In this document: one piece after another, positions 1 through 64,000 of the stretch
How positions within the stretch are numbered: the first letter of the stretch is position 1
Layout: each line of letters begins with the position of its first letter
Source of the DNA: Chaetoceros tenuissimus
Taxonomy: Eukaryota > Bacillariophyta > Thalassiosirophyceae > Chaetocerotales > Chaetocerotaceae
NCBI GenBank assembly: GCA_021927905.1
Contig: BLLK01000038.1
Coordinates: 1,922,001 to 1,986,000, forward strand
DNA length: 64,000 bases
Direction: 5' to 3'
The notes under the pieces: generated by a model
What the model was told of the DNA's origin: nothing
The model's database searches: none
Seen by the model: only the letters and a program-made list of their open reading frames with translations
Made by a program: the position numbers and the translations under genes

Positions 1-472
1 TGAAACACTGCAAAGAGAGCCCCCAAAAGCGCTAGAAGCAACAAGGTATTTTATTTTTGACCCCTTTTGAAGTGTCTTCCCACATACCAGTTCAAATTAT
101 TTGAATTGCAGAAGACAATTGAAAGACAGAATAGAGAGATCCGAGGCTTTTGATAGAAATTAAAGAGAAGGAACACTAGAAGAAGAAATATAGGTTCAAG
201 AATACCCATCTTGTGTCAACATATTATATTTCCTAGCTAGTTTGCAGATTTGAAGAGCAAGCAGCAGCAGTACAGTGATAGTAGTAGAAGGTGGACAGGA
301 AAGGTGAGTCGCTCATTATTTCGTTCATCTAGAAACACTAGGAGCTTTACTGTTATTTCAACTTGAAGATCGCAGTTATTGACAGGTACTGACAAATTGC
401 TCTTTATAGGTTCCCAAGAAGTCATTTGAATAATTCAGACAGATTCATTCAACAAAGAAGATATATTGAAAC
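1..472 (+). other. Leader region of the HA-repeat gene, with a possible 5'UTR intron
   Basis: No coding region is seen here on either strand. A donor-like GTGAGT at 304 and an acceptor-like TTTATAG ending at 409 would remove 106 bp. That fits the size of the coding introns in this window, so a spliced 5' leader is plausible, but this is inference from splice-site resemblance only. Confidence 0.35.
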
Positions 473-3400
473 ATGTCGGACGAGAATCAAATCGAGCCAC
501 AGCAAGAATATCAACAACAGCAGCAGCACGAGCAGCATCAACAGCAGCTGACAATGGATACTCATCCTGTGGATCTGTCGTATGAACAGGTAATGGATCA
601 TATGACGAATGCTCCTCCGAATGATCCGACTCAGCAGCAAAGCCAAGAACAGCAACAGCAACACATGGCCGCAATGATGCAGCATCAAGAGCAGCAGCAG
701 CAAGTGCACACTCAAATGATGCATCATCATCCAGAAGACATTCATCATCCGCATCCTCATTCGCAAATTCAAATTAGTGATCAAGTCGTGAACCCCATGC
801 AGCCTCACCCACAACAGACTTTTGAAACGGATCCCATGAATGCTCAAGAACTGCATACGACACCACAGCAACATGAACAGCAACTTTCAAACGAAGTACA
901 TGTCGAACATCAGCATCTGAACTATCATGCAGTCATGGAAGGAACAGAAGTTTCGCAAATTGCAAACATGGATACCAGTCAACAACAGCACGAAGGACAT
1001 CAGCATCATCATGAACCATTTGCTGTACAACATGATGCACATGCTACAATGGATCAAATGCAACACATGCCAATACCCATCATGCAACAGGCACAAATAT
1101 ATCAACAGCCACAACAACAAGTTGTACAAAATATAGATCCACAGGCACAATCGCAAGTACAAGATATCCCACAGGCATATTTAGATGATGCAAATGTCAA
1201 TGTCAACCAGGAACATGTACAGTATATGATGGTACAGGATCAACAGCCGATTCCATACGATCCTTCTCATCATGCCATGACACAACCTACACCCGTTGAA
1301 CAGGCAGTACCCGACCCTCCACAACAACAGCCACAGCCACAGCAACTTCCCGAGCCACAAGAAGAAGAATGGACATGGTACGATTATTTCCGAGCTTTGC
1401 AAACTCATCATGCCAATACTGGTAGTTGCAATGTACCCATTGGGACTAATACACCATTGGAAAAGTTTATCAGAGAACAGAGGGAAATGTATCAAAAGGA
1501 AATGAAGGGCTTTCAAACGGAATTGAGTAGTGATCGGAGGGTTTTATTGGATGCACTTGATTTTGTATGGTTGGAGGAACATAGTGTTTCGTTAGAAGCT
1601 ACTTCGGATGTGCAAGAATCGGATGTAGAACAGCAGCAGGCATTGGACATGACACAGCAGCAGCCACAGGGGGAGGAAGTTGATGGTGCCATGTTTGATA
1701 CACAACCGCAAGATTCGGGAAAAGATACGGATGCTAATGTACAGTCGCAGCATGCAAAGGAAGGGACGACAGAGACTGTTGCGGAAAATGCTCATGTGCA
1801 TGAATTGCATCATACGGTAGATCCACAGCATGTTCATGCTGACTTTGCACAAACACCTATGGAACAATTGCAACATGATATGACTTCTACTGCAGCTGCT
1901 TCAATGGAAGAAGTAAACATTGGAACAGTTGAAGATTTCAATGAAAGGTTGCAGCAGTTGCAAGCTTTTAAAGATGTGAACGGGCATTGTAACATTCCAT
2001 ATGATTACATTAATGATTCTATGCCAAATATTGCAAAATGGGCAATTGACCAAAGAAGATTCTATCATGAAGGCCATTTGACCGGCGATCGGTGAGTAGA
2101 TTTGCTAGGCCTCTTGTATTCAATGTTACAATTTCGAATGACTCATTCCTTCTATTTTTCTGGATAGAGTTGATGCTTTGTTGACAATGGGATTCGACTT
2201 TTACATCACAGAAGGATCAGATTTGAAGATCCCATCATTTGATGAACGTATTGCTCAGTTACAAGAGTATGATAGACTGCAAAGAAATATTCCTAGGGAT
2301 GCCGGACCTGGGTTTCGTGGGTAAGTATTCATGTAGATGATTGCGCTTTAACTTATAGTTGTAGTCACGATTATTGACACAAATCCATTCAACAGTCTTG
2401 GAGAGTGGCTTTATCAACAGAAGTTATCCATGCAACGTTTTGCTAATGGTCAACCATCTTCATTGACGCAAGAGCGATATCAATTTTTGTATGAGTGTGG
2501 TGTTGATCCAACAACCCTTGTTACAGAGGCTGAGCATGTTGCTCAAATGACTCAAGATGGAGGCGATACATCACAAGGTGACAAGGAAGAAGATAGCGAT
2601 AGAACCTCTAAATGGGATGACAAGTATCACGAGTTGAAAGAATTCAAGCTACAATATGGAAACACAAATGTGGCCAGAAGGTCAAAAAGAGACCCAGGCA
2701 AAGATCCACTTGGAGAATGGGTTCACTTCCAAAGACGTCAACATCGAAGTTTACTTACTGGTAAAAACTCTACACTATCAATGGTCCGGAAGAAATCTTT
2801 GGACTGTTTAGGATTCAAATGGGTTCGTGGATCTCCGGGACCTAGCACAACTACTAGAACAGGTCAAATTTATAGCACCGATATTCCAACAGCTGTTGAA
2901 GAACAAGTAAAGAGACTTGCAGCACCAGAGACAATGGATGAATGGAATGAAAAATGTGAAGAGTTCAGACTTTTCCGCGAAGCAAACGGGCATGGGCGTG
3001 TCCCAAGACATTTTCGCCAAAATCCATTGCTTGGAAGATGGGTTCAAAGGCAAAGAGATTTATGTATTGTATGGAGACAGTGCCTCGAACACGATCCTGA
3101 TTACGATATCAATCATCCTCATAATCTACCTGTCGGTATGACTAAGGAAATGTATGATAGACTGATGGAATTGGGATTTGAGATAGAAGTAGACTCAAGT
3201 CAAGATATCGATCCGTCAACTGGTCAGCCATATGCAGATAACAACCAGGTCGAAATACCTACAATAGAAGAAGAAGAAGATCTCATGGAAGTTTTTGTAG
3301 GATACGATACTTTACCTGTAACTCAAACGTCTGAAATAGAAAATCAAGGGCATGGAGAAATGCCATCTTTAGAACAGAATCAGGATCCTCATTCTGATCA

Positions 3401-4614
3401 GAATAACGTAGGAACAGACCCGCAAGTACTCAATGAGTCAGAAGTAAATGCAGTTTTGGATGGAAAAGAAGGTCAAATGAGTTCTGCTAATTCAAGTTTT
3501 CCTCAGGAATCTATGCCTCCAGTCGATGGTCAACCCGGAATGATGGAGGCAGAGGTTACGCAATTGCCTCTCCGTAAGCTGACAGCCAAGGTAAAAATTT
3601 GTTGGGAGGAAAGAGTTCTGGAACTTATCCAATTCAAGCTGCGCAAGAATCATTGCAATGTCCCAATCAAATGGAAACCAAATCCTCATCTTGCTGATTG
3701 GGTTTGGAGACAACGAGTGCACTATCGTAGGTACAAGCAAGGATTACCAAGTGTGCTGACAGCAGATCGCATTTGTCAATTGCATGACCTTGGCTTTGAG
3801 TTCATCCTTTACGATCAACAAGGTCAGCCTATCGACACTGAAAATTTTGGCAACAATGAGATTGAGAAACTTCAACCAAAGAAGGAAACGAAAAAGACTG
3901 TCAAAAGCGCTCCAAAGAGTAGATTCAAAGAGGGGAAATGGCTAGAATCTCTCGCAAAGGTGGTAAAGTACAAAGAAGAGTATGGAAATTGTAATGTTCC
4001 ACGTAAATGGAAGATCGACCCAACCTTAGGAGAATGGGTGCATTTTCAACGTAGACAATTTCGCCTTCGTCAACTAAGTAGACGCAATCACATGACCGAT
4101 GAACGCATTCGAAAGCTTGAGGCTGTAGGGTTTGAATGGAGGTAAGCAATGCATATTTTAATATTTATCTTTTTGTATTTTTCTCAATGTATACTAAAAC
4201 TTCTTTTTCTTATTTTCTAGCCGAAATGCAAGTAGCACTCCTGCCTTTGTGCGCATCTATGAATCACTAAAAGAAATTCCCGAAGAAGGTGCTGCTTTAC
4301 AGGCTCAGCTTGTTGACCCTCACAGCATAGCAAACTTGGACGCGAACCAACACGCAAATGCGATAGCTGCGGCAGTGAATGATGCTGCGATAGTGGAACA
4401 ACACCAACACCATGAACAGCACGATATAGGAGATGTCAACCAGCTTTCACATGATATAGTGCAAGGATTGGACCCTCAAAACTATCACCTAACTCATGAG
4501 CAATATCAGGAGATGGAGCATGGACAGTATGATCAGCCAACCCAATTTTCCCAAGAACCTGCTGGAGTTGAGTATCAGCAACAGCAGCAGCAACCAGAAG
4601 AGATAACTGAATAA
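473..4614 (+). CDS. Seven-repeat helicase-associated (HA) domain protein with polyglutamine N-terminus
   Basis: Spliced model: join(473..2091, 2168..2320, 2396..4141, 4221..4614), about 1303 residues. All three introns (76, 75 and 79 bp) have GT-AG ends and keep the frame. The first ~290 residues are rich in Gln, His and Met (CAG/CAA runs). Seven HA repeats follow, each about 65-75 residues with a conserved aromatic/Trp start, a central (G)xCNVP-type motif, LGEWVHFQRR-type Trp-Arg motif and an ending like LxxLGFEW. Repeats 2 and 3 are split by introns 1 and 2. The C-terminus is again Gln/His-rich. HA domains are thought to bind nucleic acid and are greatly expanded in diatoms; no helicase core is present. 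A role as a DNA- or RNA-binding regulator is inference. The exon structure is well supported, the function is not. Confidence 0.85.
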
Positions 4615-4705
4615 GTGCACCTAGACAACTCAACTCTATGTAAATTCAAAACAAATGTAATTTTATTCTATACTTTGGGTATTGCTTATCCAAATCCAAC
4701 TTTAG

Positions 4706-6073
4706 CTACAACTCTTCTTGGACTGTAAAGTGCTGCTCTTTGCCATATGATGCCGTCACTGTAAATTCTTGACGGAAAATCTTTTTTCCATCATAAGCAA
4801 CAAATTTGTGCCCTGGATGAGATTGTATACTTGCTTTCGAGTTCGGCGCTACCATTTCTGTCACTGGAAATTCTTCTCCATTTCTTCCATCAATCCAATG
4901 TAATTGAACATGTCTCTGAGAATCATTTTGAAATGTAGCTGAGACAGTTACATCTTGCCCTCTCATAAGCGCAGACACTGCTTTGACAATTTGTTGGTTT
5001 TGTTCTTCATTCAGCTGTGGCACAATTTCAATAGACGAAGGTAAATTCTCATCTTTATGATGACTAGAGGATGCACGTGGAATGATGGAAATACCTTGTT
5101 GCACCAACCATGCATTCACAACCATGGACGCTGTGATCTTTCTCTTGATAGTAGTATCCATTTGCATGAGTGTACCTCCTATCGAGCTCAAGATCGTATA
5201 TGCATTCGGGGCAGAATCATGTTGTCCAATGACTCCATTCATGACATTGTACGCTTGAAATGTTACATTATACCGTTCGAGTAAATCCATAAGTTTGGGA
5301 TCATGCACAACCTTCCATACATTTCCTTGATAGAGATGTGGCTTGATTGAACTCTCTGACAGTAAAGCTCTCATATCTTCCATTTCAAAGTTTGATACAC
5401 CAATACTTTCAATCAAAACTTGTTTCATCTTTCCTTTCTCGGAACGTTTCAGTTCTTGACTCTTTTCATATGCTTCTTCCATAGCCTTCCAAGACTCCTT
5501 CCATGCATTGTAATTTAAATGAGGCGGTGGTCCCAAACTTTTTATAGATGGCGACAACTGTTCCTCTTCTTGTTTGCAATTCATCCATTCAATTTCATCA
5601 TTACATCTTGGCCAATGCAATAAAAGATGAACCTGAACATCCATGTCTTGATTACCGACTGACAAGTCTTTTAAAGATTCTTCAATGGAATATTTTGTTC
5701 GTTCGTATCCTAAATGTGTATACCAGACTTTGGTAACGACATGAATCACTCTGTCGCCACTAGCACTACTGCTCGCTTGACCAATGGCTTTGGATATGAT
5801 ATGTTCATTTCTAGATGCACGTGCTGTATCGATGAGTCTACCTCCCTTCTGAATGAAATTTTCAACTGTAGATGGTATCTGATCGTGTGCAAGATTGCCA
5901 ACTCCAACTCCTACAAGAGGAAGGATGCTTCCATTCGACAAGATCTTAGTTTGGGTCTTTCTCTGTTTCTCATCTTCTCGTCCTCTTATTTTTGCAGATA
6001 CTTGGCAAGAAGACAGAAGGGCGCTAAAGACTATACAGATACATAGCTTATAAATGTTCATAGTAATCTTCAT
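4706..6073 (-). CDS. Secreted/ER aldo-keto reductase-like protein with VHL-like beta domain
   Basis: The open frame extends to 6175 with a GTG, but ATGs at 6073 and 6061 immediately precede a classic signal peptide (MNIYKLCICIVF...SCQVSA), so I place the start at 6073 (possibly 6061), about 451-455 residues. The middle is an aldo/keto reductase (AKR) barrel: IDTARASRNE, then VTKVW (catalytic Lys), LLLHWP (catalytic His) and GVSNF. In AKRs the residue five after the Asp of IDTA is the catalytic Tyr; here it is Ser, so the enzyme may be inactive or altered. The last ~80 residues (VQLHWIDGRNGEE, then SHPGHKFVAYD) resemble the von Hippel-Lindau beta domain, seen appended to other proteins. No ASAF plastid motif follows the signal peptide. 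An 8-bp TGACGTCA palindrome lies about 90 bp upstream. Fold confident, VHL-like call moderate, substrate unknown. Confidence 0.8.
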   Translation of the reverse strand: MKITMNIYKLCICIVFSALLSSCQVSAKIRGREDEKQRKTQTKILSNGSILPLVGVGVGNLAHDQIPSTVENFIQKGGRLIDTARASRNEHIISKAIGQASSSASGDRVIHVVTKVWYTHLGYERTKYSIEESLKDLSVGNQDMDVQVHLLLHWPRCNDEIEWMNCKQEEEQLSPSIKSLGPPPHLNYNAWKESWKAMEEAYEKSQELKRSEKGKMKQVLIESIGVSNFEMEDMRALLSESSIKPHLYQGNVWKVVHDPKLMDLLERYNVTFQAYNVMNGVIGQHDSAPNAYTILSSIGGTLMQMDTTIKRKITASMVVNAWLVQQGISIIPRASSSHHKDENLPSSIEIVPQLNEEQNQQIVKAVSALMRGQDVTVSATFQNDSQRHVQLHWIDGRNGEEFPVTEMVAPNSKASIQSHPGHKFVAYDGKKIFRQEFTVTASYGKEQHFTVQEEL

Positions 6074-6163
6074 GTGAAGCTTAGCAGATCTGCACAATAA
6101 AATAGACGAGAGATATGCAAAGATTCGGGTTCTTCCAATGCGAATGCTTCTTTGTGTGAATAA

Positions 6164-6171
6164 TGACGTCA
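6164..6171. promoter_or_regulatory. CRE-like palindrome TGACGTCA
   Basis: A perfect TGACGTCA lies about 90 bp upstream of the preferred start of the reductase-like gene. In Phaeodactylum, TGACGT-type elements mediate CO2/cAMP response of carbonic anhydrase promoters. Function here is inferred from sequence and position only. Confidence 0.4.
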
Positions 6172-6175
6172 TCAC

Positions 6176-6739
6176 ATAACCGCACTATTTGACCGTTAAT
6201 TTTAATTGAGAAGCCTAGAAAACCGAGAAGCGAGAAGGCAAAGAACTGAGGGACCTGATCGTACGTCGTATGATAATCTTCCTCGAAATGAAGGGTAATT
6301 GCAACTTTTTGCTTCAAAAGAAAACTCTTTATTGCCCTCGAAACTAAAGTATTGATTTGCAATTAGACAAATTTGAAGGAGAAGCAGAAAAAAATCACAT
6401 TGTGATTCAAGAAAAGTCATTGAAGAAAAAGTATCATTGGAGATGGAAATCAGAACTGAAACTCGGCAATTTGCATCACATGTGCGATTGAAAAGGAAAT
6501 AGAAAAAGTCGTACACAGTCGTAAAGTTCATTTTCTTATTTTGCAATGAGAAAAATAGAAAGCACCACGACTCAAATGAGATGGAACTTTTACCTTTTTG
6601 ATTGGATGATGTGCTTGTTTTCTAATTTGAAATGAGGATATGAAAGACTATAGAAAGGTAATGTTACTGTTATAACTATTCCAACAATGCTTTTCTAGAT
6701 CTTATATTCTCGAAAGGGAGAAGAGATGAATAAGTAGCG
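6176..6739. other. Intergenic region, no gene seen
   Basis: AT-rich DNA between the reductase-like gene and the end of the basic coiled-coil gene. Two overlapping minus-strand open frames occur here, but they have random composition and no recognisable domain. It probably holds the promoter of the reductase-like gene and the 3' end of the next gene. Confidence 0.5.
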
Positions 6740-7690
6740 CTAGCACTCATGTTCCTCGTCATCTTCAAATTGGACTCTGCTTTTTCGCCTGAAACTCATT
6801 CTCTTCATCATTCCTCTTTTACCAGAATCTAAATCAATAACTTCGCTTGATTGTTCACTCTTTGCACTTTTCATGGAATTGTTACTCTTTTTGCGCCAAC
6901 TTCTCCAACTTTTTTTACTACTTGTTTTCTTCTGCATGACTGCCCTACGATCTCCTCCTTCATCATCTGATGGTACAGTTTTTAGCGTATCTTCTGTTTC
7001 TTCTTTATTCTCATTATCGTCTGATACAGTACTCAATCGAACTACTGATAAGTTTCTCCAACTTTTGTACATGTTCCTTTTATCCTTTGAGTCAGACGAG
7101 AGTGCATTATCAACTTTACCCATATGGCTCTTCATACGTTGCAAATGATCACGATGATGGTGTATATTGTCGTGTACATGATTCATTCTATCCTCTATAT
7201 TCTGCAGTCTATTATTCATACGGTCTAAAATTGCCTGTGCTTGCGCTGAACGTTTGGATTTCTTTTTGTGCTTTTTCTTTTTTGTAGATTTTGTGCCTCT
7301 ACTATGCTCAGGACTTGAAGGTGTATCAAGATAATGAGGCTTTTCATATACTGGGAAGGTGTTGTAGGATGGGTCCATACTCGGAGTAGATAGCTGGGGC
7401 CTTACGATATAACTCACACGTCTATTCAGTTTCCCTCTGAAAACTTGTGATTGAACGTTTTGATGCATTTGTGAATTGCAGTAAGAGAGTGAATGGTCAT
7501 CTTCTATTGGCTCGAGAGGAGTATCTAACCATGTTCGATAACTAGTTGATGTTGGTTCTGTTGCAAAGGTACTTTGGCTTTGTTGAATTTGTTCTTTTCC
7601 TAGAGAACCAACATGCTTGTGTTCAGCTTGCTGGTTTTCGGGAGCTCCTGTCATGTAGCTGGGTAAGTACGATGTTACTGCTGCCCACAT
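6740..7690 (-). CDS. Hypothetical Ser/Lys-rich protein with short coiled coil
   Basis: Single-exon frame of 316 residues with an ATG start. I do not recognise a family. The N-terminal ~120 residues are Ser/Thr/Pro-rich and polar. A lysine cluster (KKKKHKKKSKR) at about 137-147 looks like a nuclear localisation signal. Then comes a short heptad-like segment (about 150-195, MNNRLQNIEDRMNHV) rich in Met, Asn and His. The C-terminal third alternates basic and acidic Ser-rich stretches (KKSWRSWRKKS, then an acidic DDEEHEC end). No signal peptide or membrane segment. The composition suggests a disordered, possibly nuclear phosphoprotein; that is inference. Confidence 0.65.
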   Translation of the reverse strand: MWAAVTSYLPSYMTGAPENQQAEHKHVGSLGKEQIQQSQSTFATEPTSTSYRTWLDTPLEPIEDDHSLSYCNSQMHQNVQSQVFRGKLNRRVSYIVRPQLSTPSMDPSYNTFPVYEKPHYLDTPSSPEHSRGTKSTKKKKHKKKSKRSAQAQAILDRMNNRLQNIEDRMNHVHDNIHHHRDHLQRMKSHMGKVDNALSSDSKDKRNMYKSWRNLSVVRLSTVSDDNENKEETEDTLKTVPSDDEGGDRRAVMQKKTSSKKSWRSWRKKSNNSMKSAKSEQSSEVIDLDSGKRGMMKRMSFRRKSRVQFEDDEEHEC

Positions 7691-8309
7691 GATGTTCTTT
7701 TTGGCTTTGATTCTGGTATATGTTACCTATAGTAATTGGAAATATGTATGGGTTGATAGCTGATGCTATTGCTTAGTATTGTGTAGAGATGCGCGTTGAA
7801 GCGGTCGTATGAACTGAACATTGTGAATTCTCCAGTATGCTAGAGGTAATCTTGTTGCTGGCCTTCTCACCTCGAGATCTTCAATCAGCTTCCGGGAAAA
7901 ATAGCGAACTGTGGGCAGTTCTTTTCTGTGCGGATATTTTTCAATTCATTCTTTTTGGTAGAAGTAAACCTTGTGCAACAGCTAAACACGTGCATATGTT
8001 ACCAATTTGTGTTTCAGCAATAACATTCATCTACTCACATAGAAATCCAGCAAAACAACATGGTAAACAGAACACGGTTCTCGTTTTGCGAAGAAAAGTG
8101 AGACAACGATTGTATTCTCACCTTTTCAACATCCCTTTTAGTCACATTTCTTATTTTACTCATTTTTCTTTTTTCTATATTTCAATATTATTTTGGAAAA
8201 AGAACTAAACATGAAAAAGATGAATGGGCATATATGTAATCCATTATTTGCACTATTTCAGATTGATATTAGTTTGATATATAAGCAATGGATCTCTCGC
8301 TGCCTCCTA
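7691..8309. other. Intergenic region, no gene seen
   Basis: Lies between the starts/ends of two minus-strand genes. A 123-residue plus-strand frame at 7837-8208 has no domain and a composition typical of chance frames. The segment from 8120 to 8240 is T-rich. Expected content is the promoter of the coiled-coil gene and the 3' UTR of the metallophosphatase. Confidence 0.5.
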
Positions 8310-10116
8310 CTATGCCAGCTCATAGGATCCTGAGCGTTGTTCACAAAGTTGAGTGAAAGTCGCTTTTGAATCTATTTCATGATCATTGTCGCTGTTGTAG
8401 ATCATTCCATTGCCATCATGTTGTCTTTCTTCACGATCGCAATGATTTGGTACCTTTTCATGTAATATTTTCTCACGTTTATAGAAATTCCACAATATGA
8501 ATGTTGTCAGGATCATGGCCATTCCAACTGCAAAGGATTTTCGATATTTGACTACCAATAACCTGTCTTTATCTTCTTTGTCGCAATCCCATGAAACATT
8601 TATGTATCTTCTCAATATTATGTTTGATGTCACGCCACTCAGCTTTTTGGGATTAAAAATTCTTCCTGTCGACTGATTCAATGCCTTACCTAAAAAGCCT
8701 AAATCAAAATCGACGGTATAGATATCATACATCCTATCTTCCTCTACTTTTCCAGACACAACGGGATCTCCCCAGTTAAGAGTCTTTGTCGAAAATGAAT
8801 TGATTTCTTTGAATGCAGCAAGAAAATCTCTACCTAGCAATCCCTCTGTAGCCAAATAAAAGTCATCGTCAAATGGGGAAACCTTGATAAAATCATCAAC
8901 TGTGACATTTCCTTCATATAAATTACTTCGAAAGCCACCGGCAGTTTGGATAAAGAGCTTGGAATCATTATACTGAAAAAGTTCTTGAGGAATAACTTGC
9001 TTCAAATAAAAGCCCCAAAGTGAATCAGGCTCATGAAGCCCTGCCGTCAAATTGTAAGTTTGAGGAGCGCAACCCACTCTTTCATTTAGGCCAAGCTCGC
9101 TTTCAGTCTTTCCTATCAAGTTCGTCAAATCTTGTCCAGAACGAGTTTTCAATAGGTCTGCTCTGTTCATACCAATTAGCGTCTTTAGAGTATCAGTGTT
9201 TGGATCAATGAAGATATGCTCAAAGTTGATTGACTTTTTCATTGAATGAGAATGATACGAAACCCAACGTATCCAAATACTTTCCAGGTTCAAAGCTACA
9301 GCTAAATGGATCAATTTGATTGAATTTTCTTTGATGGCTGTGACCAGTGATAAACTGCACTGGCATGGATGAGCCAGCTATGGTTCGAATTTTGTGCAGG
9401 ATAATCGAGAGCAATTCATCGTTAGCATCCATATGCGAAAGACAAACAATTGCATCGTACGACCCATCTCCACCACCCAACACGTTCTCAAACCATGGTT
9501 CATTGACAACAGTTTGTACTTCTTTTACTTCTGTCGATTTACAATGATCTTGCATATTGTAAAGAAATCCAAAAAACAAAATAGTTCTCTTGGAGTATCT
9601 TCCTTGCAGGAATAAGTATTTACTACCAAGTGGCTCATTTGTATCAGTCAAATACACATTTGACGAAAGATATCGCCCTTTCCAAAAATTGATGAAACCA
9701 TCATCTTTTGTAATGAATTCAATTGTAGAGTTCTTGTACAATTCATGGTTTCCGACAGTGATGGCATCAAATGGCATTTTCTCAAGAATTGGTGTAAGAT
9801 GTTTTGGTGGATTTGTTGAGATACCAGTTCCATCCATCCAATCCCCGTTCATAACAAAGAACAAATCCTTTTCTTGTTCTGCCGCTGTTGCGTTGAGTCT
9901 TTCGTAGAAACTCAGAACATCTCCATAGTCCATATTATCATTCTGATTATGAGGTTGTTGTCCGGCAACCCACGAATGAACATCTGTAACTGCGAGAATG
10001 TTTACATCTTGAAGAGGTACCATACTAGATTGGGATCCTGAAGTGGAAAGAATTGATAGAATAAGAAACACTTTCAAAGAAGATTTCATCGAGAAAGCAC
10101 TTTTGAGGAAAAACAT
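8310..10116 (-). CDS. Secreted/membrane metallophosphatase (5'-nucleotidase-like), with frameshift
   Basis: Two overlapping frames make one protein. The upstream frame (10116..9220) starts with a signal peptide (KVFLILSILSTSGS). It carries the calcineurin-like metallophosphatase motifs in order: TDVHSW (DxH), MNGDWMDG (GD), VGNHELY (GNHE), LSHMD and ITGHSHQRKF (GHSH). The downstream frame (to 8310) continues with the C-terminal domain and a single membrane segment near the end (GMAMILTTFILWNF) followed by a polar tail. Switching frames at the A5 run on the coding strand (plus-strand T5 at 9235-9239) by removing one base gives a seamless product of about 600 residues. The architecture matches eukaryotic 5'-nucleotidase/UDP-sugar-hydrolase-like ectoenzymes, likely on the cell surface or in vacuoles. 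The break may be a sequencing error, a recent mutation or recoding; an intron is excluded by lack of sites. Confidence 0.75.
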
Positions 10117-10484
10117 GATATAAGGAGGAGGACTGTACTTCTGCTTGTATTTTAGGTCAGTAATAACTATGAAGTATTACTTTTACGATTACAGAATCAA
10201 AGCCAATCATATGAAGTTCTAGCTAATAATAGAAAGGTTCCTGTTGCGACATGTAAAATATGAGAACGAATAAAATTGTTTTCTCAAATCATAACAGGCC
10301 TTTTAACGGGTCATTTCATTTCTACGACAATGACGTCAGAATCTTTCTCTGCGTTTTCTTTTGTTCTGATCGAATGTTCCTGAGGACTCCAGATACCAGC
10401 ACATTCATATCATATGTTCCTTTCCTTACTCGCAACCTTCGTTTACTTATTCATTTATAGAAATACCTAAAGAAGCTAGTAATC
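10117..10484. promoter_or_regulatory. Divergent promoter region with CRE-like palindrome
   Basis: This gap separates the divergently transcribed metallophosphatase and lipocalin genes. A perfect TGACGTCA palindrome at 10331-10338 lies about 150 bp before the lipocalin ATG. No convincing coding frame is present. Assignment as a shared promoter follows from gene orientation. Confidence 0.45.
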
Positions 10485-11063
10485 ATGGGAGCATCATCAT
10501 CTAAATCTCTACCTTCATTGAATGTGGTACCAGAATGCATTACAGAAAAGTTTATGGGACCGTGGTTTGTAATTGCTGTCAAACCAACCATCTTTGAAAC
10601 TACAAACTCAAATGCAGTCGAAATATATTCTCGTAGCCCAAAAGACTATGATATCAAGGTTGATTTCCAATACAACAAGAATGAACCCATCACATCTCCT
10701 CTCAAAAGGATGACGCAAAAGGGATGGATATTGGGCGATAAAGAGAATAGTGGATCATGGCAAGTTAGTCCAGGATTAGGAATCAAGATGCCGTATCCTA
10801 TTATTGAATTAGACTCAGAGAATTATCAACATGTAGTAGTTGGGAATCCTGGTAGAAGCTATTTCTGGATCATGTCTAGAACGCCAACAATGAATTCAGA
10901 TTTGTTGGAAGACTTGAAAAAGAAGTTGGTTGAGAAGCATCAATATGATCTTGATGGAATGAGAATGGTTCCACAAAAGTGGACTAAAGCAGAGCGAACA
11001 AAGCGAAACCTCGATGCGTGTATTCCTGATGAGCTCCTTGCAGATAGTAATGAAAAAAACTAA
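10485..11063 (+). CDS. Blc/apolipoprotein-D-type lipocalin with N-myristoylation motif
   Basis: Single exon, 192 residues. The core matches bacterial Blc and ApoD lipocalins: FMGPWFVIA near residue 28 (the GxW motif), an EIYSRSPKDYDIKVDF-type strand, KGWILGD, and VVGNPGRSYFWIMSRTPTM, which matches the Blc hallmark for a strand ending in W-I-L-S-R-x-P. A Lys/Glu-rich C-terminal helix follows. The start MGASSSKS has Gly2 and Ser6, a good N-myristoylation signal, and there is no signal peptide. Bacterial Blc is instead an outer-membrane lipoprotein. The protein probably binds a fatty acid or other lipid at the cytosolic face of a membrane; the ligand is unknown. Family call is confident, myristoylation is inference. 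Confidence 0.8.
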   Translation: MGASSSKSLPSLNVVPECITEKFMGPWFVIAVKPTIFETTNSNAVEIYSRSPKDYDIKVDFQYNKNEPITSPLKRMTQKGWILGDKENSGSWQVSPGLGIKMPYPIIELDSENYQHVVVGNPGRSYFWIMSRTPTMNSDLLEDLKKKLVEKHQYDLDGMRMVPQKWTKAERTKRNLDACIPDELLADSNEKN

Positions 11064-12202
11064 GCAAAGTATTTGTTAGTTATTGAACTCATGGAGCAAT
11101 CACACATGAGCATACACTTTTACGAGCCTAGAAAGTTCCAGCATAAGATAAACCGTTTAATTCACAATATTTCTAAATGAATCTAAAATACAGTTTTAAA
11201 GTTATAACGCGTACAGCCTGTAGAATACCTCCGCTGCTGACTGAGATTCAGCTAGATTCAATCTCATATTCGTTTTAAAAGATTCTGATTAATGATTCCG
11301 GTCAATCCATTGTTGACTTAAACCTGTTGCTCCAATTCTTTCACGATAAAGAAAGTCTTTCCAAACTCTGCCTCTGAAAAAAGTATTGAGACACCACGCA
11401 GTGAATGCAAGAGATGGATGGCCTCCTCTAACAATTTGCATGGAATGAACGAAAACCTCATCTTGAAAGATCGTTCTTTTCTTTTATACCGGTTCGGCTC
11501 TATCTGGATGTTTCTGTCGCGAAAGAAAAAATGTGAGAAATCGAGTCGAACCAAATATATCAAAGAACCTCTGAGTCTTTCATCCATCCGGAAATGATAG
11601 TATTGTCAACAGAAAGCTTCAGACAATGTAGATAATATTAAACGTCATCTGGATAAACCACATCAACTCATCCTTCTATGAGAAAAATAAAAAAAGACCA
11701 CAAATCCCTCAAGATAAATATTAATTGTACACGTTAACGTCGAATCAACATTATTTGTCTGACCGCCCGACGGAAAGCTTCTTCATTGGGGAGTGGTTTT
11801 TAACTTTTTTATTTGTCTCATGTTTTTCTTGATGAATTGTGTATGTAAAATGGCGTATCCCAGACCATTGCAAGCACTCACCTACACATTGCATATAATA
11901 CAATAGATGGATATAGATTCAATTCTTCATCTCATCTTTGCTTCTTCATTATTGCATTACTAAACTACAATTACTCAGTTTATGAGAAGAAAGTGAGATG
12001 AGGGGTTTGCTCTTCTCCGCTTTCATTTTTATGTGGTGGAAAGAAAAGGTCATGAGCTCAAAATTCATTTTTTAGCTAAATAACTAGATTGACTTGAACT
12101 GCCTGACAGAGCATTGTTCTTTTCAAGAACTTTCATCATTTTCATTTACTCTTTCAAAATTATTCATGAGCTTGGAAAAGATGGTACAGGTATATTATAC
12201 AT
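11064..12202. other. Long intergenic region, no gene seen
   Basis: About 1.1 kb of AT-rich DNA between the ends of the lipocalin and glycosyltransferase genes, which converge. An 89-residue minus-strand frame at 11318-11587 shows no domain or conserved-looking pattern. No tRNA-like cloverleaf, inverted terminal repeats or tandem repeats were noticed. Confidence 0.5.
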
Positions 12203-13591
12203 TTAAATATTATCTAGTACATTCACAAGGCCTTGACAACAGCTAGTTTCATCCCATCCAAGAGCTTTCGACTTTGCTTCTTTTCCCACGTGGTTCAAAG
12301 ATTCGGGAGAAGCAAGTACATCCAAAAGAATCTTCATTTGTAAACTACATTTGTCATTTTCAATAATCTCTTCCAGACCCACAGCTATGCATCCGTGTCC
12401 TTCCACAAGCAATGAAGTTGCACCAACTTTGTTACCACTATTTATAATGGATGGACATTGAAACGCAGCTGATTCCACCAAAGTCATTCCATACGCATCA
12501 TATAGACAAGGGTGGACATTCACAGCTGTCTTTAAAAATAACGCCGCAAGTTCTTGTGCCCCAAGATGATGATCAATCACTACACATGGCCATTCTTTGC
12601 AAATGGATCGAAAATCCTTTATAATTGTTTCAGCATAGTCTGATACACTTTTCGCACCACACAAGACGGGTACCCACGAATTCTTTTTTAGAAAATCTTC
12701 TCCTCCTAAATTTTGCAGTAGTGTAATGAAATGATGAGGAGCCTTTTCAGGACTGAGACGTGTGCAACATGTGATGAAACATCTTTTGGGAAGACTATGA
12801 CCCTCATCACTTAGCTTTTCCATTGCCACTCTAGCTTGAATCGGTAAATATGAATCAAAAGGTTCACTACTTGTTTCATATTTCTCCGCCAATGCTAGAA
12901 TATCCCCTCGCAGTGGTGGAAACAAAATTTTGATTTTTTTCATTTTGTTGGATTGGTCGACGATACTTTTATCCTCTCGTATTAACCGTTGTAGCATCTG
13001 CAAATCATGATTTGCAAGACAAATAATTGCATCTGCAATTCGACAACACATTTGCTCTTGTTCTTTGTAAAATTCATCATCACTTTGTTCATTCTTTTCA
13101 CCATGATTGGAAGCAGGATGATCCCATGACGAAGATGAGTACACTCTAAAATTATAATAAATAATTTTGCACTCAAGCTCACATTTTGAAGCAATGGCTT
13201 TGTAAGCCAACATTCCATGCCAATCTACGGCAATGATATGGTTCGGATCAAACTTTTGTATCTTTTGGAGTATATCTGATTGTTGACACAAGGTTGCATA
13301 TTCTTGATGAGCACAAGATCGATCTAGTCTTTTCCAACTGCATTGAGGTGGTAAATTTATCGGCCAGATTTCCAAAGAGTCATGTGCCTCCATCATGTTA
13401 ATATCTGCAGATAAAGAATACTTTGTATAGGATGTTGAATGAGGCTTGGCACAAATCACTTTGACGGTGCAATCGTTTCTTTTAGAAAGACTTGAGACGA
13501 GTGATCTTGCCAAGACGCCATTTCCACTGAAAGGAGCAAAGTTTAGCTCTAGAGATAAAAAGAGTATTCGTTTAGGAGGGGAAGTTGCCAT
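12203..13591 (-). CDS. GT4-type glycosyltransferase (GT-B fold)
   Basis: Single exon, 462 residues, ATG start. The N-terminal half begins LFLSLELNFAPFSGNG-type, like the glycogen/starch synthase-related N-domain (glycine-rich loop that meets the acceptor). The C-terminal half has TCCTRLSPEKAPHHF, which is the RLxPEKG-like donor-binding loop, then HPCLYDAYGMTLVESAAF, the E-x7-E signature of retaining GT4 enzymes (here spacing is modified as YGMTLVESAAFQCPSI). No signal peptide or membrane span, so the enzyme is probably cytosolic. Donor and acceptor cannot be read from the sequence; starch-synthase-like, sucrose-phosphate-synthase-like and plant At-type GT4 proteins are all possible relatives. 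It converges with the lipocalin gene. Confidence 0.75.
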   Translation of the reverse strand: MATSPPKRILFLSLELNFAPFSGNGVLARSLVSSLSKRNDCTVKVICAKPHSTSYTKYSLSADINMMEAHDSLEIWPINLPPQCSWKRLDRSCAHQEYATLCQQSDILQKIQKFDPNHIIAVDWHGMLAYKAIASKCELECKIIYYNFRVYSSSSWDHPASNHGEKNEQSDDEFYKEQEQMCCRIADAIICLANHDLQMLQRLIREDKSIVDQSNKMKKIKILFPPLRGDILALAEKYETSSEPFDSYLPIQARVAMEKLSDEGHSLPKRCFITCCTRLSPEKAPHHFITLLQNLGGEDFLKKNSWVPVLCGAKSVSDYAETIIKDFRSICKEWPCVVIDHHLGAQELAALFLKTAVNVHPCLYDAYGMTLVESAAFQCPSIINSGNKVGATSLLVEGHGCIAVGLEEIIENDKCSLQMKILLDVLASPESLNHVGKEAKSKALGWDETSCCQGLVNVLDNI

Positions 13592-14198
13592 GTAATGTAA
13601 ACGAAAAAAAGGAGGAACTTCTTGTGAATAGTGTTGTATTATTCATTATTCAACTCAAAGAAAGAGGTGCTACGTACTTGATACTTGATTAGAGTCCGAT
13701 AAGTACGTACAAAAAACCTCAATAGCAGTGTAGTATGGAAGCGAGTACGTACATACAAAGATCCTGAACATGTATGTTATGTTCAATGTGCCCACCGGCG
13801 ACCGGCCTGCCAACATCTGGACAGAGAAAGCAGGAGACAATGTAAAAAGTACATTGCCATTTTTCTAGCTCCAATTCAATTTGAACTTGGTTCAAATGTT
13901 TTAAATACTTCCAAGCTCTTCCGCCCTTCCTATCGGTCCGGGGTATTTCGTCTCTACGAAATGTGAATAAGAACTAATTTTTTCCTAATGTCCTTTCGGA
14001 CAAGGGTATTTCACCGGACCGATAAGTGGTTTTCTTAACAGAATTTACGTGGTTCTAAGATATCCTTCCTCTTACAGCCCGTTCTAAAAGGATAAGAACG
14101 AGAAGGTGCAATCTAGGCTTTTCGACATGTTTGCCATAAGTAAAACACCAAAAACCCAAAAAGGTTTCCATAATTCATAAAATCGTTCCACTCTCAGA
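13592..14198. other. Divergent intergenic region containing a branched inverted-repeat structure
   Basis: Lies between the divergently transcribed glycosyltransferase and TPR genes. No coding frame is seen. The notable content is the nested inverted repeat at 13931-14023, listed separately. Confidence 0.5.
13931..14023. repeat. Nested inverted repeat: 11-bp outer stem enclosing two hairpins
   Basis: TATCGGTCCGG at 13931-13941 pairs perfectly with CCGGACCGATA at 14013-14023. Inside are ATTTCGT-CTCT-ACGAAAT (13945-13962) and TGTCC-TTTC-GGACA (13989-14002), plus a direct repeat GGGTATTTC just inside each outer arm. This folds into a three-way junction. It ends 175 bp before the TPR gene ATG, so it could be a structured 5' UTR element, or alternatively a small palindromic mobile element. 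It is not a tRNA, and it lacks the hammerhead core. Confidence 0.6.
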
Positions 14199-16412
14199 AT
14201 GAACAAGAAAATGGAATTCCTTTCGGAGCAGCAGCCAAGAGAAACAAGTAGAGGTAACAAACCTTATGTACCTATTCTTAGTTTCAGCAGCAGTGGTACG
14301 TCCTCCTCCTTCTTGTTGGATTCGAAGGAAGCAATCTGCCTTAGCAATTCCAGAGACGTTTTCGACGAAGGAACTCTTGCCTTTTCAAGTCCTATCCATT
14401 TCGATCTTATTGAGATCCATGTGAATCAAGTAGAAAGATATCGTCTTGAACAATGCTCAAACAGGATCATCAGAGCAGCATCACTTTTCAACACAGGCAT
14501 CTCCAAGTCTCGTGAATCCGATCTTGACTCAGCCAAGAAATGTTTCTGTCAAGCTCTTGATCATCTACACGATGTTGATCTTGCTTCCCTCGAATGCATC
14601 ATTCCAACTGTTGCGATGAGACATCACGTATTGGTGACTATCTCCATTTTGACAGGTATTACTCTGCTCAATCTTGGACATGTAGAGTTCCATCAGTCAA
14701 ATTTCACTGAGAGTTCCCATTTTTATCATCAATGTCTCGATCATCTCAAATCACTTCGTCTCGGCCTTTGGAATTCGAACCAAAGTGAAATGTATCAGGA
14801 AGCTATCTTTTATAGTAGCTACATCATGGCTGCATGTCTGAACTGCATTGGTATATCCATTCTCAAGAAAGAAATCACTGAACAACAAGAAGGTGCAGAA
14901 CACGATCTGATACAAGCGAAAGCAAAGAGCTGTTTCGAATACCTCAAAGCTTCAATCACGTTGTATGAAGAATGCAGTAGATATCATGAAAAAAAGATGA
15001 CTTTCAATGCAAACATGGCTACAGCTTTCAACAACCTTGGAAGGGTCTACTTCATTATGGATGACTTTGTGCAATCTTTGGAATGCTACCAAGTTTGTCT
15101 GAATCTGAGACTCACGTCCTTACCTGCTAACCACTTGGATATCAGCGTTTCCTACTTCAACATGGGGCAAGCATTGCAGGCACTCGGTCAAGAAGAAGAT
15201 ATAGAGGAAGTGCTAGATCATTACCTTACATTCCTTGCTATCGCAGCACCAACATTGGGATATGCTGATGAAAGCATTGTCAAGGCAGTTGTACTTGCCA
15301 CTGATATTTATACTTCCCTTGGAAACCTTGAAGAGGCAGAAAGTATTCTACATGAGTATCTTTCAGCTTCTGCGTTCACTTCGCCTGATGCCTTGAAGTC
15401 CAAAGTTATTCTTTTGACTACACTTAGTACTGTTTTTGCTTCTCAGCAAAAGCTCGAAGACTCCCTTGAAACTCTTGTCCAAGCCCGAGATCTTATATTG
15501 ACCATGCCCGAGGATGATTTCCTTGTACATTGTTACATTGCCAATTCTTCCAACATTGCCATGATTCTGACTAGAAATGGTGATTACGAGAAAGCCTTGG
15601 TCTTTTATCAAAGAGCACTTTTAAAGATCAACAGATTAGAAAAACAAGAGCCGTTCTTGGAGGTACTGATTGATCTTCATTTGAATGTTGCAGATGTCTA
15701 CGAAGGGATGGAAGACATTAGTCATGCAATCACTCACTTGAAAAGAGCTGTTGCTATTGCGAAGAACTTTCATGGATTTTGTGAGTACAAGGTATCTACA
15801 TATCTCAACAGACTTGGATTGCTCTTATACAAAGGGTACAAGTATGAGTCGGCCCTATCCTGCTTTTTCGAATGCCTCAATATTAGAACACAGACAATCT
15901 CAAAAGGAACAAAGAGCCAAATCACATCCGTATTGTATAACATTGCTACTGTTTATAGGGCAACTGGCGAGGCAGATCGTGCGTTGGAAGTTCTCTTCAA
16001 GGTTCTTGACCATGAGAGGGAGCTCAATAGTGAGGGCAATGACGAGGAGATACAACCGAAAGATCATATTCTGACTCTTCGTTCTATCTTCGAAATATAT
16101 GCTGACCAGAGTGTAGCAACACCTGAAAAGGGTATTGAATACCTTTTGGAAGCTATGAGAATGTGCAGATTGCACAAAGATACCATTGATGCCTCCTTGG
16201 GACGTAGCGTCTTCTTCTCATTAGGGGACTTTCTCACCTCAAGTAAGAAAGCTGCTGAAGGCTTCAAGTATTACTGTGAGGGTTGTGAGCTATTTGGTGC
16301 TGATACCGATACCAATGTCATTGTTGAGAGTGGAGGAAACGGACGGCGTATTATGCTTGCTCAAATGTGTACTGACAAAAATATGTATCCATTACATGCA
16401 GCTGCTGCATAA
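14199..16412 (+). CDS. TPR-repeat protein (kinesin-light-chain-like repeats)
   Basis: Single exon, 737 residues. The N-terminal ~80 residues are low complexity. From about residue 95 a long solenoid of tetratricopeptide repeats runs almost to the end, with several well-formed units such as ATAFNNLGRVYFIMDDFVQSLECY, repeats with GDYEKALVFYQRAL and ATVYRATGEADRALEVL. Repeat spacing of about 40-42 residues resembles kinesin light chain TPRs. No enzymatic domain, signal peptide or membrane segment is seen. The protein ends in a short Ala-rich tail (HAAAA). TPR solenoids act as protein-binding scaffolds; the partner is unknown. It converges with the cyclin gene 211 bp downstream. Confidence 0.8.
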   Translation: MNKKMEFLSEQQPRETSRGNKPYVPILSFSSSGTSSSFLLDSKEAICLSNSRDVFDEGTLAFSSPIHFDLIEIHVNQVERYRLEQCSNRIIRAASLFNTGISKSRESDLDSAKKCFCQALDHLHDVDLASLECIIPTVAMRHHVLVTISILTGITLLNLGHVEFHQSNFTESSHFYHQCLDHLKSLRLGLWNSNQSEMYQEAIFYSSYIMAACLNCIGISILKKEITEQQEGAEHDLIQAKAKSCFEYLKASITLYEECSRYHEKKMTFNANMATAFNNLGRVYFIMDDFVQSLECYQVCLNLRLTSLPANHLDISVSYFNMGQALQALGQEEDIEEVLDHYLTFLAIAAPTLGYADESIVKAVVLATDIYTSLGNLEEAESILHEYLSASAFTSPDALKSKVILLTTLSTVFASQQKLEDSLETLVQARDLILTMPEDDFLVHCYIANSSNIAMILTRNGDYEKALVFYQRALLKINRLEKQEPFLEVLIDLHLNVADVYEGMEDISHAITHLKRAVAIAKNFHGFCEYKVSTYLNRLGLLLYKGYKYESALSCFFECLNIRTQTISKGTKSQITSVLYNIATVYRATGEADRALEVLFKVLDHERELNSEGNDEEIQPKDHILTLRSIFEIYADQSVATPEKGIEYLLEAMRMCRLHKDTIDASLGRSVFFSLGDFLTSSKKAAEGFKYYCEGCELFGADTDTNVIVESGGNGRRIMLAQMCTDKNMYPLHAAAA

Positions 16413-16623
16413 AACAATTTTGAACTAGAAGGAGCCAATGTATAACATAACAATAATATTTTTTGCGCCTTATATGCTTGAAGTATTACTATTATAATTT
16501 CTGCTTCTATTTGGATTTCAGTTTGACACTTCATTTTGAAAGTACAGCTAGACAATTGGCACTCACGAATACTGATTGACACCTATGATCAACAAATCTA
16601 ACCTTATTGGTGATTAAATAGCA

Positions 16624-17553
16624 CTATCGTCCACCTGATGTACTCCTTGAATTTGGCTGGCCTTGGTCTTCTTGAATAATTTGTAAAGGACCGGTAATTT
16701 GAAGCCTACTGACTAGATCACATGAAGTATCTTCATCTGCAGGAATTATATGAGTTATACAAGGACAGTCAGTGCCTGATACATGGAGAGATTGGAGATT
16801 TTGTAGTCTCGAGCGAATGGAAAAGATTTCCCGATATCCTGTCAAAGAACTGATTTCCTCGCGAAACCTATTGTGATCTGAAGCAGATAATACTTTGCGA
16901 TCGCACAATGTATTCTCCAATACCATCCATGCTACAAATGATGGTAGAGGATAATTCATAAGAAACTCATCGAATACAGATAGCTCGACTTGGAATACAG
17001 CATCATCAAAGATTTTAGTCTTCTCATCTTGACTGATGCTGTCAGGCAGAGTTTGCACAAGAGCATGTACGAATCGAGCTGCTGTGGGTACAGTGGTATG
17101 CCATGTCAGGCTCGTGTAGATATCTTTAGCAGTCGATAACAATTCAGACGACGAAATAGATGATGAACTTTTTTCAAGTAAAGCTTGTAGTGTGAGTGGT
17201 AGATTCTCCGAAGAATAAAGCCTCATTGCGAGGAGAAACGATGACATGACCATGATCTCGTATTGCTTTTTACTTGGTCTGTTGTTTCGTTGCATTTTGG
17301 CAATGTATCTATCTAAAATATGAATTGCAATATATACAATTTCCCTGTCTGCCTCGATCACATCTGCAACTTCATAACACCATTGAACTATCAGATGTCG
17401 CCAAAGGGGTTCTTGATGCACGTTTTCTGCATTGACATCCAATGAAGACGGGTCTAGTTCCTTAGATTGTAACCTCGCTTTTCTACGCCTGTAATCTTCA
17501 GTATCGCCTAATGATTGTCTTTCATCCAATAGTAGCTTTTGTAATGATTCCAT
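16624..17553 (-). CDS. Cyclin-box protein (diatom-type cyclin)
   Basis: Single exon, 309 residues, ATG start. The cyclin N-terminal fold spans about residues 50-180: WRHLIVQWCYEVADVI (the equivalent of the MRxxLVDWLxEV start), REIVYIAIHILDRYIAK, then YEIMVMSSFLLAMRLY (equivalent of LxxVAxxLLAxKYEE, helix 3) and SLTWHTTVPTAARFVH (the LxWxxxxPTxxxFL motif). The C-terminal ~110 residues resemble a degenerate second cyclin fold. Diatoms have a lineage-expanded group of such divergent cyclins used for cell-cycle entry in response to light and nutrients; placing this one there is inference. A TGACGTCA palindrome lies 125 bp upstream. Confidence 0.8.
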   Translation of the reverse strand: MESLQKLLLDERQSLGDTEDYRRRKARLQSKELDPSSLDVNAENVHQEPLWRHLIVQWCYEVADVIEADREIVYIAIHILDRYIAKMQRNNRPSKKQYEIMVMSSFLLAMRLYSSENLPLTLQALLEKSSSSISSSELLSTAKDIYTSLTWHTTVPTAARFVHALVQTLPDSISQDEKTKIFDDAVFQVELSVFDEFLMNYPLPSFVAWMVLENTLCDRKVLSASDHNRFREEISSLTGYREIFSIRSRLQNLQSLHVSGTDCPCITHIIPADEDTSCDLVSRLQITGPLQIIQEDQGQPNSRSTSGGR

Positions 17554-18547
17554 TGTTTCTGAATTGCAACTTTTAATAAAGAGGAAGAGAAGATTTTCAA
17601 CAAGTTGAGGAAGTTCAAGTGATGCTGTGGTTTGTGGAAACTCAGCAGCGCTTGAAAGTTCAGTGTTTTAGGGATCATGACGTCATAGACATTTAGCTTC
17701 AACGTGCATGCAGATTGATTGGGAATGAAACATCTTGAGACATTCAAACTTCAACAATGCATTCCCACTTTTTGCGAACATTTTCTTTTTTCTTGACTTC
17801 TCTTCAGTCTTTTCTATAAATTGGGTCTTTTGATGATTGAGTATTGAAAGAAGGCAGTATAATGTATAGTTTAGGAGACAGTCGAAGCGCTAAGAAAATT
17901 ATGATTTACAACTCCTACATAGATATTTAACAATAACAAAACTAATTATTACAAAGGAGAAAAGCAATTCTTGTTATGTTGTAGTTCGCGATTCTTTTCG
18001 GATATCTGGCATCTGCAAAGGCATCAGTGGAAAAAGGAAAAAATGACTCGTTGAATGATGCAGACATGTGAAAATCTGTCAAACGAACATCTGCTTCTGG
18101 TGCCAAAACATCTGCTTCTTGTACGTACGTATTACAGTATTTTATATTTCTATTAGCGAAGCCTGAAATTTCACAATAGAGATATTTTCAACTTCAATCA
18201 TCTTGCTTCAATGTTCAACATCGGTCTTCACCTTCCTTTTGTTACTGATTTGATGATATGATTGGAAGAATCACATGCAGAAGTTTTACTAAAGGTTGAA
18301 AAAAGGCATCTGCTTTGATTTCAATTGAAGATTAAAATTCCATGCTCAAGTGGCAGAAATATCATGGACAAAATGATAGACAGTCATCTATCTGTGTGTG
18401 AGAATAAGGTTCTGAGGAGAAATGCAGTGCTCATCATTGGAATTGATATTTCCGCCCTTTCACTCTAAAATGAGCAAAGTTGCACAACGAAGTCATGTTT
18501 AGTATCCTGTTTTAATTTTACTTATTTTACTGTACCCCAAGCCCCTC
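17554..18547. other. Intergenic region with CRE-like palindrome
   Basis: Upstream of the cyclin gene and downstream of the 2H phosphoesterase gene (both minus strand). TGACGTCA occurs at 17678-17685, about 125 bp before the cyclin ATG. No convincing coding frame, RNA gene or repeat array is visible in the remaining AT-rich sequence. Confidence 0.5.
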
Positions 18548-19384
18548 TCAAAACATACCAATATCGAAACGATCCAATAACTCCCAATCGCAAATTTTTC
18601 CTTCTGTTTTCCACAATGCCATACCCGTCACAACTCTCTTTTCTCTCGTTAAATTTGGAAAAGCACTCGTAATCCTTATAGTATCTTCTAAATTCAAAAC
18701 AGTATCAATATGATGATCATACACTAACGAAGCATGTGGTTTCCAAGGTCGTATCCGTGTCACATCCATATTTTCATGTAACAGAGAGTGCAATACATCT
18801 AAATATTCTTCGTGTTCTTCTGAACTTTCCAATGTGATTTCACTCCATGCCATATCCATCACTGCACCATTGACACCATTGAATTCTACATCTGTAAGTA
18901 TACCGATTGGATTCAAATGTGGCCACTGTCTTTTGGAGAAAGTAGATTTGACTTGTGTCTTGAATAAATGTCGAGCATGTGTTTCTGTCAAATGCGTCAT
19001 TCCATATAAAGCAGTGACATGTGGTGTGATTGGTTCTACATTGAAATGATTGGCACATGCTTGAATGCAGTTTGTATAATCTGGATGATCAATTTCAAGC
19101 CAAATAGAATATCCTTTGAAATGGAAATCAAGGGGAGGTCTTTTGATGACGAGAGATTCTTCTTCACTGGATGTACTGATTGTTGAAGTAGAGGGTGTGA
19201 CGAGTGATCTCTTTCTCTTTTTGGGAAAGAAGAGTGCGCCCGTATTGGAAAGTTCCATTTCATTGTCCATTGCTTTCATTCTGTACTGATGATCGGATAG
19301 GTGTTGTGTTTGTCTGAAGGATGTGTGATAAGAAGGACTGCTGAATGCCGATGAAAAGAACACAAGAGAAGATGGAAGGAACAT
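18548..19384 (-). CDS. 2H phosphoesterase, cyclic-phosphodiesterase-like
   Basis: Single exon, up to 278 residues. The catalytic domain has the two diagnostic H-x-T/S motifs: PHVTALYG near residue 128 and KPHASLVYDH near 228. It also has YSIWLEIDHP near its start, as in plant and fungal cyclic phosphodiesterases that open ADP-ribose 1'',2''-cyclic phosphate or similar 2',3'-cyclic ends. The first ~35 residues (hydrophobic MFLPSSLVFF then SSAFSSP) could be a short signal peptide with an ASAF-like plastid motif; alternatively translation starts at the internal ATG at 19279. Two extra copies of its 5' end are scattered in the duplicated region (27310-27617 and 37921-38360), which shows this locus has been a donor for duplication. 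Confidence 0.8.
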   Translation of the reverse strand: MFLPSSLVFFSSAFSSPSYHTSFRQTQHLSDHQYRMKAMDNEMELSNTGALFFPKKRKRSLVTPSTSTISTSSEEESLVIKRPPLDFHFKGYSIWLEIDHPDYTNCIQACANHFNVEPITPHVTALYGMTHLTETHARHLFKTQVKSTFSKRQWPHLNPIGILTDVEFNGVNGAVMDMAWSEITLESSEEHEEYLDVLHSLLHENMDVTRIRPWKPHASLVYDHHIDTVLNLEDTIRITSAFPNLTREKRVVTGMALWKTEGKICDWELLDRFDIGMF

Positions 19385-19787
19385 ATATCTCTCAGAAAAG
19401 ACTGAACTACTTTGAGTTTAATGAAGTGAAAAGTATCGATCGTATTTGGTGCAACAGGTCGATAAGTTTTCTTCTTCTTTGAATAGGTCTCTATTGGCTT
19501 TTACAGCAGAACTTTCAGGGCTGCACATGCCAAAATGAATGGCGCCAATTTTCTCCGTTTCGAGCCATCCACTGGGGGAATGGTGGGGGAATATATAACT
19601 GTCAAAATTAACCGCTGGCATTTATGTGAGTATTTTCATGGGACTTACCAATCGTTTTGGCGGGCTAGAACTCAATTTACAAAAAATTGGAATACATGTG
19701 TAAAATAGTTACCCTTTTCAAAGTATCATTATAGCCAGTCAAACAAAAAGATAAATATATATTCTTCAAACTCTGCTGCTCAAACTA
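19385..19787. other. Divergent intergenic region, also the source of duplicated fragments
   Basis: Upstream region of the 2H phosphoesterase gene up to the Crypton-like element. Sequence from here to about 19560 reappears, partly altered, at 27440-27617 and 38180-38360. No coding gene is supported. Confidence 0.5.
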
Positions 19788-19790
19788 GTG

Positions 19791-22420
19791 ATGGTTGACA
19801 TTCCTTACACCCCACATAGTCAAGCCACAAATACTAATAATAGTGGTTTGAATGGGCCATCAACTACATACAATCAACCTACTATATCAGAACCTCGCCA
19901 GTATATTAACATGAGTCATATTACTAATGATCCTCATGCTTCTGACTCTACTCAGAATAGTAGAAGCAGAGGTATCCATTTTTGGAATGAATATTCCAAA
20001 CAGAATGCAAATGTGCCAAGATTCGAACAAATTAAGCCAACCCATCCACTAAATAAATACGCGAATGACTTCATTGAGTTCCTTTTGACTCTACGAAAAG
20101 AAAAAGATCAAGAATTTTATGCTTATGGATCGCTTCCGACCTATTTTTCCGGGTGGAAAAATGCACTTATGCATGAAAACAATTTTCGAAACGCTAAAAT
20201 TTCTCTTCTACAGAAGATTCAGAATGATTTCGCAGGACTCCACGAAAAGATTAAGAACAAAGCGTTCGAAAGAGCAATCAATGAAGGCGAAATTGTACAT
20301 AATGCAGAACTATTTCTACGAGAAGGCATCATGGAGGAACTATTATTGTGGATACTTCAAAATCCTAGACAGAATAGTCATGCATTGGGATGGCGTGATG
20401 CCTGTATTTTAGCTTTTCTACGTTGTGCTGTAGGTAGAGGAGGTGAAATTGGTACACTAAAATGGAATGGATCTTTCTTTAACGCAGCCGACGATGTCAT
20501 GGATGTTATGTGGCTACAGAAGAAGACTGCGAAGGTAGATCGCATGCGATTTGTGCACGATGATAGATGGAAACTCTCAGTGTTCGTCATGTTGGGTGGC
20601 TACATCGCGACGAAAAAAGATGAATTTAGAAAAGTGAGCAGTGACAATGGAAAAGAGCATCAATTGATTTTTGATGATCTACCAGTCCATGTTTCCAATC
20701 ATGTTACAACAGTAATTTTGAATAATGCAAAGAAGAAGGAATCAATGAAGGGTAAAAAAATTACCAGTCATTGCATTAGATATGGAGCCATAGATGACTT
20801 GATTTCCAATGAGCTTTTGGAAACAATTGCTGCTTTGGTGAGAGGTGGCTGGGAACTGGGCGATTTTTGCACAGGTTTCACTTACATGGATTTGCTGCGG
20901 TTTGATCTACAAGCTGCAAGGGTAATTGCTGGTCAAAAGGACCCATTTCTAAAGCAAGCAGCTCCAAGTTTGGACTATTGTAAAGATGAAGACATGAGAA
21001 ATAAGCTACAGCTTGTAGCTGATAGACTTTTTTGTAAGCTTCCTTTTAGTTCAGAAGAAGGGGAATCGCTCTATTCCTTAAAGAGCGTGCTTCTGGCAGC
21101 GGCATTGGAAAATTTGGAAGATATGGAGGCTGAATTGGGGCGTAATAATCAGTACTTGAGAAACATTGAATGTGCATTTCGCTTGGAGGCTATGTACTTT
21201 ACAAAAGCAAAGGAGATTGGAAAAGAGTTGGCTGCTCAGAGAAGAGAATTCAACTCTAATCTGCGCGAGGAGAAGGATTTTGCGTACAAAACAAGTTTGC
21301 AGTTGGAGAAACAGGGAGCGAAAATTGAAGAATTAACTTCCTTGTTGAAATCACGTGACGAAAAAATGGACAAAATGCAAGATACCCTAGAGAAATTGGT
21401 ACATATACTTGGAAATACTAGATTGGAAACAGATTCGACTTCATCGCCGTCTTCTATAGACAATTTTCCATGTGTAAACCAAGTTTCAAGCGAATCAGAT
21501 GTAAATTCATCACAAACAAGCGATGGAAGTGGTGATACCTCTGATGAAAGTGTTGAGGTCATGGTGGTTGAAGAGGAAGCTGTGACCGTCGAGAACCATG
21601 TGCAAAATGTGAGCGAGGAAGGTACGTTTTGTCATCTCGAGGATATTTTGATTACTTTATTTAATATCTCAGAAACATTTCCCATTTGAAACGATTGATA
21701 TGTCCTCGCGAACGATGCTTTTTAGCTCACAATTTCAGCTCCAACGTGAATCTTCCTTCTCAGCCAAAACAAGTAAAATTGATACCTCTTTCTTTTCGTG
21801 CTAAGAACAAGCCACTTAAGAATGCACATACACTACTCGGGGCAGGACAATGCAGATCCGGAGCGCAAAAAGACTTCAATGATTATGGTACTCTCTCAAT
21901 TGTTGAATTTGTGAAAAGGGTCTACACAAATGAATGCAAGTTATTTCTTCATGAAAAAAATCCACTCAAAGTCACTGGTAAAAACAGACCAAGTGAAAGT
22001 TGTAAGTTTACCAAATTCTTGGTTTCTTTTTGTGAGAATTTAAATGAATATGCGGATTTGACTGGAGATGGCCGTGATATGAAAAAAGAATGGAAAGAAG
22101 GTCGTATCAGTAAGTTGAACAATCATGGGAAAACCCTTGGTGAATTGCTTCAGGGCCGAGTAAATGCATGGGATCCGCCAAAGGACTTGCTTACAACTGA
22201 TGAATGCTGGAAGAATGCAAAGTGTGGAAGGTTTCCAAAAGTATTCATCACGAAAAAAATTGCGAAAGAGGATTTTCATTGTGATATTGCATTCAAGACT
22301 TGGCCACAGATCAGAGAGAAAATGAAAAAACATTTCAAAGAGTTGGAAAAGAAAGCAGCAGCAGCAAAGGCGGCACAGGAAAAGGCGGCGCAGGAAAAGG
22401 CGAACGGAGAAGTCAATTAA
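19791..22420 (+). mobile_element. Tyrosine recombinase of a Crypton-like DNA transposon
   Basis: Spliced model: join(19791..21621, 21726..22420), about 841 residues; the intron (GTACGT...CTTTTTAG, 104 bp) joins two frames without a stop. If unspliced, the first frame ends at 21689. The central domain has the tyrosine-recombinase residues in order: Arg in GRGGEIGTLKW (~215), SHCIRYG (HxxR, ~327), GWELG (Trp at the second His/Trp site, ~353) and the candidate nucleophile Tyr in GFTYMDLL (~366). A coiled coil (about 440-550) and an acidic Ser-rich stretch follow. The C-terminal part has a basic domain ending in a Lys/Ala-rich tail. Cryptons carry a recombinase of this type and occur in stramenopiles (Crypton-S). 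No terminal repeats were identified, as expected for Cryptons. Confidence 0.65.
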
Positions 22421-23086
22421 AATGAATAAATTATAATCATAACAAGGGGAAAATACATACTTTTTACATTGTAATTACATCAAAATGAAAAAGGTCCTCA
22501 GTTTACGGATCGATAGCTCATGCTAAACGAAAAAAGTAAAAATTTCGAAATAGGTGCCATACGTGTGATAAAGTGGAATACCTGATAGCGAAGTATAATC
22601 GCAAGAAGTTTTGAATTGGCGTTCTGCCATCTACGTAAAGAGTGATAGTCTAATGAAAGTGATGAGGAGTCGTCTTCAAGGGTTGGTGGTTCTCACTCTG
22701 CTTTTGCTCGAGCGAGAACATATATGAAATGTCTCTCTGAAGATATTTCTTGTGTACATGATGCACCTTCCGCATAGGAGTCAAGCTAAGTTTCTAAATA
22801 TGTCATCCTTCAATTTTTCATACTGGATTTACGTAAGTACAAATATTCTTGTAAGAGATAATTCTTACGTGGTGAACTTATTAATCCGTTTATCCGTCCA
22901 TTTCTCTATATATGTAGGGAAGGTGCGAATGCCTAACTCCAACAACCGTTGCAGCTTCCTCTAACATCATCTATCATCTCCATCTCATGCATCACCTATC
23001 ATACATAACAATGTAAACTAATAAAAGAATAAAAATTAAAAGAATTTATGTAATTTTTTATGTAGTTTATCCTCTATCTTATTCCC
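22421..23086. other. Intergenic region between Crypton-like and RusA-like genes
   Basis: AT-rich, no convincing coding frame. It may include the 3' end of the Crypton-like element, whose boundary I could not locate. Confidence 0.45.
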
Positions 23087-23647
23087 CTATTCAAATGAAC
23101 TGTAGTTGTATGGCAACCTTCTTCTGTATGTAGGTTTGATTCTTACATATGTTCGGCCTGTACACTCATCCTCGTTATCGTAGACTTTGTATGCGTAAAT
23201 AGTTGTAATTTGTCTATCATCCGCGTATAAAATTTCGTTAAATGCATCAAGAATAAACTTCACCATGTTGTCAGTATCTGGAGCTTGGATATGTGGACGA
23301 TGAACAAAATTTGGCTTCAACTGAGATTCCTCGCGAATGACACATCTGTATCTGGTACGAAAATGATTCTGTGGGCGGGGCATGAAGAAGCCAATTTCAA
23401 TATGAAGTGGCTGTTGAGCGAAAAAGAGCGGTGGGTTGTGATACTGCTGCACAATTGGACGTAAAACATGTCGAAAGAAAGCTCTTTCATTCTCGTTTTG
23501 ATTGTAAATCTGTGGGTAAGGCACACCAAATCTATTGTATCTGAGTCTTATTCCAGGTCTTTTTTGAGCAACAGGTTTTCCATGAATTATACATTCAAAG
23601 TATTCTTCAGGGCGAATATCAATCAATTGAAGGTGGGTGTAGTTCAT
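23087..23647 (-). CDS. RusA-family Holliday junction resolvase
   Basis: The open frame continues to 23731 only via TTG; the first ATG is at 23647, giving 186 residues. The start region has HGKPVAQKRPG (RusA GxPxxxKRPR-like loop). The catalytic block is APDTDNMVKFILDAFN followed by LYADDRQI, with the Asp pair, Lys and the DD dyad spaced as in phage and bacterial RusA (PDxDNLxK...D...DDxQI). RusA cleaves Holliday junctions and is normally encoded by prophages and bacteria, so a nuclear copy points to acquisition by transfer or from a mobile element; it lies between a Crypton-like element and a duplicated region. Overall length is near that of RusA (about 120) plus N- and C-terminal extensions. 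No targeting peptide is evident from the ATG. Confidence 0.75.
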   Translation of the reverse strand: MNYTHLQLIDIRPEEYFECIIHGKPVAQKRPGIRLRYNRFGVPYPQIYNQNENERAFFRHVLRPIVQQYHNPPLFFAQQPLHIEIGFFMPRPQNHFRTRYRCVIREESQLKPNFVHRPHIQAPDTDNMVKFILDAFNEILYADDRQITTIYAYKVYDNEDECTGRTYVRIKPTYRRRLPYNYSSFE

Positions 23648-23731
23648 GATGACGATTGGAAAAAGAGATAGACGACGATGCTGATGAATTATTCTTATGA
23701 ACACAAGAGCTACAAAGTACACAAACAACAA

Positions 23732-24237
23732 GGTGCACCTGATATCTAAAAAAAACGATTTCTAATCACATAGGTTCTTAATTTATTTAAAATTTTGGAT
23801 CACTCTAGTGTTTTGAATGTAATAAGCCGTCCGTTTTATTTCAAATAGGTGCACTTAGTTTGAAGTCTTAGCGTTGAGGCTTCTCGAAGGACATTTGCAT
23901 CTCCCCCTCCATTCTGGTACCGGGCTAAAAAGCAAATTATGAAAATAGTTGCAACGGCAAGCAACGGTGTCTATTCATTCTTACTTTTTAACGAGGAACA
24001 GCATCTTTTGACGCTGGAACAGTATCAAGGCGGCCAATTTAGCGTATCGCGGGGGATCTAGTGTCTGGAGGGGAGCTGCGCTCCCCCACCCCCAAAATTT
24101 TCGATTATTCTTGCACCGGGACCCAACGGACATGTCAGAAACTAAAATTATCATTTGACTCTGTGTAAAAAGGATAAATTAGACAAAAAGAAATAAATAA
24201 TTGCTACAAAACAAATGTGATTAGATGCATTACCAGT
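23732..24237. other. Intergenic region before the duplicated receptor array
   Basis: No gene seen. It has a short perfect hairpin at 24070-24086 (GGGGAGC-TGC-GCTCCCC) and one copy of a recurring TGTCAAAAA-TAAAA-type motif at about 24132, listed as a finding. Sequence similarity to the second unit begins at about 24235. Confidence 0.45.
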
Positions 24238-24455
24238 ATTAACCGTTATATTACAGTCGTTGACTCTGTTTGATCACAAAATGATCCTATCCAAATATCC
24301 GTTTGTAATGGAAATATCTAATTCCTGTCAGTCGCTTCAGTCGCCGACCAGCGCACTAGAAACGACGAACAACAGCAGCGTCGAACACACTACTTTTATA
24401 CTTTGCAAACTATTTATTCCAAGATAGCTCTGTATTATAACAAGAAAACAGCAAG

Positions 24456-25847
24456 ATGGAACACACCAGCAATACTACCAACTTTAACTTCACAAAGCCG
24501 GCAATTATTATACCTACGGTCTCCGGCTCGATATCATTCATTTCTTCGATGTTGATTATATATGTCATCCTCAAGTCACCTAAACTAGTTTTTTCCACAC
24601 CGTACCACCGCATCATGTTCGGTATGAGCATAGGTGACTGCTCCATGTCACTTGCAATAGCTTTGACAACGATTCCGATGCCGAAAGATGTGATATATCC
24701 ATTTGCACAGAGTTCCTATGGAAACATTCGTACATGCAATGCACAGGCATATGCATTTATAGACGGATGCGGAATTGCACTGGGAATGAGCATGGTTTTG
24801 TACATGTATTACGGCTGTTCATTAGTATTTCATATGCAAGACGTTACATTCCGTAAATGGATTGAAACACCTTTGGTTGCCTTTTTCGTGTTTCTTACAA
24901 TTGTTCCTCTATTCTATCTTGATAGAGAGAACATGAATCCTAGTCCAACAAGCGTTTGGTGCACAAGAAGAGCGTATCCGGATCAATGTACAAAGGACAC
25001 AGATCCTGATTGTAGAGGAGGAAAAGTTTGGTTTCATGAGAACTTTTCCGTAGTTTGGATGCCACTAACGCTAGCAACCTTTGCAGTTCTGATTGTTGAT
25101 ATGTGCCTCATTGTCTTCTCCTTCTATCGGGCGGAGCAGAAGTTGAAAGCTCTAAAGGAAGAACTCTATTTATCTACCTTGGATAATACTGCTGTGGTTG
25201 ACAGAGATGAATTTAAAGACGATCAATTAATGGAGACTAGACAGGACAAAAGAAGAATCACAAAGGAAGCCTTGATGTATATTGCTTCATTTTTTGTGAT
25301 TTGGACGTTACCAGTTGCTTTTGGTTCATTATCTGATAGAAATGATGGCTACAAGGATATTCCAGTACTCGCTGCATTACGTCTTTTCTTTCAACCATTG
25401 CAAGGATTCTTGAATATGTTGATATTCTTTTATCACAAAATGGAAATCTTGAGAAGAAAAGATGAGAGTCTATCCATCAGAGAAAGGTTCAAAATGGTAG
25501 TTTTACATCCAGGGGAAGCCTTGGAAGAGAAGAAAATGGTGATTTCGAATCTTCCAATGCTTGATGTTTCTAATATACCTAACTCTGAATCCCCAAAAAA
25601 TGAAGCAGCAATAAATTCTGTAGCAAACAGGAGTTCTGCAAAAGATTCTTCACCTTCTCAAAATTTGAACTTGTATTCAGATATCGAAAGTTCTCAAGAA
25701 GCAAGCAAGGTTTCAAATAAGTTTCACTTATCACAAGGGGAAAGTCTAGCAAGTTCAGTTCCGCAAAGCAAGCTTGGATACTATGACGAAATCAGAAGAA
25801 AAATCTCTAATGGCGATTTCTCTTTTTCCAACAAAGATGAAGAGTGA
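24456..25847 (+). CDS. Seven-transmembrane receptor-like protein, copy 1
   Basis: Single exon, 463 residues, ATG start. Seven hydrophobic segments are visible (about 16-40, 53-75, 96-120, 135-152, 202-226, 268-288, 300-322), with an extracellular N-terminus bearing N-glycosylation sites (NTTNFNFT). A Cys just before TM3 (RTCNAQ) and three Cys in the loop after TM4 (WCTRRAYPDQC then DCRGGK) could form the disulphide typical of G-protein-coupled receptors. The ~140-residue cytosolic tail is Ser-rich. I do not recognise a named GPCR class; it resembles class-E/cAMP-receptor-like topology, and a related gene sits at 61739-63019. Ligand and G-protein coupling are unknown. It converges with a Sec14-like gene, 256 bp away. 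It has about twenty residue differences from copy 3. Confidence 0.75.
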   Translation: MEHTSNTTNFNFTKPAIIIPTVSGSISFISSMLIIYVILKSPKLVFSTPYHRIMFGMSIGDCSMSLAIALTTIPMPKDVIYPFAQSSYGNIRTCNAQAYAFIDGCGIALGMSMVLYMYYGCSLVFHMQDVTFRKWIETPLVAFFVFLTIVPLFYLDRENMNPSPTSVWCTRRAYPDQCTKDTDPDCRGGKVWFHENFSVVWMPLTLATFAVLIVDMCLIVFSFYRAEQKLKALKEELYLSTLDNTAVVDRDEFKDDQLMETRQDKRRITKEALMYIASFFVIWTLPVAFGSLSDRNDGYKDIPVLAALRLFFQPLQGFLNMLIFFYHKMEILRRKDESLSIRERFKMVVLHPGEALEEKKMVISNLPMLDVSNIPNSESPKNEAAINSVANRSSAKDSSPSQNLNLYSDIESSQEASKVSNKFHLSQGESLASSVPQSKLGYYDEIRRKISNGDFSFSNKDEE

Positions 25848-26103
25848 CAAGATCCGAGTTTTAGCTTGCATAGTGTTAGATGAGACTTTTAACGATGATA
25901 TTAGTTAGACATGGGGAATAGGTACAAGTTCAACTTAAAATATGGAGAAAGTCTAACAAGTTCATCTCAGCAAAACGAAGTTCGATTCTACGATGAAATC
26001 AGATGGGTGTCTATCTCTGAAAGTATTTCACATTAGCTCCATTTTTTCCTTCTAACGCAACATAAATCTAAACGAAAAGAAGCAAGCAGTCGCCACACAA
26101 ACA

Positions 26104-27189
26104 TCAACAACTGTTAGATTCTTGATTGAATATAGTAGCAAGATCATCCACACGATGCGGCCAATGTTCATCGTTTCCCCCAAAACAAACTGGCAAATTA
26201 TCTACTTTAACAAACTTTTCAAAATATTTCTTTCTTTCCTTTTCTGTAATCACCTTGCCAAACAAATTAGTTTTTTCCACCACTCGTTTTGGAAACAATT
26301 TCTTCAAAATGTTCCATACTCTCTGCATGAAATTGGGACAATTGACAACATATACCGCACCTGCAAGCTGAGGATAATAATCCTGTGACAATCTACTAGC
26401 CTTTGCATCCTTTTTCATATAGTTCAACTTTAATCCTTTCAAACTCATATCTTGCAAATCAATGATTTTCAAAACTTTTGTCAATCGATTTGTTCGTCTT
26501 GTGATTTCATCTTGAATTTGAAATATCGTTTCATTACAGTACAGATAGGAATCTTGTAACTCTTGCAAATGCAATGTTTCGTAAATCCCCTTGAGATTCA
26601 ATTCGTTGACTTTGACATAGGACATGACTCCTCGATTACGATCGGGTAATGTATGCATTATCGTGTAGTTGGAGGCACAGTATGTATTATAGGCTAATAC
26701 AGAAGGGAATTGATTTTCTTGTATCTTTGTATCGTTTCGAAGACTTGGTGTACGATGCCGTATATCACCCAAGTCATTCAATCCCTTTGCATGTCGAAAT
26801 TGTATCGTTTTCTGTGCGGCCTTGGCGGCATTTGCAATTGCGCGGTGTGAGAGAATGTAACGTAGGATCCAAATGTTGTCATATCTCGGATTGGGTGATT
26901 GACAGTCTTGGACGAAAAGAGGTTCGTTGTTGGTTAGATTTTCATGTACTGTGTCGATTTCGACTTGGTGTTGAAGTAGCAAATCTGTGATGTAAGGTCT
27001 ATCATCATTTGGATCTGTTATGCTTTCATTGTTTTGATTTTGACGAGGGGAAGAACTCGAGGTTTGTTTTGATTTCATTTTTGTATAGAAGGCTTCTGTT
27101 ACGAACGCAAGTGTAATGGGCTCGATCTGAGAAAATGATCGAGGATTCATAAGTATAGTATATATATTGTTATGATAGAGCACAAGCAC
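26104..27189 (-). CDS. Sec14/CRAL-TRIO lipid-transfer-like protein, copy 1
   Basis: Single exon. The preferred ATG is residue 37 of the open frame (27081), which gives 325 residues beginning MKSKQTSSSS and matches copy 3; the frame itself extends to 27189. After a ~90-residue polar and helical N-domain comes a CRAL-TRIO domain: DRNRGVMSYVKVNEL, LKIIDLQDMSLKGL (the central strand-helix), YYPQLAGAVYVVNCPNFMQRVW (the YPErLxxxxIxNaPxxF motif) and LPVCFGGND (the LPxxxGG end). Sec14-type proteins bind phosphoinositides or other lipids and transfer them between membranes. Its gene always lies tail-to-tail with a 7TM gene here. Ligand unknown. Confidence 0.75.
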   Translation of the reverse strand: MLVLYHNNIYTILMNPRSFSQIEPITLAFVTEAFYTKMKSKQTSSSSPRQNQNNESITDPNDDRPYITDLLLQHQVEIDTVHENLTNNEPLFVQDCQSPNPRYDNIWILRYILSHRAIANAAKAAQKTIQFRHAKGLNDLGDIRHRTPSLRNDTKIQENQFPSVLAYNTYCASNYTIMHTLPDRNRGVMSYVKVNELNLKGIYETLHLQELQDSYLYCNETIFQIQDEITRRTNRLTKVLKIIDLQDMSLKGLKLNYMKKDAKASRLSQDYYPQLAGAVYVVNCPNFMQRVWNILKKLFPKRVVEKTNLFGKVITEKERKKYFEKFVKVDNLPVCFGGNDEHWPHRVDDLATIFNQESNSC

Positions 27190-27309
27190 ACATCTAAAAA
27201 AAGAAGGGTACCTAAAAGGACAATGACGCTACGTTTCTCTATTTAATTTGTCCGTGTCAAAAATTAAAAAGCTCAATTGACTCTTAGTATAAGGATAAAT
27301 TGGCCCTCA

Positions 27310-27617
27310 TTCATTTCATTGTCTATCTTTCATTCGGTTCTGATGATCGGATAGGTGTTGTGTTTGTCTGAAGGATGTGTGATAAGAAGGACAGCTGAAT
27401 GCCGATGAAAAGAACACAAGAGAAGATGGAAGGAACATATACCTCTGAACTACTTTGAGTTTAATAGAATGAAAAGTAGCAATCGTATTTGGTGCAACAA
27501 GTCGATATTCTTCTTTGAATAGGACTCCCTGCCTCTATTGGCTTGACAGCAGAACTTGCAGGGCTGCATGCTGCATGCACGCATGCCAAAAAATGAATGG
27601 CGCCAAGTTTCTCGATT
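27310..27617 (-). pseudogene. Duplicated 5' fragment of the 2H phosphoesterase gene, copy A
   Basis: Matches the region around 19260-19560, which holds the start of the 2H phosphoesterase gene and its upstream DNA, with scattered substitutions and small indels. The catalytic domain is absent. It is a non-coding fragment carried inside duplicated unit 1. Confidence 0.7.
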
Positions 27618-28098
27618 TTTCTTGGACGACAAACCAACGGACATGTCAAAAACTAAAATGCCGTATTGACTTTCCGTAAATGAAAATGAAAATTAGACAT
27701 CACTTTTTTGCAAAAATCATTTTTTCATTTTTGCGCTTCTTTTGAATTAGTTTGAGATGAATAAAAGCTCCAGAAATCTTTTCAGTTGAATTGTGCCTGT
27801 GCATAGAAAGGCCAAAAATGATACATACCTACCACACATTTGTAATTGAAATATCTAATTCCTGTCAGTCGCTTCAGTCGCCAAAAGAGATTAGTTCCAT
27901 CTGTTCTCAAACAATGTGTTGCCGATGGCAGGCCAGACCACATCACTAGAAACGGCAAACAGTAGCGTCCAACATACAATACTACTATTACTAGCAAACT
28001 CTTTATTTCAAGATAGCTCTAAATTTGAAACACTCACGCGTACGTTGCTATAGTAAAGATGGAACACACCAGCAATACTAGTACCAACTTTAACAAAG
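27618..28098. promoter_or_regulatory. Upstream region of 7TM copy 2
   Basis: Nearly identical to 38361-38801 before copy 4. No gene seen. Contains an upstream out-of-frame ATG at 28059 created by a short duplication of the gene start, listed as a finding. Confidence 0.5.
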
Positions 28099-29490
28099 AT
28101 GGAACACACCAGCAATACTACCAACTTTAACTTCACAAAGCTGGCAATTATTATACCTACGGTCTCCGGCTCGATATCATTCAATTCTTCGATGCTGATT
28201 ATATATGTCATCCTCAAGTCACCTAAACTAGTGTTTTCCACACCTTACCACCGCATCATGTTCGGTATGAGCATAGGTGACTGCTTCATGTCACTTGCAA
28301 TAGCTTTGACAACGATTCCGATGCCGAAAGATGTGATATATCCGTTCGCACAGTCTTCCTATGGAAACATTCGTACATGCAATGCACAAGCATATGCATT
28401 TATAGACGGATGCGGAATTGCACTGGGAATGAGCATGGTTTTGTACATGTATTACGGCTGTTCATTAGTATTTCATATGCAAGACGTTACATTCCGTAAA
28501 TGGATTGAAACACCTTTGGTTGCCTTTTTCGTGTTTCTTACAATTGCGCCTCTATTCTATCTTGATAGAGAGAACATGAATCCTAGTCCAACAAGCGTTT
28601 GGTGCACAAGAAGAGCATATCCGGATCAATGTACAAAGGACACAGATCTTGATTGTAGAGAAGGAAAAGTTTGGTTTCATGAGAACTTTTCCGTAGTTTG
28701 GATGACACTAACGCTAGGAACCTTTGCAGTTCTGATTGTTGATATGTGCCTCATTGTCTTCTCCTTCTACCGTGAGGAGCGGAAGCTGAAAGCTATGAAG
28801 GAAGAACTCTATTTATCTACCTTGGATAATACTGCTGTGGTTGACAGAGATGAATTTACGGACGATCAATTAATGGAGACTAGACAGGACAAAAGAAGAG
28901 TCACAAAGGAAGCCTTAATGTACATTGCTTCATTTTTTGCTATTTGGACGTTACCAGTTGCTTTTGGTTCATTATCTGATAGAAATGATGGCTACAAGGA
29001 TATTCCAGTACTCGCTGCATTACGTCTTTTCTTTCAACCATTGCAAGGATTCTTGAATATGTTGATATTCTTTTATCACAAAATGGAAATCTTGAAAAGA
29101 AAAGATGAGAGTCTATCCATCAGAGAAAGGTTCAAAATGGTAGTTTTACAACCAGGGGAAGCATTGGAAGAGAAGAAAATGGTAATTTCAAATCTTCCAA
29201 TGATCAACGTTTCTAATATACCTAACTCTGAATCCCCAAAAAATGAAGCAGCAATAAATTCTGTAGCAAACAGGAGTTCTGCAAAAGATTCTTCACCTTC
29301 TCAAAATTTGAACTTGTATTCAGATATCGAAAGTTCTCAAGAAGCAAGCAAGGTTTCAAATAAGTTTCACTTATCACAAGGGGAAAGTCTAGCAAGTTCA
29401 GTTCCGCAAAGCAAGCTTGGATTCTACAATGAAATCAGAAGACAAATCTCTAATGGCAATTTCTCTTTTTCCAACAAAGATGAAGAGTGA
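28099..29490 (+). CDS. Seven-transmembrane receptor-like protein, copy 2
   Basis: Single exon, 463 residues. It has the same seven membrane segments, N-glycosylation sites and extracellular cysteine pattern as copy 1 and differs at about two dozen residues (for example TIAPL for TIVPL in TM4 and REERKLKAM in loop 3). A 40-bp duplication of the start region places an extra ATG at 28059, whose frame is different from the gene and stops at 28130, overlapping the true start. The ATG at 28099 is chosen because it keeps the conserved N-terminus. Downstream, only a short remnant of the partner Sec14 gene remains, unlike copies 1 and 3. Confidence 0.75.
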   Translation: MEHTSNTTNFNFTKLAIIIPTVSGSISFNSSMLIIYVILKSPKLVFSTPYHRIMFGMSIGDCFMSLAIALTTIPMPKDVIYPFAQSSYGNIRTCNAQAYAFIDGCGIALGMSMVLYMYYGCSLVFHMQDVTFRKWIETPLVAFFVFLTIAPLFYLDRENMNPSPTSVWCTRRAYPDQCTKDTDLDCREGKVWFHENFSVVWMTLTLGTFAVLIVDMCLIVFSFYREERKLKAMKEELYLSTLDNTAVVDRDEFTDDQLMETRQDKRRVTKEALMYIASFFAIWTLPVAFGSLSDRNDGYKDIPVLAALRLFFQPLQGFLNMLIFFYHKMEILKRKDESLSIRERFKMVVLQPGEALEEKKMVISNLPMINVSNIPNSESPKNEAAINSVANRSSAKDSSPSQNLNLYSDIESSQEASKVSNKFHLSQGESLASSVPQSKLGFYNEIRRQISNGNFSFSNKDEE

Positions 29491-29749
29491 CAAGATCCGA
29501 GTTTTAGCTTACATAGTGTTAGATGAGACTTCTAACGATGATCTTTGTTAGACATGGGGAATAGGTTCAAGTTCAACTTAAATTATGGGGAAAAGTCTAA
29601 CAAGTTTATCTCAGCAAAACAAAGTTCGATTCTACGATGAAATCAGATGGGTGTCTATCTCTGAAAGTATTTCACATTAGCTCCATTTTTTCCTTCTAAC
29701 GCAACATAAATCTAAACGAAAAGAAGCAAGCAGTCCCCACACAAACATC

Positions 29750-29834
29750 AACTACAGTTAGATTCTTGATTGAATATAGTAGCAAGATCATCCACATGAT
29801 GCGGCCAATGTTCATCACTCCCTCCAAAACAAAC
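29750..29834 (-). pseudogene. Remnant of the 3' end of a Sec14-like gene, copy A
   Basis: About 85 bp match the 3' end of the intact Sec14-like gene around 26100-26185, then identity stops at a sharp boundary (after CAAAACAAAC) and unrelated sequence follows. It encodes only the last ~25 residues. The same truncation point recurs at 41834, so it predates duplication of the unit. Confidence 0.75.
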
Positions 29835-29889
29835 GTGAAATAAAAAGTCTTCCATTTTTTTACTTTTTACTTTCTTTTAGGAATTATTG

Positions 29890-32493
29890 TTACATACATG
29901 TAAAAGCTGAAATCACCTTTGTTGCAGAGTCATTAATTTTCTCCAACATTGTCTCATCTTTCTTCTTTTTCAATACTGGAGTGAGTGCATTTTGGAATTT
30001 GTCTCTCATTGTGTTGTCATTTTTCTTTGCTGGTGTGGATATAGATGCCATGACCTTGCTGGTGGCGTCGCTTACGATACCTGTAATTGAGTCATTACTT
30101 TTTTCCAACATTGTCTCATCTTTCTTCTTTTTCAATACTGGAGTGAGTGCATTTTGGAATTTGTCTCTCATTGTGTTGTCATTTTTCTTTGCTGGTGTGG
30201 ATATAGATGCCATGACCTTGCTGGTGGCGTCGCTTACGATACCTGTAATTGTGTCATCCTTTTTTTTTCTCAGTGGAGTAAGTGCGTATCCTAACTTGCT
30301 CAACTTTGTTTCGGAAGGATTGGTTGCAGTAATTTGAGTATTTGGCGCAAAATATGATACAGTAGTTTTGATACTAGTTACAGTATCTGGCGTACCACAT
30401 TTAACTTTCTCTGACTCCATGGATTCCTCAACAACTTTATTCACATATCTAGACAAATAAAAGCATCCTATCGGCCCAATTATGCAAATCAGAATAATGA
30501 AAGAAGTGATGACTTTGTCCAGTGTATTGAATGCATTCTCCTTCATGTCTGGGATGCTTGCAATAAAAAGAGAAATGAGACAAAAATTAGTCAAGGCTCC
30601 CCAAATTATCACTTCTCTCAATGCAATCGCCTTCAATGCTGCTATCTTGTTTTGAGTAATCTCTTCATTGACAAATAGCAATGACTTCGCATCACCCTCT
30701 TCTTCGGAGATGTTCACGTCATTTGGAGGACTTTCATACTTTCCATCATGCACGTAAAATGGATCAGCAAGTTTTACAAGTGATATTCCAAAGTTTGCAA
30801 TGAAGAACTTGATAACCAAACTTGCAAATATGCCAGAAGATATCCAAAGTTGCCACCAAGAGAGTCCAGTATCATCAGCAACCATTATCTTTTTCTGTGC
30901 GTAGAGTCTATCAACACAAATGGTCTCGTTGCCTAGAAATGCAAAGTCTTCTTTTGCTTTCCACAAAGAGGACTGATCTGCTTTTTGGTTCTCAGTAGAT
31001 ATAGCGATCCCATCCAGAGTTTTATATGGCATCGTATTGATTTTCCAATCCTTTTCAAATCCATAATTATGAATTGTCAAGTTTGAATAATCTTGTGAAT
31101 TGGCTGGAAATGGACAAGTACATGTCACATCAAACTGTGTGATATCTTCAATTAGTTGAGAAATTTCAAACTTTGCCACACCCAATTTATTTTCAATATT
31201 GATCAGATTGTTGCAGGTATTGCTGACAATCTCAGATCGACCTCTGATAAAATCTGCGTCTAGGAAGCATGGATCAGATCTAATGTTTCCAAGAAATATA
31301 TTAATCTCTGGCTGGTTCAATATCATTGTTGCATAATCAGATACCCAGTAAATAACGAGTACAGTGATGATGAAAGTAAACTTTCTCACCCCAAACAACA
31401 GAGTTTTCATTGTATTAACAATGGAGGGTCTATACAGGACCATTGGTGTTGGGAAGAAGAGTGCGACGACCATGTATATTGAATACATTGTTCCGGCTAC
31501 ATCAAATTGCTTCATGAGTCTTTGGATCATTTCTGCCGATTCTTGCTTCAAGTGGTCCAGGTTGTCAACACTTGCATCGCTTTCAAAAGCTACCTCATCG
31601 GCTTGCAAGTCTTTGTCGATCTTACCTTGCCACGACGGAGAACATGGTGTAGGAATTGTTTTTCTTTTACAAATAATGCTGAGTCCCCAATTATCCCAAC
31701 GAATTTTTTTCCTTACAGAGCAGCCTTTTTCCCGTTTTTTCTGTAGCAAAGCTCGCCAATATCCAGGGAAAAATCTTTCACCATACCATGTAACAACTTC
31801 CTCGTTTTGAGAGTATTTTACCTTGGTGTTAATGTTGTTACCTCCTTTAATTTTTTCATTGTTTGGCTCTTCAGGACACCTTATATAACGCGCAGTATCT
31901 CTCAATAGTTGGTCTCTATATGTAGGAGTCGCGTTATATTGGTCTCTTCCTTGGTCAATGTTTGTGACATCAGAACTTTTGATGTGAAGTTGGAATAGGG
32001 CAAGTTTTTCCTCAGCATCATCTGTCGCACAAAAGCCACCTTCGCCACCAGTAGCAACGGCAAGCTTGTTTGTGAGACTGTTCTCACTCAGAAGAAAGGT
32101 AATAGCCAAGATAGTAATTGCTGTGCTCCAAATGCCAATTTTGAATGGAATAGGCTTCCAACCTGGGAACCTCTTGTCTACACAAGGAGCCATTCTATGA
32201 CGTCCAAGCATGACAGCATATAAAACCTCCATCAATGTTCCTTTCTTCTTTTCAGTTTCAGACATATTTTCTTCCTTTCGGGCTTGGTGAAAACCTCTAC
32301 CAAAACCCTTGAAACCTGCGACCAAGGGATTTGTGCTGAACTTTTTACTAAAGGCATTGAAAAACGTATTTTCATTTTGGAATGATCTATCGTCAACAAC
32401 GCTCCGAAGTTTTCTAATGAATAGATAGTTCGAAAGAGAAAGAACATCTACCATGAAAAGAAGGGCAATACTTGTCAATGATCTTGTCGCCAT
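29890..32493 (-). CDS. Large multi-pass membrane protein, copy 1
   Basis: Single exon, 867 residues; I do not recognise a family. About seven hydrophobic segments are visible: near the N-terminus (ALLFMVDVLSLSNYLF), ~120-137, ~340-360, ~372-392, ~555-577, ~640-660 and ~678-697. Between segments 2 and 3 and between 4 and 5 lie large cysteine-containing domains with N-x-S/T sites (likely outside the cell or in the lumen). The C-terminus has two near-identical 54-residue repeats (DSITGIVSDATSKVMASIS...) corresponding to a 162-bp tandem repeat in DNA, rich in Lys, Thr and Ser. Copy 2 at 41890 is nearly identical. Channel, transporter or receptor are all possible; the sequence gives no clear motif. 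Confidence 0.7.
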   Translation of the reverse strand: MATRSLTSIALLFMVDVLSLSNYLFIRKLRSVVDDRSFQNENTFFNAFSKKFSTNPLVAGFKGFGRGFHQARKEENMSETEKKKGTLMEVLYAVMLGRHRMAPCVDKRFPGWKPIPFKIGIWSTAITILAITFLLSENSLTNKLAVATGGEGGFCATDDAEEKLALFQLHIKSSDVTNIDQGRDQYNATPTYRDQLLRDTARYIRCPEEPNNEKIKGGNNINTKVKYSQNEEVVTWYGERFFPGYWRALLQKKREKGCSVRKKIRWDNWGLSIICKRKTIPTPCSPSWQGKIDKDLQADEVAFESDASVDNLDHLKQESAEMIQRLMKQFDVAGTMYSIYMVVALFFPTPMVLYRPSIVNTMKTLLFGVRKFTFIITVLVIYWVSDYATMILNQPEINIFLGNIRSDPCFLDADFIRGRSEIVSNTCNNLINIENKLGVAKFEISQLIEDITQFDVTCTCPFPANSQDYSNLTIHNYGFEKDWKINTMPYKTLDGIAISTENQKADQSSLWKAKEDFAFLGNETICVDRLYAQKKIMVADDTGLSWWQLWISSGIFASLVIKFFIANFGISLVKLADPFYVHDGKYESPPNDVNISEEEGDAKSLLFVNEEITQNKIAALKAIALREVIIWGALTNFCLISLFIASIPDMKENAFNTLDKVITSFIILICIIGPIGCFYLSRYVNKVVEESMESEKVKCGTPDTVTSIKTTVSYFAPNTQITATNPSETKLSKLGYALTPLRKKKDDTITGIVSDATSKVMASISTPAKKNDNTMRDKFQNALTPVLKKKKDETMLEKSNDSITGIVSDATSKVMASISTPAKKNDNTMRDKFQNALTPVLKKKKDETMLEKINDSATKVISAFTCM
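29935..30258 (-). repeat. 162-bp tandem repeat, two copies, within the membrane protein gene
   Basis: Units begin at 29935 and 30097 (162 bp apart), differ at a few positions and preserve the reading frame (54 residues each). A further partial unit lies upstream. The same pair occurs at 41935-42258. Confidence 0.8.
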
Positions 32494-32911
32494 GGTTGTA
32501 TGGTTGTTTCCAGATCAATATTTGCTTCTTGTGATAGTAATGCAGGATGAGTGATTTCTGTTAACTTTGAAGCGGCACTGTTTACTTATGATTAAGAAGT
32601 TCTGGAAATAGTAGGAGTATCCAGATCCAAGACTAAATATCCGAAGTTTTATCCGATCCAAGACTAAAAATATAAAAGAATACATAAACAAGACTTCAAG
32701 TGGTGCACATTAAATACAGGGTCAATCTACTCCTAACAGGCCGGCTCGAAACATTGTCAGTTCAATCCAAACACATTTCGGCAAACAACTCAAAAATTAG
32801 AATAGATGTTAAAAAGAACATGATGAAATCTTTGAAGTCATTTGCCAAGAAATGGTATTCGAGGATACTAGTAAAATTCTCTTCAACCAATGAAGGAAAA
32901 CTCGCAGAGGC
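32494..32911 (+). pseudogene. Truncated start of the small basic gene (second copy intact at 44805)
   Basis: This matches the upstream region and first ~31 codons of the intact gene at 44805-45341 (ATG at 32820 here). Identity stops at 32911, after CTCGCAGAGGC, where the transposon begins. The remainder of the gene is absent, so it is broken. Confidence 0.75.
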
Positions 32912-34867
32912 CATACACACATTAAACATCACGGGGGGAGTCACATAAAAATCTTACCCCCCCTACAAAAATGAAACTTCATATTCCTCTTTGCAATTGA
33001 TACCTCCTCCAGGCCTATACCAGCTATAGAGCCACCTCTGAAGTAATCTCTCAAAGACCATTCCAAAATTTTCGGAAACACCTTTCTTAAGTGGTAATCT
33101 GCTCCTGTACTTATCTAATCCCTTTTCAATTGCATGCCAGGTGCATCTTCTTCTTTTCGCAGAAGTATATAACTGTGAAATAGCTAAGTCAACAATTTGG
33201 CAAAGTTGAGGATCTCCATCTGTGACAATGATGTTGACCTGTGCACATAAATCTTTTCCAAGAAGGTTCAGAATTGCTACCATTAGCACATACCGGAACA
33301 TCCATAATTGCTGGTTAGGAATAAAAAACCTTAGCACAACAAATGTTTTACCAAAGGAATTCTTCACAGTCACTGTAAGGTGAACCATGTTGTCAATGGT
33401 CACTGTTTTGTGGGTACCATCAATAGATAGTGTTTGAGAGTAAGCTCTTGCCATTTTGTACATTGCAGGGCTGCACCATGCTATGCATAGTAGGTCGGAA
33501 TCAGAGGATGACAGGCATGACTTCTCATCCTCAATCCATTGGCGCGCAGCATCTCCTGTTAGGTTTGGATCACCTAAACTTTCACATGCAACTTTCACAG
33601 ATGCCTCCTTCTTGTTAGATACATTCATAGAAACATTATCCTTCTTGTTAGTGATGGTCAAAACAGTACATTCATGCTCATGCAGCAATGATGAAAGCTC
33701 CTCTGCAGAATCAAGATTTTGTAAGTACTTTCTTGTGAACTTGTCATCTTCCAATGATGTGGTATCTTTTATTCCAGCATTAGTCATAGCTTGTTTAGTT
33801 CTATGAACAGATCCTCCGGAGATTTTTCTAACACCAGCAGCCTGATTAGATGGAGATCTAGTGGCTAGTGACATTATTCTCCTTTTTTCTTCTATCTCCG
33901 CAGGTAGCTGTGAGGAGCTAATACTTAGTTCAAAATGGCTCATTCTAACCTTATGCCCTGTATGGTAAGTAGCTTCAGATGGAGCCTGAGCAAAAAAACA
34001 GAAACTATTGCTATATATATGAAGAGGCGCACATTTGCATTTATCCTCAGCACATGTTGGTTGTTTAGTTGATTGTAGCCTTTTATTTCCTCTGTTCCCA
34101 TGATTTATAGAAAAGAGTTTTCTCTTGCTATTAGGAGCAGGAAAGCAATGCATGGTATCTGTAGAATCATCAGTAGTGTGCTTGGGCACTGTACTCCTGC
34201 AGCAGTATAATATACTGTCATAATATAATAAACCATTTTCAACATCCTTTTAGGTAGACTTAAGATCAGTTCTCTGGCATATAAGTTCTACTCTGGTGAG
34301 TTTAGCTTTGTCCCTGATGTCTTTTATAAGCAGCTGTCTGCTAGTTTTAAGAGCATTCTTATCTCCGGAAACTTTATACTTCTTTGGATCAAATATGTAA
34401 AACTGTATAGTACCTTTTGCAAGCTTTGTTGGCTTGAACAAGTCAACATTCTCTACAATAGAGACCTTCCTAGAAGGTTGTGTCAACTCTTTTCCAATAG
34501 AAAGTCTAGTGGAGCGGAGGGCATGGCTAGATGAAATGGCACAGGTTTTAGGAGCATTTACTATGCAGCCAAAATGTAGTTCAGCCTGAAAAGTAAGATT
34601 AGACTTTGAGGGGCTTGGAATTTCCATGTTATTTGTCTGAATATGTATTTCTATTGTTAATTATATACATCAAGTAGTATTTTATTCATGAACTCCTTCA
34701 GATCAGCAGTTGTAATTAGTAATTAGTAACGGCGAAAATTCAATTTGAAATATAGTAAAAGAAAGGAAGGGAAAGGAAGAGAAAGTATATTTTGTGTGAC
34801 TCACACATTTTTGAAGGGGGGGGGGTGAGATTTTTATGTGACTCCCCCCGTGAGGTTTAATGTGTAT
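32912..34867. mobile_element. MULE-type DNA transposon
   Basis: About 1.96 kb. Imperfect terminal inverted repeats of about 50 bp: both ends read (A)CACATTAAAC(A/C)TCACGGGGGG then AGTCACATAAAAATCT and a C-rich run, left at 32917-32973 and right at 34810-34866 (reversed). A Mutator-like transposase gene fills the interior. The boundaries were set by where similarity to the other duplicated unit stops. No 9-bp target-site duplication is visible. Confidence 0.75.
32963..34627 (-). pseudogene. Mutator-like (MULE/FAR1-type) transposase interrupted by one stop codon
   Basis: Two frames (34627..34250 and 34189..32963) are in the same register and separated by a single TAA at 34250-34252, giving 555 codons in all. 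The C-terminal part has the MULE transposase core: TLSIDGTHKT (first Asp), NIIVTDGDPQLCQIVD (second Asp) and RRRCTWHAIEKGLDKY (the CxxH). The N-terminal part is Ser/Lys/Cys-rich and includes a possible FLYWCH-like zinc-finger region around the stop. The protein ends soon after the CxxH block, before the usual final Glu of DDE transposases is clear, so it is probably also C-terminally shortened. Likely non-autonomous unless the stop is read through. Confidence 0.7.
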
Positions 34868-35089
34868 CAGTTTCAACCGTTATAATACAGTCGTTGACTC
34901 TGTTTGATCACAAAATGATCCTATCCAAATATCCGTTTGTAATGGAAATATCTAATTCCTGTCAGTCGCTTCAGTCGCCGACCAGCGCACTAGAAACGAC
35001 GAACAACAGCAGCGTCGAACACACTACTTTTATACTTTGCAAACTATTTATTCCAAGATAGCTCTGTATTATAACAAGAAAACAGCAAG

Positions 35090-36478
35090 ATGGAGGACAG
35101 CAATACTACCAACTTTAACTTCACAAAGCCGGCAATTATTATACCTACGGTCTCCGGCTCGATATCATTCATTTCGTCGATGTTGATTATATATGTCATC
35201 CTCAAGTCACCTAAACTAGTGTTTTCCACACCTTACCACCGCATCATGTTCGGTATGAGCATAGGTGACTGCTTCATGTCACTTGCAATAGCTTTGACAA
35301 CGATTCCGATGCCGAAAGATGTGATATATCCATTTGCGCAGAGTTCCTATGGAAACATTCGTACATGCTATGCACAGGCATATGCATTTATAGACGGATG
35401 CGGAATTGCACTGGGAATGAGCATGGTTTTGTACATGTATTACGGCTGTTCATTAGTATTTCATATGCAAGACGTTACATTCCGTAAATGGATTGAAACA
35501 CCTTTGGTTGCCTTTTTCGTGTTTCTTACAATTGCGCCTCTATTCTATCTTGATAGAGAGAACATGAATCCTAGTCCCACAAGCGTTTGGTGCACAAGAA
35601 GAGCATATCCGGATCAATGTACAAAGGACACAGATCCTGATTGTAGAGAAGGAAAAGTTTGGTTTCTTGAGAACTTTTCTGTAGTTTGGATGACACTAAC
35701 GCTAGCAACCTTTGCAGTTCTGATTGTTGATATGTGCCTCATTATCTTCTCCTTCTACCGTGAGGAGCGGAAGCTGAAAGCTATGAAGGAAGAACTCTAT
35801 TTATCTACCTTGGAAAATACTGCTGTGGTTGACAGAGATGAATTTACGGACGATCAATTAATGGAGACTAGACAGGACAAAAGAAGAATCACAAAGGAAG
35901 CCTTGATGTATATTGCTTCATTTTTTGTGATTTGGACGTTCGCAGTTGCTTTTGGTTCATTATCTGATAGAAATGATGGCTACAAGGATATTCCAGTACT
36001 CGCTGCATTACGTCTTTTCTTTCAGCCATTGCAAGGATTCTTGAATATGTTGATATTCTTTTATCACAAAATGGAAATCTTGAGAAGGAAAGATGAGAGT
36101 CTATCCATCAGAGAAAGGTTCAAAATGGTAGTTTTACATCCAGGGGAAGCATTGGAAGAGAAGAGAATGGTAATTTCAAATCTTCCAATGATCGACGTTT
36201 CTAATATACCTAACTCTGAATCCCCAAAAAATGAAGCAGCAATAAATTCTGTAGCAAACAGGAGTTCTGCAAAAGATTCTTCACCTTCTCAAAATTTGAA
36301 CTTGTATTCAGATATCGAAAGTTCTCAAGAAGCAAGCAAGGTTTCTAATAAGTTTCACTTATCACAAGGGGAAAGTCTAGCAAGTTCACTTCCGCAAACC
36401 GAGGTTGGAGTCTACGATGAAATCAGAAGACAAATCTCTAATGGCGATTTCTCTTTTTCCAACAAAGATGAAGAGTGA
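35090..36478 (+). CDS. Seven-transmembrane receptor-like protein, copy 3
   Basis: Single exon, 462 residues. Same seven membrane segments and extracellular cysteine pattern as copy 1, from which it differs at about twenty residues; the N-terminus is one residue shorter (MEDSNTTNFNF). Its upstream region, from 34873, is nearly identical to that of copy 1. A full-length convergent Sec14-like gene follows. TM6 reads FVIWTFAVAF, shared with copy 4, whereas copies 1 and 2 have LPVAF, suggesting gene conversion or different ages of duplication. Confidence 0.75.
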   Translation: MEDSNTTNFNFTKPAIIIPTVSGSISFISSMLIIYVILKSPKLVFSTPYHRIMFGMSIGDCFMSLAIALTTIPMPKDVIYPFAQSSYGNIRTCYAQAYAFIDGCGIALGMSMVLYMYYGCSLVFHMQDVTFRKWIETPLVAFFVFLTIAPLFYLDRENMNPSPTSVWCTRRAYPDQCTKDTDPDCREGKVWFLENFSVVWMTLTLATFAVLIVDMCLIIFSFYREERKLKAMKEELYLSTLENTAVVDRDEFTDDQLMETRQDKRRITKEALMYIASFFVIWTFAVAFGSLSDRNDGYKDIPVLAALRLFFQPLQGFLNMLIFFYHKMEILRRKDESLSIRERFKMVVLHPGEALEEKRMVISNLPMIDVSNIPNSESPKNEAAINSVANRSSAKDSSPSQNLNLYSDIESSQEASKVSNKFHLSQGESLASSLPQTEVGVYDEIRRQISNGDFSFSNKDEE

Positions 36479-36734
36479 CAAGATCCGAGTTTTAGCTTAC
36501 ATAGTGTTAGATGAGACTTTTAAGGATGATATTAGTTAGACATGGGGAATAGGTACAAGTTCAACTTAAAATATGGAGAAAGTCTAACAAGTTCATCTCA
36601 GCAAAACGAAGTTCGATTCTACGATGAAATCAGATGGGTGTCTATCTCTGAAAGTATTTCACATTAGCTCCATTTTTTCCTTCTAACGCAACATAAATCT
36701 AAACGAAAAGAAGCAAGCAGTCGCCACACAAACA

Positions 36735-37703
36735 TCAACAACTGTTAGATTCTTTACAAAATATAGTAGCAAGATCATCCACATGATGCGGCCAATGTTC
36801 ATCACTCCCCCCAAAACAAACTGGCAAATTATCTACTTTAACAAACTTTTCAAAATATTTCTTTCTTTCCTTTTCTGTAATCACCTTGCCAAACAAATTA
36901 GTTTTTTCCACCACTCGTTTTGGAAACAATTTCTTCAAAATGTTCCATACTCTCTGCATGAAATTGGGACAATTGACAAGATAAACCGCACCTACAAGTT
37001 GAGGATAATAATCTTGTGACAATCTACTAGCTTTTGCATCTTTTTTCATATAATTCAACTTTAGTCCTTTCAAACTCATATCTTGCAAATCAATGATTTT
37101 CAATACTTTTGTCAATCGATTTGTTCGTCTTGTGATTTCATCTTGGATTTGAAATATCGTTTCATTACAGTACAGATAAGAATCTTGTAATGTTTCCAAA
37201 GGCAATGTTTCGTATATCCCCTTGAGATTCAATTCGTTGACTTTGACATAGGACATGACTCCTCGATTAGGATCGGGTAATGTATGCATTATCGTGTAGT
37301 TGGAGGCAAAGTATGCATTATAGGCTAATACAGAAGGGAATTGATTTTCTTGTATCTTTGTATCCTTTCGGAGACTTGGTGCACGATGCCGTATATCGCC
37401 CAATTCGTTTAATCTCTTTGTATGTCGAAATTGTATCGTTTTCTGAGCAGCCTTGGACGCATTTGCAATTGTACGGTGTGAGAGAATGTAACGTAGGATC
37501 CAAATGTTGTCATATCTCGGATTGGGTGATTGAGAGTCTTGGACGAAAAGAGGTTCGTTGTTGGTTAGAATTTCATGCACTGTGTCGATTTCGACTTGGT
37601 GTTGAAGTAGCAAATCTGTGATGTAAGGTCTATCATCATTTGGATCTGTTATGCTTTCATTGTTTTGATTCTGAAGGGCATTCGAGGTTTGTTTTGATTT
37701 CAT
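36735..37703 (-). CDS. Sec14/CRAL-TRIO lipid-transfer-like protein, copy 3
   Basis: Single exon, 322 residues, ATG start. The CRAL-TRIO motifs match the copy at 26104-27189: DPNRGVMSYVKVNEL, LKIIDLQDMSLKGL, QDYYPQLVGAVYLVNCPNF and LPVCFGGSD. It differs by about twenty residues, mostly conservative, which argues that both copies are under selection as proteins. Convergent with 7TM copy 3, 256 bp away, as in unit 1. Confidence 0.75.
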   Translation of the reverse strand: MKSKQTSNALQNQNNESITDPNDDRPYITDLLLQHQVEIDTVHEILTNNEPLFVQDSQSPNPRYDNIWILRYILSHRTIANASKAAQKTIQFRHTKRLNELGDIRHRAPSLRKDTKIQENQFPSVLAYNAYFASNYTIMHTLPDPNRGVMSYVKVNELNLKGIYETLPLETLQDSYLYCNETIFQIQDEITRRTNRLTKVLKIIDLQDMSLKGLKLNYMKKDAKASRLSQDYYPQLVGAVYLVNCPNFMQRVWNILKKLFPKRVVEKTNLFGKVITEKERKKYFEKFVKVDNLPVCFGGSDEHWPHHVDDLATIFCKESNSC

Positions 37704-37920
37704 TTTTGTATAGAAGGCTTCTGTTACGAACGCAAGTGTAATGGGCTCGATCAGAGAAAATGATCCAAGGATTCATAAGTATATAGTATATTGTTATGAT
37801 AGAGCACAAGCACACATCTAAAAAAAGAAGGGTACCTAAAAGGACAATGACGCTACGTTTCTCTATTTGTCCGTGTCAAAAATTAAAAAGCTCAATTGAC
37901 TCTTAGTATAAGGATAAATT

Positions 37921-38360
37921 GGCTGGAGGTCTTTTGATGACGAGAGATTCTTCTTTACTGAATGTACTGATTGTTGAATAGAGGGTGTGACGAGTGCGCT
38001 CTTTCTCTTTTTGGGAAACAAGACTGTGGCTGTATTTGCAACATTCATTTCATTGTCCATAGCTGTCATTCTGTTCTGATGATCGGATAGGTGTTGTGTT
38101 TGTCTGAAGGATGTCGTGTGATAAGAAGGACTGCTGAATGCCGATGAAAAGAACACAAGAGAAGATGGAAGGAACATATACCTCTGAACTACTTTGAGTT
38201 TAATAGAATGAAAAGTAGCAATCGTATTTGGTGCAAAAAGTCGATAAGTTTTCTTCTTCTTCTTTTTGAATAGGTCTCCCTCTATTGGCTTGACAGCAGA
38301 ACTTGCAGGGCTGCATGCTGCATGCACGCATTCCAAAAAATGAATGGCGCAAGTTTCTCG
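37921..38360 (-). pseudogene. Duplicated 5' fragment of the 2H phosphoesterase gene, copy B
   Basis: Longer than copy A: it matches about 19131-19560, covering the upstream DNA and first ~80 codons of the 2H phosphoesterase gene, with a frame change near the Lys-rich segment. The catalytic domain is missing. A minus-strand open frame of 175 codons through it is therefore a relic. Confidence 0.7.
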
Positions 38361-38801
38361 ATTTTTCTTGGACGACAACCCAACGGACATGTCAAAAACT
38401 AAAATGCCGTATTGACTTTCCGTAAATGATTAAATGAAAATTAGACATCACTTTTTTGCAAAAATCATTTTGTCATTTTTGCGCTTCTTTTGAATTAGTT
38501 TGAGATGAATAAAAGCTCCAGAAATCTTTTCAGTTGAATTATGCCTGTGCATAGAAAGGCCGAAAATGATACATACCACACATTTGTAATTGAAATATCT
38601 AATTCCTGTCAGTCGCTTCAGTCGCCGAAAGAGATTAGTTCCATTTGTTCTCGAACAATGTGTTGCCGTGGCAGGCCAGACCACATCACAAGAAACGGCG
38701 AACAGTAGCGTCGAACATACAATACTACTATTACTGGCAAACTCTTTATTTCAAGATAGCTCTAAATTTGAAACACTCACGCGTACGTCGCTATAATAAA
38801 G
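38361..38801. promoter_or_regulatory. Upstream region of 7TM copy 4
   Basis: Nearly identical to the region before copy 2, but lacking the duplicated start that creates an upstream ATG there. No gene seen. Confidence 0.5.
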
Positions 38802-40226
38802 ATGGAACACACCAGCAATACTACCAACTTTAACTTCACAAAGCCGGCAATTATTATACCTACGGTCTCCGGCTCGATATCATTCATTTCTTCGATGTTG
38901 ATTATATATGTCATCCTCAAGTCACCTAAACTAGTTTTTTCCACACCGTACCACCGCATCATGTTCGGTATGAGCATAGGTGACTGCTTCATGTCACTTG
39001 CAATAGCTTTGACAACGATTCCGATGCCGAAAGATGTGATATATCCGTTCGCACAGAGTTCCTATGGAAACATTCGTACATGCAATGCACAGGCATATGC
39101 ATTTATAGACGGATGCGGAATTGCACTGGGAATGAGCATGGTTTTGTACATGTATTACGGCAGCTCATTAGTATTTCATATGCAAGACGTTACATTCCGT
39201 AAATGGATTGAAACACCAATGGTTGCCTTTTACACGTTTCTTACAATTTTGCCTCTATTCTATCTTGATAGAGAGAACATGAATCCTAGTCCAACAAGCG
39301 TTTGGTGCACAAGAAGAGCGTATCCGGATCAATGTACAAAGGACACAGATCCTGATTGTAGAGAAGGAAAAGTTTGGTTTCTTGAGAACTTTTCTGTAGT
39401 TTGGAGGACACTAACGCTAGCAACCTTTGCAGTTCTGATTGTTGATATGTGCCTCATTGTCTTCTCCTTCTACCGTGAGGAGCGGAAGCTGAAAGCTATG
39501 ATGGAAGAACTCTACTTATCTACCTTGGATAATACTGCTGTGGTTGACAGAGATGAATTTACGGACGATCAATTAATGGAGACTAGACAGGACAAAAGAA
39601 GAGTCACAAAGGAAGCCTTGATGTATATTGCTTCATTTTTTGCTATTTGGACGTTCGCAGTTGCTTTTGGTTCATTATCTGATAGAAATGATGGCTACAA
39701 GGATATTCCAGTACTCGCTGCATTACGTCTTTTCTTTCAGCCATTGCAAGGGTTTCTGAATATGTTGATATTCTTTTATCACAAAATGGAAATTTTGAGA
39801 AGAAAAGATGAGAGTCTATCCATCAGAGAAAGGTTCAAAATGGTAGTTTTACATCCAGGGGAAGCATTGGAAGAGAAGAAAATGGTGATTTCGAATCTTC
39901 CAATGCTTGATGTTTCTATCGTACGCCCTGAGTCTCCAAAGAAAAATGAAGCAGGAATGAACTCTGTGGTAAACAGGAGTTCTGCAAAAGATTCTTTTCC
40001 TTCTCAAAATTTGAACTTATATTCAGATATCGAAAGTTCTCAAGAAGCAAGCAAGGTTTCAAATACGAGTAAGTTTCACTTATCACAAGGGGAAAGTCTA
40101 GCAAGTTCACTTCCGCAAAACGAGGTTGGAGTCTACGATGAAATCAGAAGAAAAGTCTTTACTGGCGATTTTTTTTCCAACAAAGGTGAACAAGATCCGA
40201 GTTTTAGCTTGCATATTGTTAGATGA
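38802..40226 (+). CDS. Seven-transmembrane receptor-like protein, copy 4
   Basis: Single exon, 474 residues. Core identical in architecture to copies 1-3, with local changes in TM3/TM4 (YYGSS for YYGCS; MVAFYTFLTILPLF). The cytosolic tail is the most divergent of the four: SIVRPESPKKNEAGMNSV, KVFTGDFFSNKGEQ, and the stop codon is lost at the position used by the others, so the protein runs on 11 residues. Its 3' end overlaps the end of a truncated Sec14-like gene by 8 bp. Confidence 0.75.
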   Translation: MEHTSNTTNFNFTKPAIIIPTVSGSISFISSMLIIYVILKSPKLVFSTPYHRIMFGMSIGDCFMSLAIALTTIPMPKDVIYPFAQSSYGNIRTCNAQAYAFIDGCGIALGMSMVLYMYYGSSLVFHMQDVTFRKWIETPMVAFYTFLTILPLFYLDRENMNPSPTSVWCTRRAYPDQCTKDTDPDCREGKVWFLENFSVVWRTLTLATFAVLIVDMCLIVFSFYREERKLKAMMEELYLSTLDNTAVVDRDEFTDDQLMETRQDKRRVTKEALMYIASFFAIWTFAVAFGSLSDRNDGYKDIPVLAALRLFFQPLQGFLNMLIFFYHKMEILRRKDESLSIRERFKMVVLHPGEALEEKKMVISNLPMLDVSIVRPESPKKNEAGMNSVVNRSSAKDSFPSQNLNLYSDIESSQEASKVSNTSKFHLSQGESLASSLPQNEVGVYDEIRRKVFTGDFFSNKGEQDPSFSLHIVR

Positions 40227-40890
40227 GTATTTTAAGGATGATCCTAGTTAGACATGGGGAATAGGTACAACTTAAAATATGGGGAAAAGTCTTCAATCGA
40301 TTTGTTCGTCTTGTGATTTCATCTTGGATTTGAAATATCGTTTCATTACAGTACAGATAGGAATCTTGTAATGTTTCCAAAGGCAATGTTTCGTATATTC
40401 CCTTGAGATTCAATTCGTTGACTTTGACATAGGACATGACTCCTCGATTAGGATCGGGTAATGTATGCATTATCGTATAGTTGGAGGCACAGCAGTATGC
40501 ATTATAGGCTAATACAGAAGGGAATTGATTTTGTTGGATCTTTGTATCCTTTCGGAGACTTGGTACACGATGCCGTACATCACCGTATTCATTCAATCTC
40601 TTTGTATGTCGAAATTGTATCGTTTTCTGAGCAGCCTTGGACGCATTTGCAATTGTACGGTGTGAGAGAATGTAACGTAGGATCCAAATGTTGTCATATC
40701 TCGGATTGGGCGATTGAGAGTCTTGGACGAAAAGAGGTTCGTTGTTGGTTAGAATTTCATGTACTGTGTCGATTTCGACTTGGTGTTGAAGTAGCAAATC
40801 TGTGATGTAAGGTCTATCATCATGTGGATCTTCTGTTATGCTTTCATTGTTTTGATTTTGAAGGGCATTCGAGGTTTGTTTTGATTTCAT
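40219..40890 (-). pseudogene. Sec14-like gene, copy 4, truncated
   Basis: 223 residues, ATG start. The N-terminal part matches the intact copies, through ITRRTNRL. Then an internal deletion joins it to sequence complementary to the 7TM copy 4 3' region, adding a short unrelated tail. The lipid-binding C-terminal half (YPQL...NCPNF, LPVCFGG) is missing, so it is very unlikely to be functional. Confidence 0.75.
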
Positions 40891-41226
40891 TTTTGTATAG
40901 AAGGCTTCTGTTACGAACGCAAGTGTAATGGGCTCGATCTGAGAAAATGATCCAAGGATTCATAAGTATATAGTATATGGTTATGATAGCACATCTAAAA
41001 AAAAGAAGGGTACCTTAAAAGGACAATGACGCTACGTTTCTCTATTGAATTTGTCCGCGTCAAAAATTAAAAATCTCAATTGACTCTTAGTATAAGGATA
41101 AATTGGCCCTCATTTAATTTTTGCTTGCAGGCAAAAATGAACAGAAAGATTGAAGAGATGAAGAGATAAGAGCACAGAGAGAACAGAGAGAAAACACAGC
41201 GATGAGGAAACGAGAGAAGAGAAACC

Positions 41227-41299
41227 AAACCAAAAACTAGCAATGAATGTCGGAGGAGAAATCATCAAGCTATCCTTTGGACCGGCATCGAATGCCATC
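41227..41299 (+). pseudogene. 73-bp scrap of the misato/DML1 gene
   Basis: Matches 46542-46614 with one mismatch, covering the start codon region and first ~17 codons of the misato gene. It ends with GCCATC and continues directly into the 3' part of a 7TM gene. Confidence 0.8.
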
Positions 41300-41490
41300 T
41301 CAAAATTTGAACTTATATTCAGATATCGAAAGTTCTCAAGAAGCAAGCAAGGTTTCTAATAAGTTTCACTTATCACAAGGGGAAAAGTCTAGCAAGTTCA
41401 CTTCCGCAAACCGAGGTTGGATTCTACGATGAAATCAGAAGACAAATCTTTAATGGTGATTTCTATTTTTCCAACAAAGATGAAGAGTGA
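41298..41490 (+). pseudogene. 3' fragment of a fifth 7TM receptor gene
   Basis: Matches the last ~60 codons of the 7TM genes plus the downstream DNA. One extra A in the GGGGAAA run shifts the frame. All membrane segments are missing. Confidence 0.8.
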
Positions 41491-41749
41491 CAAGATCCGA
41501 GTTTTAGCTTGCATAGTGTTAGATGAGACTTCTAACGATGATCTTAGTTAGACATGGGGAATAGGTACAAGTTCAACTTAAAATATGGAGAAAAGTCTAA
41601 CAAATTTATCTCAGCAAAACGAAGTTCAATTCTACGATGAAATCAGAGGGATGTCTATCTCTGAAAGTATTTCACATTAGCTCCATTTTTTCCTTCTAAC
41701 GCAACATAAATCTAAACGAAAAGAAGCAAGCAGTCCCCACACAAACATC

Positions 41750-41834
41750 AACAACTTTTAGATTCTTGATTGAATATAGTAGCAAGATCATCCACACGAT
41801 GCGGCCAATGTTCATCATTCCCCCCAAAACAAAC
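41750..41834 (-). pseudogene. Remnant of the 3' end of a Sec14-like gene, copy B
   Basis: Same fragment and same truncation point as at 29750-29834 in unit 1. Confidence 0.75.
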
Positions 41835-41889
41835 GTGAAATAAAAAGTCTTCCAATTTTTTACTTTTTACTTTCTTTTAGGAATTATTG

Positions 41890-44475
41890 TTACATACATG
41901 TAAAAGCTGAAATCACCTTTGTTGCGGAGTCATTAATTTTCTCCAACATTGTCTCATCTTTCTTCTTTTTCAATACTGGAGTGAGTGCATTTTGGAATTT
42001 GTCTTTCATTGTGTTGGCATTTTTCTTTGCTGGTGTGGATATAGATGCCATGACCTTGCTGGTGGCGTCGCTTACGATACCTGTAATTGAGTCATTAATT
42101 TTCTCCAACATTGTCTCATCTTTCTTCTTTTTCAATACTGGAGTGAGTGCATTTTGGAATTTGTCTCTCATTGTGTTGTCATTTTTCTTTGCTGGTGTGG
42201 ATATAGATGCCATGACCTTGCTGGTGGCGTCGCTTACGATACCTGTAATTGTGTCATCCTTTTTTTTTCTCAGTGGAGTAAGTGCGTATCCTAACTTGCT
42301 CAACTTTGTTTCGGAAGGATTGGTTGCAGTAATTTGAGTATTTGGCGCAAAATATGATACAGTAGTTTTGATACTAGTTACAGTATCTGGCGTACCACAT
42401 TTAACTTTCTCTGACTCCATGGATTCCTCAACAACTTTATTCACATATCTAGACAAATAAAAGCATCCTATCGGCCCAATTATGCAAATCAGAATAATGA
42501 AAGAAGTGATGACTTTGTCGAGTGTATTGAATGCATTCTCCTTCATGTCTGGGATGCTTGCAATAAAAAGAGAAATGAGACAAAAATTAGTCAAGGCTCC
42601 CCAAATTATCACTTCTCTCAATGCAATCGCCTTCAATGCTGCTATCTTGTTTTGGGAAATCGCTTCATTTACGAAGAGAAACGACTTAGCATCGCCCTCT
42701 TCTTCGGAGATGTTCACGTCATTTGGAGGACTTTCATACTTTCCATCATGCACGTAAAATGGATCAGCAAGTTTTACAAGTGATATTCCAAAGTTTGCAA
42801 TGAAGAACTTGATAACCAAACTTGCAAATATGCCAGAAGATATCCAAATTTGCCACCAAGAGAGTCCAGTATCATCAGCAACCATTATCTTTTTCTGTGC
42901 GTAGAGTCTATCAACACAAATGGTCTCGTTGCCTAGAAATGCAAAGTCTTCTTTTGCTTTCCACAAAGAGGACTTAACTGCTTTTTGCTCAGCACCCGTA
43001 GTGACATATGGCTTCGTACGGATATCCCAATCCTTTTCAAATCCATAATTATGAATTGTCAAGTTTGAATAATCTTGTGAATTGGCTGGAAATGGACAAT
43101 CGCATTTCTTATCAAACTGTGTGATATCTTCAATCAGTTGAGAAATTTCAAACTTTGCCACACCCAATTTATTTTCAATATTGATCAGATCGTTGCAGGT
43201 ATTGCTGACAATCTCAGATCGACCTCTGATAAAATCTGCGTCTAGGAAGCATGGATCAGATCTAATGTTTCCAAGAAATATATTAATCTCTGGCTGGTTC
43301 AATATCATTGTTGCATAATCAGATACCCAGTAAATAACGAGTACAGTGATGATGAAAGTAAACTTTCTCACCCCAAACAACAGAGTTTTCATTGTATTAA
43401 CAATGGAGGGTCTATACAGGACCATTGGTGTTGGGAAGAAGAGTGCGACGACCATGTATATTGAATACATTGTTCCGGCTACATCAAATTGCTTCATGAG
43501 TCTTTGGATCATTTCTGCCGATTCTTGCTTCAAATGGTCCAGGTTGTCAACACTTGCATCGCTTTCAAAAGCTACCTCATCAGCTTGCAAGTCTTCGTCG
43601 ATCTTACCTTGCCACGACGGAGAACATGGTGTAGGAATTGTTTTTCTTTTACAAATAATGCTGAGTCCCCAACTATCCCAACAAATTTTTTTCCTTACGG
43701 AGCAGCCTTTTTCCCGTTTTTTCTGTAGCAAAGCTCGCCAATATCCAGGGAAAAATCTTTCACCATACCGTGTAACAACTTCCTCGTTTTTAGAGTATTT
43801 TACCTTGGTGTTAATGTTGTTACCTCCTTTAATTTTTTCATTGTTTGGCTCTTCAGGACAATCTATATAACGCGCAGTATCTCTCAATAGTTGGTCTCTA
43901 TATGTACGAGTCGCGTTATATTGGTCTCTTCCTTGGTCAATGTTTGTGACATTAGAACTTTTGATGTGAAGTTGGAATAGGGCAAGTTTTTGATCTGCAT
44001 CTTCCGTGGCACAAAAGCCACCTTCGCCACCAGTAGCAACGGCAAGCTTGTTTGTGAGACTGTTCTCACTGAGAAGAAAGGTAATAGCCAAGATAGTAAT
44101 TGCTGTGCTCCAAATGCCAATTTTGAATGGAATAGGCTTCCAACCTGGGAACCTCTTGTCTACACTAGGAGCCATTCTATGACGTCCAAGCATGACAGCA
44201 TATAAAACCTCCATCGACGTTCCTTTCTTCTTTTCAGTTTCAGACATATTTTCTTCCTTTCGGGCTTGGTGAAAACCTCTACCAAAACCCTTGAAACCCG
44301 CGACCAAGGGATTTGTGCTGAACTTTTTACTAAAGGCATTGAAAAACGTATTTTCATTTTGGAATGATCTATCGTCAACAACGCTCCGAAGTTTTCTAAT
44401 GAATAGATAGTTCGAAAGAGAAAGAACATCTACCATGAAAAGAAGGGCAATACTTGTCAATGATCTTGTCGCCAT
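41890..44475 (-). CDS. Large multi-pass membrane protein, copy 2
   Basis: Single exon, 861 residues; nearly identical to the 867-residue copy at 29890-32493. The main differences lie in the extracellular or lumenal region after TM4, where copy 2 reads DWDIRTKPYVTTGAEQKA and is six residues shorter, and the Cys pair reads KKCDCPF versus VTCTCPF. It keeps the same seven hydrophobic segments and the two 54-residue C-terminal repeats. Conservation of frame in both copies suggests that both are intact genes. Function unknown. Confidence 0.7.
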   Translation of the reverse strand: MATRSLTSIALLFMVDVLSLSNYLFIRKLRSVVDDRSFQNENTFFNAFSKKFSTNPLVAGFKGFGRGFHQARKEENMSETEKKKGTSMEVLYAVMLGRHRMAPSVDKRFPGWKPIPFKIGIWSTAITILAITFLLSENSLTNKLAVATGGEGGFCATEDADQKLALFQLHIKSSNVTNIDQGRDQYNATRTYRDQLLRDTARYIDCPEEPNNEKIKGGNNINTKVKYSKNEEVVTRYGERFFPGYWRALLQKKREKGCSVRKKICWDSWGLSIICKRKTIPTPCSPSWQGKIDEDLQADEVAFESDASVDNLDHLKQESAEMIQRLMKQFDVAGTMYSIYMVVALFFPTPMVLYRPSIVNTMKTLLFGVRKFTFIITVLVIYWVSDYATMILNQPEINIFLGNIRSDPCFLDADFIRGRSEIVSNTCNDLINIENKLGVAKFEISQLIEDITQFDKKCDCPFPANSQDYSNLTIHNYGFEKDWDIRTKPYVTTGAEQKAVKSSLWKAKEDFAFLGNETICVDRLYAQKKIMVADDTGLSWWQIWISSGIFASLVIKFFIANFGISLVKLADPFYVHDGKYESPPNDVNISEEEGDAKSFLFVNEAISQNKIAALKAIALREVIIWGALTNFCLISLFIASIPDMKENAFNTLDKVITSFIILICIIGPIGCFYLSRYVNKVVEESMESEKVKCGTPDTVTSIKTTVSYFAPNTQITATNPSETKLSKLGYALTPLRKKKDDTITGIVSDATSKVMASISTPAKKNDNTMRDKFQNALTPVLKKKKDETMLEKINDSITGIVSDATSKVMASISTPAKKNANTMKDKFQNALTPVLKKKKDETMLEKINDSATKVISAFTCM

Positions 44476-44804
44476 GGTTGTATGGTCGTTTCCAGATCAA
44501 TATTTGCTTCTTGTGATAGTAATGCAGGATGAGTGATTTCTGTTAACTTTGAAGCGGCACTGTTTACTTATATGAAGAAGTTCTGGAAATAGTAGGAGTA
44601 TCCAGATCCAAGACTAAATTAAAATATCCGAAGTTTTATCCGATCCAAGACTGAAAAAATAAAAGAATACATACACAAGACTTCAAGTGGTGCACATTAA
44701 ATAGGGTCGATCTACTCCTAACAGGCCGGCTCGAAACATTGTCAGTTCAATCCAAACACATTTCGGCAAACAACTCAAAAATTAGAATAGATGTTAAAAA
44801 GAAC

Positions 44805-45341
44805 ATGATGAAATCTTTGAAGTCATTTGCCAAGAAATGGTATTCGAGGATACTAGTAAAATTCTCTTCAACCAATGAAGGAAAACTCGCAGAGGCAGCT
44901 CAAGTTGCCCCTCCACGAACCAAAGCCATCATATGCCATAGATCTGTTCTGTACTGGATTTATAAAGCTGGACTTATCACTAAACAAAAATTCAACCAGA
45001 TTCAACAAAGCACGCGCGCTGATCAATGGAGTACAGTTCTTGCAAACAATACTTATACACCGGTTCTAAATTTTCCTCAAGGGCTTGCCAACGTACCCCG
45101 TGGTGCCATCATTGGATTTATTGATCCATCGATGCTGCAGCATAGCATGGTAGTAGTTGGTCATGATAATGGAGAAGCCTATGTTGCTGGTGTGAACAAT
45201 GTGAATGTTCTTACCGAGAATGATGCTTTCAGGGTTGGCATCAAACATGCTGTGGTTACTGCCAATCAATTTAAACCTCTCAACCCACATACGCAAGTCT
45301 ATTGGGTCGATGTTGACACTGTCGTTGCAAGGCTTCCTTAG
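44805..45341 (+). CDS. Small basic protein, possible papain/NlpC-fold cysteine peptidase
   Basis: ATG at 44805 gives 178 residues (a TTG extends the frame to 44739). The N-terminus is basic and amphipathic (MMKSLKSFAKKWYSRIL), possibly mitochondrial targeting or membrane binding. The body contains AIICHRSVLYWIYKAGL, then PRGAIIGFID, then QHSMVVVGHDNGEAYVAGVNN. A Cys in a helix followed by a His at the start of a beta-strand is how NlpC/P60 and other papain-fold peptidases look, and such genes are common in bacteria. I could not assign a named family. The unit 1 copy has been truncated by a transposon, so only this one is intact. Confidence 0.45.
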   Translation: MMKSLKSFAKKWYSRILVKFSSTNEGKLAEAAQVAPPRTKAIICHRSVLYWIYKAGLITKQKFNQIQQSTRADQWSTVLANNTYTPVLNFPQGLANVPRGAIIGFIDPSMLQHSMVVVGHDNGEAYVAGVNNVNVLTENDAFRVGIKHAVVTANQFKPLNPHTQVYWVDVDTVVARLP

Positions 45342-46557
45342 TCAATTATTGAGATTGATATATAACTAAAGAAAAGATATTATAGTTTGAAAAAAATATA
45401 GAGATGGCTAGATGAAAAGATTGAAACTGAAGAACATGTACAGGACATACTTTTCAAAGTATGAAAGCAAACTGAGATTAGATTGACAAGTTCTACCTAA
45501 CCTAAAGGCAATCTTTATGATTTTCAAGTCTATTCGGTCCATGTTAACGAAGAATTCGTGATGTACTTCAGCAGCCAGGTGGTGCGCAAGTTATTCAACA
45601 TGGTGAGGAGGATGAAAAAAAGGTCGATACATAAAAGGATAGAAACTGAAGGACATGTAGAAGATATATACTTCACAGTATCAAAGTAAACTGGGGCAGA
45701 AATTGAGAAAGATACTAGATTCGCAAGTCCTTATTGATTACTGACTAAACCAAAATCAACACTCTAGTAAATTGACTGTCACTTACAAACACAATCCTTG
45801 ATTTGATTCTTGTAAAAACCAAGTGTTTATGTTGTCTTTGTTTCTTCATGTTTTCCTTTGCTTTCGTGCACGTAATATTAGCAGCACTACCAACAACAAT
45901 GCTTTTGACGGAAACGCTCTAAATGAGCAACTTAAAAGGCTAGTAGGATACGAGATGTCTACAAAAATCACATTTCCAGGTATGCCTTCAGATGGAGCAT
46001 CTATTCTCTCGAGTTGAGAGGCTGAAGGAGAAGAAATATAAAGAACAAGAAGAAAAGAAACAAGATAACAATGTGCATTCCGTCACACGACAGGAACGCT
46101 CAATTGAAAACAACAAACTATGTATCGAAAATATTTATCATACCTCGCTAGTCAGGTCACCTAATTGCACTTCTCATACTTCATCATCTGATCAAATCTT
46201 TTTCTAATAACTCTTGAAATTATAAAAATTTCAATATTTTCTCATTCATATCATTCACTTGGAGAGAAATTAAGTAGACTTGTCGAATTTGATTTATTTT
46301 AAAAATAAAACAAAAAGGAGAAAGGAGACTTTAGGTTCCATGTCAAAAATTAAAATCCTCCTTTTGAGACTTTTGTTGATATAATTTAGCCCTCATTTTT
46401 AATCTCATTTTAGTCTGAGTAAGATGAATACGTACGGAACGTGAACAGAAGCGGGCAGCGGGCAGACCCAGATACTTACCACCAGCTGCTTACCACAGTG
46501 ATAGGTATGATACAATCTCAGGTTTCCTCCATTAATGTTCAAAACCAAAAACTAGCA
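45342..46557. other. Intergenic region, no gene supported
   Basis: Two short plus-strand frames (45823-46017, 45992-46207) have no domain. One copy of the recurring TGTCAAAAAT-TAAAA-type motif is at about 46339. GTG at 46441 extends the misato frame, but an ATG at 46424 is followed by an early stop. Confidence 0.45.
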
Positions 46558-48879
46558 ATGAATGTCGGAGGAGAAATCATCAAGCTATCCTTTGGACCGG
46601 CATCTAATGCCATCACATCTCATTTGACCAATTTAGAAGGGTTGGCCTGTACCTCCTCTTCTGAAGATCAAGATGATCCAATCTGTGATCCATACATTAC
46701 CCACACCATTCAAAAGGATCAATACGTACCTCGAGTTCTATTTGTCGACACACAAAATTGCTTCAATCCTTGGCCAGATCTAGAAAGCAACCACAGCAAT
46801 CACAGTCAGCCATCAACATGGAATGGCAATGTTGAAATTCATCATCGACAAGACTCTCCACAAGATATATTTGCGTATAAGTCAACCAATAACTCGATGC
46901 AAAATTTACATTCGAATCAAGTACACGCCTTTGATATATTTCAACAAACGGCAAATATCATGAGTCACACCAGTGATCGCTATCACTCCTCAAAGTATCA
47001 ACATGTATCTTCGCAATTTGTCTACTCGGAAACGATAGCTACAGATGATGGACGAACTATGAAATGGGACGATGAGGAAGAGGAAGAAGAAGAATTGGAT
47101 GAATATACTAAAGAACGAATGAAATTGGCACAATTGGAACGACAAAGGAAGCAAGAACAAGAATTGGGGGAACAAATGTATTCCGCATGGGATACATTTT
47201 TAGGCCAAATAGATGAGCGGGAAGAAACAAACGATAAACGCATCCCATCCAAGCAACAAGAAAAAGAAGGAACTACAAAGATTTCCTCACCGGAGGAAAT
47301 GAGACAGCATGCTTTATCTTCGTTGCAGTGGATGCAATACTTTATGCCACCTCATCCATATTCACACATGTATTCCGCTCCATTGCCATTGGATCGTAAT
47401 CTATCTTCAAATCGTGATGGAAATAAAGCTATTGATGAAGCGCTCTTGCATTCCTTTCATATGGGGAAATATGCATCTTCCTCTAATTTTTGTAGTGTCA
47501 ATGATTTATCCATGGGCATTACTCGTGAATGGCGTGAGGATGTATTAGGTGATGCTATCCGGAAATGGATGGAAGATTGTGATTCTATTCGGGGATTTCA
47601 AGTTTTGGTCGATTCTGATGAATGTCTATTTGGAGGTTTGGCAAGTAGTGTCTTGGAAGAATTGAATGATGAATGTAGAAGCGCGGCAAAGTTTAGTATT
47701 GTAGTCCAAGATGGGGATACGTTTGTAGGCAGTAGTGGTCGGCAAGACGAGGAGGAGCAAGGGAAAAGTAAATATTGGAGAAGTGAAAATAAAGCTGTGG
47801 CACAGTTTCGAAATGAATTGAATGGTGGGCTGTTGATGCATGGAATCACGGAAAATTCTAGTTTGGTACTCCCATTATCGGTATCCAAAGCTTGGGATGC
47901 ACTACACAAGGAAAAGCAGAATCGTAATCTTTTTGAAGCAAGTGCAGCGGCGGCAATCGGATTGGAAAACATCACATTACCATTTCGTTTAGCGCATGGA
48001 TCAGCATCTAAAAAGAGTAAAATTGGTATTGGAAATGGCTTCTTTCAAGGTACCACCCAAGCGGAAGATGACATGTTTCCTTCAGCGGAAAGGTTATCTA
48101 TTCATGAATTCATTTCTTCCATGAAACCATCTAATCGCCACATCGTGACTGAATTGAGTTGTCTATCAAGGCCGTTCTCCCCTATGCAAGTTCATAATGC
48201 TTTATTACAAGGAACTTCGATTGAGCGTAGACAATTGGAAGAAGAACGTAATCGCAATAGAAATAGCTACTATAGAAGAACTAGAGGAAGAGATGTAGAT
48301 CCTGGAACTTGGATGGAAGATGAAGGGGGCAATTGTGGTATTCTTTCTTCTCTATCACCAGTTGGAGTCGATGCTGCTACAACCTGCCGTTCCATGCATC
48401 AGCATTTTGCTTTATCATCTTCTTTCCGACCTCTGCCAAGTCGAGTAGGAGATGTCATTTCTACATATACAACATGCATGATGGAAGGTATGGCAATTGG
48501 ATATAGACCGCAAAGTACGATTGCAACAGTCGTTGGACAATGTTTCAACGAAATGGTTGGAGGAAAATCTAATATTGCTGGATCGTATTGGAAACATATT
48601 CTTGGAGAACAAGCACCTATCCTACAAACTCTTTCGACATTGGGAAATTCGACTCGAGTCTATGATCATTTAAAGCAAACATCCAATGGCTTGAAAAGTG
48701 CTTTGTCTCGTAAATATTCCGGTTACTTGAGTAGAGATGGAATGACTGGTCTAGCTCCTGAAAGCGAAGATTGCGATGAAGCTATGGAAGCATGTCTTAC
48801 TTTGAGAGATGTTTATGAGCCACCATCCATGGGATTTGATAGTGATGAAGAAGGGTATTTTGAAGATAACTCTGATTAG
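46558..48879 (+). CDS. DML1: Misato/DML1-like tubulin-related protein
   Basis: Single exon. The open frame begins at a GTG (46441), but ATG at 46558 starts MNVGGEIIKLSFGPASN, which aligns with the start of Misato proteins (MREIVTLQxGxxxNxxG), so that start is preferred (773 residues). Further Misato features: YVPRVLFVDTQNCFNPW, YSAWDTFLGQIDERE, GFQVLVDSDECLFGGL with a long helical SSVLEELNDECRSAAKF, and SAAAAIGLENITLPFRL. Misato/DML1 has a divergent tubulin/FtsZ-like fold and is needed for mitochondrial distribution and morphology in fungi and animals. A highly acidic stretch (EEEEEELDE) and a Glu/Lys/Gln-rich segment interrupt the central region, and a polar acidic tail ends the protein. Identification is confident. 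Confidence 0.85.
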   Translation: MNVGGEIIKLSFGPASNAITSHLTNLEGLACTSSSEDQDDPICDPYITHTIQKDQYVPRVLFVDTQNCFNPWPDLESNHSNHSQPSTWNGNVEIHHRQDSPQDIFAYKSTNNSMQNLHSNQVHAFDIFQQTANIMSHTSDRYHSSKYQHVSSQFVYSETIATDDGRTMKWDDEEEEEEELDEYTKERMKLAQLERQRKQEQELGEQMYSAWDTFLGQIDEREETNDKRIPSKQQEKEGTTKISSPEEMRQHALSSLQWMQYFMPPHPYSHMYSAPLPLDRNLSSNRDGNKAIDEALLHSFHMGKYASSSNFCSVNDLSMGITREWREDVLGDAIRKWMEDCDSIRGFQVLVDSDECLFGGLASSVLEELNDECRSAAKFSIVVQDGDTFVGSSGRQDEEEQGKSKYWRSENKAVAQFRNELNGGLLMHGITENSSLVLPLSVSKAWDALHKEKQNRNLFEASAAAAIGLENITLPFRLAHGSASKKSKIGIGNGFFQGTTQAEDDMFPSAERLSIHEFISSMKPSNRHIVTELSCLSRPFSPMQVHNALLQGTSIERRQLEEERNRNRNSYYRRTRGRDVDPGTWMEDEGGNCGILSSLSPVGVDAATTCRSMHQHFALSSSFRPLPSRVGDVISTYTTCMMEGMAIGYRPQSTIATVVGQCFNEMVGGKSNIAGSYWKHILGEQAPILQTLSTLGNSTRVYDHLKQTSNGLKSALSRKYSGYLSRDGMTGLAPESEDCDEAMEACLTLRDVYEPPSMGFDSDEEGYFEDNSD

Positions 48880-49337
48880 ACTGAGCTAAAGTAAACTAAT
48901 CAAAGTATGAAGCATTGCAAATTTCATGAAAACAGTTCTAAATTTGACATCAGTAAACTTCTGCTGATCCTTGGGAACTTTTCTACAATGCTGGCCAATG
49001 CTCGGCAGGATCTGTGTCATTATAGTAGGATCTGTGTCATTTAGCCGTCCAGGGTTCTCATTCTCTCATTTTTCCTCAGTGGAGAAGGCAAAAAGATCAA
49101 GAGATCACTAGATCAAATCGCAAGGTGGAAATCAAAAGTGAGAAGTGAGTCATCAACGCTGTGTATCTGAGATGAAACAATTACAAAAGAGAGATACAAC
49201 TATTCTGTAGAATTAAATGAAAAAGATACTTCGCTGTTACCCTAGCTAGAGTAAAGTTGGGAAAAAGAAGAACTTCTGCTAAGGATATTTCGTCAGTTAC
49301 ATTGATAGCTGTGTGCTACTGAAGAATCTTACACATC
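48880..49337. other. Intergenic region with a short direct repeat
   Basis: Two copies of AGGATCTGTGTCATT at 49007-49021 and 49027-49041. No gene seen; expected to hold the misato 3' UTR and promoter of the next gene. Confidence 0.45.
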
Positions 49338-50027
49338 ATGCCAGATTATACTGCATATAGAGTTGATTTCGAGAACGTTGGAGGTGGTCCTCTCTGTGGA
49401 CCACCTCCAGTAGTCAAGATAAAGAGAGACTTTCCTACCAATCTTGAAAACTTGCCAAACTTCACGCAATCAGACTGGGACCAGTTTTGTAACAAAATAG
49501 ATGTATGCTTAGATCCACTTACTCAAATCAGAAGAAGGAATGCTAGGTTGGCTTGTTTCTTAGCTGCCTTCTTTTTCATTATGCTTGTTGTAGCTCCTCT
49601 TGTTACTCGATTTTTAGCATATGACCGACTTGGGTCTAACTGGGGAGCCGTGATGTTTGCAATGTTAATGTGCCCGATATTGGGATTTTGCTATCTCATT
49701 TCCAGCTCAAGAGGAAAAGATTTAAAGATATTGGGCGAATTATATGATGTCTGTGAAGAGAGCACTGAACATTATCTTGGTATTAATTTTGTTCTCAAAA
49801 GAGAACGAGTATTTGGTGGTACTACTTCGAAATCTACTAGAATAATCAAGTTCATTGAAGTGCAAGCAAGAAGAAATGATGATGAGGAAAGAAGACCTCG
49901 TACTCCTGATACATTAAGCTCTGAAAATATGTCCTCAGGAGATGATCATACAGCAGAGTCGCGACTGAACTCGGTCTTTGATCGTCTACAAAATATTGCA
50001 TTTCAAGATAATGCAGGAAGAGTTTGA
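49338..50027 (+). CDS. Small two-helix membrane protein, unknown
   Basis: Single exon, 229 residues, ATG start. Two hydrophobic helices at about 73-94 (ACFLAAFFFIMLVVAPLV) and 104-124 (AVMFAMLMCPILGFCYLIS) are separated by a short loop. The N-terminal 65 residues begin MPDYTAYRVDF and include GGGPLCGPPP; the C-terminal ~105 residues are polar, with a basic patch and a Ser/Asp-rich, probably disordered end. No named family recognised. Residues 15-24 of the protein are encoded by a perfect 11-bp-stem hairpin (49380-49408), listed as a finding. The gene converges with the protease gene. Confidence 0.6.
   Translation: MPDYTAYRVDFENVGGGPLCGPPPVVKIKRDFPTNLENLPNFTQSDWDQFCNKIDVCLDPLTQIRRRNARLACFLAAFFFIMLVVAPLVTRFLAYDRLGSNWGAVMFAMLMCPILGFCYLISSSRGKDLKILGELYDVCEESTEHYLGINFVLKRERVFGGTTSKSTRIIKFIEVQARRNDDEERRPRTPDTLSSENMSSGDDHTAESRLNSVFDRLQNIAFQDNAGRV
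49380..49408. repeat. Perfect 11-bp inverted repeat inside coding sequence
   Basis: GGAGGTGGTCC at 49380-49390, loop TCTCTGT, GGACCACCTCC at 49398-49408. It begins 14 codons after the ATG and is GC-rich in an AT-rich gene, so a stable mRNA hairpin near the start is predicted. Confidence 0.7.
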
Positions 50028-50175
50028 AAAGGTGAAAGCTATGTGAAAGTATGTTTACTCGGAAAGAAAGTCTGTATATAAACGAAAGTAAACTATAATA
50101 TGATTTTGACGTTGACAACAAATATTACTATCATTATTATTTACAACAATGGACTTATACAAAAATGATACATGA

Positions 50176-52412
50176 TTACACAGTCTTGCCAGATTTTGAT
50201 GCTTTTGTAGACTTCTTCGATGCTTTTGACGCCTTGGAGCTTTTTGTATTACTCTTTAAGGATTTCAATGATGATTTCGAACTCTTTGAAGATTTTGATT
50301 GCTTTACATCGGTTTGTGCTACCGGAGACAAAGTTGGAGTTGACCCTCCGCCGCATTTGCAGCATGCTTCATTTGCAGTCAAACCAGAAGTACCCTCAAA
50401 TGAATCTCCAAAGAATTCGCAGACTTCATCCGAAAGATAAGCATCACATCCTAAATTGTTTGAATCTACCCAATCGATCACGTCATTACATGTGACAGTT
50501 GGAACAGATGATACAGTAGGAGTTGCGGTTGGAACAGATGATACAGTAGGAGTTGCGGTTGGAAATTTACCAATCCCGCCACCACAAATGCAACATGCTT
50601 CGTTTGCTGTTAAACCGGAACGACCTGGAATAGAGCCAAAGGACTCGCAAGATCCTTTAGAATCGTACCAGCTGCAATTATCATCATATGAGTCGATCCA
50701 ATCAGTAACATCATCGCAAGTAATAGTTGGAGCATTCGATACAGTTGGAGCTACAGTCGGATAATTCCCTACTCCGCCTCCACATATACAACAAGCGTCG
50801 TTAGCCGTCAAGCCAGAAGGACCAGCATCGACAGAACCAAATAGGTCACAGTTTTCTTCAGCGAAGTAAAAGTCACAGGTGACACCGTATGAGTCGAACC
50901 AACCTGGGACATCATCGCATTCAATTGTTGGAATAGACGATAAAGATGGAGATACTGATGGTTTTGTAGAGGATGATGGAATATTTGATACAGTTGGAGT
51001 GACTGTTGGATAATTACCAATCCCTCCACCACAATTGCAGCAAGCTTCATTTGCAGTTAATCCAGATGGACCAGGGTAGTAATTGCCGTAGTATTCACAA
51101 AACGCCCTCGAGTCGTAAAAGGTACAGTCACCACCTAATGAGTCGACCCAACCTGGCACATCATCACATGCCATAGTTGGGACATGTGATAAAGATGGAG
51201 ACAATGTTGGTTCCAAAGAAATTGATGGAGCAAATGATTCTGTTGGAGAAATCGAAGGTTCCTGAGAAGTAGTTGGAGCATTCGTATATCCCTCACAAAA
51301 CGAAAGAACTTCTACATCCGTGGTATCGGAACAAATAGTTTCTTGTATCCATTCTGCCTGGCTAGAAATCTTTGCGTACACACCAGGGTACTGAGGATCA
51401 GCACTTGTAAGGAGAACTAGTTTAGGAACTCTGACAAATCAAATTCTACTATAGAGGAAATAAGTCACTTACCATCCTTCACCCCAGGAGACGACTCCTA
51501 CAACTTTATCATTTTCCTTATCATAGAGTGGCCCTCCGCTATCGCCCTGTTGAATATTAAATTTGCATTAAATATATGAATTAATCAAAACAAATTCAAA
51601 CTTTTTTCAAATACATTCAAACTTACACTGCAAGAGTCTTTGTCAGGACCAGTTGCACACAACATATTATCTGTGATTTTAGATAAACCTTTATATTTGT
51701 CTTTACACATTCGCTGCGAAATAAATCCTAAATCAACGTGTTGTAACCAATCTGGTTTTGTATAATAAGATGTGTCCAATGCGCCAAATCCAAGAGTCCA
51801 TAGTTTCTTATCACTATCGTACGAATTTGTAATACCAGTAAGATCCATATCTACAGGCGTGATAGTTGAATGGCCCTTCAGCTTGACAAGTGCAAAGTCA
51901 TTGCTATCGTCATATTGATTGTAATAATTGTAGTCTGGAAACTCTACTATGTATTCCGCAGAGAAGATTTCGCTGTATTGCCCTCCATTATCTCCATCAA
52001 TTGGATTGGAAAGAGCACCGATTTGAAACGAAACAGTTTCTACAGGTAAAAGAGCAGTACAATGTGCAGCTGTCAGAATCCAATCGGGTGCCACTAGCAT
52101 ACCTCCACAGAAAAAAGTGAATTCAGGCTGAAAGAAATTCTCTGATCCTTTTGCGAACCAAGGATATGCATCTTTTGGTGCATCACTTCCACCAATGATA
52201 CGCTCTTCAATATGAGAAGTTTGGGGTTCATCAGCTTTATGAATCTTCTTGAACAACCTCTTGCAATAACTGCTACGTTCATATTTCTTTTGAAAACATA
52301 CGTGTGTTCTCCCCTCTACCCTTGGAGAATGAAAAGAAGTCGTATTGTCTGCTTGAGCATAGGCAGATTGGAAGAAAGCCAAGCTGAGAAGAATCCCAAC
52401 CGTTGTTTTCAT
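50176..52412 (-). CDS. Secreted trypsin-like serine protease with cysteine repeats and silaffin-like lysine tail
   Basis: Spliced model: complement(join(50176..51403, 51473..51546, 51627..52412)), 695 residues. Introns are 80 and 69 bp. After a signal peptide (MKTTVGILLSLAFFQSAYA) and a pro-region comes an S1 protease domain: IIGG at ~72, TAAHC (His117), SNDFAL (Asp172) and DSCSGDSGGPL (Ser265; Asp at the -6 position predicts trypsin specificity). Splicing restores GDSGGPLYDKEND and then WGEGCADPQYPGVYAK. The C-terminal ~370 residues have Ser/Pro/Thr linkers and four cysteine repeats, each with C-(N/D)DVxxWxDS...C...GLTANEACC(x)CGGG. The last ~45 residues are Lys/Ser-rich (SKSSKSSKSSLKSLKS), like silaffin pentalysine clusters. 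This points to a secreted protease that may attach to biosilica; that link is inference. It converges with the small membrane protein gene. Confidence 0.85.
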
Positions 52413-52904
52413 GATGTAAAATAATGGCTGTACCGTTCAGATCTCTACCGATTTCTTGATTTCAGCAGTGACAATTCTACTCTATATAGTGAAAGTAATT
52501 ATAACAAACAAAAAGAAGTATCAACTCAATGGAATATCAATAATTGTACTGATGATGGCAATAGTTAAGGTGGAAAAGAGATGTCGATGATGTCGTTTGG
52601 TATTCGTTTTTCACACAAAAATCTGTGTCTGAAAATTCTGTGTAGACGTGTTAAAAACTTCAGTTTTAGTTGTAAAAAGTCGTAAAAAGACCCTTTCAAG
52701 GTGATAAGCATGAGCTCACTTTTCTATTTTCAATGTTCAACATGCTACTGTCTTTGCGAGTACCGACCTGCATAGAAATAACAAGAATCATGGCAGAATA
52801 CACAATGGAAAATATTTTTTTGTACTCAAATTCCATACACCATAGCTACAATCTTGATTATATGTTTATACTAATATTATTGTTTCACGTCCATATTCAA
52901 GATT
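52413..52904. other. Intergenic region, no gene seen
   Basis: Promoter region of the protease gene and the 3' flank of the CDH1 gene (both minus strand). A short plus-strand frame at 52733-53092 lies partly over the CDH1 coding end and has no domain. Confidence 0.5.
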
Positions 52905-54917
52905 CTAACGCAACACAGAAAATGGGGAAGAAGGAAAGAGTAATCCATTATTTCCATTCTTGTCGTTTGATCTTGGTCCAGGGAATACTTGCCAGAAACG
53001 AAGAGTTTCATCTCCAGCACCAGTTACAATGGTTGATCCGTCTGGTGACATGGCAAGATAAAGTACACGATAGGTATGTCCAGTCAAAGTAGCAACCTTT
53101 TGCATAGTTGGATATTTCCAAATGGCAATCTGATTCAAGGAGTATCCATGAGTACTCACAATTTCATTGCAATTTTGCGCCCATGCCAGGTTGCACACTT
53201 GACTTCCAGTGTCAATAGAATTCAAATGAGATCCACTCAATGCATTCCAGAATTTAATGCAACGATCTGCTGTACCTCCACCACTGGCCAAAAGACCATG
53301 TTGATGCGGAGACCATGCAATAGCCTTGACAGCTGCAGTATGTTCTGAAAAACGCTGTGTTTCTTGTCGATGATTACGAATATCCCACACCAACAAATTA
53401 TTATCATTGCCTCCCGAAGCTAAATGAGCAGGTTCATCAAAGGACCACTTGAGTCCACAAACTTCTTGTTTATGACTAGTCAATTTCGCAGTAAAGGGAC
53501 GATCCACTCTCATATCCCTCAAACAAATGAATCGATCGCGACTCCCACTCGCAAGAATAGGTCCAGACCAAGATAGCGCCCCTATCCTTGCAGAATGTCC
53601 CTCCATTCTTCTCAAACGTTCACAACGAATCGTATCCCAAAACTGTACCTCACCATTACTCACACCCACAGCCAACCTCGTTCCCTTTTGCGTCCAAGAA
53701 ACCGAAGTAACAGTGGGACTATCCTGATTGGAATTTGGCTGTCCATTCTCCGGTTCAGACAAATCACACAATTTCGTGACATTGGAAGTACAAGCACTCC
53801 ACAAATACACACAAGTACCTAATCCCACAGCTAAAACATTTTGACTGGACCAATCTACAAGATTCAAATAAAAATCATCCGCTAAAGCAGGTGCATCCAA
53901 CACTTTAAAAGGCACTTTGGCAATTTTCCTCTTACTCTTTTGCGGCATGGCCATGAGTTTATGATTAGAGGACATTCTCACAGGCGATAGAGAGAAATTA
54001 TCCAGGATACCAGTTGGATCATTTCCAACATCTCCATAGACGGCATCATAATATTCTTGTCGTTTTAAATTGTATTGTAGGATATTGCGTTCTTGAAAGG
54101 GTGTACGCATTTTGTTAGAAGCGCCACTATTAGGAGTAGAGGTTGGATCGACATTTTCTCCCAATAATTCTTGCCTCAATAACATATTGACTAGTGGAGT
54201 TTGCGATGGTGCTGTATCACTTCTATCTTCCGCAGGAGGTGGATTTTCCTTAATTTCTTCCTTGTCTTGTTCCCATAGACATGTATTGAGTCTACTAGTT
54301 GCACGTGATGGAATGAATCGATCTCCTGCATTTCGTGTCGGTGTAGCATTGTTAGAACTTGTAGTAGAAGTGGAAGAAAGAGAAGTAAAACTTCCAATGG
54401 ATCGTTTGGGTGAGTGTACATTGTAATACCTCGAAGTACCAATACTAGTAGGTGTCGTAATACTTGTACTTCTCGATCGAGTGGGAGTCACTAACGCATC
54501 CTGTTTATGTAAATAATGGACACTGGGAGGTGGCATCAAAATCGCATCTTGTTCTTCTTGACTCGGAATGTGACTCTGTCTATAACTACTCCCTGAATTG
54601 TATTCCCTTGTAGGATCAGCAAGTCTAGATGCATATTCGACATCTACAGGTGAATCCACTGGAAGGACTGGTTTATAGGATATAGAAAATTTGCCAGAAG
54701 AAATCATGGAAGCAATACTTCCAGCCGATGGAGTAGCTGGATCAATGGTAGTTGCAGTAGTATTGAGAGTGGCACATGGTGAAGGAGGTACTTCCAATGT
54801 TTTTCTCCGTTGAGGTGATTTCGATCTTTTGACTCTTTGTTTGTGAATTTTGGTCAGGTGTTGTTCTGCGTGTATCATGGAGGTAGCAGATGACATGTTG
54901 ATTTGTTTTCTTTTCAT
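52905..54917 (-). CDS. FZR1: CDH1/FZR1-type activator of the anaphase-promoting complex
   Basis: Single exon, 670 residues. The N-terminal ~330 residues are disordered and contain the C-box (DRFIPSR) that binds the APC/C. They also have many S/T-P sites of the kind CDKs phosphorylate (SPQRRKT, TPTRS, SPKR), and a segment just before the propeller reads LQYNLKRQEYYDAVYG and KRKIAKVPFKVLDAPAL, which is typical of CDH1/CCS52. A seven-bladed WD40 propeller follows (VDWSSQNVLAVGLG, TRLAVGVSNGEVQFWD, GNDNNLLVWD, GTADRCIKFW). It ends FSVLR where most relatives end in Ile-Arg (IR tail), so the tail is conservatively changed. CDH1 directs destruction of cyclins and other substrates in late mitosis and G1 through D-box and KEN motifs. 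Identification confident. Confidence 0.9.
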   Translation of the reverse strand: MKRKQINMSSATSMIHAEQHLTKIHKQRVKRSKSPQRRKTLEVPPSPCATLNTTATTIDPATPSAGSIASMISSGKFSISYKPVLPVDSPVDVEYASRLADPTREYNSGSSYRQSHIPSQEEQDAILMPPPSVHYLHKQDALVTPTRSRSTSITTPTSIGTSRYYNVHSPKRSIGSFTSLSSTSTTSSNNATPTRNAGDRFIPSRATSRLNTCLWEQDKEEIKENPPPAEDRSDTAPSQTPLVNMLLRQELLGENVDPTSTPNSGASNKMRTPFQERNILQYNLKRQEYYDAVYGDVGNDPTGILDNFSLSPVRMSSNHKLMAMPQKSKRKIAKVPFKVLDAPALADDFYLNLVDWSSQNVLAVGLGTCVYLWSACTSNVTKLCDLSEPENGQPNSNQDSPTVTSVSWTQKGTRLAVGVSNGEVQFWDTIRCERLRRMEGHSARIGALSWSGPILASGSRDRFICLRDMRVDRPFTAKLTSHKQEVCGLKWSFDEPAHLASGGNDNNLLVWDIRNHRQETQRFSEHTAAVKAIAWSPHQHGLLASGGGTADRCIKFWNALSGSHLNSIDTGSQVCNLAWAQNCNEIVSTHGYSLNQIAIWKYPTMQKVATLTGHTYRVLYLAMSPDGSTIVTGAGDETLRFWQVFPGPRSNDKNGNNGLLFPSSPFSVLR

Positions 54918-56141
54918 GGAAGGAAGGAGAGTTGTTGTTGTTGGTTTGACTGACTAGTAGTTGTAGTAGTAGTAGTAGTACTGTTCTTGTTGATTGAAAA
55001 TAGAAATATCACGTCTGATAAACTCTTGACTGGAAAAAAGAGATTCTAAAAAGTTTCTCTGGGAATGAAATATTTCAGAAAAGCAAATTTGAAACTGAAA
55101 TTGTACTCGCTGTTGTAGTATAGTAGTAGAGGTAAGCTATCTCGATGATTCCTCTTGGGTACTGTTGTATGTTGTAGGTTCAATCCTGTCAAAATGTTCT
55201 TATCAAAGAAATATAAAAAGAATATTCTTAAAGGATGAGAGTCGACTCGTTGCAGTGATTGAATCAGATGGATGGCCGTGATTGAATAATACTCTCTGTG
55301 ATGTCTGTGAGTATTCGTGTAGAGATGGAATGTAGTCTAGTACTAGTAGTAGTAGTGAAGTAGTATGTTGAGAGAAGCCTCTGTACTCGTAGTCCTCTAG
55401 CTCTGATATAATTATATTTAAATAAAAGAAAAAGAGTCAATCTTATTCTCTTTCAATCTAGAAATGGATGCTCTAGAGATAATAGTAGACAAATGGAATG
55501 TTCACGAACTAAGAGGTGTATCGTGAGATGCCAATCAACAAAAGCACTGATACAAAACTGTGAAGTGATGCAATCTTATCAAAGCGTCTTCTTGACTTGC
55601 TTCCTCTCAAAAATCTAAAGAGAAAGAATGAGACGTTGTGAATCTTATCTATGAAAATAGTACTCACAACGGTCATGATTGAAGCTATTTTAATGGTATT
55701 TAGTGATTTATTTAGATTTGGACGCCGTTGTAAGCTATTTTGGTAGTGTATTTTCTGGATTTGGAAATGCATTTAGAAAGTGGATATAAAGAACTTTTTT
55801 ATAAATATAAATAGAATGAAAACATTACTTCTGTATAGATTGATTAGGTATTGAAGACTTATTATGTAGTATTGTTGATTGCATCAATTAGCAACGTTTC
55901 ATTCATATTTATTTGTAACCACTTTGTAACTGTTTTATTTGCATCACAGGTTATGTCGACATGTCACTCCACGCTTCACTTTTCTTCGTCACTCCCTCAT
56001 GAATGTTCTAATGCAACAACTCATTCCTATCTTATTCAGTGAAATTCTGGATCAAGTTCAAACTGCTAGCTAAAAGAAGTATTTCTCATCAGAATCTCAT
56101 GAGAGAGACACAATCATACTGAATTTCAATTGGAAGCAGTC
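54918..56141. other. Long intergenic region with a GTA microsatellite
   Basis: About 1.2 kb between divergent genes (CDH1 and YqaJ-like). A (GTA)n run sits at about 54956-54981, and further short AGT-rich runs occur near 55110 and 55345. Minus-strand frame 55509-55772 has no domain. No tRNA or other RNA gene was recognised. Confidence 0.5.
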
Positions 56142-58002
56142 ATGCACTTCTCATATATATCTTACACAAACACTTCATCATCGAGAATAGTCACATCACC
56201 TCATTGTCATTCCATTCGAATATCTCTTCTATATTTGATACTTTTACTATACATCATGACTGCTACTGCATTCATTCCTTCTCAAATTATATCTTTTAAA
56301 AGGAGACAAGACAGAGGAATAGATTTGACATCGTATACTGTTATAACACAGAAACAAGTGAGACAAGGAAATAAGAGTCTTGATCTTGTTCCATCGCAAA
56401 GTATCCACAGTGCAAACAATAAAAAGAATAAGAATAAGACGAAATTGCAAGAAACTATAAGGGATGCAAATGTTGAAAAGAATGAAAGTGGAAAGGATGC
56501 GTCAACATCGACATCGACTTTGAATAAGACACAAAAAAAGAAGAAAAAGAAACATTCATTTCAATATTATGGTAATTTACCAGATGTGCATTGGAGGTAA
56601 GACATTTATCTGTAATTGTAGGGTGAGATTGAATAAGTTGTAGAGTAATATTTCATGAGAGCTACCAAGGTGTTATATATTTCTCAGTACAGCTGCTGGT
56701 TCTTCTTTGTATCATTCGAAACTCATTCTTGCATTCTTCATTTCATTGACTCACCCACTATACGCACATACATATAATAGAGCTATACCCATGGAACATC
56801 TTCGAGTACATCCAAAATACAAACCACTACCATTACCAACTACCCTCCAAACACTCCAAAATATAGAACAAGTACGACAATTTCGACAAGATTCATGGCA
56901 ATGGGATGCATTGCATACGGGAAGATGTACCACATCGCAATCAGCACCCGCATTGGGATTTTTAGAACCTAAAGCTGCCAAATTGTTGGGGATACCTCGT
57001 TCCCTTCAGAAATCTCCCATGGAAGCTTTTCGGAGGCTGAGTCAAAAGGCTTTACGGACTTTGGAAGAAATGAATGCTGTCTTGTGTCATCATGATGATT
57101 TGGAAAATTATCAAGTGGATTGTCAACAATATATGCTTTGGAGGGATATGAAGGATGTCAAACATTATCCATTTAGTGCAAAGTATTTGCCATTTATTTC
57201 CAAAGCGGAGTTGGAAGTTAGAAAGGAGGATACACAGGCTTATATGCAGAATTTATCATCTAGTATGCGAGTCAGAATGAGTTGGGGCAATAGTCAAGAA
57301 GCGACTGCTATACTGACTGCCTTGAATTATTTTACAAAATTGGATTCGAATGTGATTTTGGAAGAAGTGGGAATGTGTGGAGCTGGATTGGCGTTGAATT
57401 GTACAGAAGGGGATGAACATGCTTTGATACTTGGTGCTAGTCCGGATTCGATTATTACTTATGGAAATGGCACTTCGGAAGTGTTGGAAGTCAAGAATCA
57501 TTGTCCCTTTGTGCCGTCGGATTGGATGAGTGGTTCGAAAAAGCAAAAACAACGGAGGAAAAGTAAAGGTGGATTTCGGATCCGGGAGTTGCCACTTCAA
57601 TATTCAGTTCCACCCGCGTATATACCTCAACTCATGATGGAAATTCTTTGCTGTGGTGAATCCTGTAGATCGGCAATTATGGTTCGACAAACTGCAACAT
57701 GCGGTGCAGTCATTTTGAGATTGCATCGTGATGATGAATGGATCAGTGAAATGATTTACTGGCTTAAAATGTTCATGTCGGAATATGTTTCAAAGGAGAC
57801 GCCGCCTCCCCAAAACTTTTTCTTTGATGGACATGAAGAATCAGAACGATACCAAAGGTTTCTCGAACGGACTAAAGCGCTTTCGGAATCGGTAGAATTA
57901 GTAAAGGAAGTGAGACATAATGACATACAAAGAGTTTTGGGAGAAAATGGTTTGAGGTTGCCCCTGTTTCTAGATAACTTTGGCCATAAGCATCCTCGAT
58001 GA
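56142..58002 (+). CDS. YqaJ-like exonuclease (PD-(D/E)xK), probably plastid-targeted
   Basis: Two exons. Exon 1 56142..56596 (ATG at 56142; a TTG at 56130 extends the frame). Exon 2 ends at 58002 and starts either at 56781 (intron 184 bp, total 558 residues, gives DVHWRAIPMEHLR) or at 56688 (intron 91 bp, total 589 residues, adds 31 residues). Both are in frame; the first gives the more natural protein, the second has the more typical intron length. The N-terminus has a hydrophobic signal peptide and, after it, TATAFIPSQ: an A-F cleavage site of the ASAFAP type used for import into secondary plastids. The nuclease core has TGRCTTSQSAPALGF, EEVGMCG, GASPDSIITYGNGTSEVLEVKNHCPF (the D-x(n)-ExK catalytic strand) and YIPQLMMEILCCGE (the QxxxxM helix), as in YqaJ/lambda exonuclease. 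These act in DNA repair and recombination by end resection. Confidence 0.8.
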
Positions 58003-58211
58003 GTCTAGTGATTGGTGACTGATTTCTATTCATGTAGATATTACAGCTATGAGCAATCAATAATTTTTTAAGTTCCAGGACAATCTAGATTTACAAAAAC
58101 CTTCTTTTATTCATTAAAAAGATTTATACTCACTGCAGACCGATAGTATATATTCAATTTGATTGCACAAGCGTTTGTGCAAGCAATCCAAAATTTAATC
58201 AATACAATAGT
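58003..58211. other. Short intergenic region between convergent genes
   Basis: Expected to hold the two 3' UTRs of the YqaJ-like and sulfatase genes. No gene seen. Confidence 0.5.
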
Positions 58212-61200
58212 CTAATAACTACATTTAGGGCCAGTAGACGCATTGCATGCTGCACAACAGTTTTTCTTAACCGCTCCCCTACAATAACTTTTTTTGCGCC
58301 TTCCCAATTTGTTAGAATTATTAGGCGCGCAAATCCATTTACAGGCTTTCCTACCACTTTCAGTGTCAAACTTGTATCCTGATGTATTTGAACAATTTGG
58401 ATCAAATGTAAATGGAGGTTCAGTTGGGGATGATGTTTGATCATTTGGTGAATCTCCAACAACGTTTGGAGATGATGTTGGCTCATTTGCCATTGGAGAA
58501 GGATTTGGTGGGGACAAAGTTGTACATCGACCGCATGCTTTAACGCATTCGGATGCAATGCTTTCGTCGTCGCAGTACCTATTAATTCTAGCTGTCTTTT
58601 CTCCAAGCCACTCACAATCTGCTTTATCTCCGGAAATCTTCTCAAAAGTAAAGTCTTCATTATCTACACACTTGGTCTCAGTTGGAGAGCTTGTAGGCTA
58701 GAAAAAAAGAAAAGGGAAATCGTTATTAGCGAATTAGACAATGAAAGATGCTATGAAAGGTAGAAGAATAATTGTTACATCATATCTGCGGTACTTACTG
58801 CTGCTGTTGGAGAACTAGTCGGACTGCTACTTGGACTGCTAGTTGGAGCAGGAGACGGTGGATTTGTCGGTGGTAAAATTGGATTTGGAGTAGGTGACTT
58901 GGTAGGCTGCAATAGTACGAAAATACAAGAGATATGAGTGTCAAAATGAAATATCGAAAAATTTTCACATGTGAATCATTACGAAGAAAAGTAAAACTTA
59001 CGCTTGCTGTTGGGGAAGTCGTTGGACTGTTGACTGGAGACTGAGTTGGAGATGAATCATCTTCTTGATCTTGAACATCTCCCGAACAGTTGTCGCAGGT
59101 CAACTTACAACCACTGGCTATGGCAGGGGATGGACAATACTTCAGTGATCTTTGAACTTTTTTGCTCAACCATTCACAGTTAGCATTTTTTCCATCAAGT
59201 CTAACAAACTCGAAATCTCCGTCATCTTGGCACCCCGTGGAAACTGGTGATAAAGTAGGCACTGTATCAATGTCCTTATCACATTGATCACATGTTAACA
59301 TGCAATTAGAAGCAATTTCGACATCTGGACAGTATTTTTCAATTCTGACTGTTTTTTGGCTTATCCAAGAGCATTTTTCCGTTTTTCCAGCATTGGTTGT
59401 GAATGTGTAAGTAGTTGAATCTGCGCATTCTGTTGGGGGAGGAGATTGTTTATTATCCGGATATGTAACCGGGAAGATGTCATCGTTATAAAAGCAGGTA
59501 TCGCGGAATCTACCACAAATTGAATTGCAGTTCACTTCTCCAATAAATTGTGTTTCGCATCTTGTTGGATCTGCTTTGAAATAATCACACGTCACTTGTT
59601 TCCCTTTGTCTTGCCCATATGGAATTTTGAATGGCTCTTCTACATCTTCCGGACAAAACCCAATTTTACGTAATTCATCATCCAGTTCATTTTTAACACG
59701 TTTGTAAAATGAAGATTGTTCCTCACGCAATAGATTTCTCTCTTCCTTGACATCATCTGGTAGATAGAAGAGATATTCTTCTTTAGTATCTCTATATCTA
59801 ATGACGTATTTGAAATGGCCGTCACGGATTGCCATTTCCGGCTTGGTTTTCCAATTCCATACGCCTATATTTTTTCTATTGCTATTTGCAAATATTGATT
59901 CCGCATGTCTAGCAAAACTGATTGAATCTTGTGCGGAACCGTCTGGAATGTCAAATCCAACAAAATCTGCAAGGGTAGCATAGATATCATTGATACCAAC
60001 TAATCCTGTTCTCTGAGCTTGTTGTGGTAATACTCCGTCATATCGCATGATCAAAGGTACAGTGTAGCCTGTTGAGAGATTTGGTGAATATGCATTTTGA
60101 TTAAGTAAGAAGTTGATCATCTTTAATGTTCCTCTCAAAACTCACCTCCTTCCCATACAGTGCCCTTGGCACCACGAAAATGACGATCAGAATCAACAGT
60201 ATGATCAAACCCGTCGAGACCACCATTATCACTCACAAAGATAACTATAGTGTTTTCCATCAACCCACGATCTTCAACAGATGCCATCAACGATCCAACC
60301 ACCAGATCCATCTCATACAAGAGATCAAGATGAGGATCACTAAACACACCCTCTACTGGAGTGCCATCCATGTAAAACTTCGGGGGTGAATGTGGTAGAT
60401 GAACTTGCCCAAGACCCACATACAAAAAGAATGGATCTATTGTGTTGTGATTCTCTAAGAAATCATCTACTTCCTTTACAATTCTTGTGTTATATTCTGT
60501 CGAATCCCAGTTTGGATCTCCTTCACCAGGCTTTGCAATAATTGACTCTCCATTGTTATTGACTGTAGCATACGTTCCTTTCTCCCAAAACTTAATGTCG
60601 TCTGTATTGGTCTGTAAAAAACCATTACGAAAGAAAGAATACGGTGGTGACTGGATACCTCCCATTGTATAAACAGACTCATCAAAACCAATATCATTTG
60701 GTCCATCTTCCATAGGCTGATTCCAATCAATATCACAGCATGAAAGAGGACGTGACTTGTCGTCGCTATATGTTCCTCCATCTGGCACTCTACCTCCTAT
60801 ATGCCATTTACCGTACATTCCAGTGTGATAGTTGAACTGTTCCTTGAGTACTTCAGCAATACTTTTTTGATTATTCATAAACTGATTTTGTTCTGCTGAA
60901 AAGTTCCAAGCACCACCCTTCTGTAACCCCCTATGTGGATAATTCCCAGACAAGAGCATATATCTGCTAGGTGCACAAAGTGGTGAAGAATGAGCATCCA
61001 TGAATGTGACTCCTTTCGATTTTAGTTTTTTCTCTATGTTCTCCATAGGAACAATATTGTCGCCCCAATAAGGAACATCAGATGTTCCTACATCATCAGC
61101 AACAATTAGAAGAATGTTTGGCTTCTTTCCATCTTCTTGTACTTTACGAGTGCCAATCTTTTGTTCTTTTCGTTCTTCATTTGATACATCTTTCGCATGA

Positions 61201-61262
61201 ACTCCATACGTTGCACTACTTAATAGCAATAGCAAGTGACAAGCACCTCGGACGAGTTTCAT
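58212..61262 (-). CDS. Secreted sulfatase with cysteine-repeat tail
   Basis: Spliced model: complement(join(58212..58697, 58799..58906, 59002..60068, 60146..61262)), about 925 residues; introns 101, 95 and 77 bp, all GT-AG. A signal peptide (MKLVRGACHLLLLLSSATYGVHA) is followed by a type I sulfatase domain: NILLIVADDVG (metal-binding Asp pair, ~56), PLCAPSRYMLLSGNYPHR (Cys96 in CxPSR, the formylglycine site), TGMYGKWHIGG, and after intron 1 KGTVWEGGYTVPLI. Intron 1 falls inside the EGG/Y motif and is needed to join the two frames. The tail has about three six-cysteine repeats (C...YCPDVEIASNCMLTCDQC type, ShK-like) plus a fourth, more divergent one (C...CCAAC), joined by PT/S linkers. Substrate unknown; sulfated polysaccharides are plausible. 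Introns 2 and 3 are in phase 0 and flank the linkers, consistent with exon shuffling. Confidence 0.85.
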
Positions 61263-61738
61263 CTTGTCAGTATAGTATGAAGCGAATCAATATATGTAGT
61301 AGTGTTCTTTAGGATAGAAAAGATTTTTGCACAATGAATAAATTGTTTTCTGGGATGAGGTGCGCTGCTCTTTGAGCGTCAAAAGCCAACCAATATGTGA
61401 GAAAAAAAGAGAACAGATGAAATCATCAATTTTATGCGACAAATCAGCTGCCAGTCGTGCGATATAGGTGCAAATCCAACTAAAATTGTCTATTTGAGAT
61501 TATCAATTATCCGTTTGTCCGAAAATGTGGTGAAACAGTTCTTCGTCGTTTTGAAGAATAAAAGAAAGTAATAAAAATGCACCTTACTTTTGAGGAGTTT
61601 GTCATTCTAAGCACATTTATATTCATCGATGTTACTACTTTATTTACCAGAGATATAACTACATGTTTTGCTTTTGGTCAATTGAAGCACATAGTTTACA
61701 AAAAAAGTATTCGATGAAAAAGAATACAACATGATTAA
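61263..61738. other. Intergenic region, no gene seen
   Basis: Promoter side of the sulfatase gene and 3' flank of the 7TM-related gene. No frame with a recognisable domain. Confidence 0.5.
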
Positions 61739-63019
61739 TTATTCATTGCTTTCATATGACAAATGTCCAAATATCATAGAAAACCAAGAGAAACTTGACG
61801 AATTATTGAATTCATCAAGTGCATTTGAAGCATCTGAAATATCCAAATCATAAGATAGCATATCATCAAAGAAATCTTGGCTATTTCCCTCTTCTTCATT
61901 AAATCGATCATTGTTTTGTTGATCATTTTCATCTGACTGTTTTACACGTAAATCTGCAATAGAGGGTATCTCGCCACCAGTTAGAACAATGACTAGAAAT
62001 ATCCTAAATACATGTGTATTTGGATAGCTTTCCTTCATTTTCATTACCTTTGGGCGAGTGTAAATCAAAATGTTGAACACTCCACCAAGAGGAGATAGGA
62101 GAGAGATGAACCAAAACCGCCATTCTGGCTCTTTGATCTCATTGAAAAACTTCTTTTGAATATTGGCAATAAGTATTGGTAGGTAGACCACACAGAATGC
62201 GAGAATGTACAAAAGGGATTGATGAAGAGCTTGTTTTGTGAGTAACATTTGGTTTTGGGTTGCACATTCAATGCCTTCCTGTCTTTGTAGATCATTTCTA
62301 TCAGCGTTGCCAATTCTACATCTATTGGTGTTGCCGATTTCACGAGCAGGTAGTGTAAATGTGCGTTCTTCTTTGTAAACATGATGCACGGTTAATGCAA
62401 GTATGACAATGAGACCAATGAACGATGAAACTCCAAAGAATATACCAAATACATTCCATATTTTCGTCAGTTTACCATCACCTCTCTCGCATGTCATTTC
62501 AGGAGATTTATCGCAACCTTCAGGATATGGCTGAGGAACACATAATGACCCATATGCTTGAGAGTTGATGCTACCTGTTGCAAGGTTTGAGATTGCCATA
62601 AATAAGGCGATGAAGCAAAGTACAACACGAAAATAGTTCTCCTCCTTCTTTGCAAAGTTTTGTGGAGTAACCTTATACTTGATTCTTCTCATGAAATAAT
62701 ACGTGAGAAAGACAGTGAAGAACATTATGCTGATGTATCCCAATATAAAAATAAACCCGATAGCTTCGCATGATCCCGTTGTGCCTATGGCAAAGAGAGC
62801 ATCGGGATTATCTTTTGGACTCATAAATGGAGAGAAAAATAATCCACATGAGAATAGAATATCAGAGATACTCATGGCAAATATAATCCTTGAGTAAGGA
62901 GAAGCCAGACCCTTTTCTGGTTCAGTGAGAATCATAAACATGATGAATGTTGACGCCAGACATGATATGCCTGCATTGATGCATCTTATGATCTGAGCAG
63001 CTTTGAGACTTGCACTCAT
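61739..63019 (-). CDS. Seven-transmembrane receptor-like protein, divergent relative of the array
   Basis: Single exon, 426 residues, ATG start. Seven hydrophobic segments with the same order and spacing as the array receptors. Shared signatures: PYSRIIFAMSISD (TM2, array: PYHRIMFGMSIGD), GSCEAIGFIF (Cys before TM3, array: RTCNAQAYAF), and the loop LCVPQPYPEGC...TCERGDG (array: WCTRRAYPDQC...DCRGGK). The long third loop (~RTFTLPAREIGNTNRC...) and acidic/Asn-rich C-terminal tail differ from the array copies. Sequence identity is low, so it is a relative, not a recent duplicate. A 7TM receptor-like function is inferred from topology. It lies upstream of the sulfatase gene on the same strand. 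Confidence 0.7.
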   Translation of the reverse strand: MSASLKAAQIIRCINAGISCLASTFIMFMILTEPEKGLASPYSRIIFAMSISDILFSCGLFFSPFMSPKDNPDALFAIGTTGSCEAIGFIFILGYISIMFFTVFLTYYFMRRIKYKVTPQNFAKKEENYFRVVLCFIALFMAISNLATGSINSQAYGSLCVPQPYPEGCDKSPEMTCERGDGKLTKIWNVFGIFFGVSSFIGLIVILALTVHHVYKEERTFTLPAREIGNTNRCRIGNADRNDLQRQEGIECATQNQMLLTKQALHQSLLYILAFCVVYLPILIANIQKKFFNEIKEPEWRFWFISLLSPLGGVFNILIYTRPKVMKMKESYPNTHVFRIFLVIVLTGGEIPSIADLRVKQSDENDQQNNDRFNEEEGNSQDFFDDMLSYDLDISDASNALDEFNNSSSFSWFSMIFGHLSYESNE

Positions 63020-63812
63020 GGTACTTTGAATTGAAAAGCTAGTTTATAGGTGCCAGGGGTTTAGAGAGTTATGTACAAGTAATGAATAAAAACTCCGCGA
63101 TTGTGAAATTTCAAGAAAAGATCGGCTCTCACAATCAGGGAAAAGGGTTCATATAGTTCGTATTCTCGTTTAGGCTTCTCGCCGAGAAGGCTTGTGCCTT
63201 GGGGGCGCGGGAAATCAAAGAAATAAGTTCACGTCATGCTTTTCGGAGAAACTATGTGAACAGGAGAGGAATAAACATAAGCAGCAGTTAGGCTGATACG
63301 TGGTGGCAGTTTCAGGTCCGCACTTCCCAACAGTTTTTGGGAAAGTTTTATTCCTTCGTCAACAGAACTATTGGTTGATTGCATCGTAAATACACTAAAG
63401 AGAAGTATTTATTCTTTTGGAAGGAGTAATACTCAATTTAAAAGCATTTAGGTTACTTCAAGTATTTTTAGCGAAAAAGAGATATGTCAGGTGTCAGAAC
63501 ATCTGTCCCTTCCAGAAAAATGATGAACCATAAACCGCCTACGTGTGCATTCTTCGTTTTCATGAATACGAGTAATGAAGAATTGAAAATGATGACATGT
63601 GTCACCAGCTTCGTGATATTCTTTCATTCATTATCCAATACATTTGTAAATTACATCTTTGATAAATACGTATGTATGTTACAGAAGCATCAATGCTATT
63701 TGTGCATAGCATCAAGCAAAAAGTTCATTCCGTATTCTGTTATGCTTCATATTATATATGTTAATCCATAATACGTTAGGAATATCATAATGAAATGCAT
63801 TTAATATAGTAT
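63020..63812. other. Intergenic region, no gene supported
   Basis: Plus-strand frame 63484-63771 (95 residues) has no domain. A short palindrome (CTTCTCGCCGAGAAG) occurs near 63176-63190. The region probably contains the promoter of the 7TM-related gene and the 3' end of the cyclophilin gene. Confidence 0.45.
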
Positions 63813-64000
63813 TTACAGACACCCGGAATCCACGACTTGAATTTGAACAGTAGGAGATCCTCTCTTGGTATAAGTATTCTTGACCAACTGTTCCAAGACA
63901 TCCATACCCTGCTTCACTCTTCCAAAAGCGACATATCGTCCATCCAAATGCGGTGCATCTTCCACAGTAGTAATCATAAACCTTGAATCATTCTGATCTA
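63813..64000 (-). CDS. Cyclophilin (peptidyl-prolyl isomerase), 3' end only
   Basis: The window edge cuts this gene. The remaining 61 residues read NDSRFMITTVEDAPHLDGRY then VAFGRVKQGMDVLEQL, and end in a stop at 63813-63815. This matches the cyclophilin core: SxFFITxxxxPHLDGKHVVFGxVxxGMDVVxxIE. The active-site Arg and the N-terminus lie outside the window, so the subtype and any targeting signal cannot be judged. Confidence 0.8.
   Translation of the reverse strand, partial: DQNDSRFMITTVEDAPHLDGRYVAFGRVKQGMDVLEQLVKNTYTKRGSPTVQIQVVDSGCL

Follow-up and report, generated by a model that had tools for sequence, protein, structure and literature searches.

A tandem duplication of 7TM receptor genes with a MULE-type transposon at its seam in the Chaetoceros tenuissimus assembly

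Near-identical receptor genes lying side by side raise the question of how such an array was built and whether the likeness of its copies records their age. We have addressed this question for four 7TM genes in a window of 64,000 nucleotides, the whole stretch of C. tenuissimus DNA analysed (G+C content 38.5%). Self-BLAST places the genes in two direct repeat units, 24231-32911 and 34865(34869)-44896, which bears out the tandem segmental duplication proposed in the preliminary description and, at 8.68 and 10.03 kb, its unit sizes of about 8.7 and 10 kb. Segment by segment, the identity ranges from 91.6 to 96.6%: in direct orientation, 24231-27304 matches 34865-37923 (96.0%), 27308-29598 matches 38042-40292 (91.6%) and 29296-32911 matches 41295-44896 (96.6%). 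The gene order claimed for both units was found as well, but colinearity is incomplete. Unit 2 carries an additional 3' fragment of a 7TM and a Sec14 gene and a longer Sec14 remnant (Table 1), and a complete version of the small gene exists only after unit 2. The first 92 bp of this gene lie inside unit 2 and are repeated at 32820-32911, where the unit 1 copy is cut by the transposon. In addition, an older doubling of the 7TM-Sec14 pair is present inside the duplicated block, and at another break within unit 2 a stretch of 76 bp (41227-41302) is a 97% copy of 46542-46617, a source 5 kb downstream. The left flank of unit 1 is read as ancestral because it can be aligned to the flanks of b1 (24092-24185) and of the paralogue P1 on C16 (24213-24285).

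Table 1. Features of the duplicated region, in window coordinates.
Feature	Position	Strand	Evidence or remark
Duplication unit 1	24231..32911		self-BLAST and boundary sequences; homology to unit 2 certain from ~24235
7TM receptor a1, 463 aa	24456..25847	+	ORF; PF11970 21.2 bits, cut-off 21
Sec14-like (CRAL-TRIO) gene a1	26104..27150	-	PF00650 62.7 bits; PDB Sec14 E 2.6e-7
2H-like ORF fragment (5' part), unit 1	27312..27613		82% to 19256-19555
7TM receptor b1, 463 aa	28099..29490	+	ORF; AlphaFold2 model; matches to solved GPCRs
Sec14 remnant, unit 1	29754..29879	-	~42 codons, 1 TAA
Large multi-pass membrane protein, unit 1	29890..32493	-	ORF
MULE-type transposon	32912..34868		TIRs ~47-60 bp; ends placed by eye from two other elements
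MULE transposase ORF, 396 aa	32963..34153	-	PF10551 MULE 31 bits, cut-off 27.6
Duplication unit 2	34869..44896		self-BLAST start 34865; 34865-34868 assigned to transposon end
7TM receptor a2, 462 aa	35090..36478	+	ORF; within 96.0% segment shared with a1
Sec14-like gene a2	36735..37703	-	PF00650 61.6 bits
2H-like ORF fragment (5' part), unit 2	37925..38359		84% to 19134-19555
7TM receptor b2, 474 aa	38802..40226	+	longer C-terminal tail; end overlaps truncated Sec14 ORF
Truncated Sec14-like copy b2	40219..40890	-	BLAST and ORF
Remnant: 7TM 3' fragment and Sec14 3' end	41295..41834		BLAST; Sec14 piece 41751-41879 with 1 TAA
Large multi-pass membrane protein, unit 2	41890..44475	-	96% protein identity to unit 1 copy
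Small gene, whole	44805..45341	+	ORF, boundary sequences

The 1.96 kb separating the two units, absent from the preliminary description, is a MULE-type transposon. Its terminal inverted repeats have 47-nt arms that are 96% complementary (60 bp at 90% by BLAST), and the arms given by the repeat finder alone would set its limits at 32917-34865. The transposase ORF is probably truncated, and no second full-length copy of the element was found in the genome. As read from a comparison with L068 and L069, two elements with the same ends, its ends abut both units without filler, and its left end deviates from the consensus end derived from these two. MULE insertions are accompanied by a target-site duplication of about 9 bp. 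None adjoins the ends of the seam element, just a 7-bp match being present more than 20 bp inside the left flank, yet its absence decides nothing because L068 and L069 show none either.

We propose that exchange between two MULE elements is the likely course, and hold this less surely than the duplication itself. A block already carrying the doubled 7TM-Sec14 module would have received one MULE insertion upstream of a 7TM gene, in its 5' flank, and another, on the homologous or sister chromatid, close to where the small gene begins; exchange between both elements would then give unit-MULE-unit, with a single element left at the seam. It counts against this model that the element must have inserted twice, when the genome yielded a single full-length copy. 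Alternatively, end joining or template switching could have produced a real tandem, the MULE having been captured at the seam or inserted there without causing the duplication. The 76-bp copy in unit 2 resembles templated filler and the seam element lacks a target-site duplication, which would fit this alternative; the latter point is neutralized by L068 and L069, however, and the filler-free contact of the MULE with both units would be unlikely for a later chance insertion into the seam, which we indeed think improbable. This alternative is a rival of the exchange step alone, so that its probability, which we put on the low side, overlaps with that of the explanation we prefer. Transposon-mediated tandem duplications are known from plant work. 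The single element at a tandem seam is what this locus has in common with them; the differences are that the host is a diatom, that the element is found once at full length and that the mechanism would be the one proposed here. In this locus, a gene-array duplication has a transposon at its seam, and diatom arrays may form by such a route.

A real, transposon-bounded duplication of conversion-prone 7TM receptors is in our view the probable reading of the locus. It has to be weighed against an assembly artefact, in which two diverged haplotypes with one unit each and a differently placed MULE were falsely joined through the transposon. The assembly of strain NIES-3715 was produced by hybrid MaSuRCA and then HaploMerger2 from a genome with a heterozygosity of 1.56% (PMC8613185), and the seam coincides with the transposon. 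MinION reads are deposited under DRA009158 (PMC8613185). Of three non-coding stretches in which the units were compared, two show differences of 1.4 and 1.8%, near that heterozygosity, but the third differs by 3.4% and coding divergence is higher: across the unit pair, dS extends from 0.044 for the large membrane protein, through 0.085 for 7TM a1-a2, to 0.145 for Sec14 a1-a2. The unit structures differ as well, given the extra module remnant in unit 2, and no huge insertion between the haploid sequences is reported (PMC8613185). Moreover, C54 carries three copies of another 7TM, in tandem and of similar divergence, and therefore at least one duplication is real. Taken together, we regard a false haplotype join as rather unlikely.

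The preliminary description took the near-identity of the 7TM copies as a sign of a recent array, a reading that the genealogy of the sequences does not support. In the 5' flank of the four genes, a1 goes with a2 at all 23 two-two informative sites. In the stretch that comprises the coding region and ends just beyond it, this grouping is found at 7 of 28 informative sites, while 11 sites join a1 with b2 and 10 join a1 with b1 (Fisher 1e-8; 2e-4 after thinning to a spacing of 10 bp or more; p 0.08 when thinned to 30 bp, which leaves 4 and 14 sites). Near-identity is thus not a simple sign of recency, because coding regions and flanks have different genealogies; dS, moreover, varies more than threefold over one and the same unit pair. 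A very young duplication without gene conversion as the sole source of the likeness would be in line with the 91-96% identity of the 7TM-bearing segments. It is contradicted by the 21 of 28 coding sites that oppose the grouping backed by every flank site, and by the 5' flanks of a-type and b-type genes being 80-89% alike and their 200-bp coding blocks 88-99%. By this mismatch between flank and coding genealogies simple recency was rejected, and we consider it very improbable that youth alone accounts for the likeness. A runs test on the 28 sites of the coding region (10 switches versus 18.4 expected, p 0.0007) would suggest conversion tracts inside the four genes but rests on close-lying sites, and such tracts are unproven after thinning (p = 0.02 at 4 bp, 0.19 at 10 bp and 0.51 at 15 bp; 0.04 to 0.46 with like neighbours collapsed). 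This failure speaks for youth without conversion, but the contrast between flank and coding genealogy stays.

Paralogues elsewhere in the genome are mosaic. P1 and P2 show synonymous differences of 0-0.04 in their 3' part (columns 305-510) versus 0.20-0.48 before, and the tails of P3 and L003 differ at none of 65 synonymous sites. Ahead of its tail, L003 resembles P2 more closely in six of seven blocks (columns 60-345: 0.04-0.21 versus 0.20-0.50). Similarly, the synonymous difference between the window genes and P1 drops to 0.075 at columns 60-100, with 0.39 and 0.30 alongside. These mosaics, together with a coding genealogy unlike that of the flank, argue for gene conversion. Conversion among tandem and dispersed copies would shuffle the coding sequence, and purifying selection would keep the frames open. 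All four 7TM frames are open over 463, 463, 462 and 474 aa without interruption, as had been claimed. The selection suggested for the array is purifying over the whole gene, with dN/dS of 0.28-0.47 in all six pairs (Fisher on rounded counts, p 1.5e-6 to 0.019, the pairs not being independent). Values above 1 occur in single parts, on few changes (1.84 for the b1-a2 tail; 1.36 for columns 180-220 pooled).

By their predicted fold, the window proteins are 7TM receptors, most likely located in the plasma membrane. The AlphaFold2 model of b1 (pLDDT 75.7) has seven long helices within residues 14-335, and this bundle can be aligned to solved GPCRs: the best Foldseek match has an E-value of 4.0e-6, with modest TM-scores by query length of 0.37-0.50, and the best Z is 22.7 over 279 residues (rmsd 3.2). 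No GPCR class can be assigned from these matches because the tied top rows mix Frizzled and class A receptors. A conserved cysteine at the TM3 top and another in ECL2 are typical of GPCRs, as are the motifs DRY in TM3 and NPxxY in TM7 of class A receptors. The columns of Cys94 and Cys169 (b1 numbering), which we take to be the TM3-top and ECL2 cysteines, are invariant in an alignment of 59 family members. DRY and NPxxY are absent from the four window copies, in which TM3 ends with YYGCSLV (b2: YYGSSLV) and TM7 reads PLQGFLNMLIFF. Across the family, TM1, TM2 and TM7 are conserved and TM3 is intermediate; TM4-ECL2-TM5, ICL3, TM6 and the tail are more variable.

Searched against the PDB, the profile of the 59 members retrieves opsins (E 2.8e-4), and three of the members match PF00001 at E <= 0.01. 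Opsins bind retinal through a Schiff-base lysine in TM7. An opsin-type light receptor was rejected, as residues 301-327 (a2: 300-326) contain no lysine in any of the four window copies. The same applies to a cAMP receptor: PF05462 (Dicty_CAR) is not among the 16 Pfam families matched by the 59 members at E <= 0.01, and a search of the genome with this family matched one other locus, C22:131601. The likeness to fungal Gpr1/Git3-type receptors consists of the C-terminal TM6-TM7 profile PF11970, just above the cut-off of 21 in the three window copies scanned (21.2, 21.8 and 21.5 bits). It is found in 8 of the 59 members at E <= 0.01, the other 51 having no match at this threshold, and the rest of the protein is unmatched. 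The receptors would most likely sense an extracellular small molecule and signal via one of the G-alpha proteins. Two strong G-alpha loci were found in the genome, the matched stretch of the better one being interrupted by three stops, which may reflect introns. Since DRY and NPxxY are absent, fold and genome content are what would point to G-protein coupling.

The genes belong to a large family: in 41,027,912 bases on 68 contigs, at least 92 related 7TM loci were found (102 matches, with ten second pieces of the same genes merged). Fifty-one of the 92 lie within 50 kb of another; a stop interrupts the best matched piece at six loci and the second piece at a seventh. Within the window, a further 7TM gene lies at 61742-63019. 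This gene, the four array genes, five loci in L001-L003 and 60 fetched loci make up the 70 of 92 loci examined as sequence; the alignment of 59 is made up of six close copies plus 53 from the 60 fetched loci, and the family tree 69 sequences, with L033 left out. The contig label changes 36 times on this tree, a count given without a shuffled control. With one protein as query, no relatives were found in viral contigs. The 206-bp repeats found after stop codons were considered as working tail cassettes, an idea weakened by an early stop in two of the eight L002 cassettes and a frameshift in the last. The 16 variable sites of the first seven fall 5/6/5 by codon position and 13 of them change the residue, 3 not; being evenly spread and mostly residue-changing, this variation resembles that of non-coding sequence.

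The C. tenuissimus genome was described as 41.0 Mbp in 85 scaffolds with a G+C content of 38.9%, and neither 'receptor' nor 'GPCR' appears in the main text of that paper (PMC8613185). The expansion is likewise unreported in the titles and abstract openings searched of the diatom or Chaetoceros GPCR literature. In their available parts, papers on diatom GPCRs name only a handful of receptors (PMC7335047, PMC7452957). In Seminavis robusta, a rhodopsin-like GPCR family is described with ten proteins of benthic signature, seven of them in one tandem family (PMC7335047); as far as that description goes, both species share 7TM receptors expanded by tandem duplication, but here the species is planktonic, with at least 92 loci and no lysine at 301-327. 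For surface colonization of Phaeodactylum five GPCR genes are named, overexpression of one of which shifts the dominant cell form (PMC7452957); these are likened to the present genes as diatom GPCRs by description, not by sequence homology. Parmales species, and not diatoms, are described as enriched in G-protein signalling domains (PMC10328945), a contrast against which, as far as this account reaches, a large diatom family would stand out more. Each event seen here is of a known type, and the size of the family is the notable part. How free-living phytoplankton distinguish bacteria, mates and other cells is largely an open question, to which at least 92 loci in tandem clusters, with a conserved scaffold and more variable predicted binding regions, add concrete candidates. 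As a tentative picture, a small planktonic diatom may possess a chemoreceptor-like repertoire of at least 90 7TM loci, grown by transposon-bounded tandem duplication and diversified by ectopic conversion between clusters on C27, C16 and C36 with swaps of the ligand-facing half and of the C-terminal tail; in its logic, such a recombining repertoire would be comparable to animal chemoreceptor families.

The fragments previously called 2H-phosphoesterase repeat, with 82-84% identity, the 5' portion of an ORF that is intact outside the array (18548-19384), but the 2H label is weak: the ORF has H-x-T/S motifs (HVTA and HASL), matches the cyclic phosphodiesterase 1fsi in the PDB at E = 0.023 and has no match to a Pfam 2H family at E 0.1. 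For the small gene, the best Pfam score of 16.6 bits is under the cut-off of 25 and the best PDB match has an E-value of 0.16. The large membrane protein, with no Pfam family at E 0.1 and no PDB match up to E 1, has one distant relative in the genome, at C34.

Self-comparison shows two direct repeat units in the window, measuring 8.7 and 10.0 kb and with segment identities of 91.6-96.6%, which bears out the tandem segmental duplication claimed in the preliminary description. The gene order listed there indeed recurs in each unit, namely a 7TM receptor gene (+), a Sec14-like gene (-), a 2H-like ORF fragment, a second 7TM gene (+), a Sec14 remnant and a large membrane protein gene (-), and all four full-length 7TM copies (a1 and b1 of unit 1, a2 and b2 of unit 2) are open, with frames of 463, 463, 462 and 474 codons, respectively. 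Each unit is in turn derived from a 7TM-Sec14 module that had been doubled earlier. The second Sec14 is reduced to about its last 42 codons in unit 1; in unit 2 a truncated copy extends into the end of its 7TM gene. Unit 2 also retains a 3' fragment of a further 7TM-Sec14 module (41295-41834). At a break inside this unit, 76 bp (41227-41302) form a 97% copy of 46542-46617, near the start of a Misato-like ORF 5 kb downstream; from its sequence, this copy resembles templated filler at a repair junction. For the large membrane protein of unit 1, searches of Pfam (E 0.1) and the PDB (E 1) gave no match, and a single distant relative was found in the genome (C34:1134717-1136904). The ORF at 23087-23647 (-) encodes a RusA-type Holliday junction resolvase domain (PF05866, E 2e-17), a phage-like gene on a eukaryote contig.

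Features of the array and of related stretches elsewhere in the genome (L handles are fetched stretches, C handles contigs; the window is C27:1922001-1986000; unlabeled coordinates are window positions)
Feature	Location	Size or score	Remark
Unit 1	24231-32911		
Unit 2	34869-44896		
7TM gene a1	24456-25847 (+)		unit 1
7TM gene b1	28099-29490 (+)		unit 1
7TM gene a2	35090-36478 (+)		unit 2
7TM gene b2	38802-40226 (+)		unit 2
Large membrane protein gene	29893-32493 (-)		unit 1
Small gene	44805-45341 (+)		right of unit 2
Element L068	1021-2004	just under 1 kb	terminal repeats common with seam transposon
Element L069	986-1941	just under 1 kb	terminal repeats common with seam transposon
206-bp repeat	L002 (C16:1378000-1385500)	7.9 copies	
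206-bp repeat	L001 4331-4935	2.9 copies	
206-bp repeat	L001 6536-6931	1.9 copies	
G-alpha	C27:812176	374 bits	three stops in matched stretch, perhaps introns
G-alpha	C54:2840519-2841728	238 and 68 bits	

A single transposon separates the units; it has inverted ends and encodes a MULE transposase domain (PF10551). Its ends recur in L068 and L069, two elements that are 96% alike over 984 bp and look non-autonomous; in these two they read GATACACATTAAAC from outward to inward. Delimited by eye with these ends, the seam element spans 32912-34868 and directly abuts both units, at the final base of unit 1 and at the first base that is certain for unit 2. Its left end deviates from the L068/L069 reading (C instead of G, plus two additional bases), and with the arms given by the repeat finder alone (32917-34865), a gap of five bases would separate it from unit 1. 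One full-length copy of it was found in the assembly. No target-site duplication adjoins its ends, which decides nothing because L068 and L069 likewise lack one.

The left flank of unit 1 runs on into flank sequence of other 7TM genes (24092-24185 is common to the b1 flank, 24213-24285 to that of P1, a paralogue on C16) and is therefore read as ancestral. The left flank of unit 2 is interrupted by the transposon. On the other side, to the right of unit 2, the small gene is intact; to the right of unit 1 it breaks off after 92 bp. The simplest reading is that unequal exchange between two element insertions accounts for the seam: the element would have inserted once 5' of a 7TM gene and once close to where the small gene starts, and exchange between both insertions would have placed duplicated units around it. 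Within 34865-35094, the first 21 bases beside the transposon show 4 differences from unit 1, one of them inside the presumed transposon end, and the next 209 show none.

The same picture would result from a false tandem, in which two haplotypes with the transposon at different places were joined through it. The published C. tenuissimus assembly is described as that of a 1.56% heterozygous diploid, built with MaSuRCA and HaploMerger2 (PMC8613185), and two of the three non-coding stretches between units differ by 1.4 and 1.8%, about the published heterozygosity (the third by 3.4%). Against a false tandem, coding divergence between the units is higher, the units are unlike in structure, and three-copy arrays exist elsewhere in the genome. 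A different 7TM gene occurs three times on C54 (L064-L067, C54:30000-69999), with 96.7-98.3% identity over the gene and 92.6-97.7% over about 2 kb; a retrotransposon-integrase-like ORF, identified by eye, lies between the copies. A 7TM pair on C44 is 99.5% alike.

Divergence is uneven: dS between units is 0.044 for the large membrane protein (dN/dS 0.50) and 0.145 for the Sec14 genes beside a1 and a2 (dN/dS 0.24). Uneven dS within one duplication would be expected from conversion, but unequal constraint or allelic differences of older date would produce it too. All 23 informative two-two sites of the 5' flank place a1 with a2, whereas in the coding region and shortly beyond its end a1 groups with a2 at 7 of 28 sites, with b2 at 11 and with b1 at 10 (Fisher p 1e-8; 2e-4, 0.003 and, with few sites, 0.08 after thinning to at least 10, 15 and 30 bp). 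The coding regions therefore do not share the history of the flank. An apparent arrangement of coding sites in runs (p 0.0007) was withdrawn, as the effect was lost after thinning. Among the paralogues outside the window (P1-P3), P1 and P2 show no or almost no synonymous differences in columns 305-510, unlike in the columns before, and the dispersed copy L003 is nearer P2 along the greater part of its body and carries the tail of P3 (0 synonymous changes in 65 sites). A stretch of low synonymous difference in columns 60-100 is common to the window genes and P1. L003 (C36:381000-388500), a P2/P3 mosaic, has an internal stop and is flanked by ORFs that appear retroelement-like by eye.

Selection on the array, also suggested initially, is purifying over the whole genes, with dN/dS of 0.28-0.47 in all six 7TM pairs (Nei-Gojobori), each below 1 (Fisher p 1.5e-6 to 0.019 on rounded counts, the pairs being non-independent through shared sequences). 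Parts with few changes exceed 1 (b1-a2 tail, 1.84; columns 180-220 pooled over window pairs, 1.36). When the window copies are compared with P1-P3, pN/pS amounts to 0.14-0.23 in columns 1-100 (TM1, TM2), 0.12-0.13 in 305-345 (TM7), intermediate in 100-140 (TM3; 0.22-0.35) and 0.30-0.77 in 140-305 (TM4-ECL2-TM5, ICL3, TM6), with pS over these blocks spanning 0.08 to 0.68; the C-terminal tail is also variable.

With one window receptor as query, 102 matches in the searched genome (41.03 Mb, 68 contigs; published for NIES-3715 as 41.0 Mbp, G+C 38.9%, PMC8613185) merged into 92 loci, the best piece of each at E <= 2.2e-12. Since these are the scored part of 324 first-look candidates, 92 is a lower bound. 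Of these loci, 51 lie <50 kb and 26 <5 kb from another. The best matched piece is stop-free in 86 of 92, one of which has stops in its second piece. All 60 fetched loci contain an open matching frame, several being short or running off the stretch (L032, 301 aa; L033, 163 aa), and those of L046 and L061 lack a suitably placed upstream Met. In a quick tree with SH-aLRT support only, the window copies cluster in a single clade (96) within a nine-gene clade (100) that includes C16 and C36 copies. A distant family member also lies in the window at 61742-63019 (-), with a PF00001 score of 26.1 bits, under the cut-off of 30.5.

Close 7TM paralogues carry a 206-bp tandem repeat 3' of their stop codons that re-encodes the C-terminal tail and its own stop. 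A partial second copy is present in a1 (window 25926-26003), b1, a2 and the 41295-41834 remnant; the repeat finder reports none in the third gene of L001, b2 or L003. Variation is even over codon positions, and for that reason the sequence suggests a non-coding minisatellite.

The receptor model, built from 59 aligned family members, comprises seven confidently predicted helices and a tail that is disordered (pLDDT 75.7). Its best PDB matches are GPCRs (Foldseek E 4.0e-6; TM-score by query length 0.37-0.50 among the matches listed), and structural alignment places Frizzled and class A receptors in a tie (best Z 22.7). A profile of the 59 members reaches opsins in the PDB at E 2.8e-4 and weaker. 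In sequence, the named families are remote: PF11970 is just over cut-off in the three window copies scanned, and at E <= 0.01 PF11970 matches 8 and PF00001 3 of the 59. The Dictyostelium cAMP receptor profile matches no member at this threshold, and one different locus in the genome. An opsin in the functional sense is ruled out because TM7 has no lysine.

Published accounts cover tandem GPCR expansion in the benthic diatom Seminavis robusta (PMC7335047), GPCR function in Phaeodactylum (PMC7452957) and a possible role of GPCRs in mating in Pseudo-nitzschia (PMC5485032); a literature search, mostly at listing level, found no report of this 7TM family in Chaetoceros. The genome contains two strong G-alpha loci, and two further candidates, which may be other GTPases, barely pass the cut-off of 48.8 on summing pieces (48.9 and 49.1).
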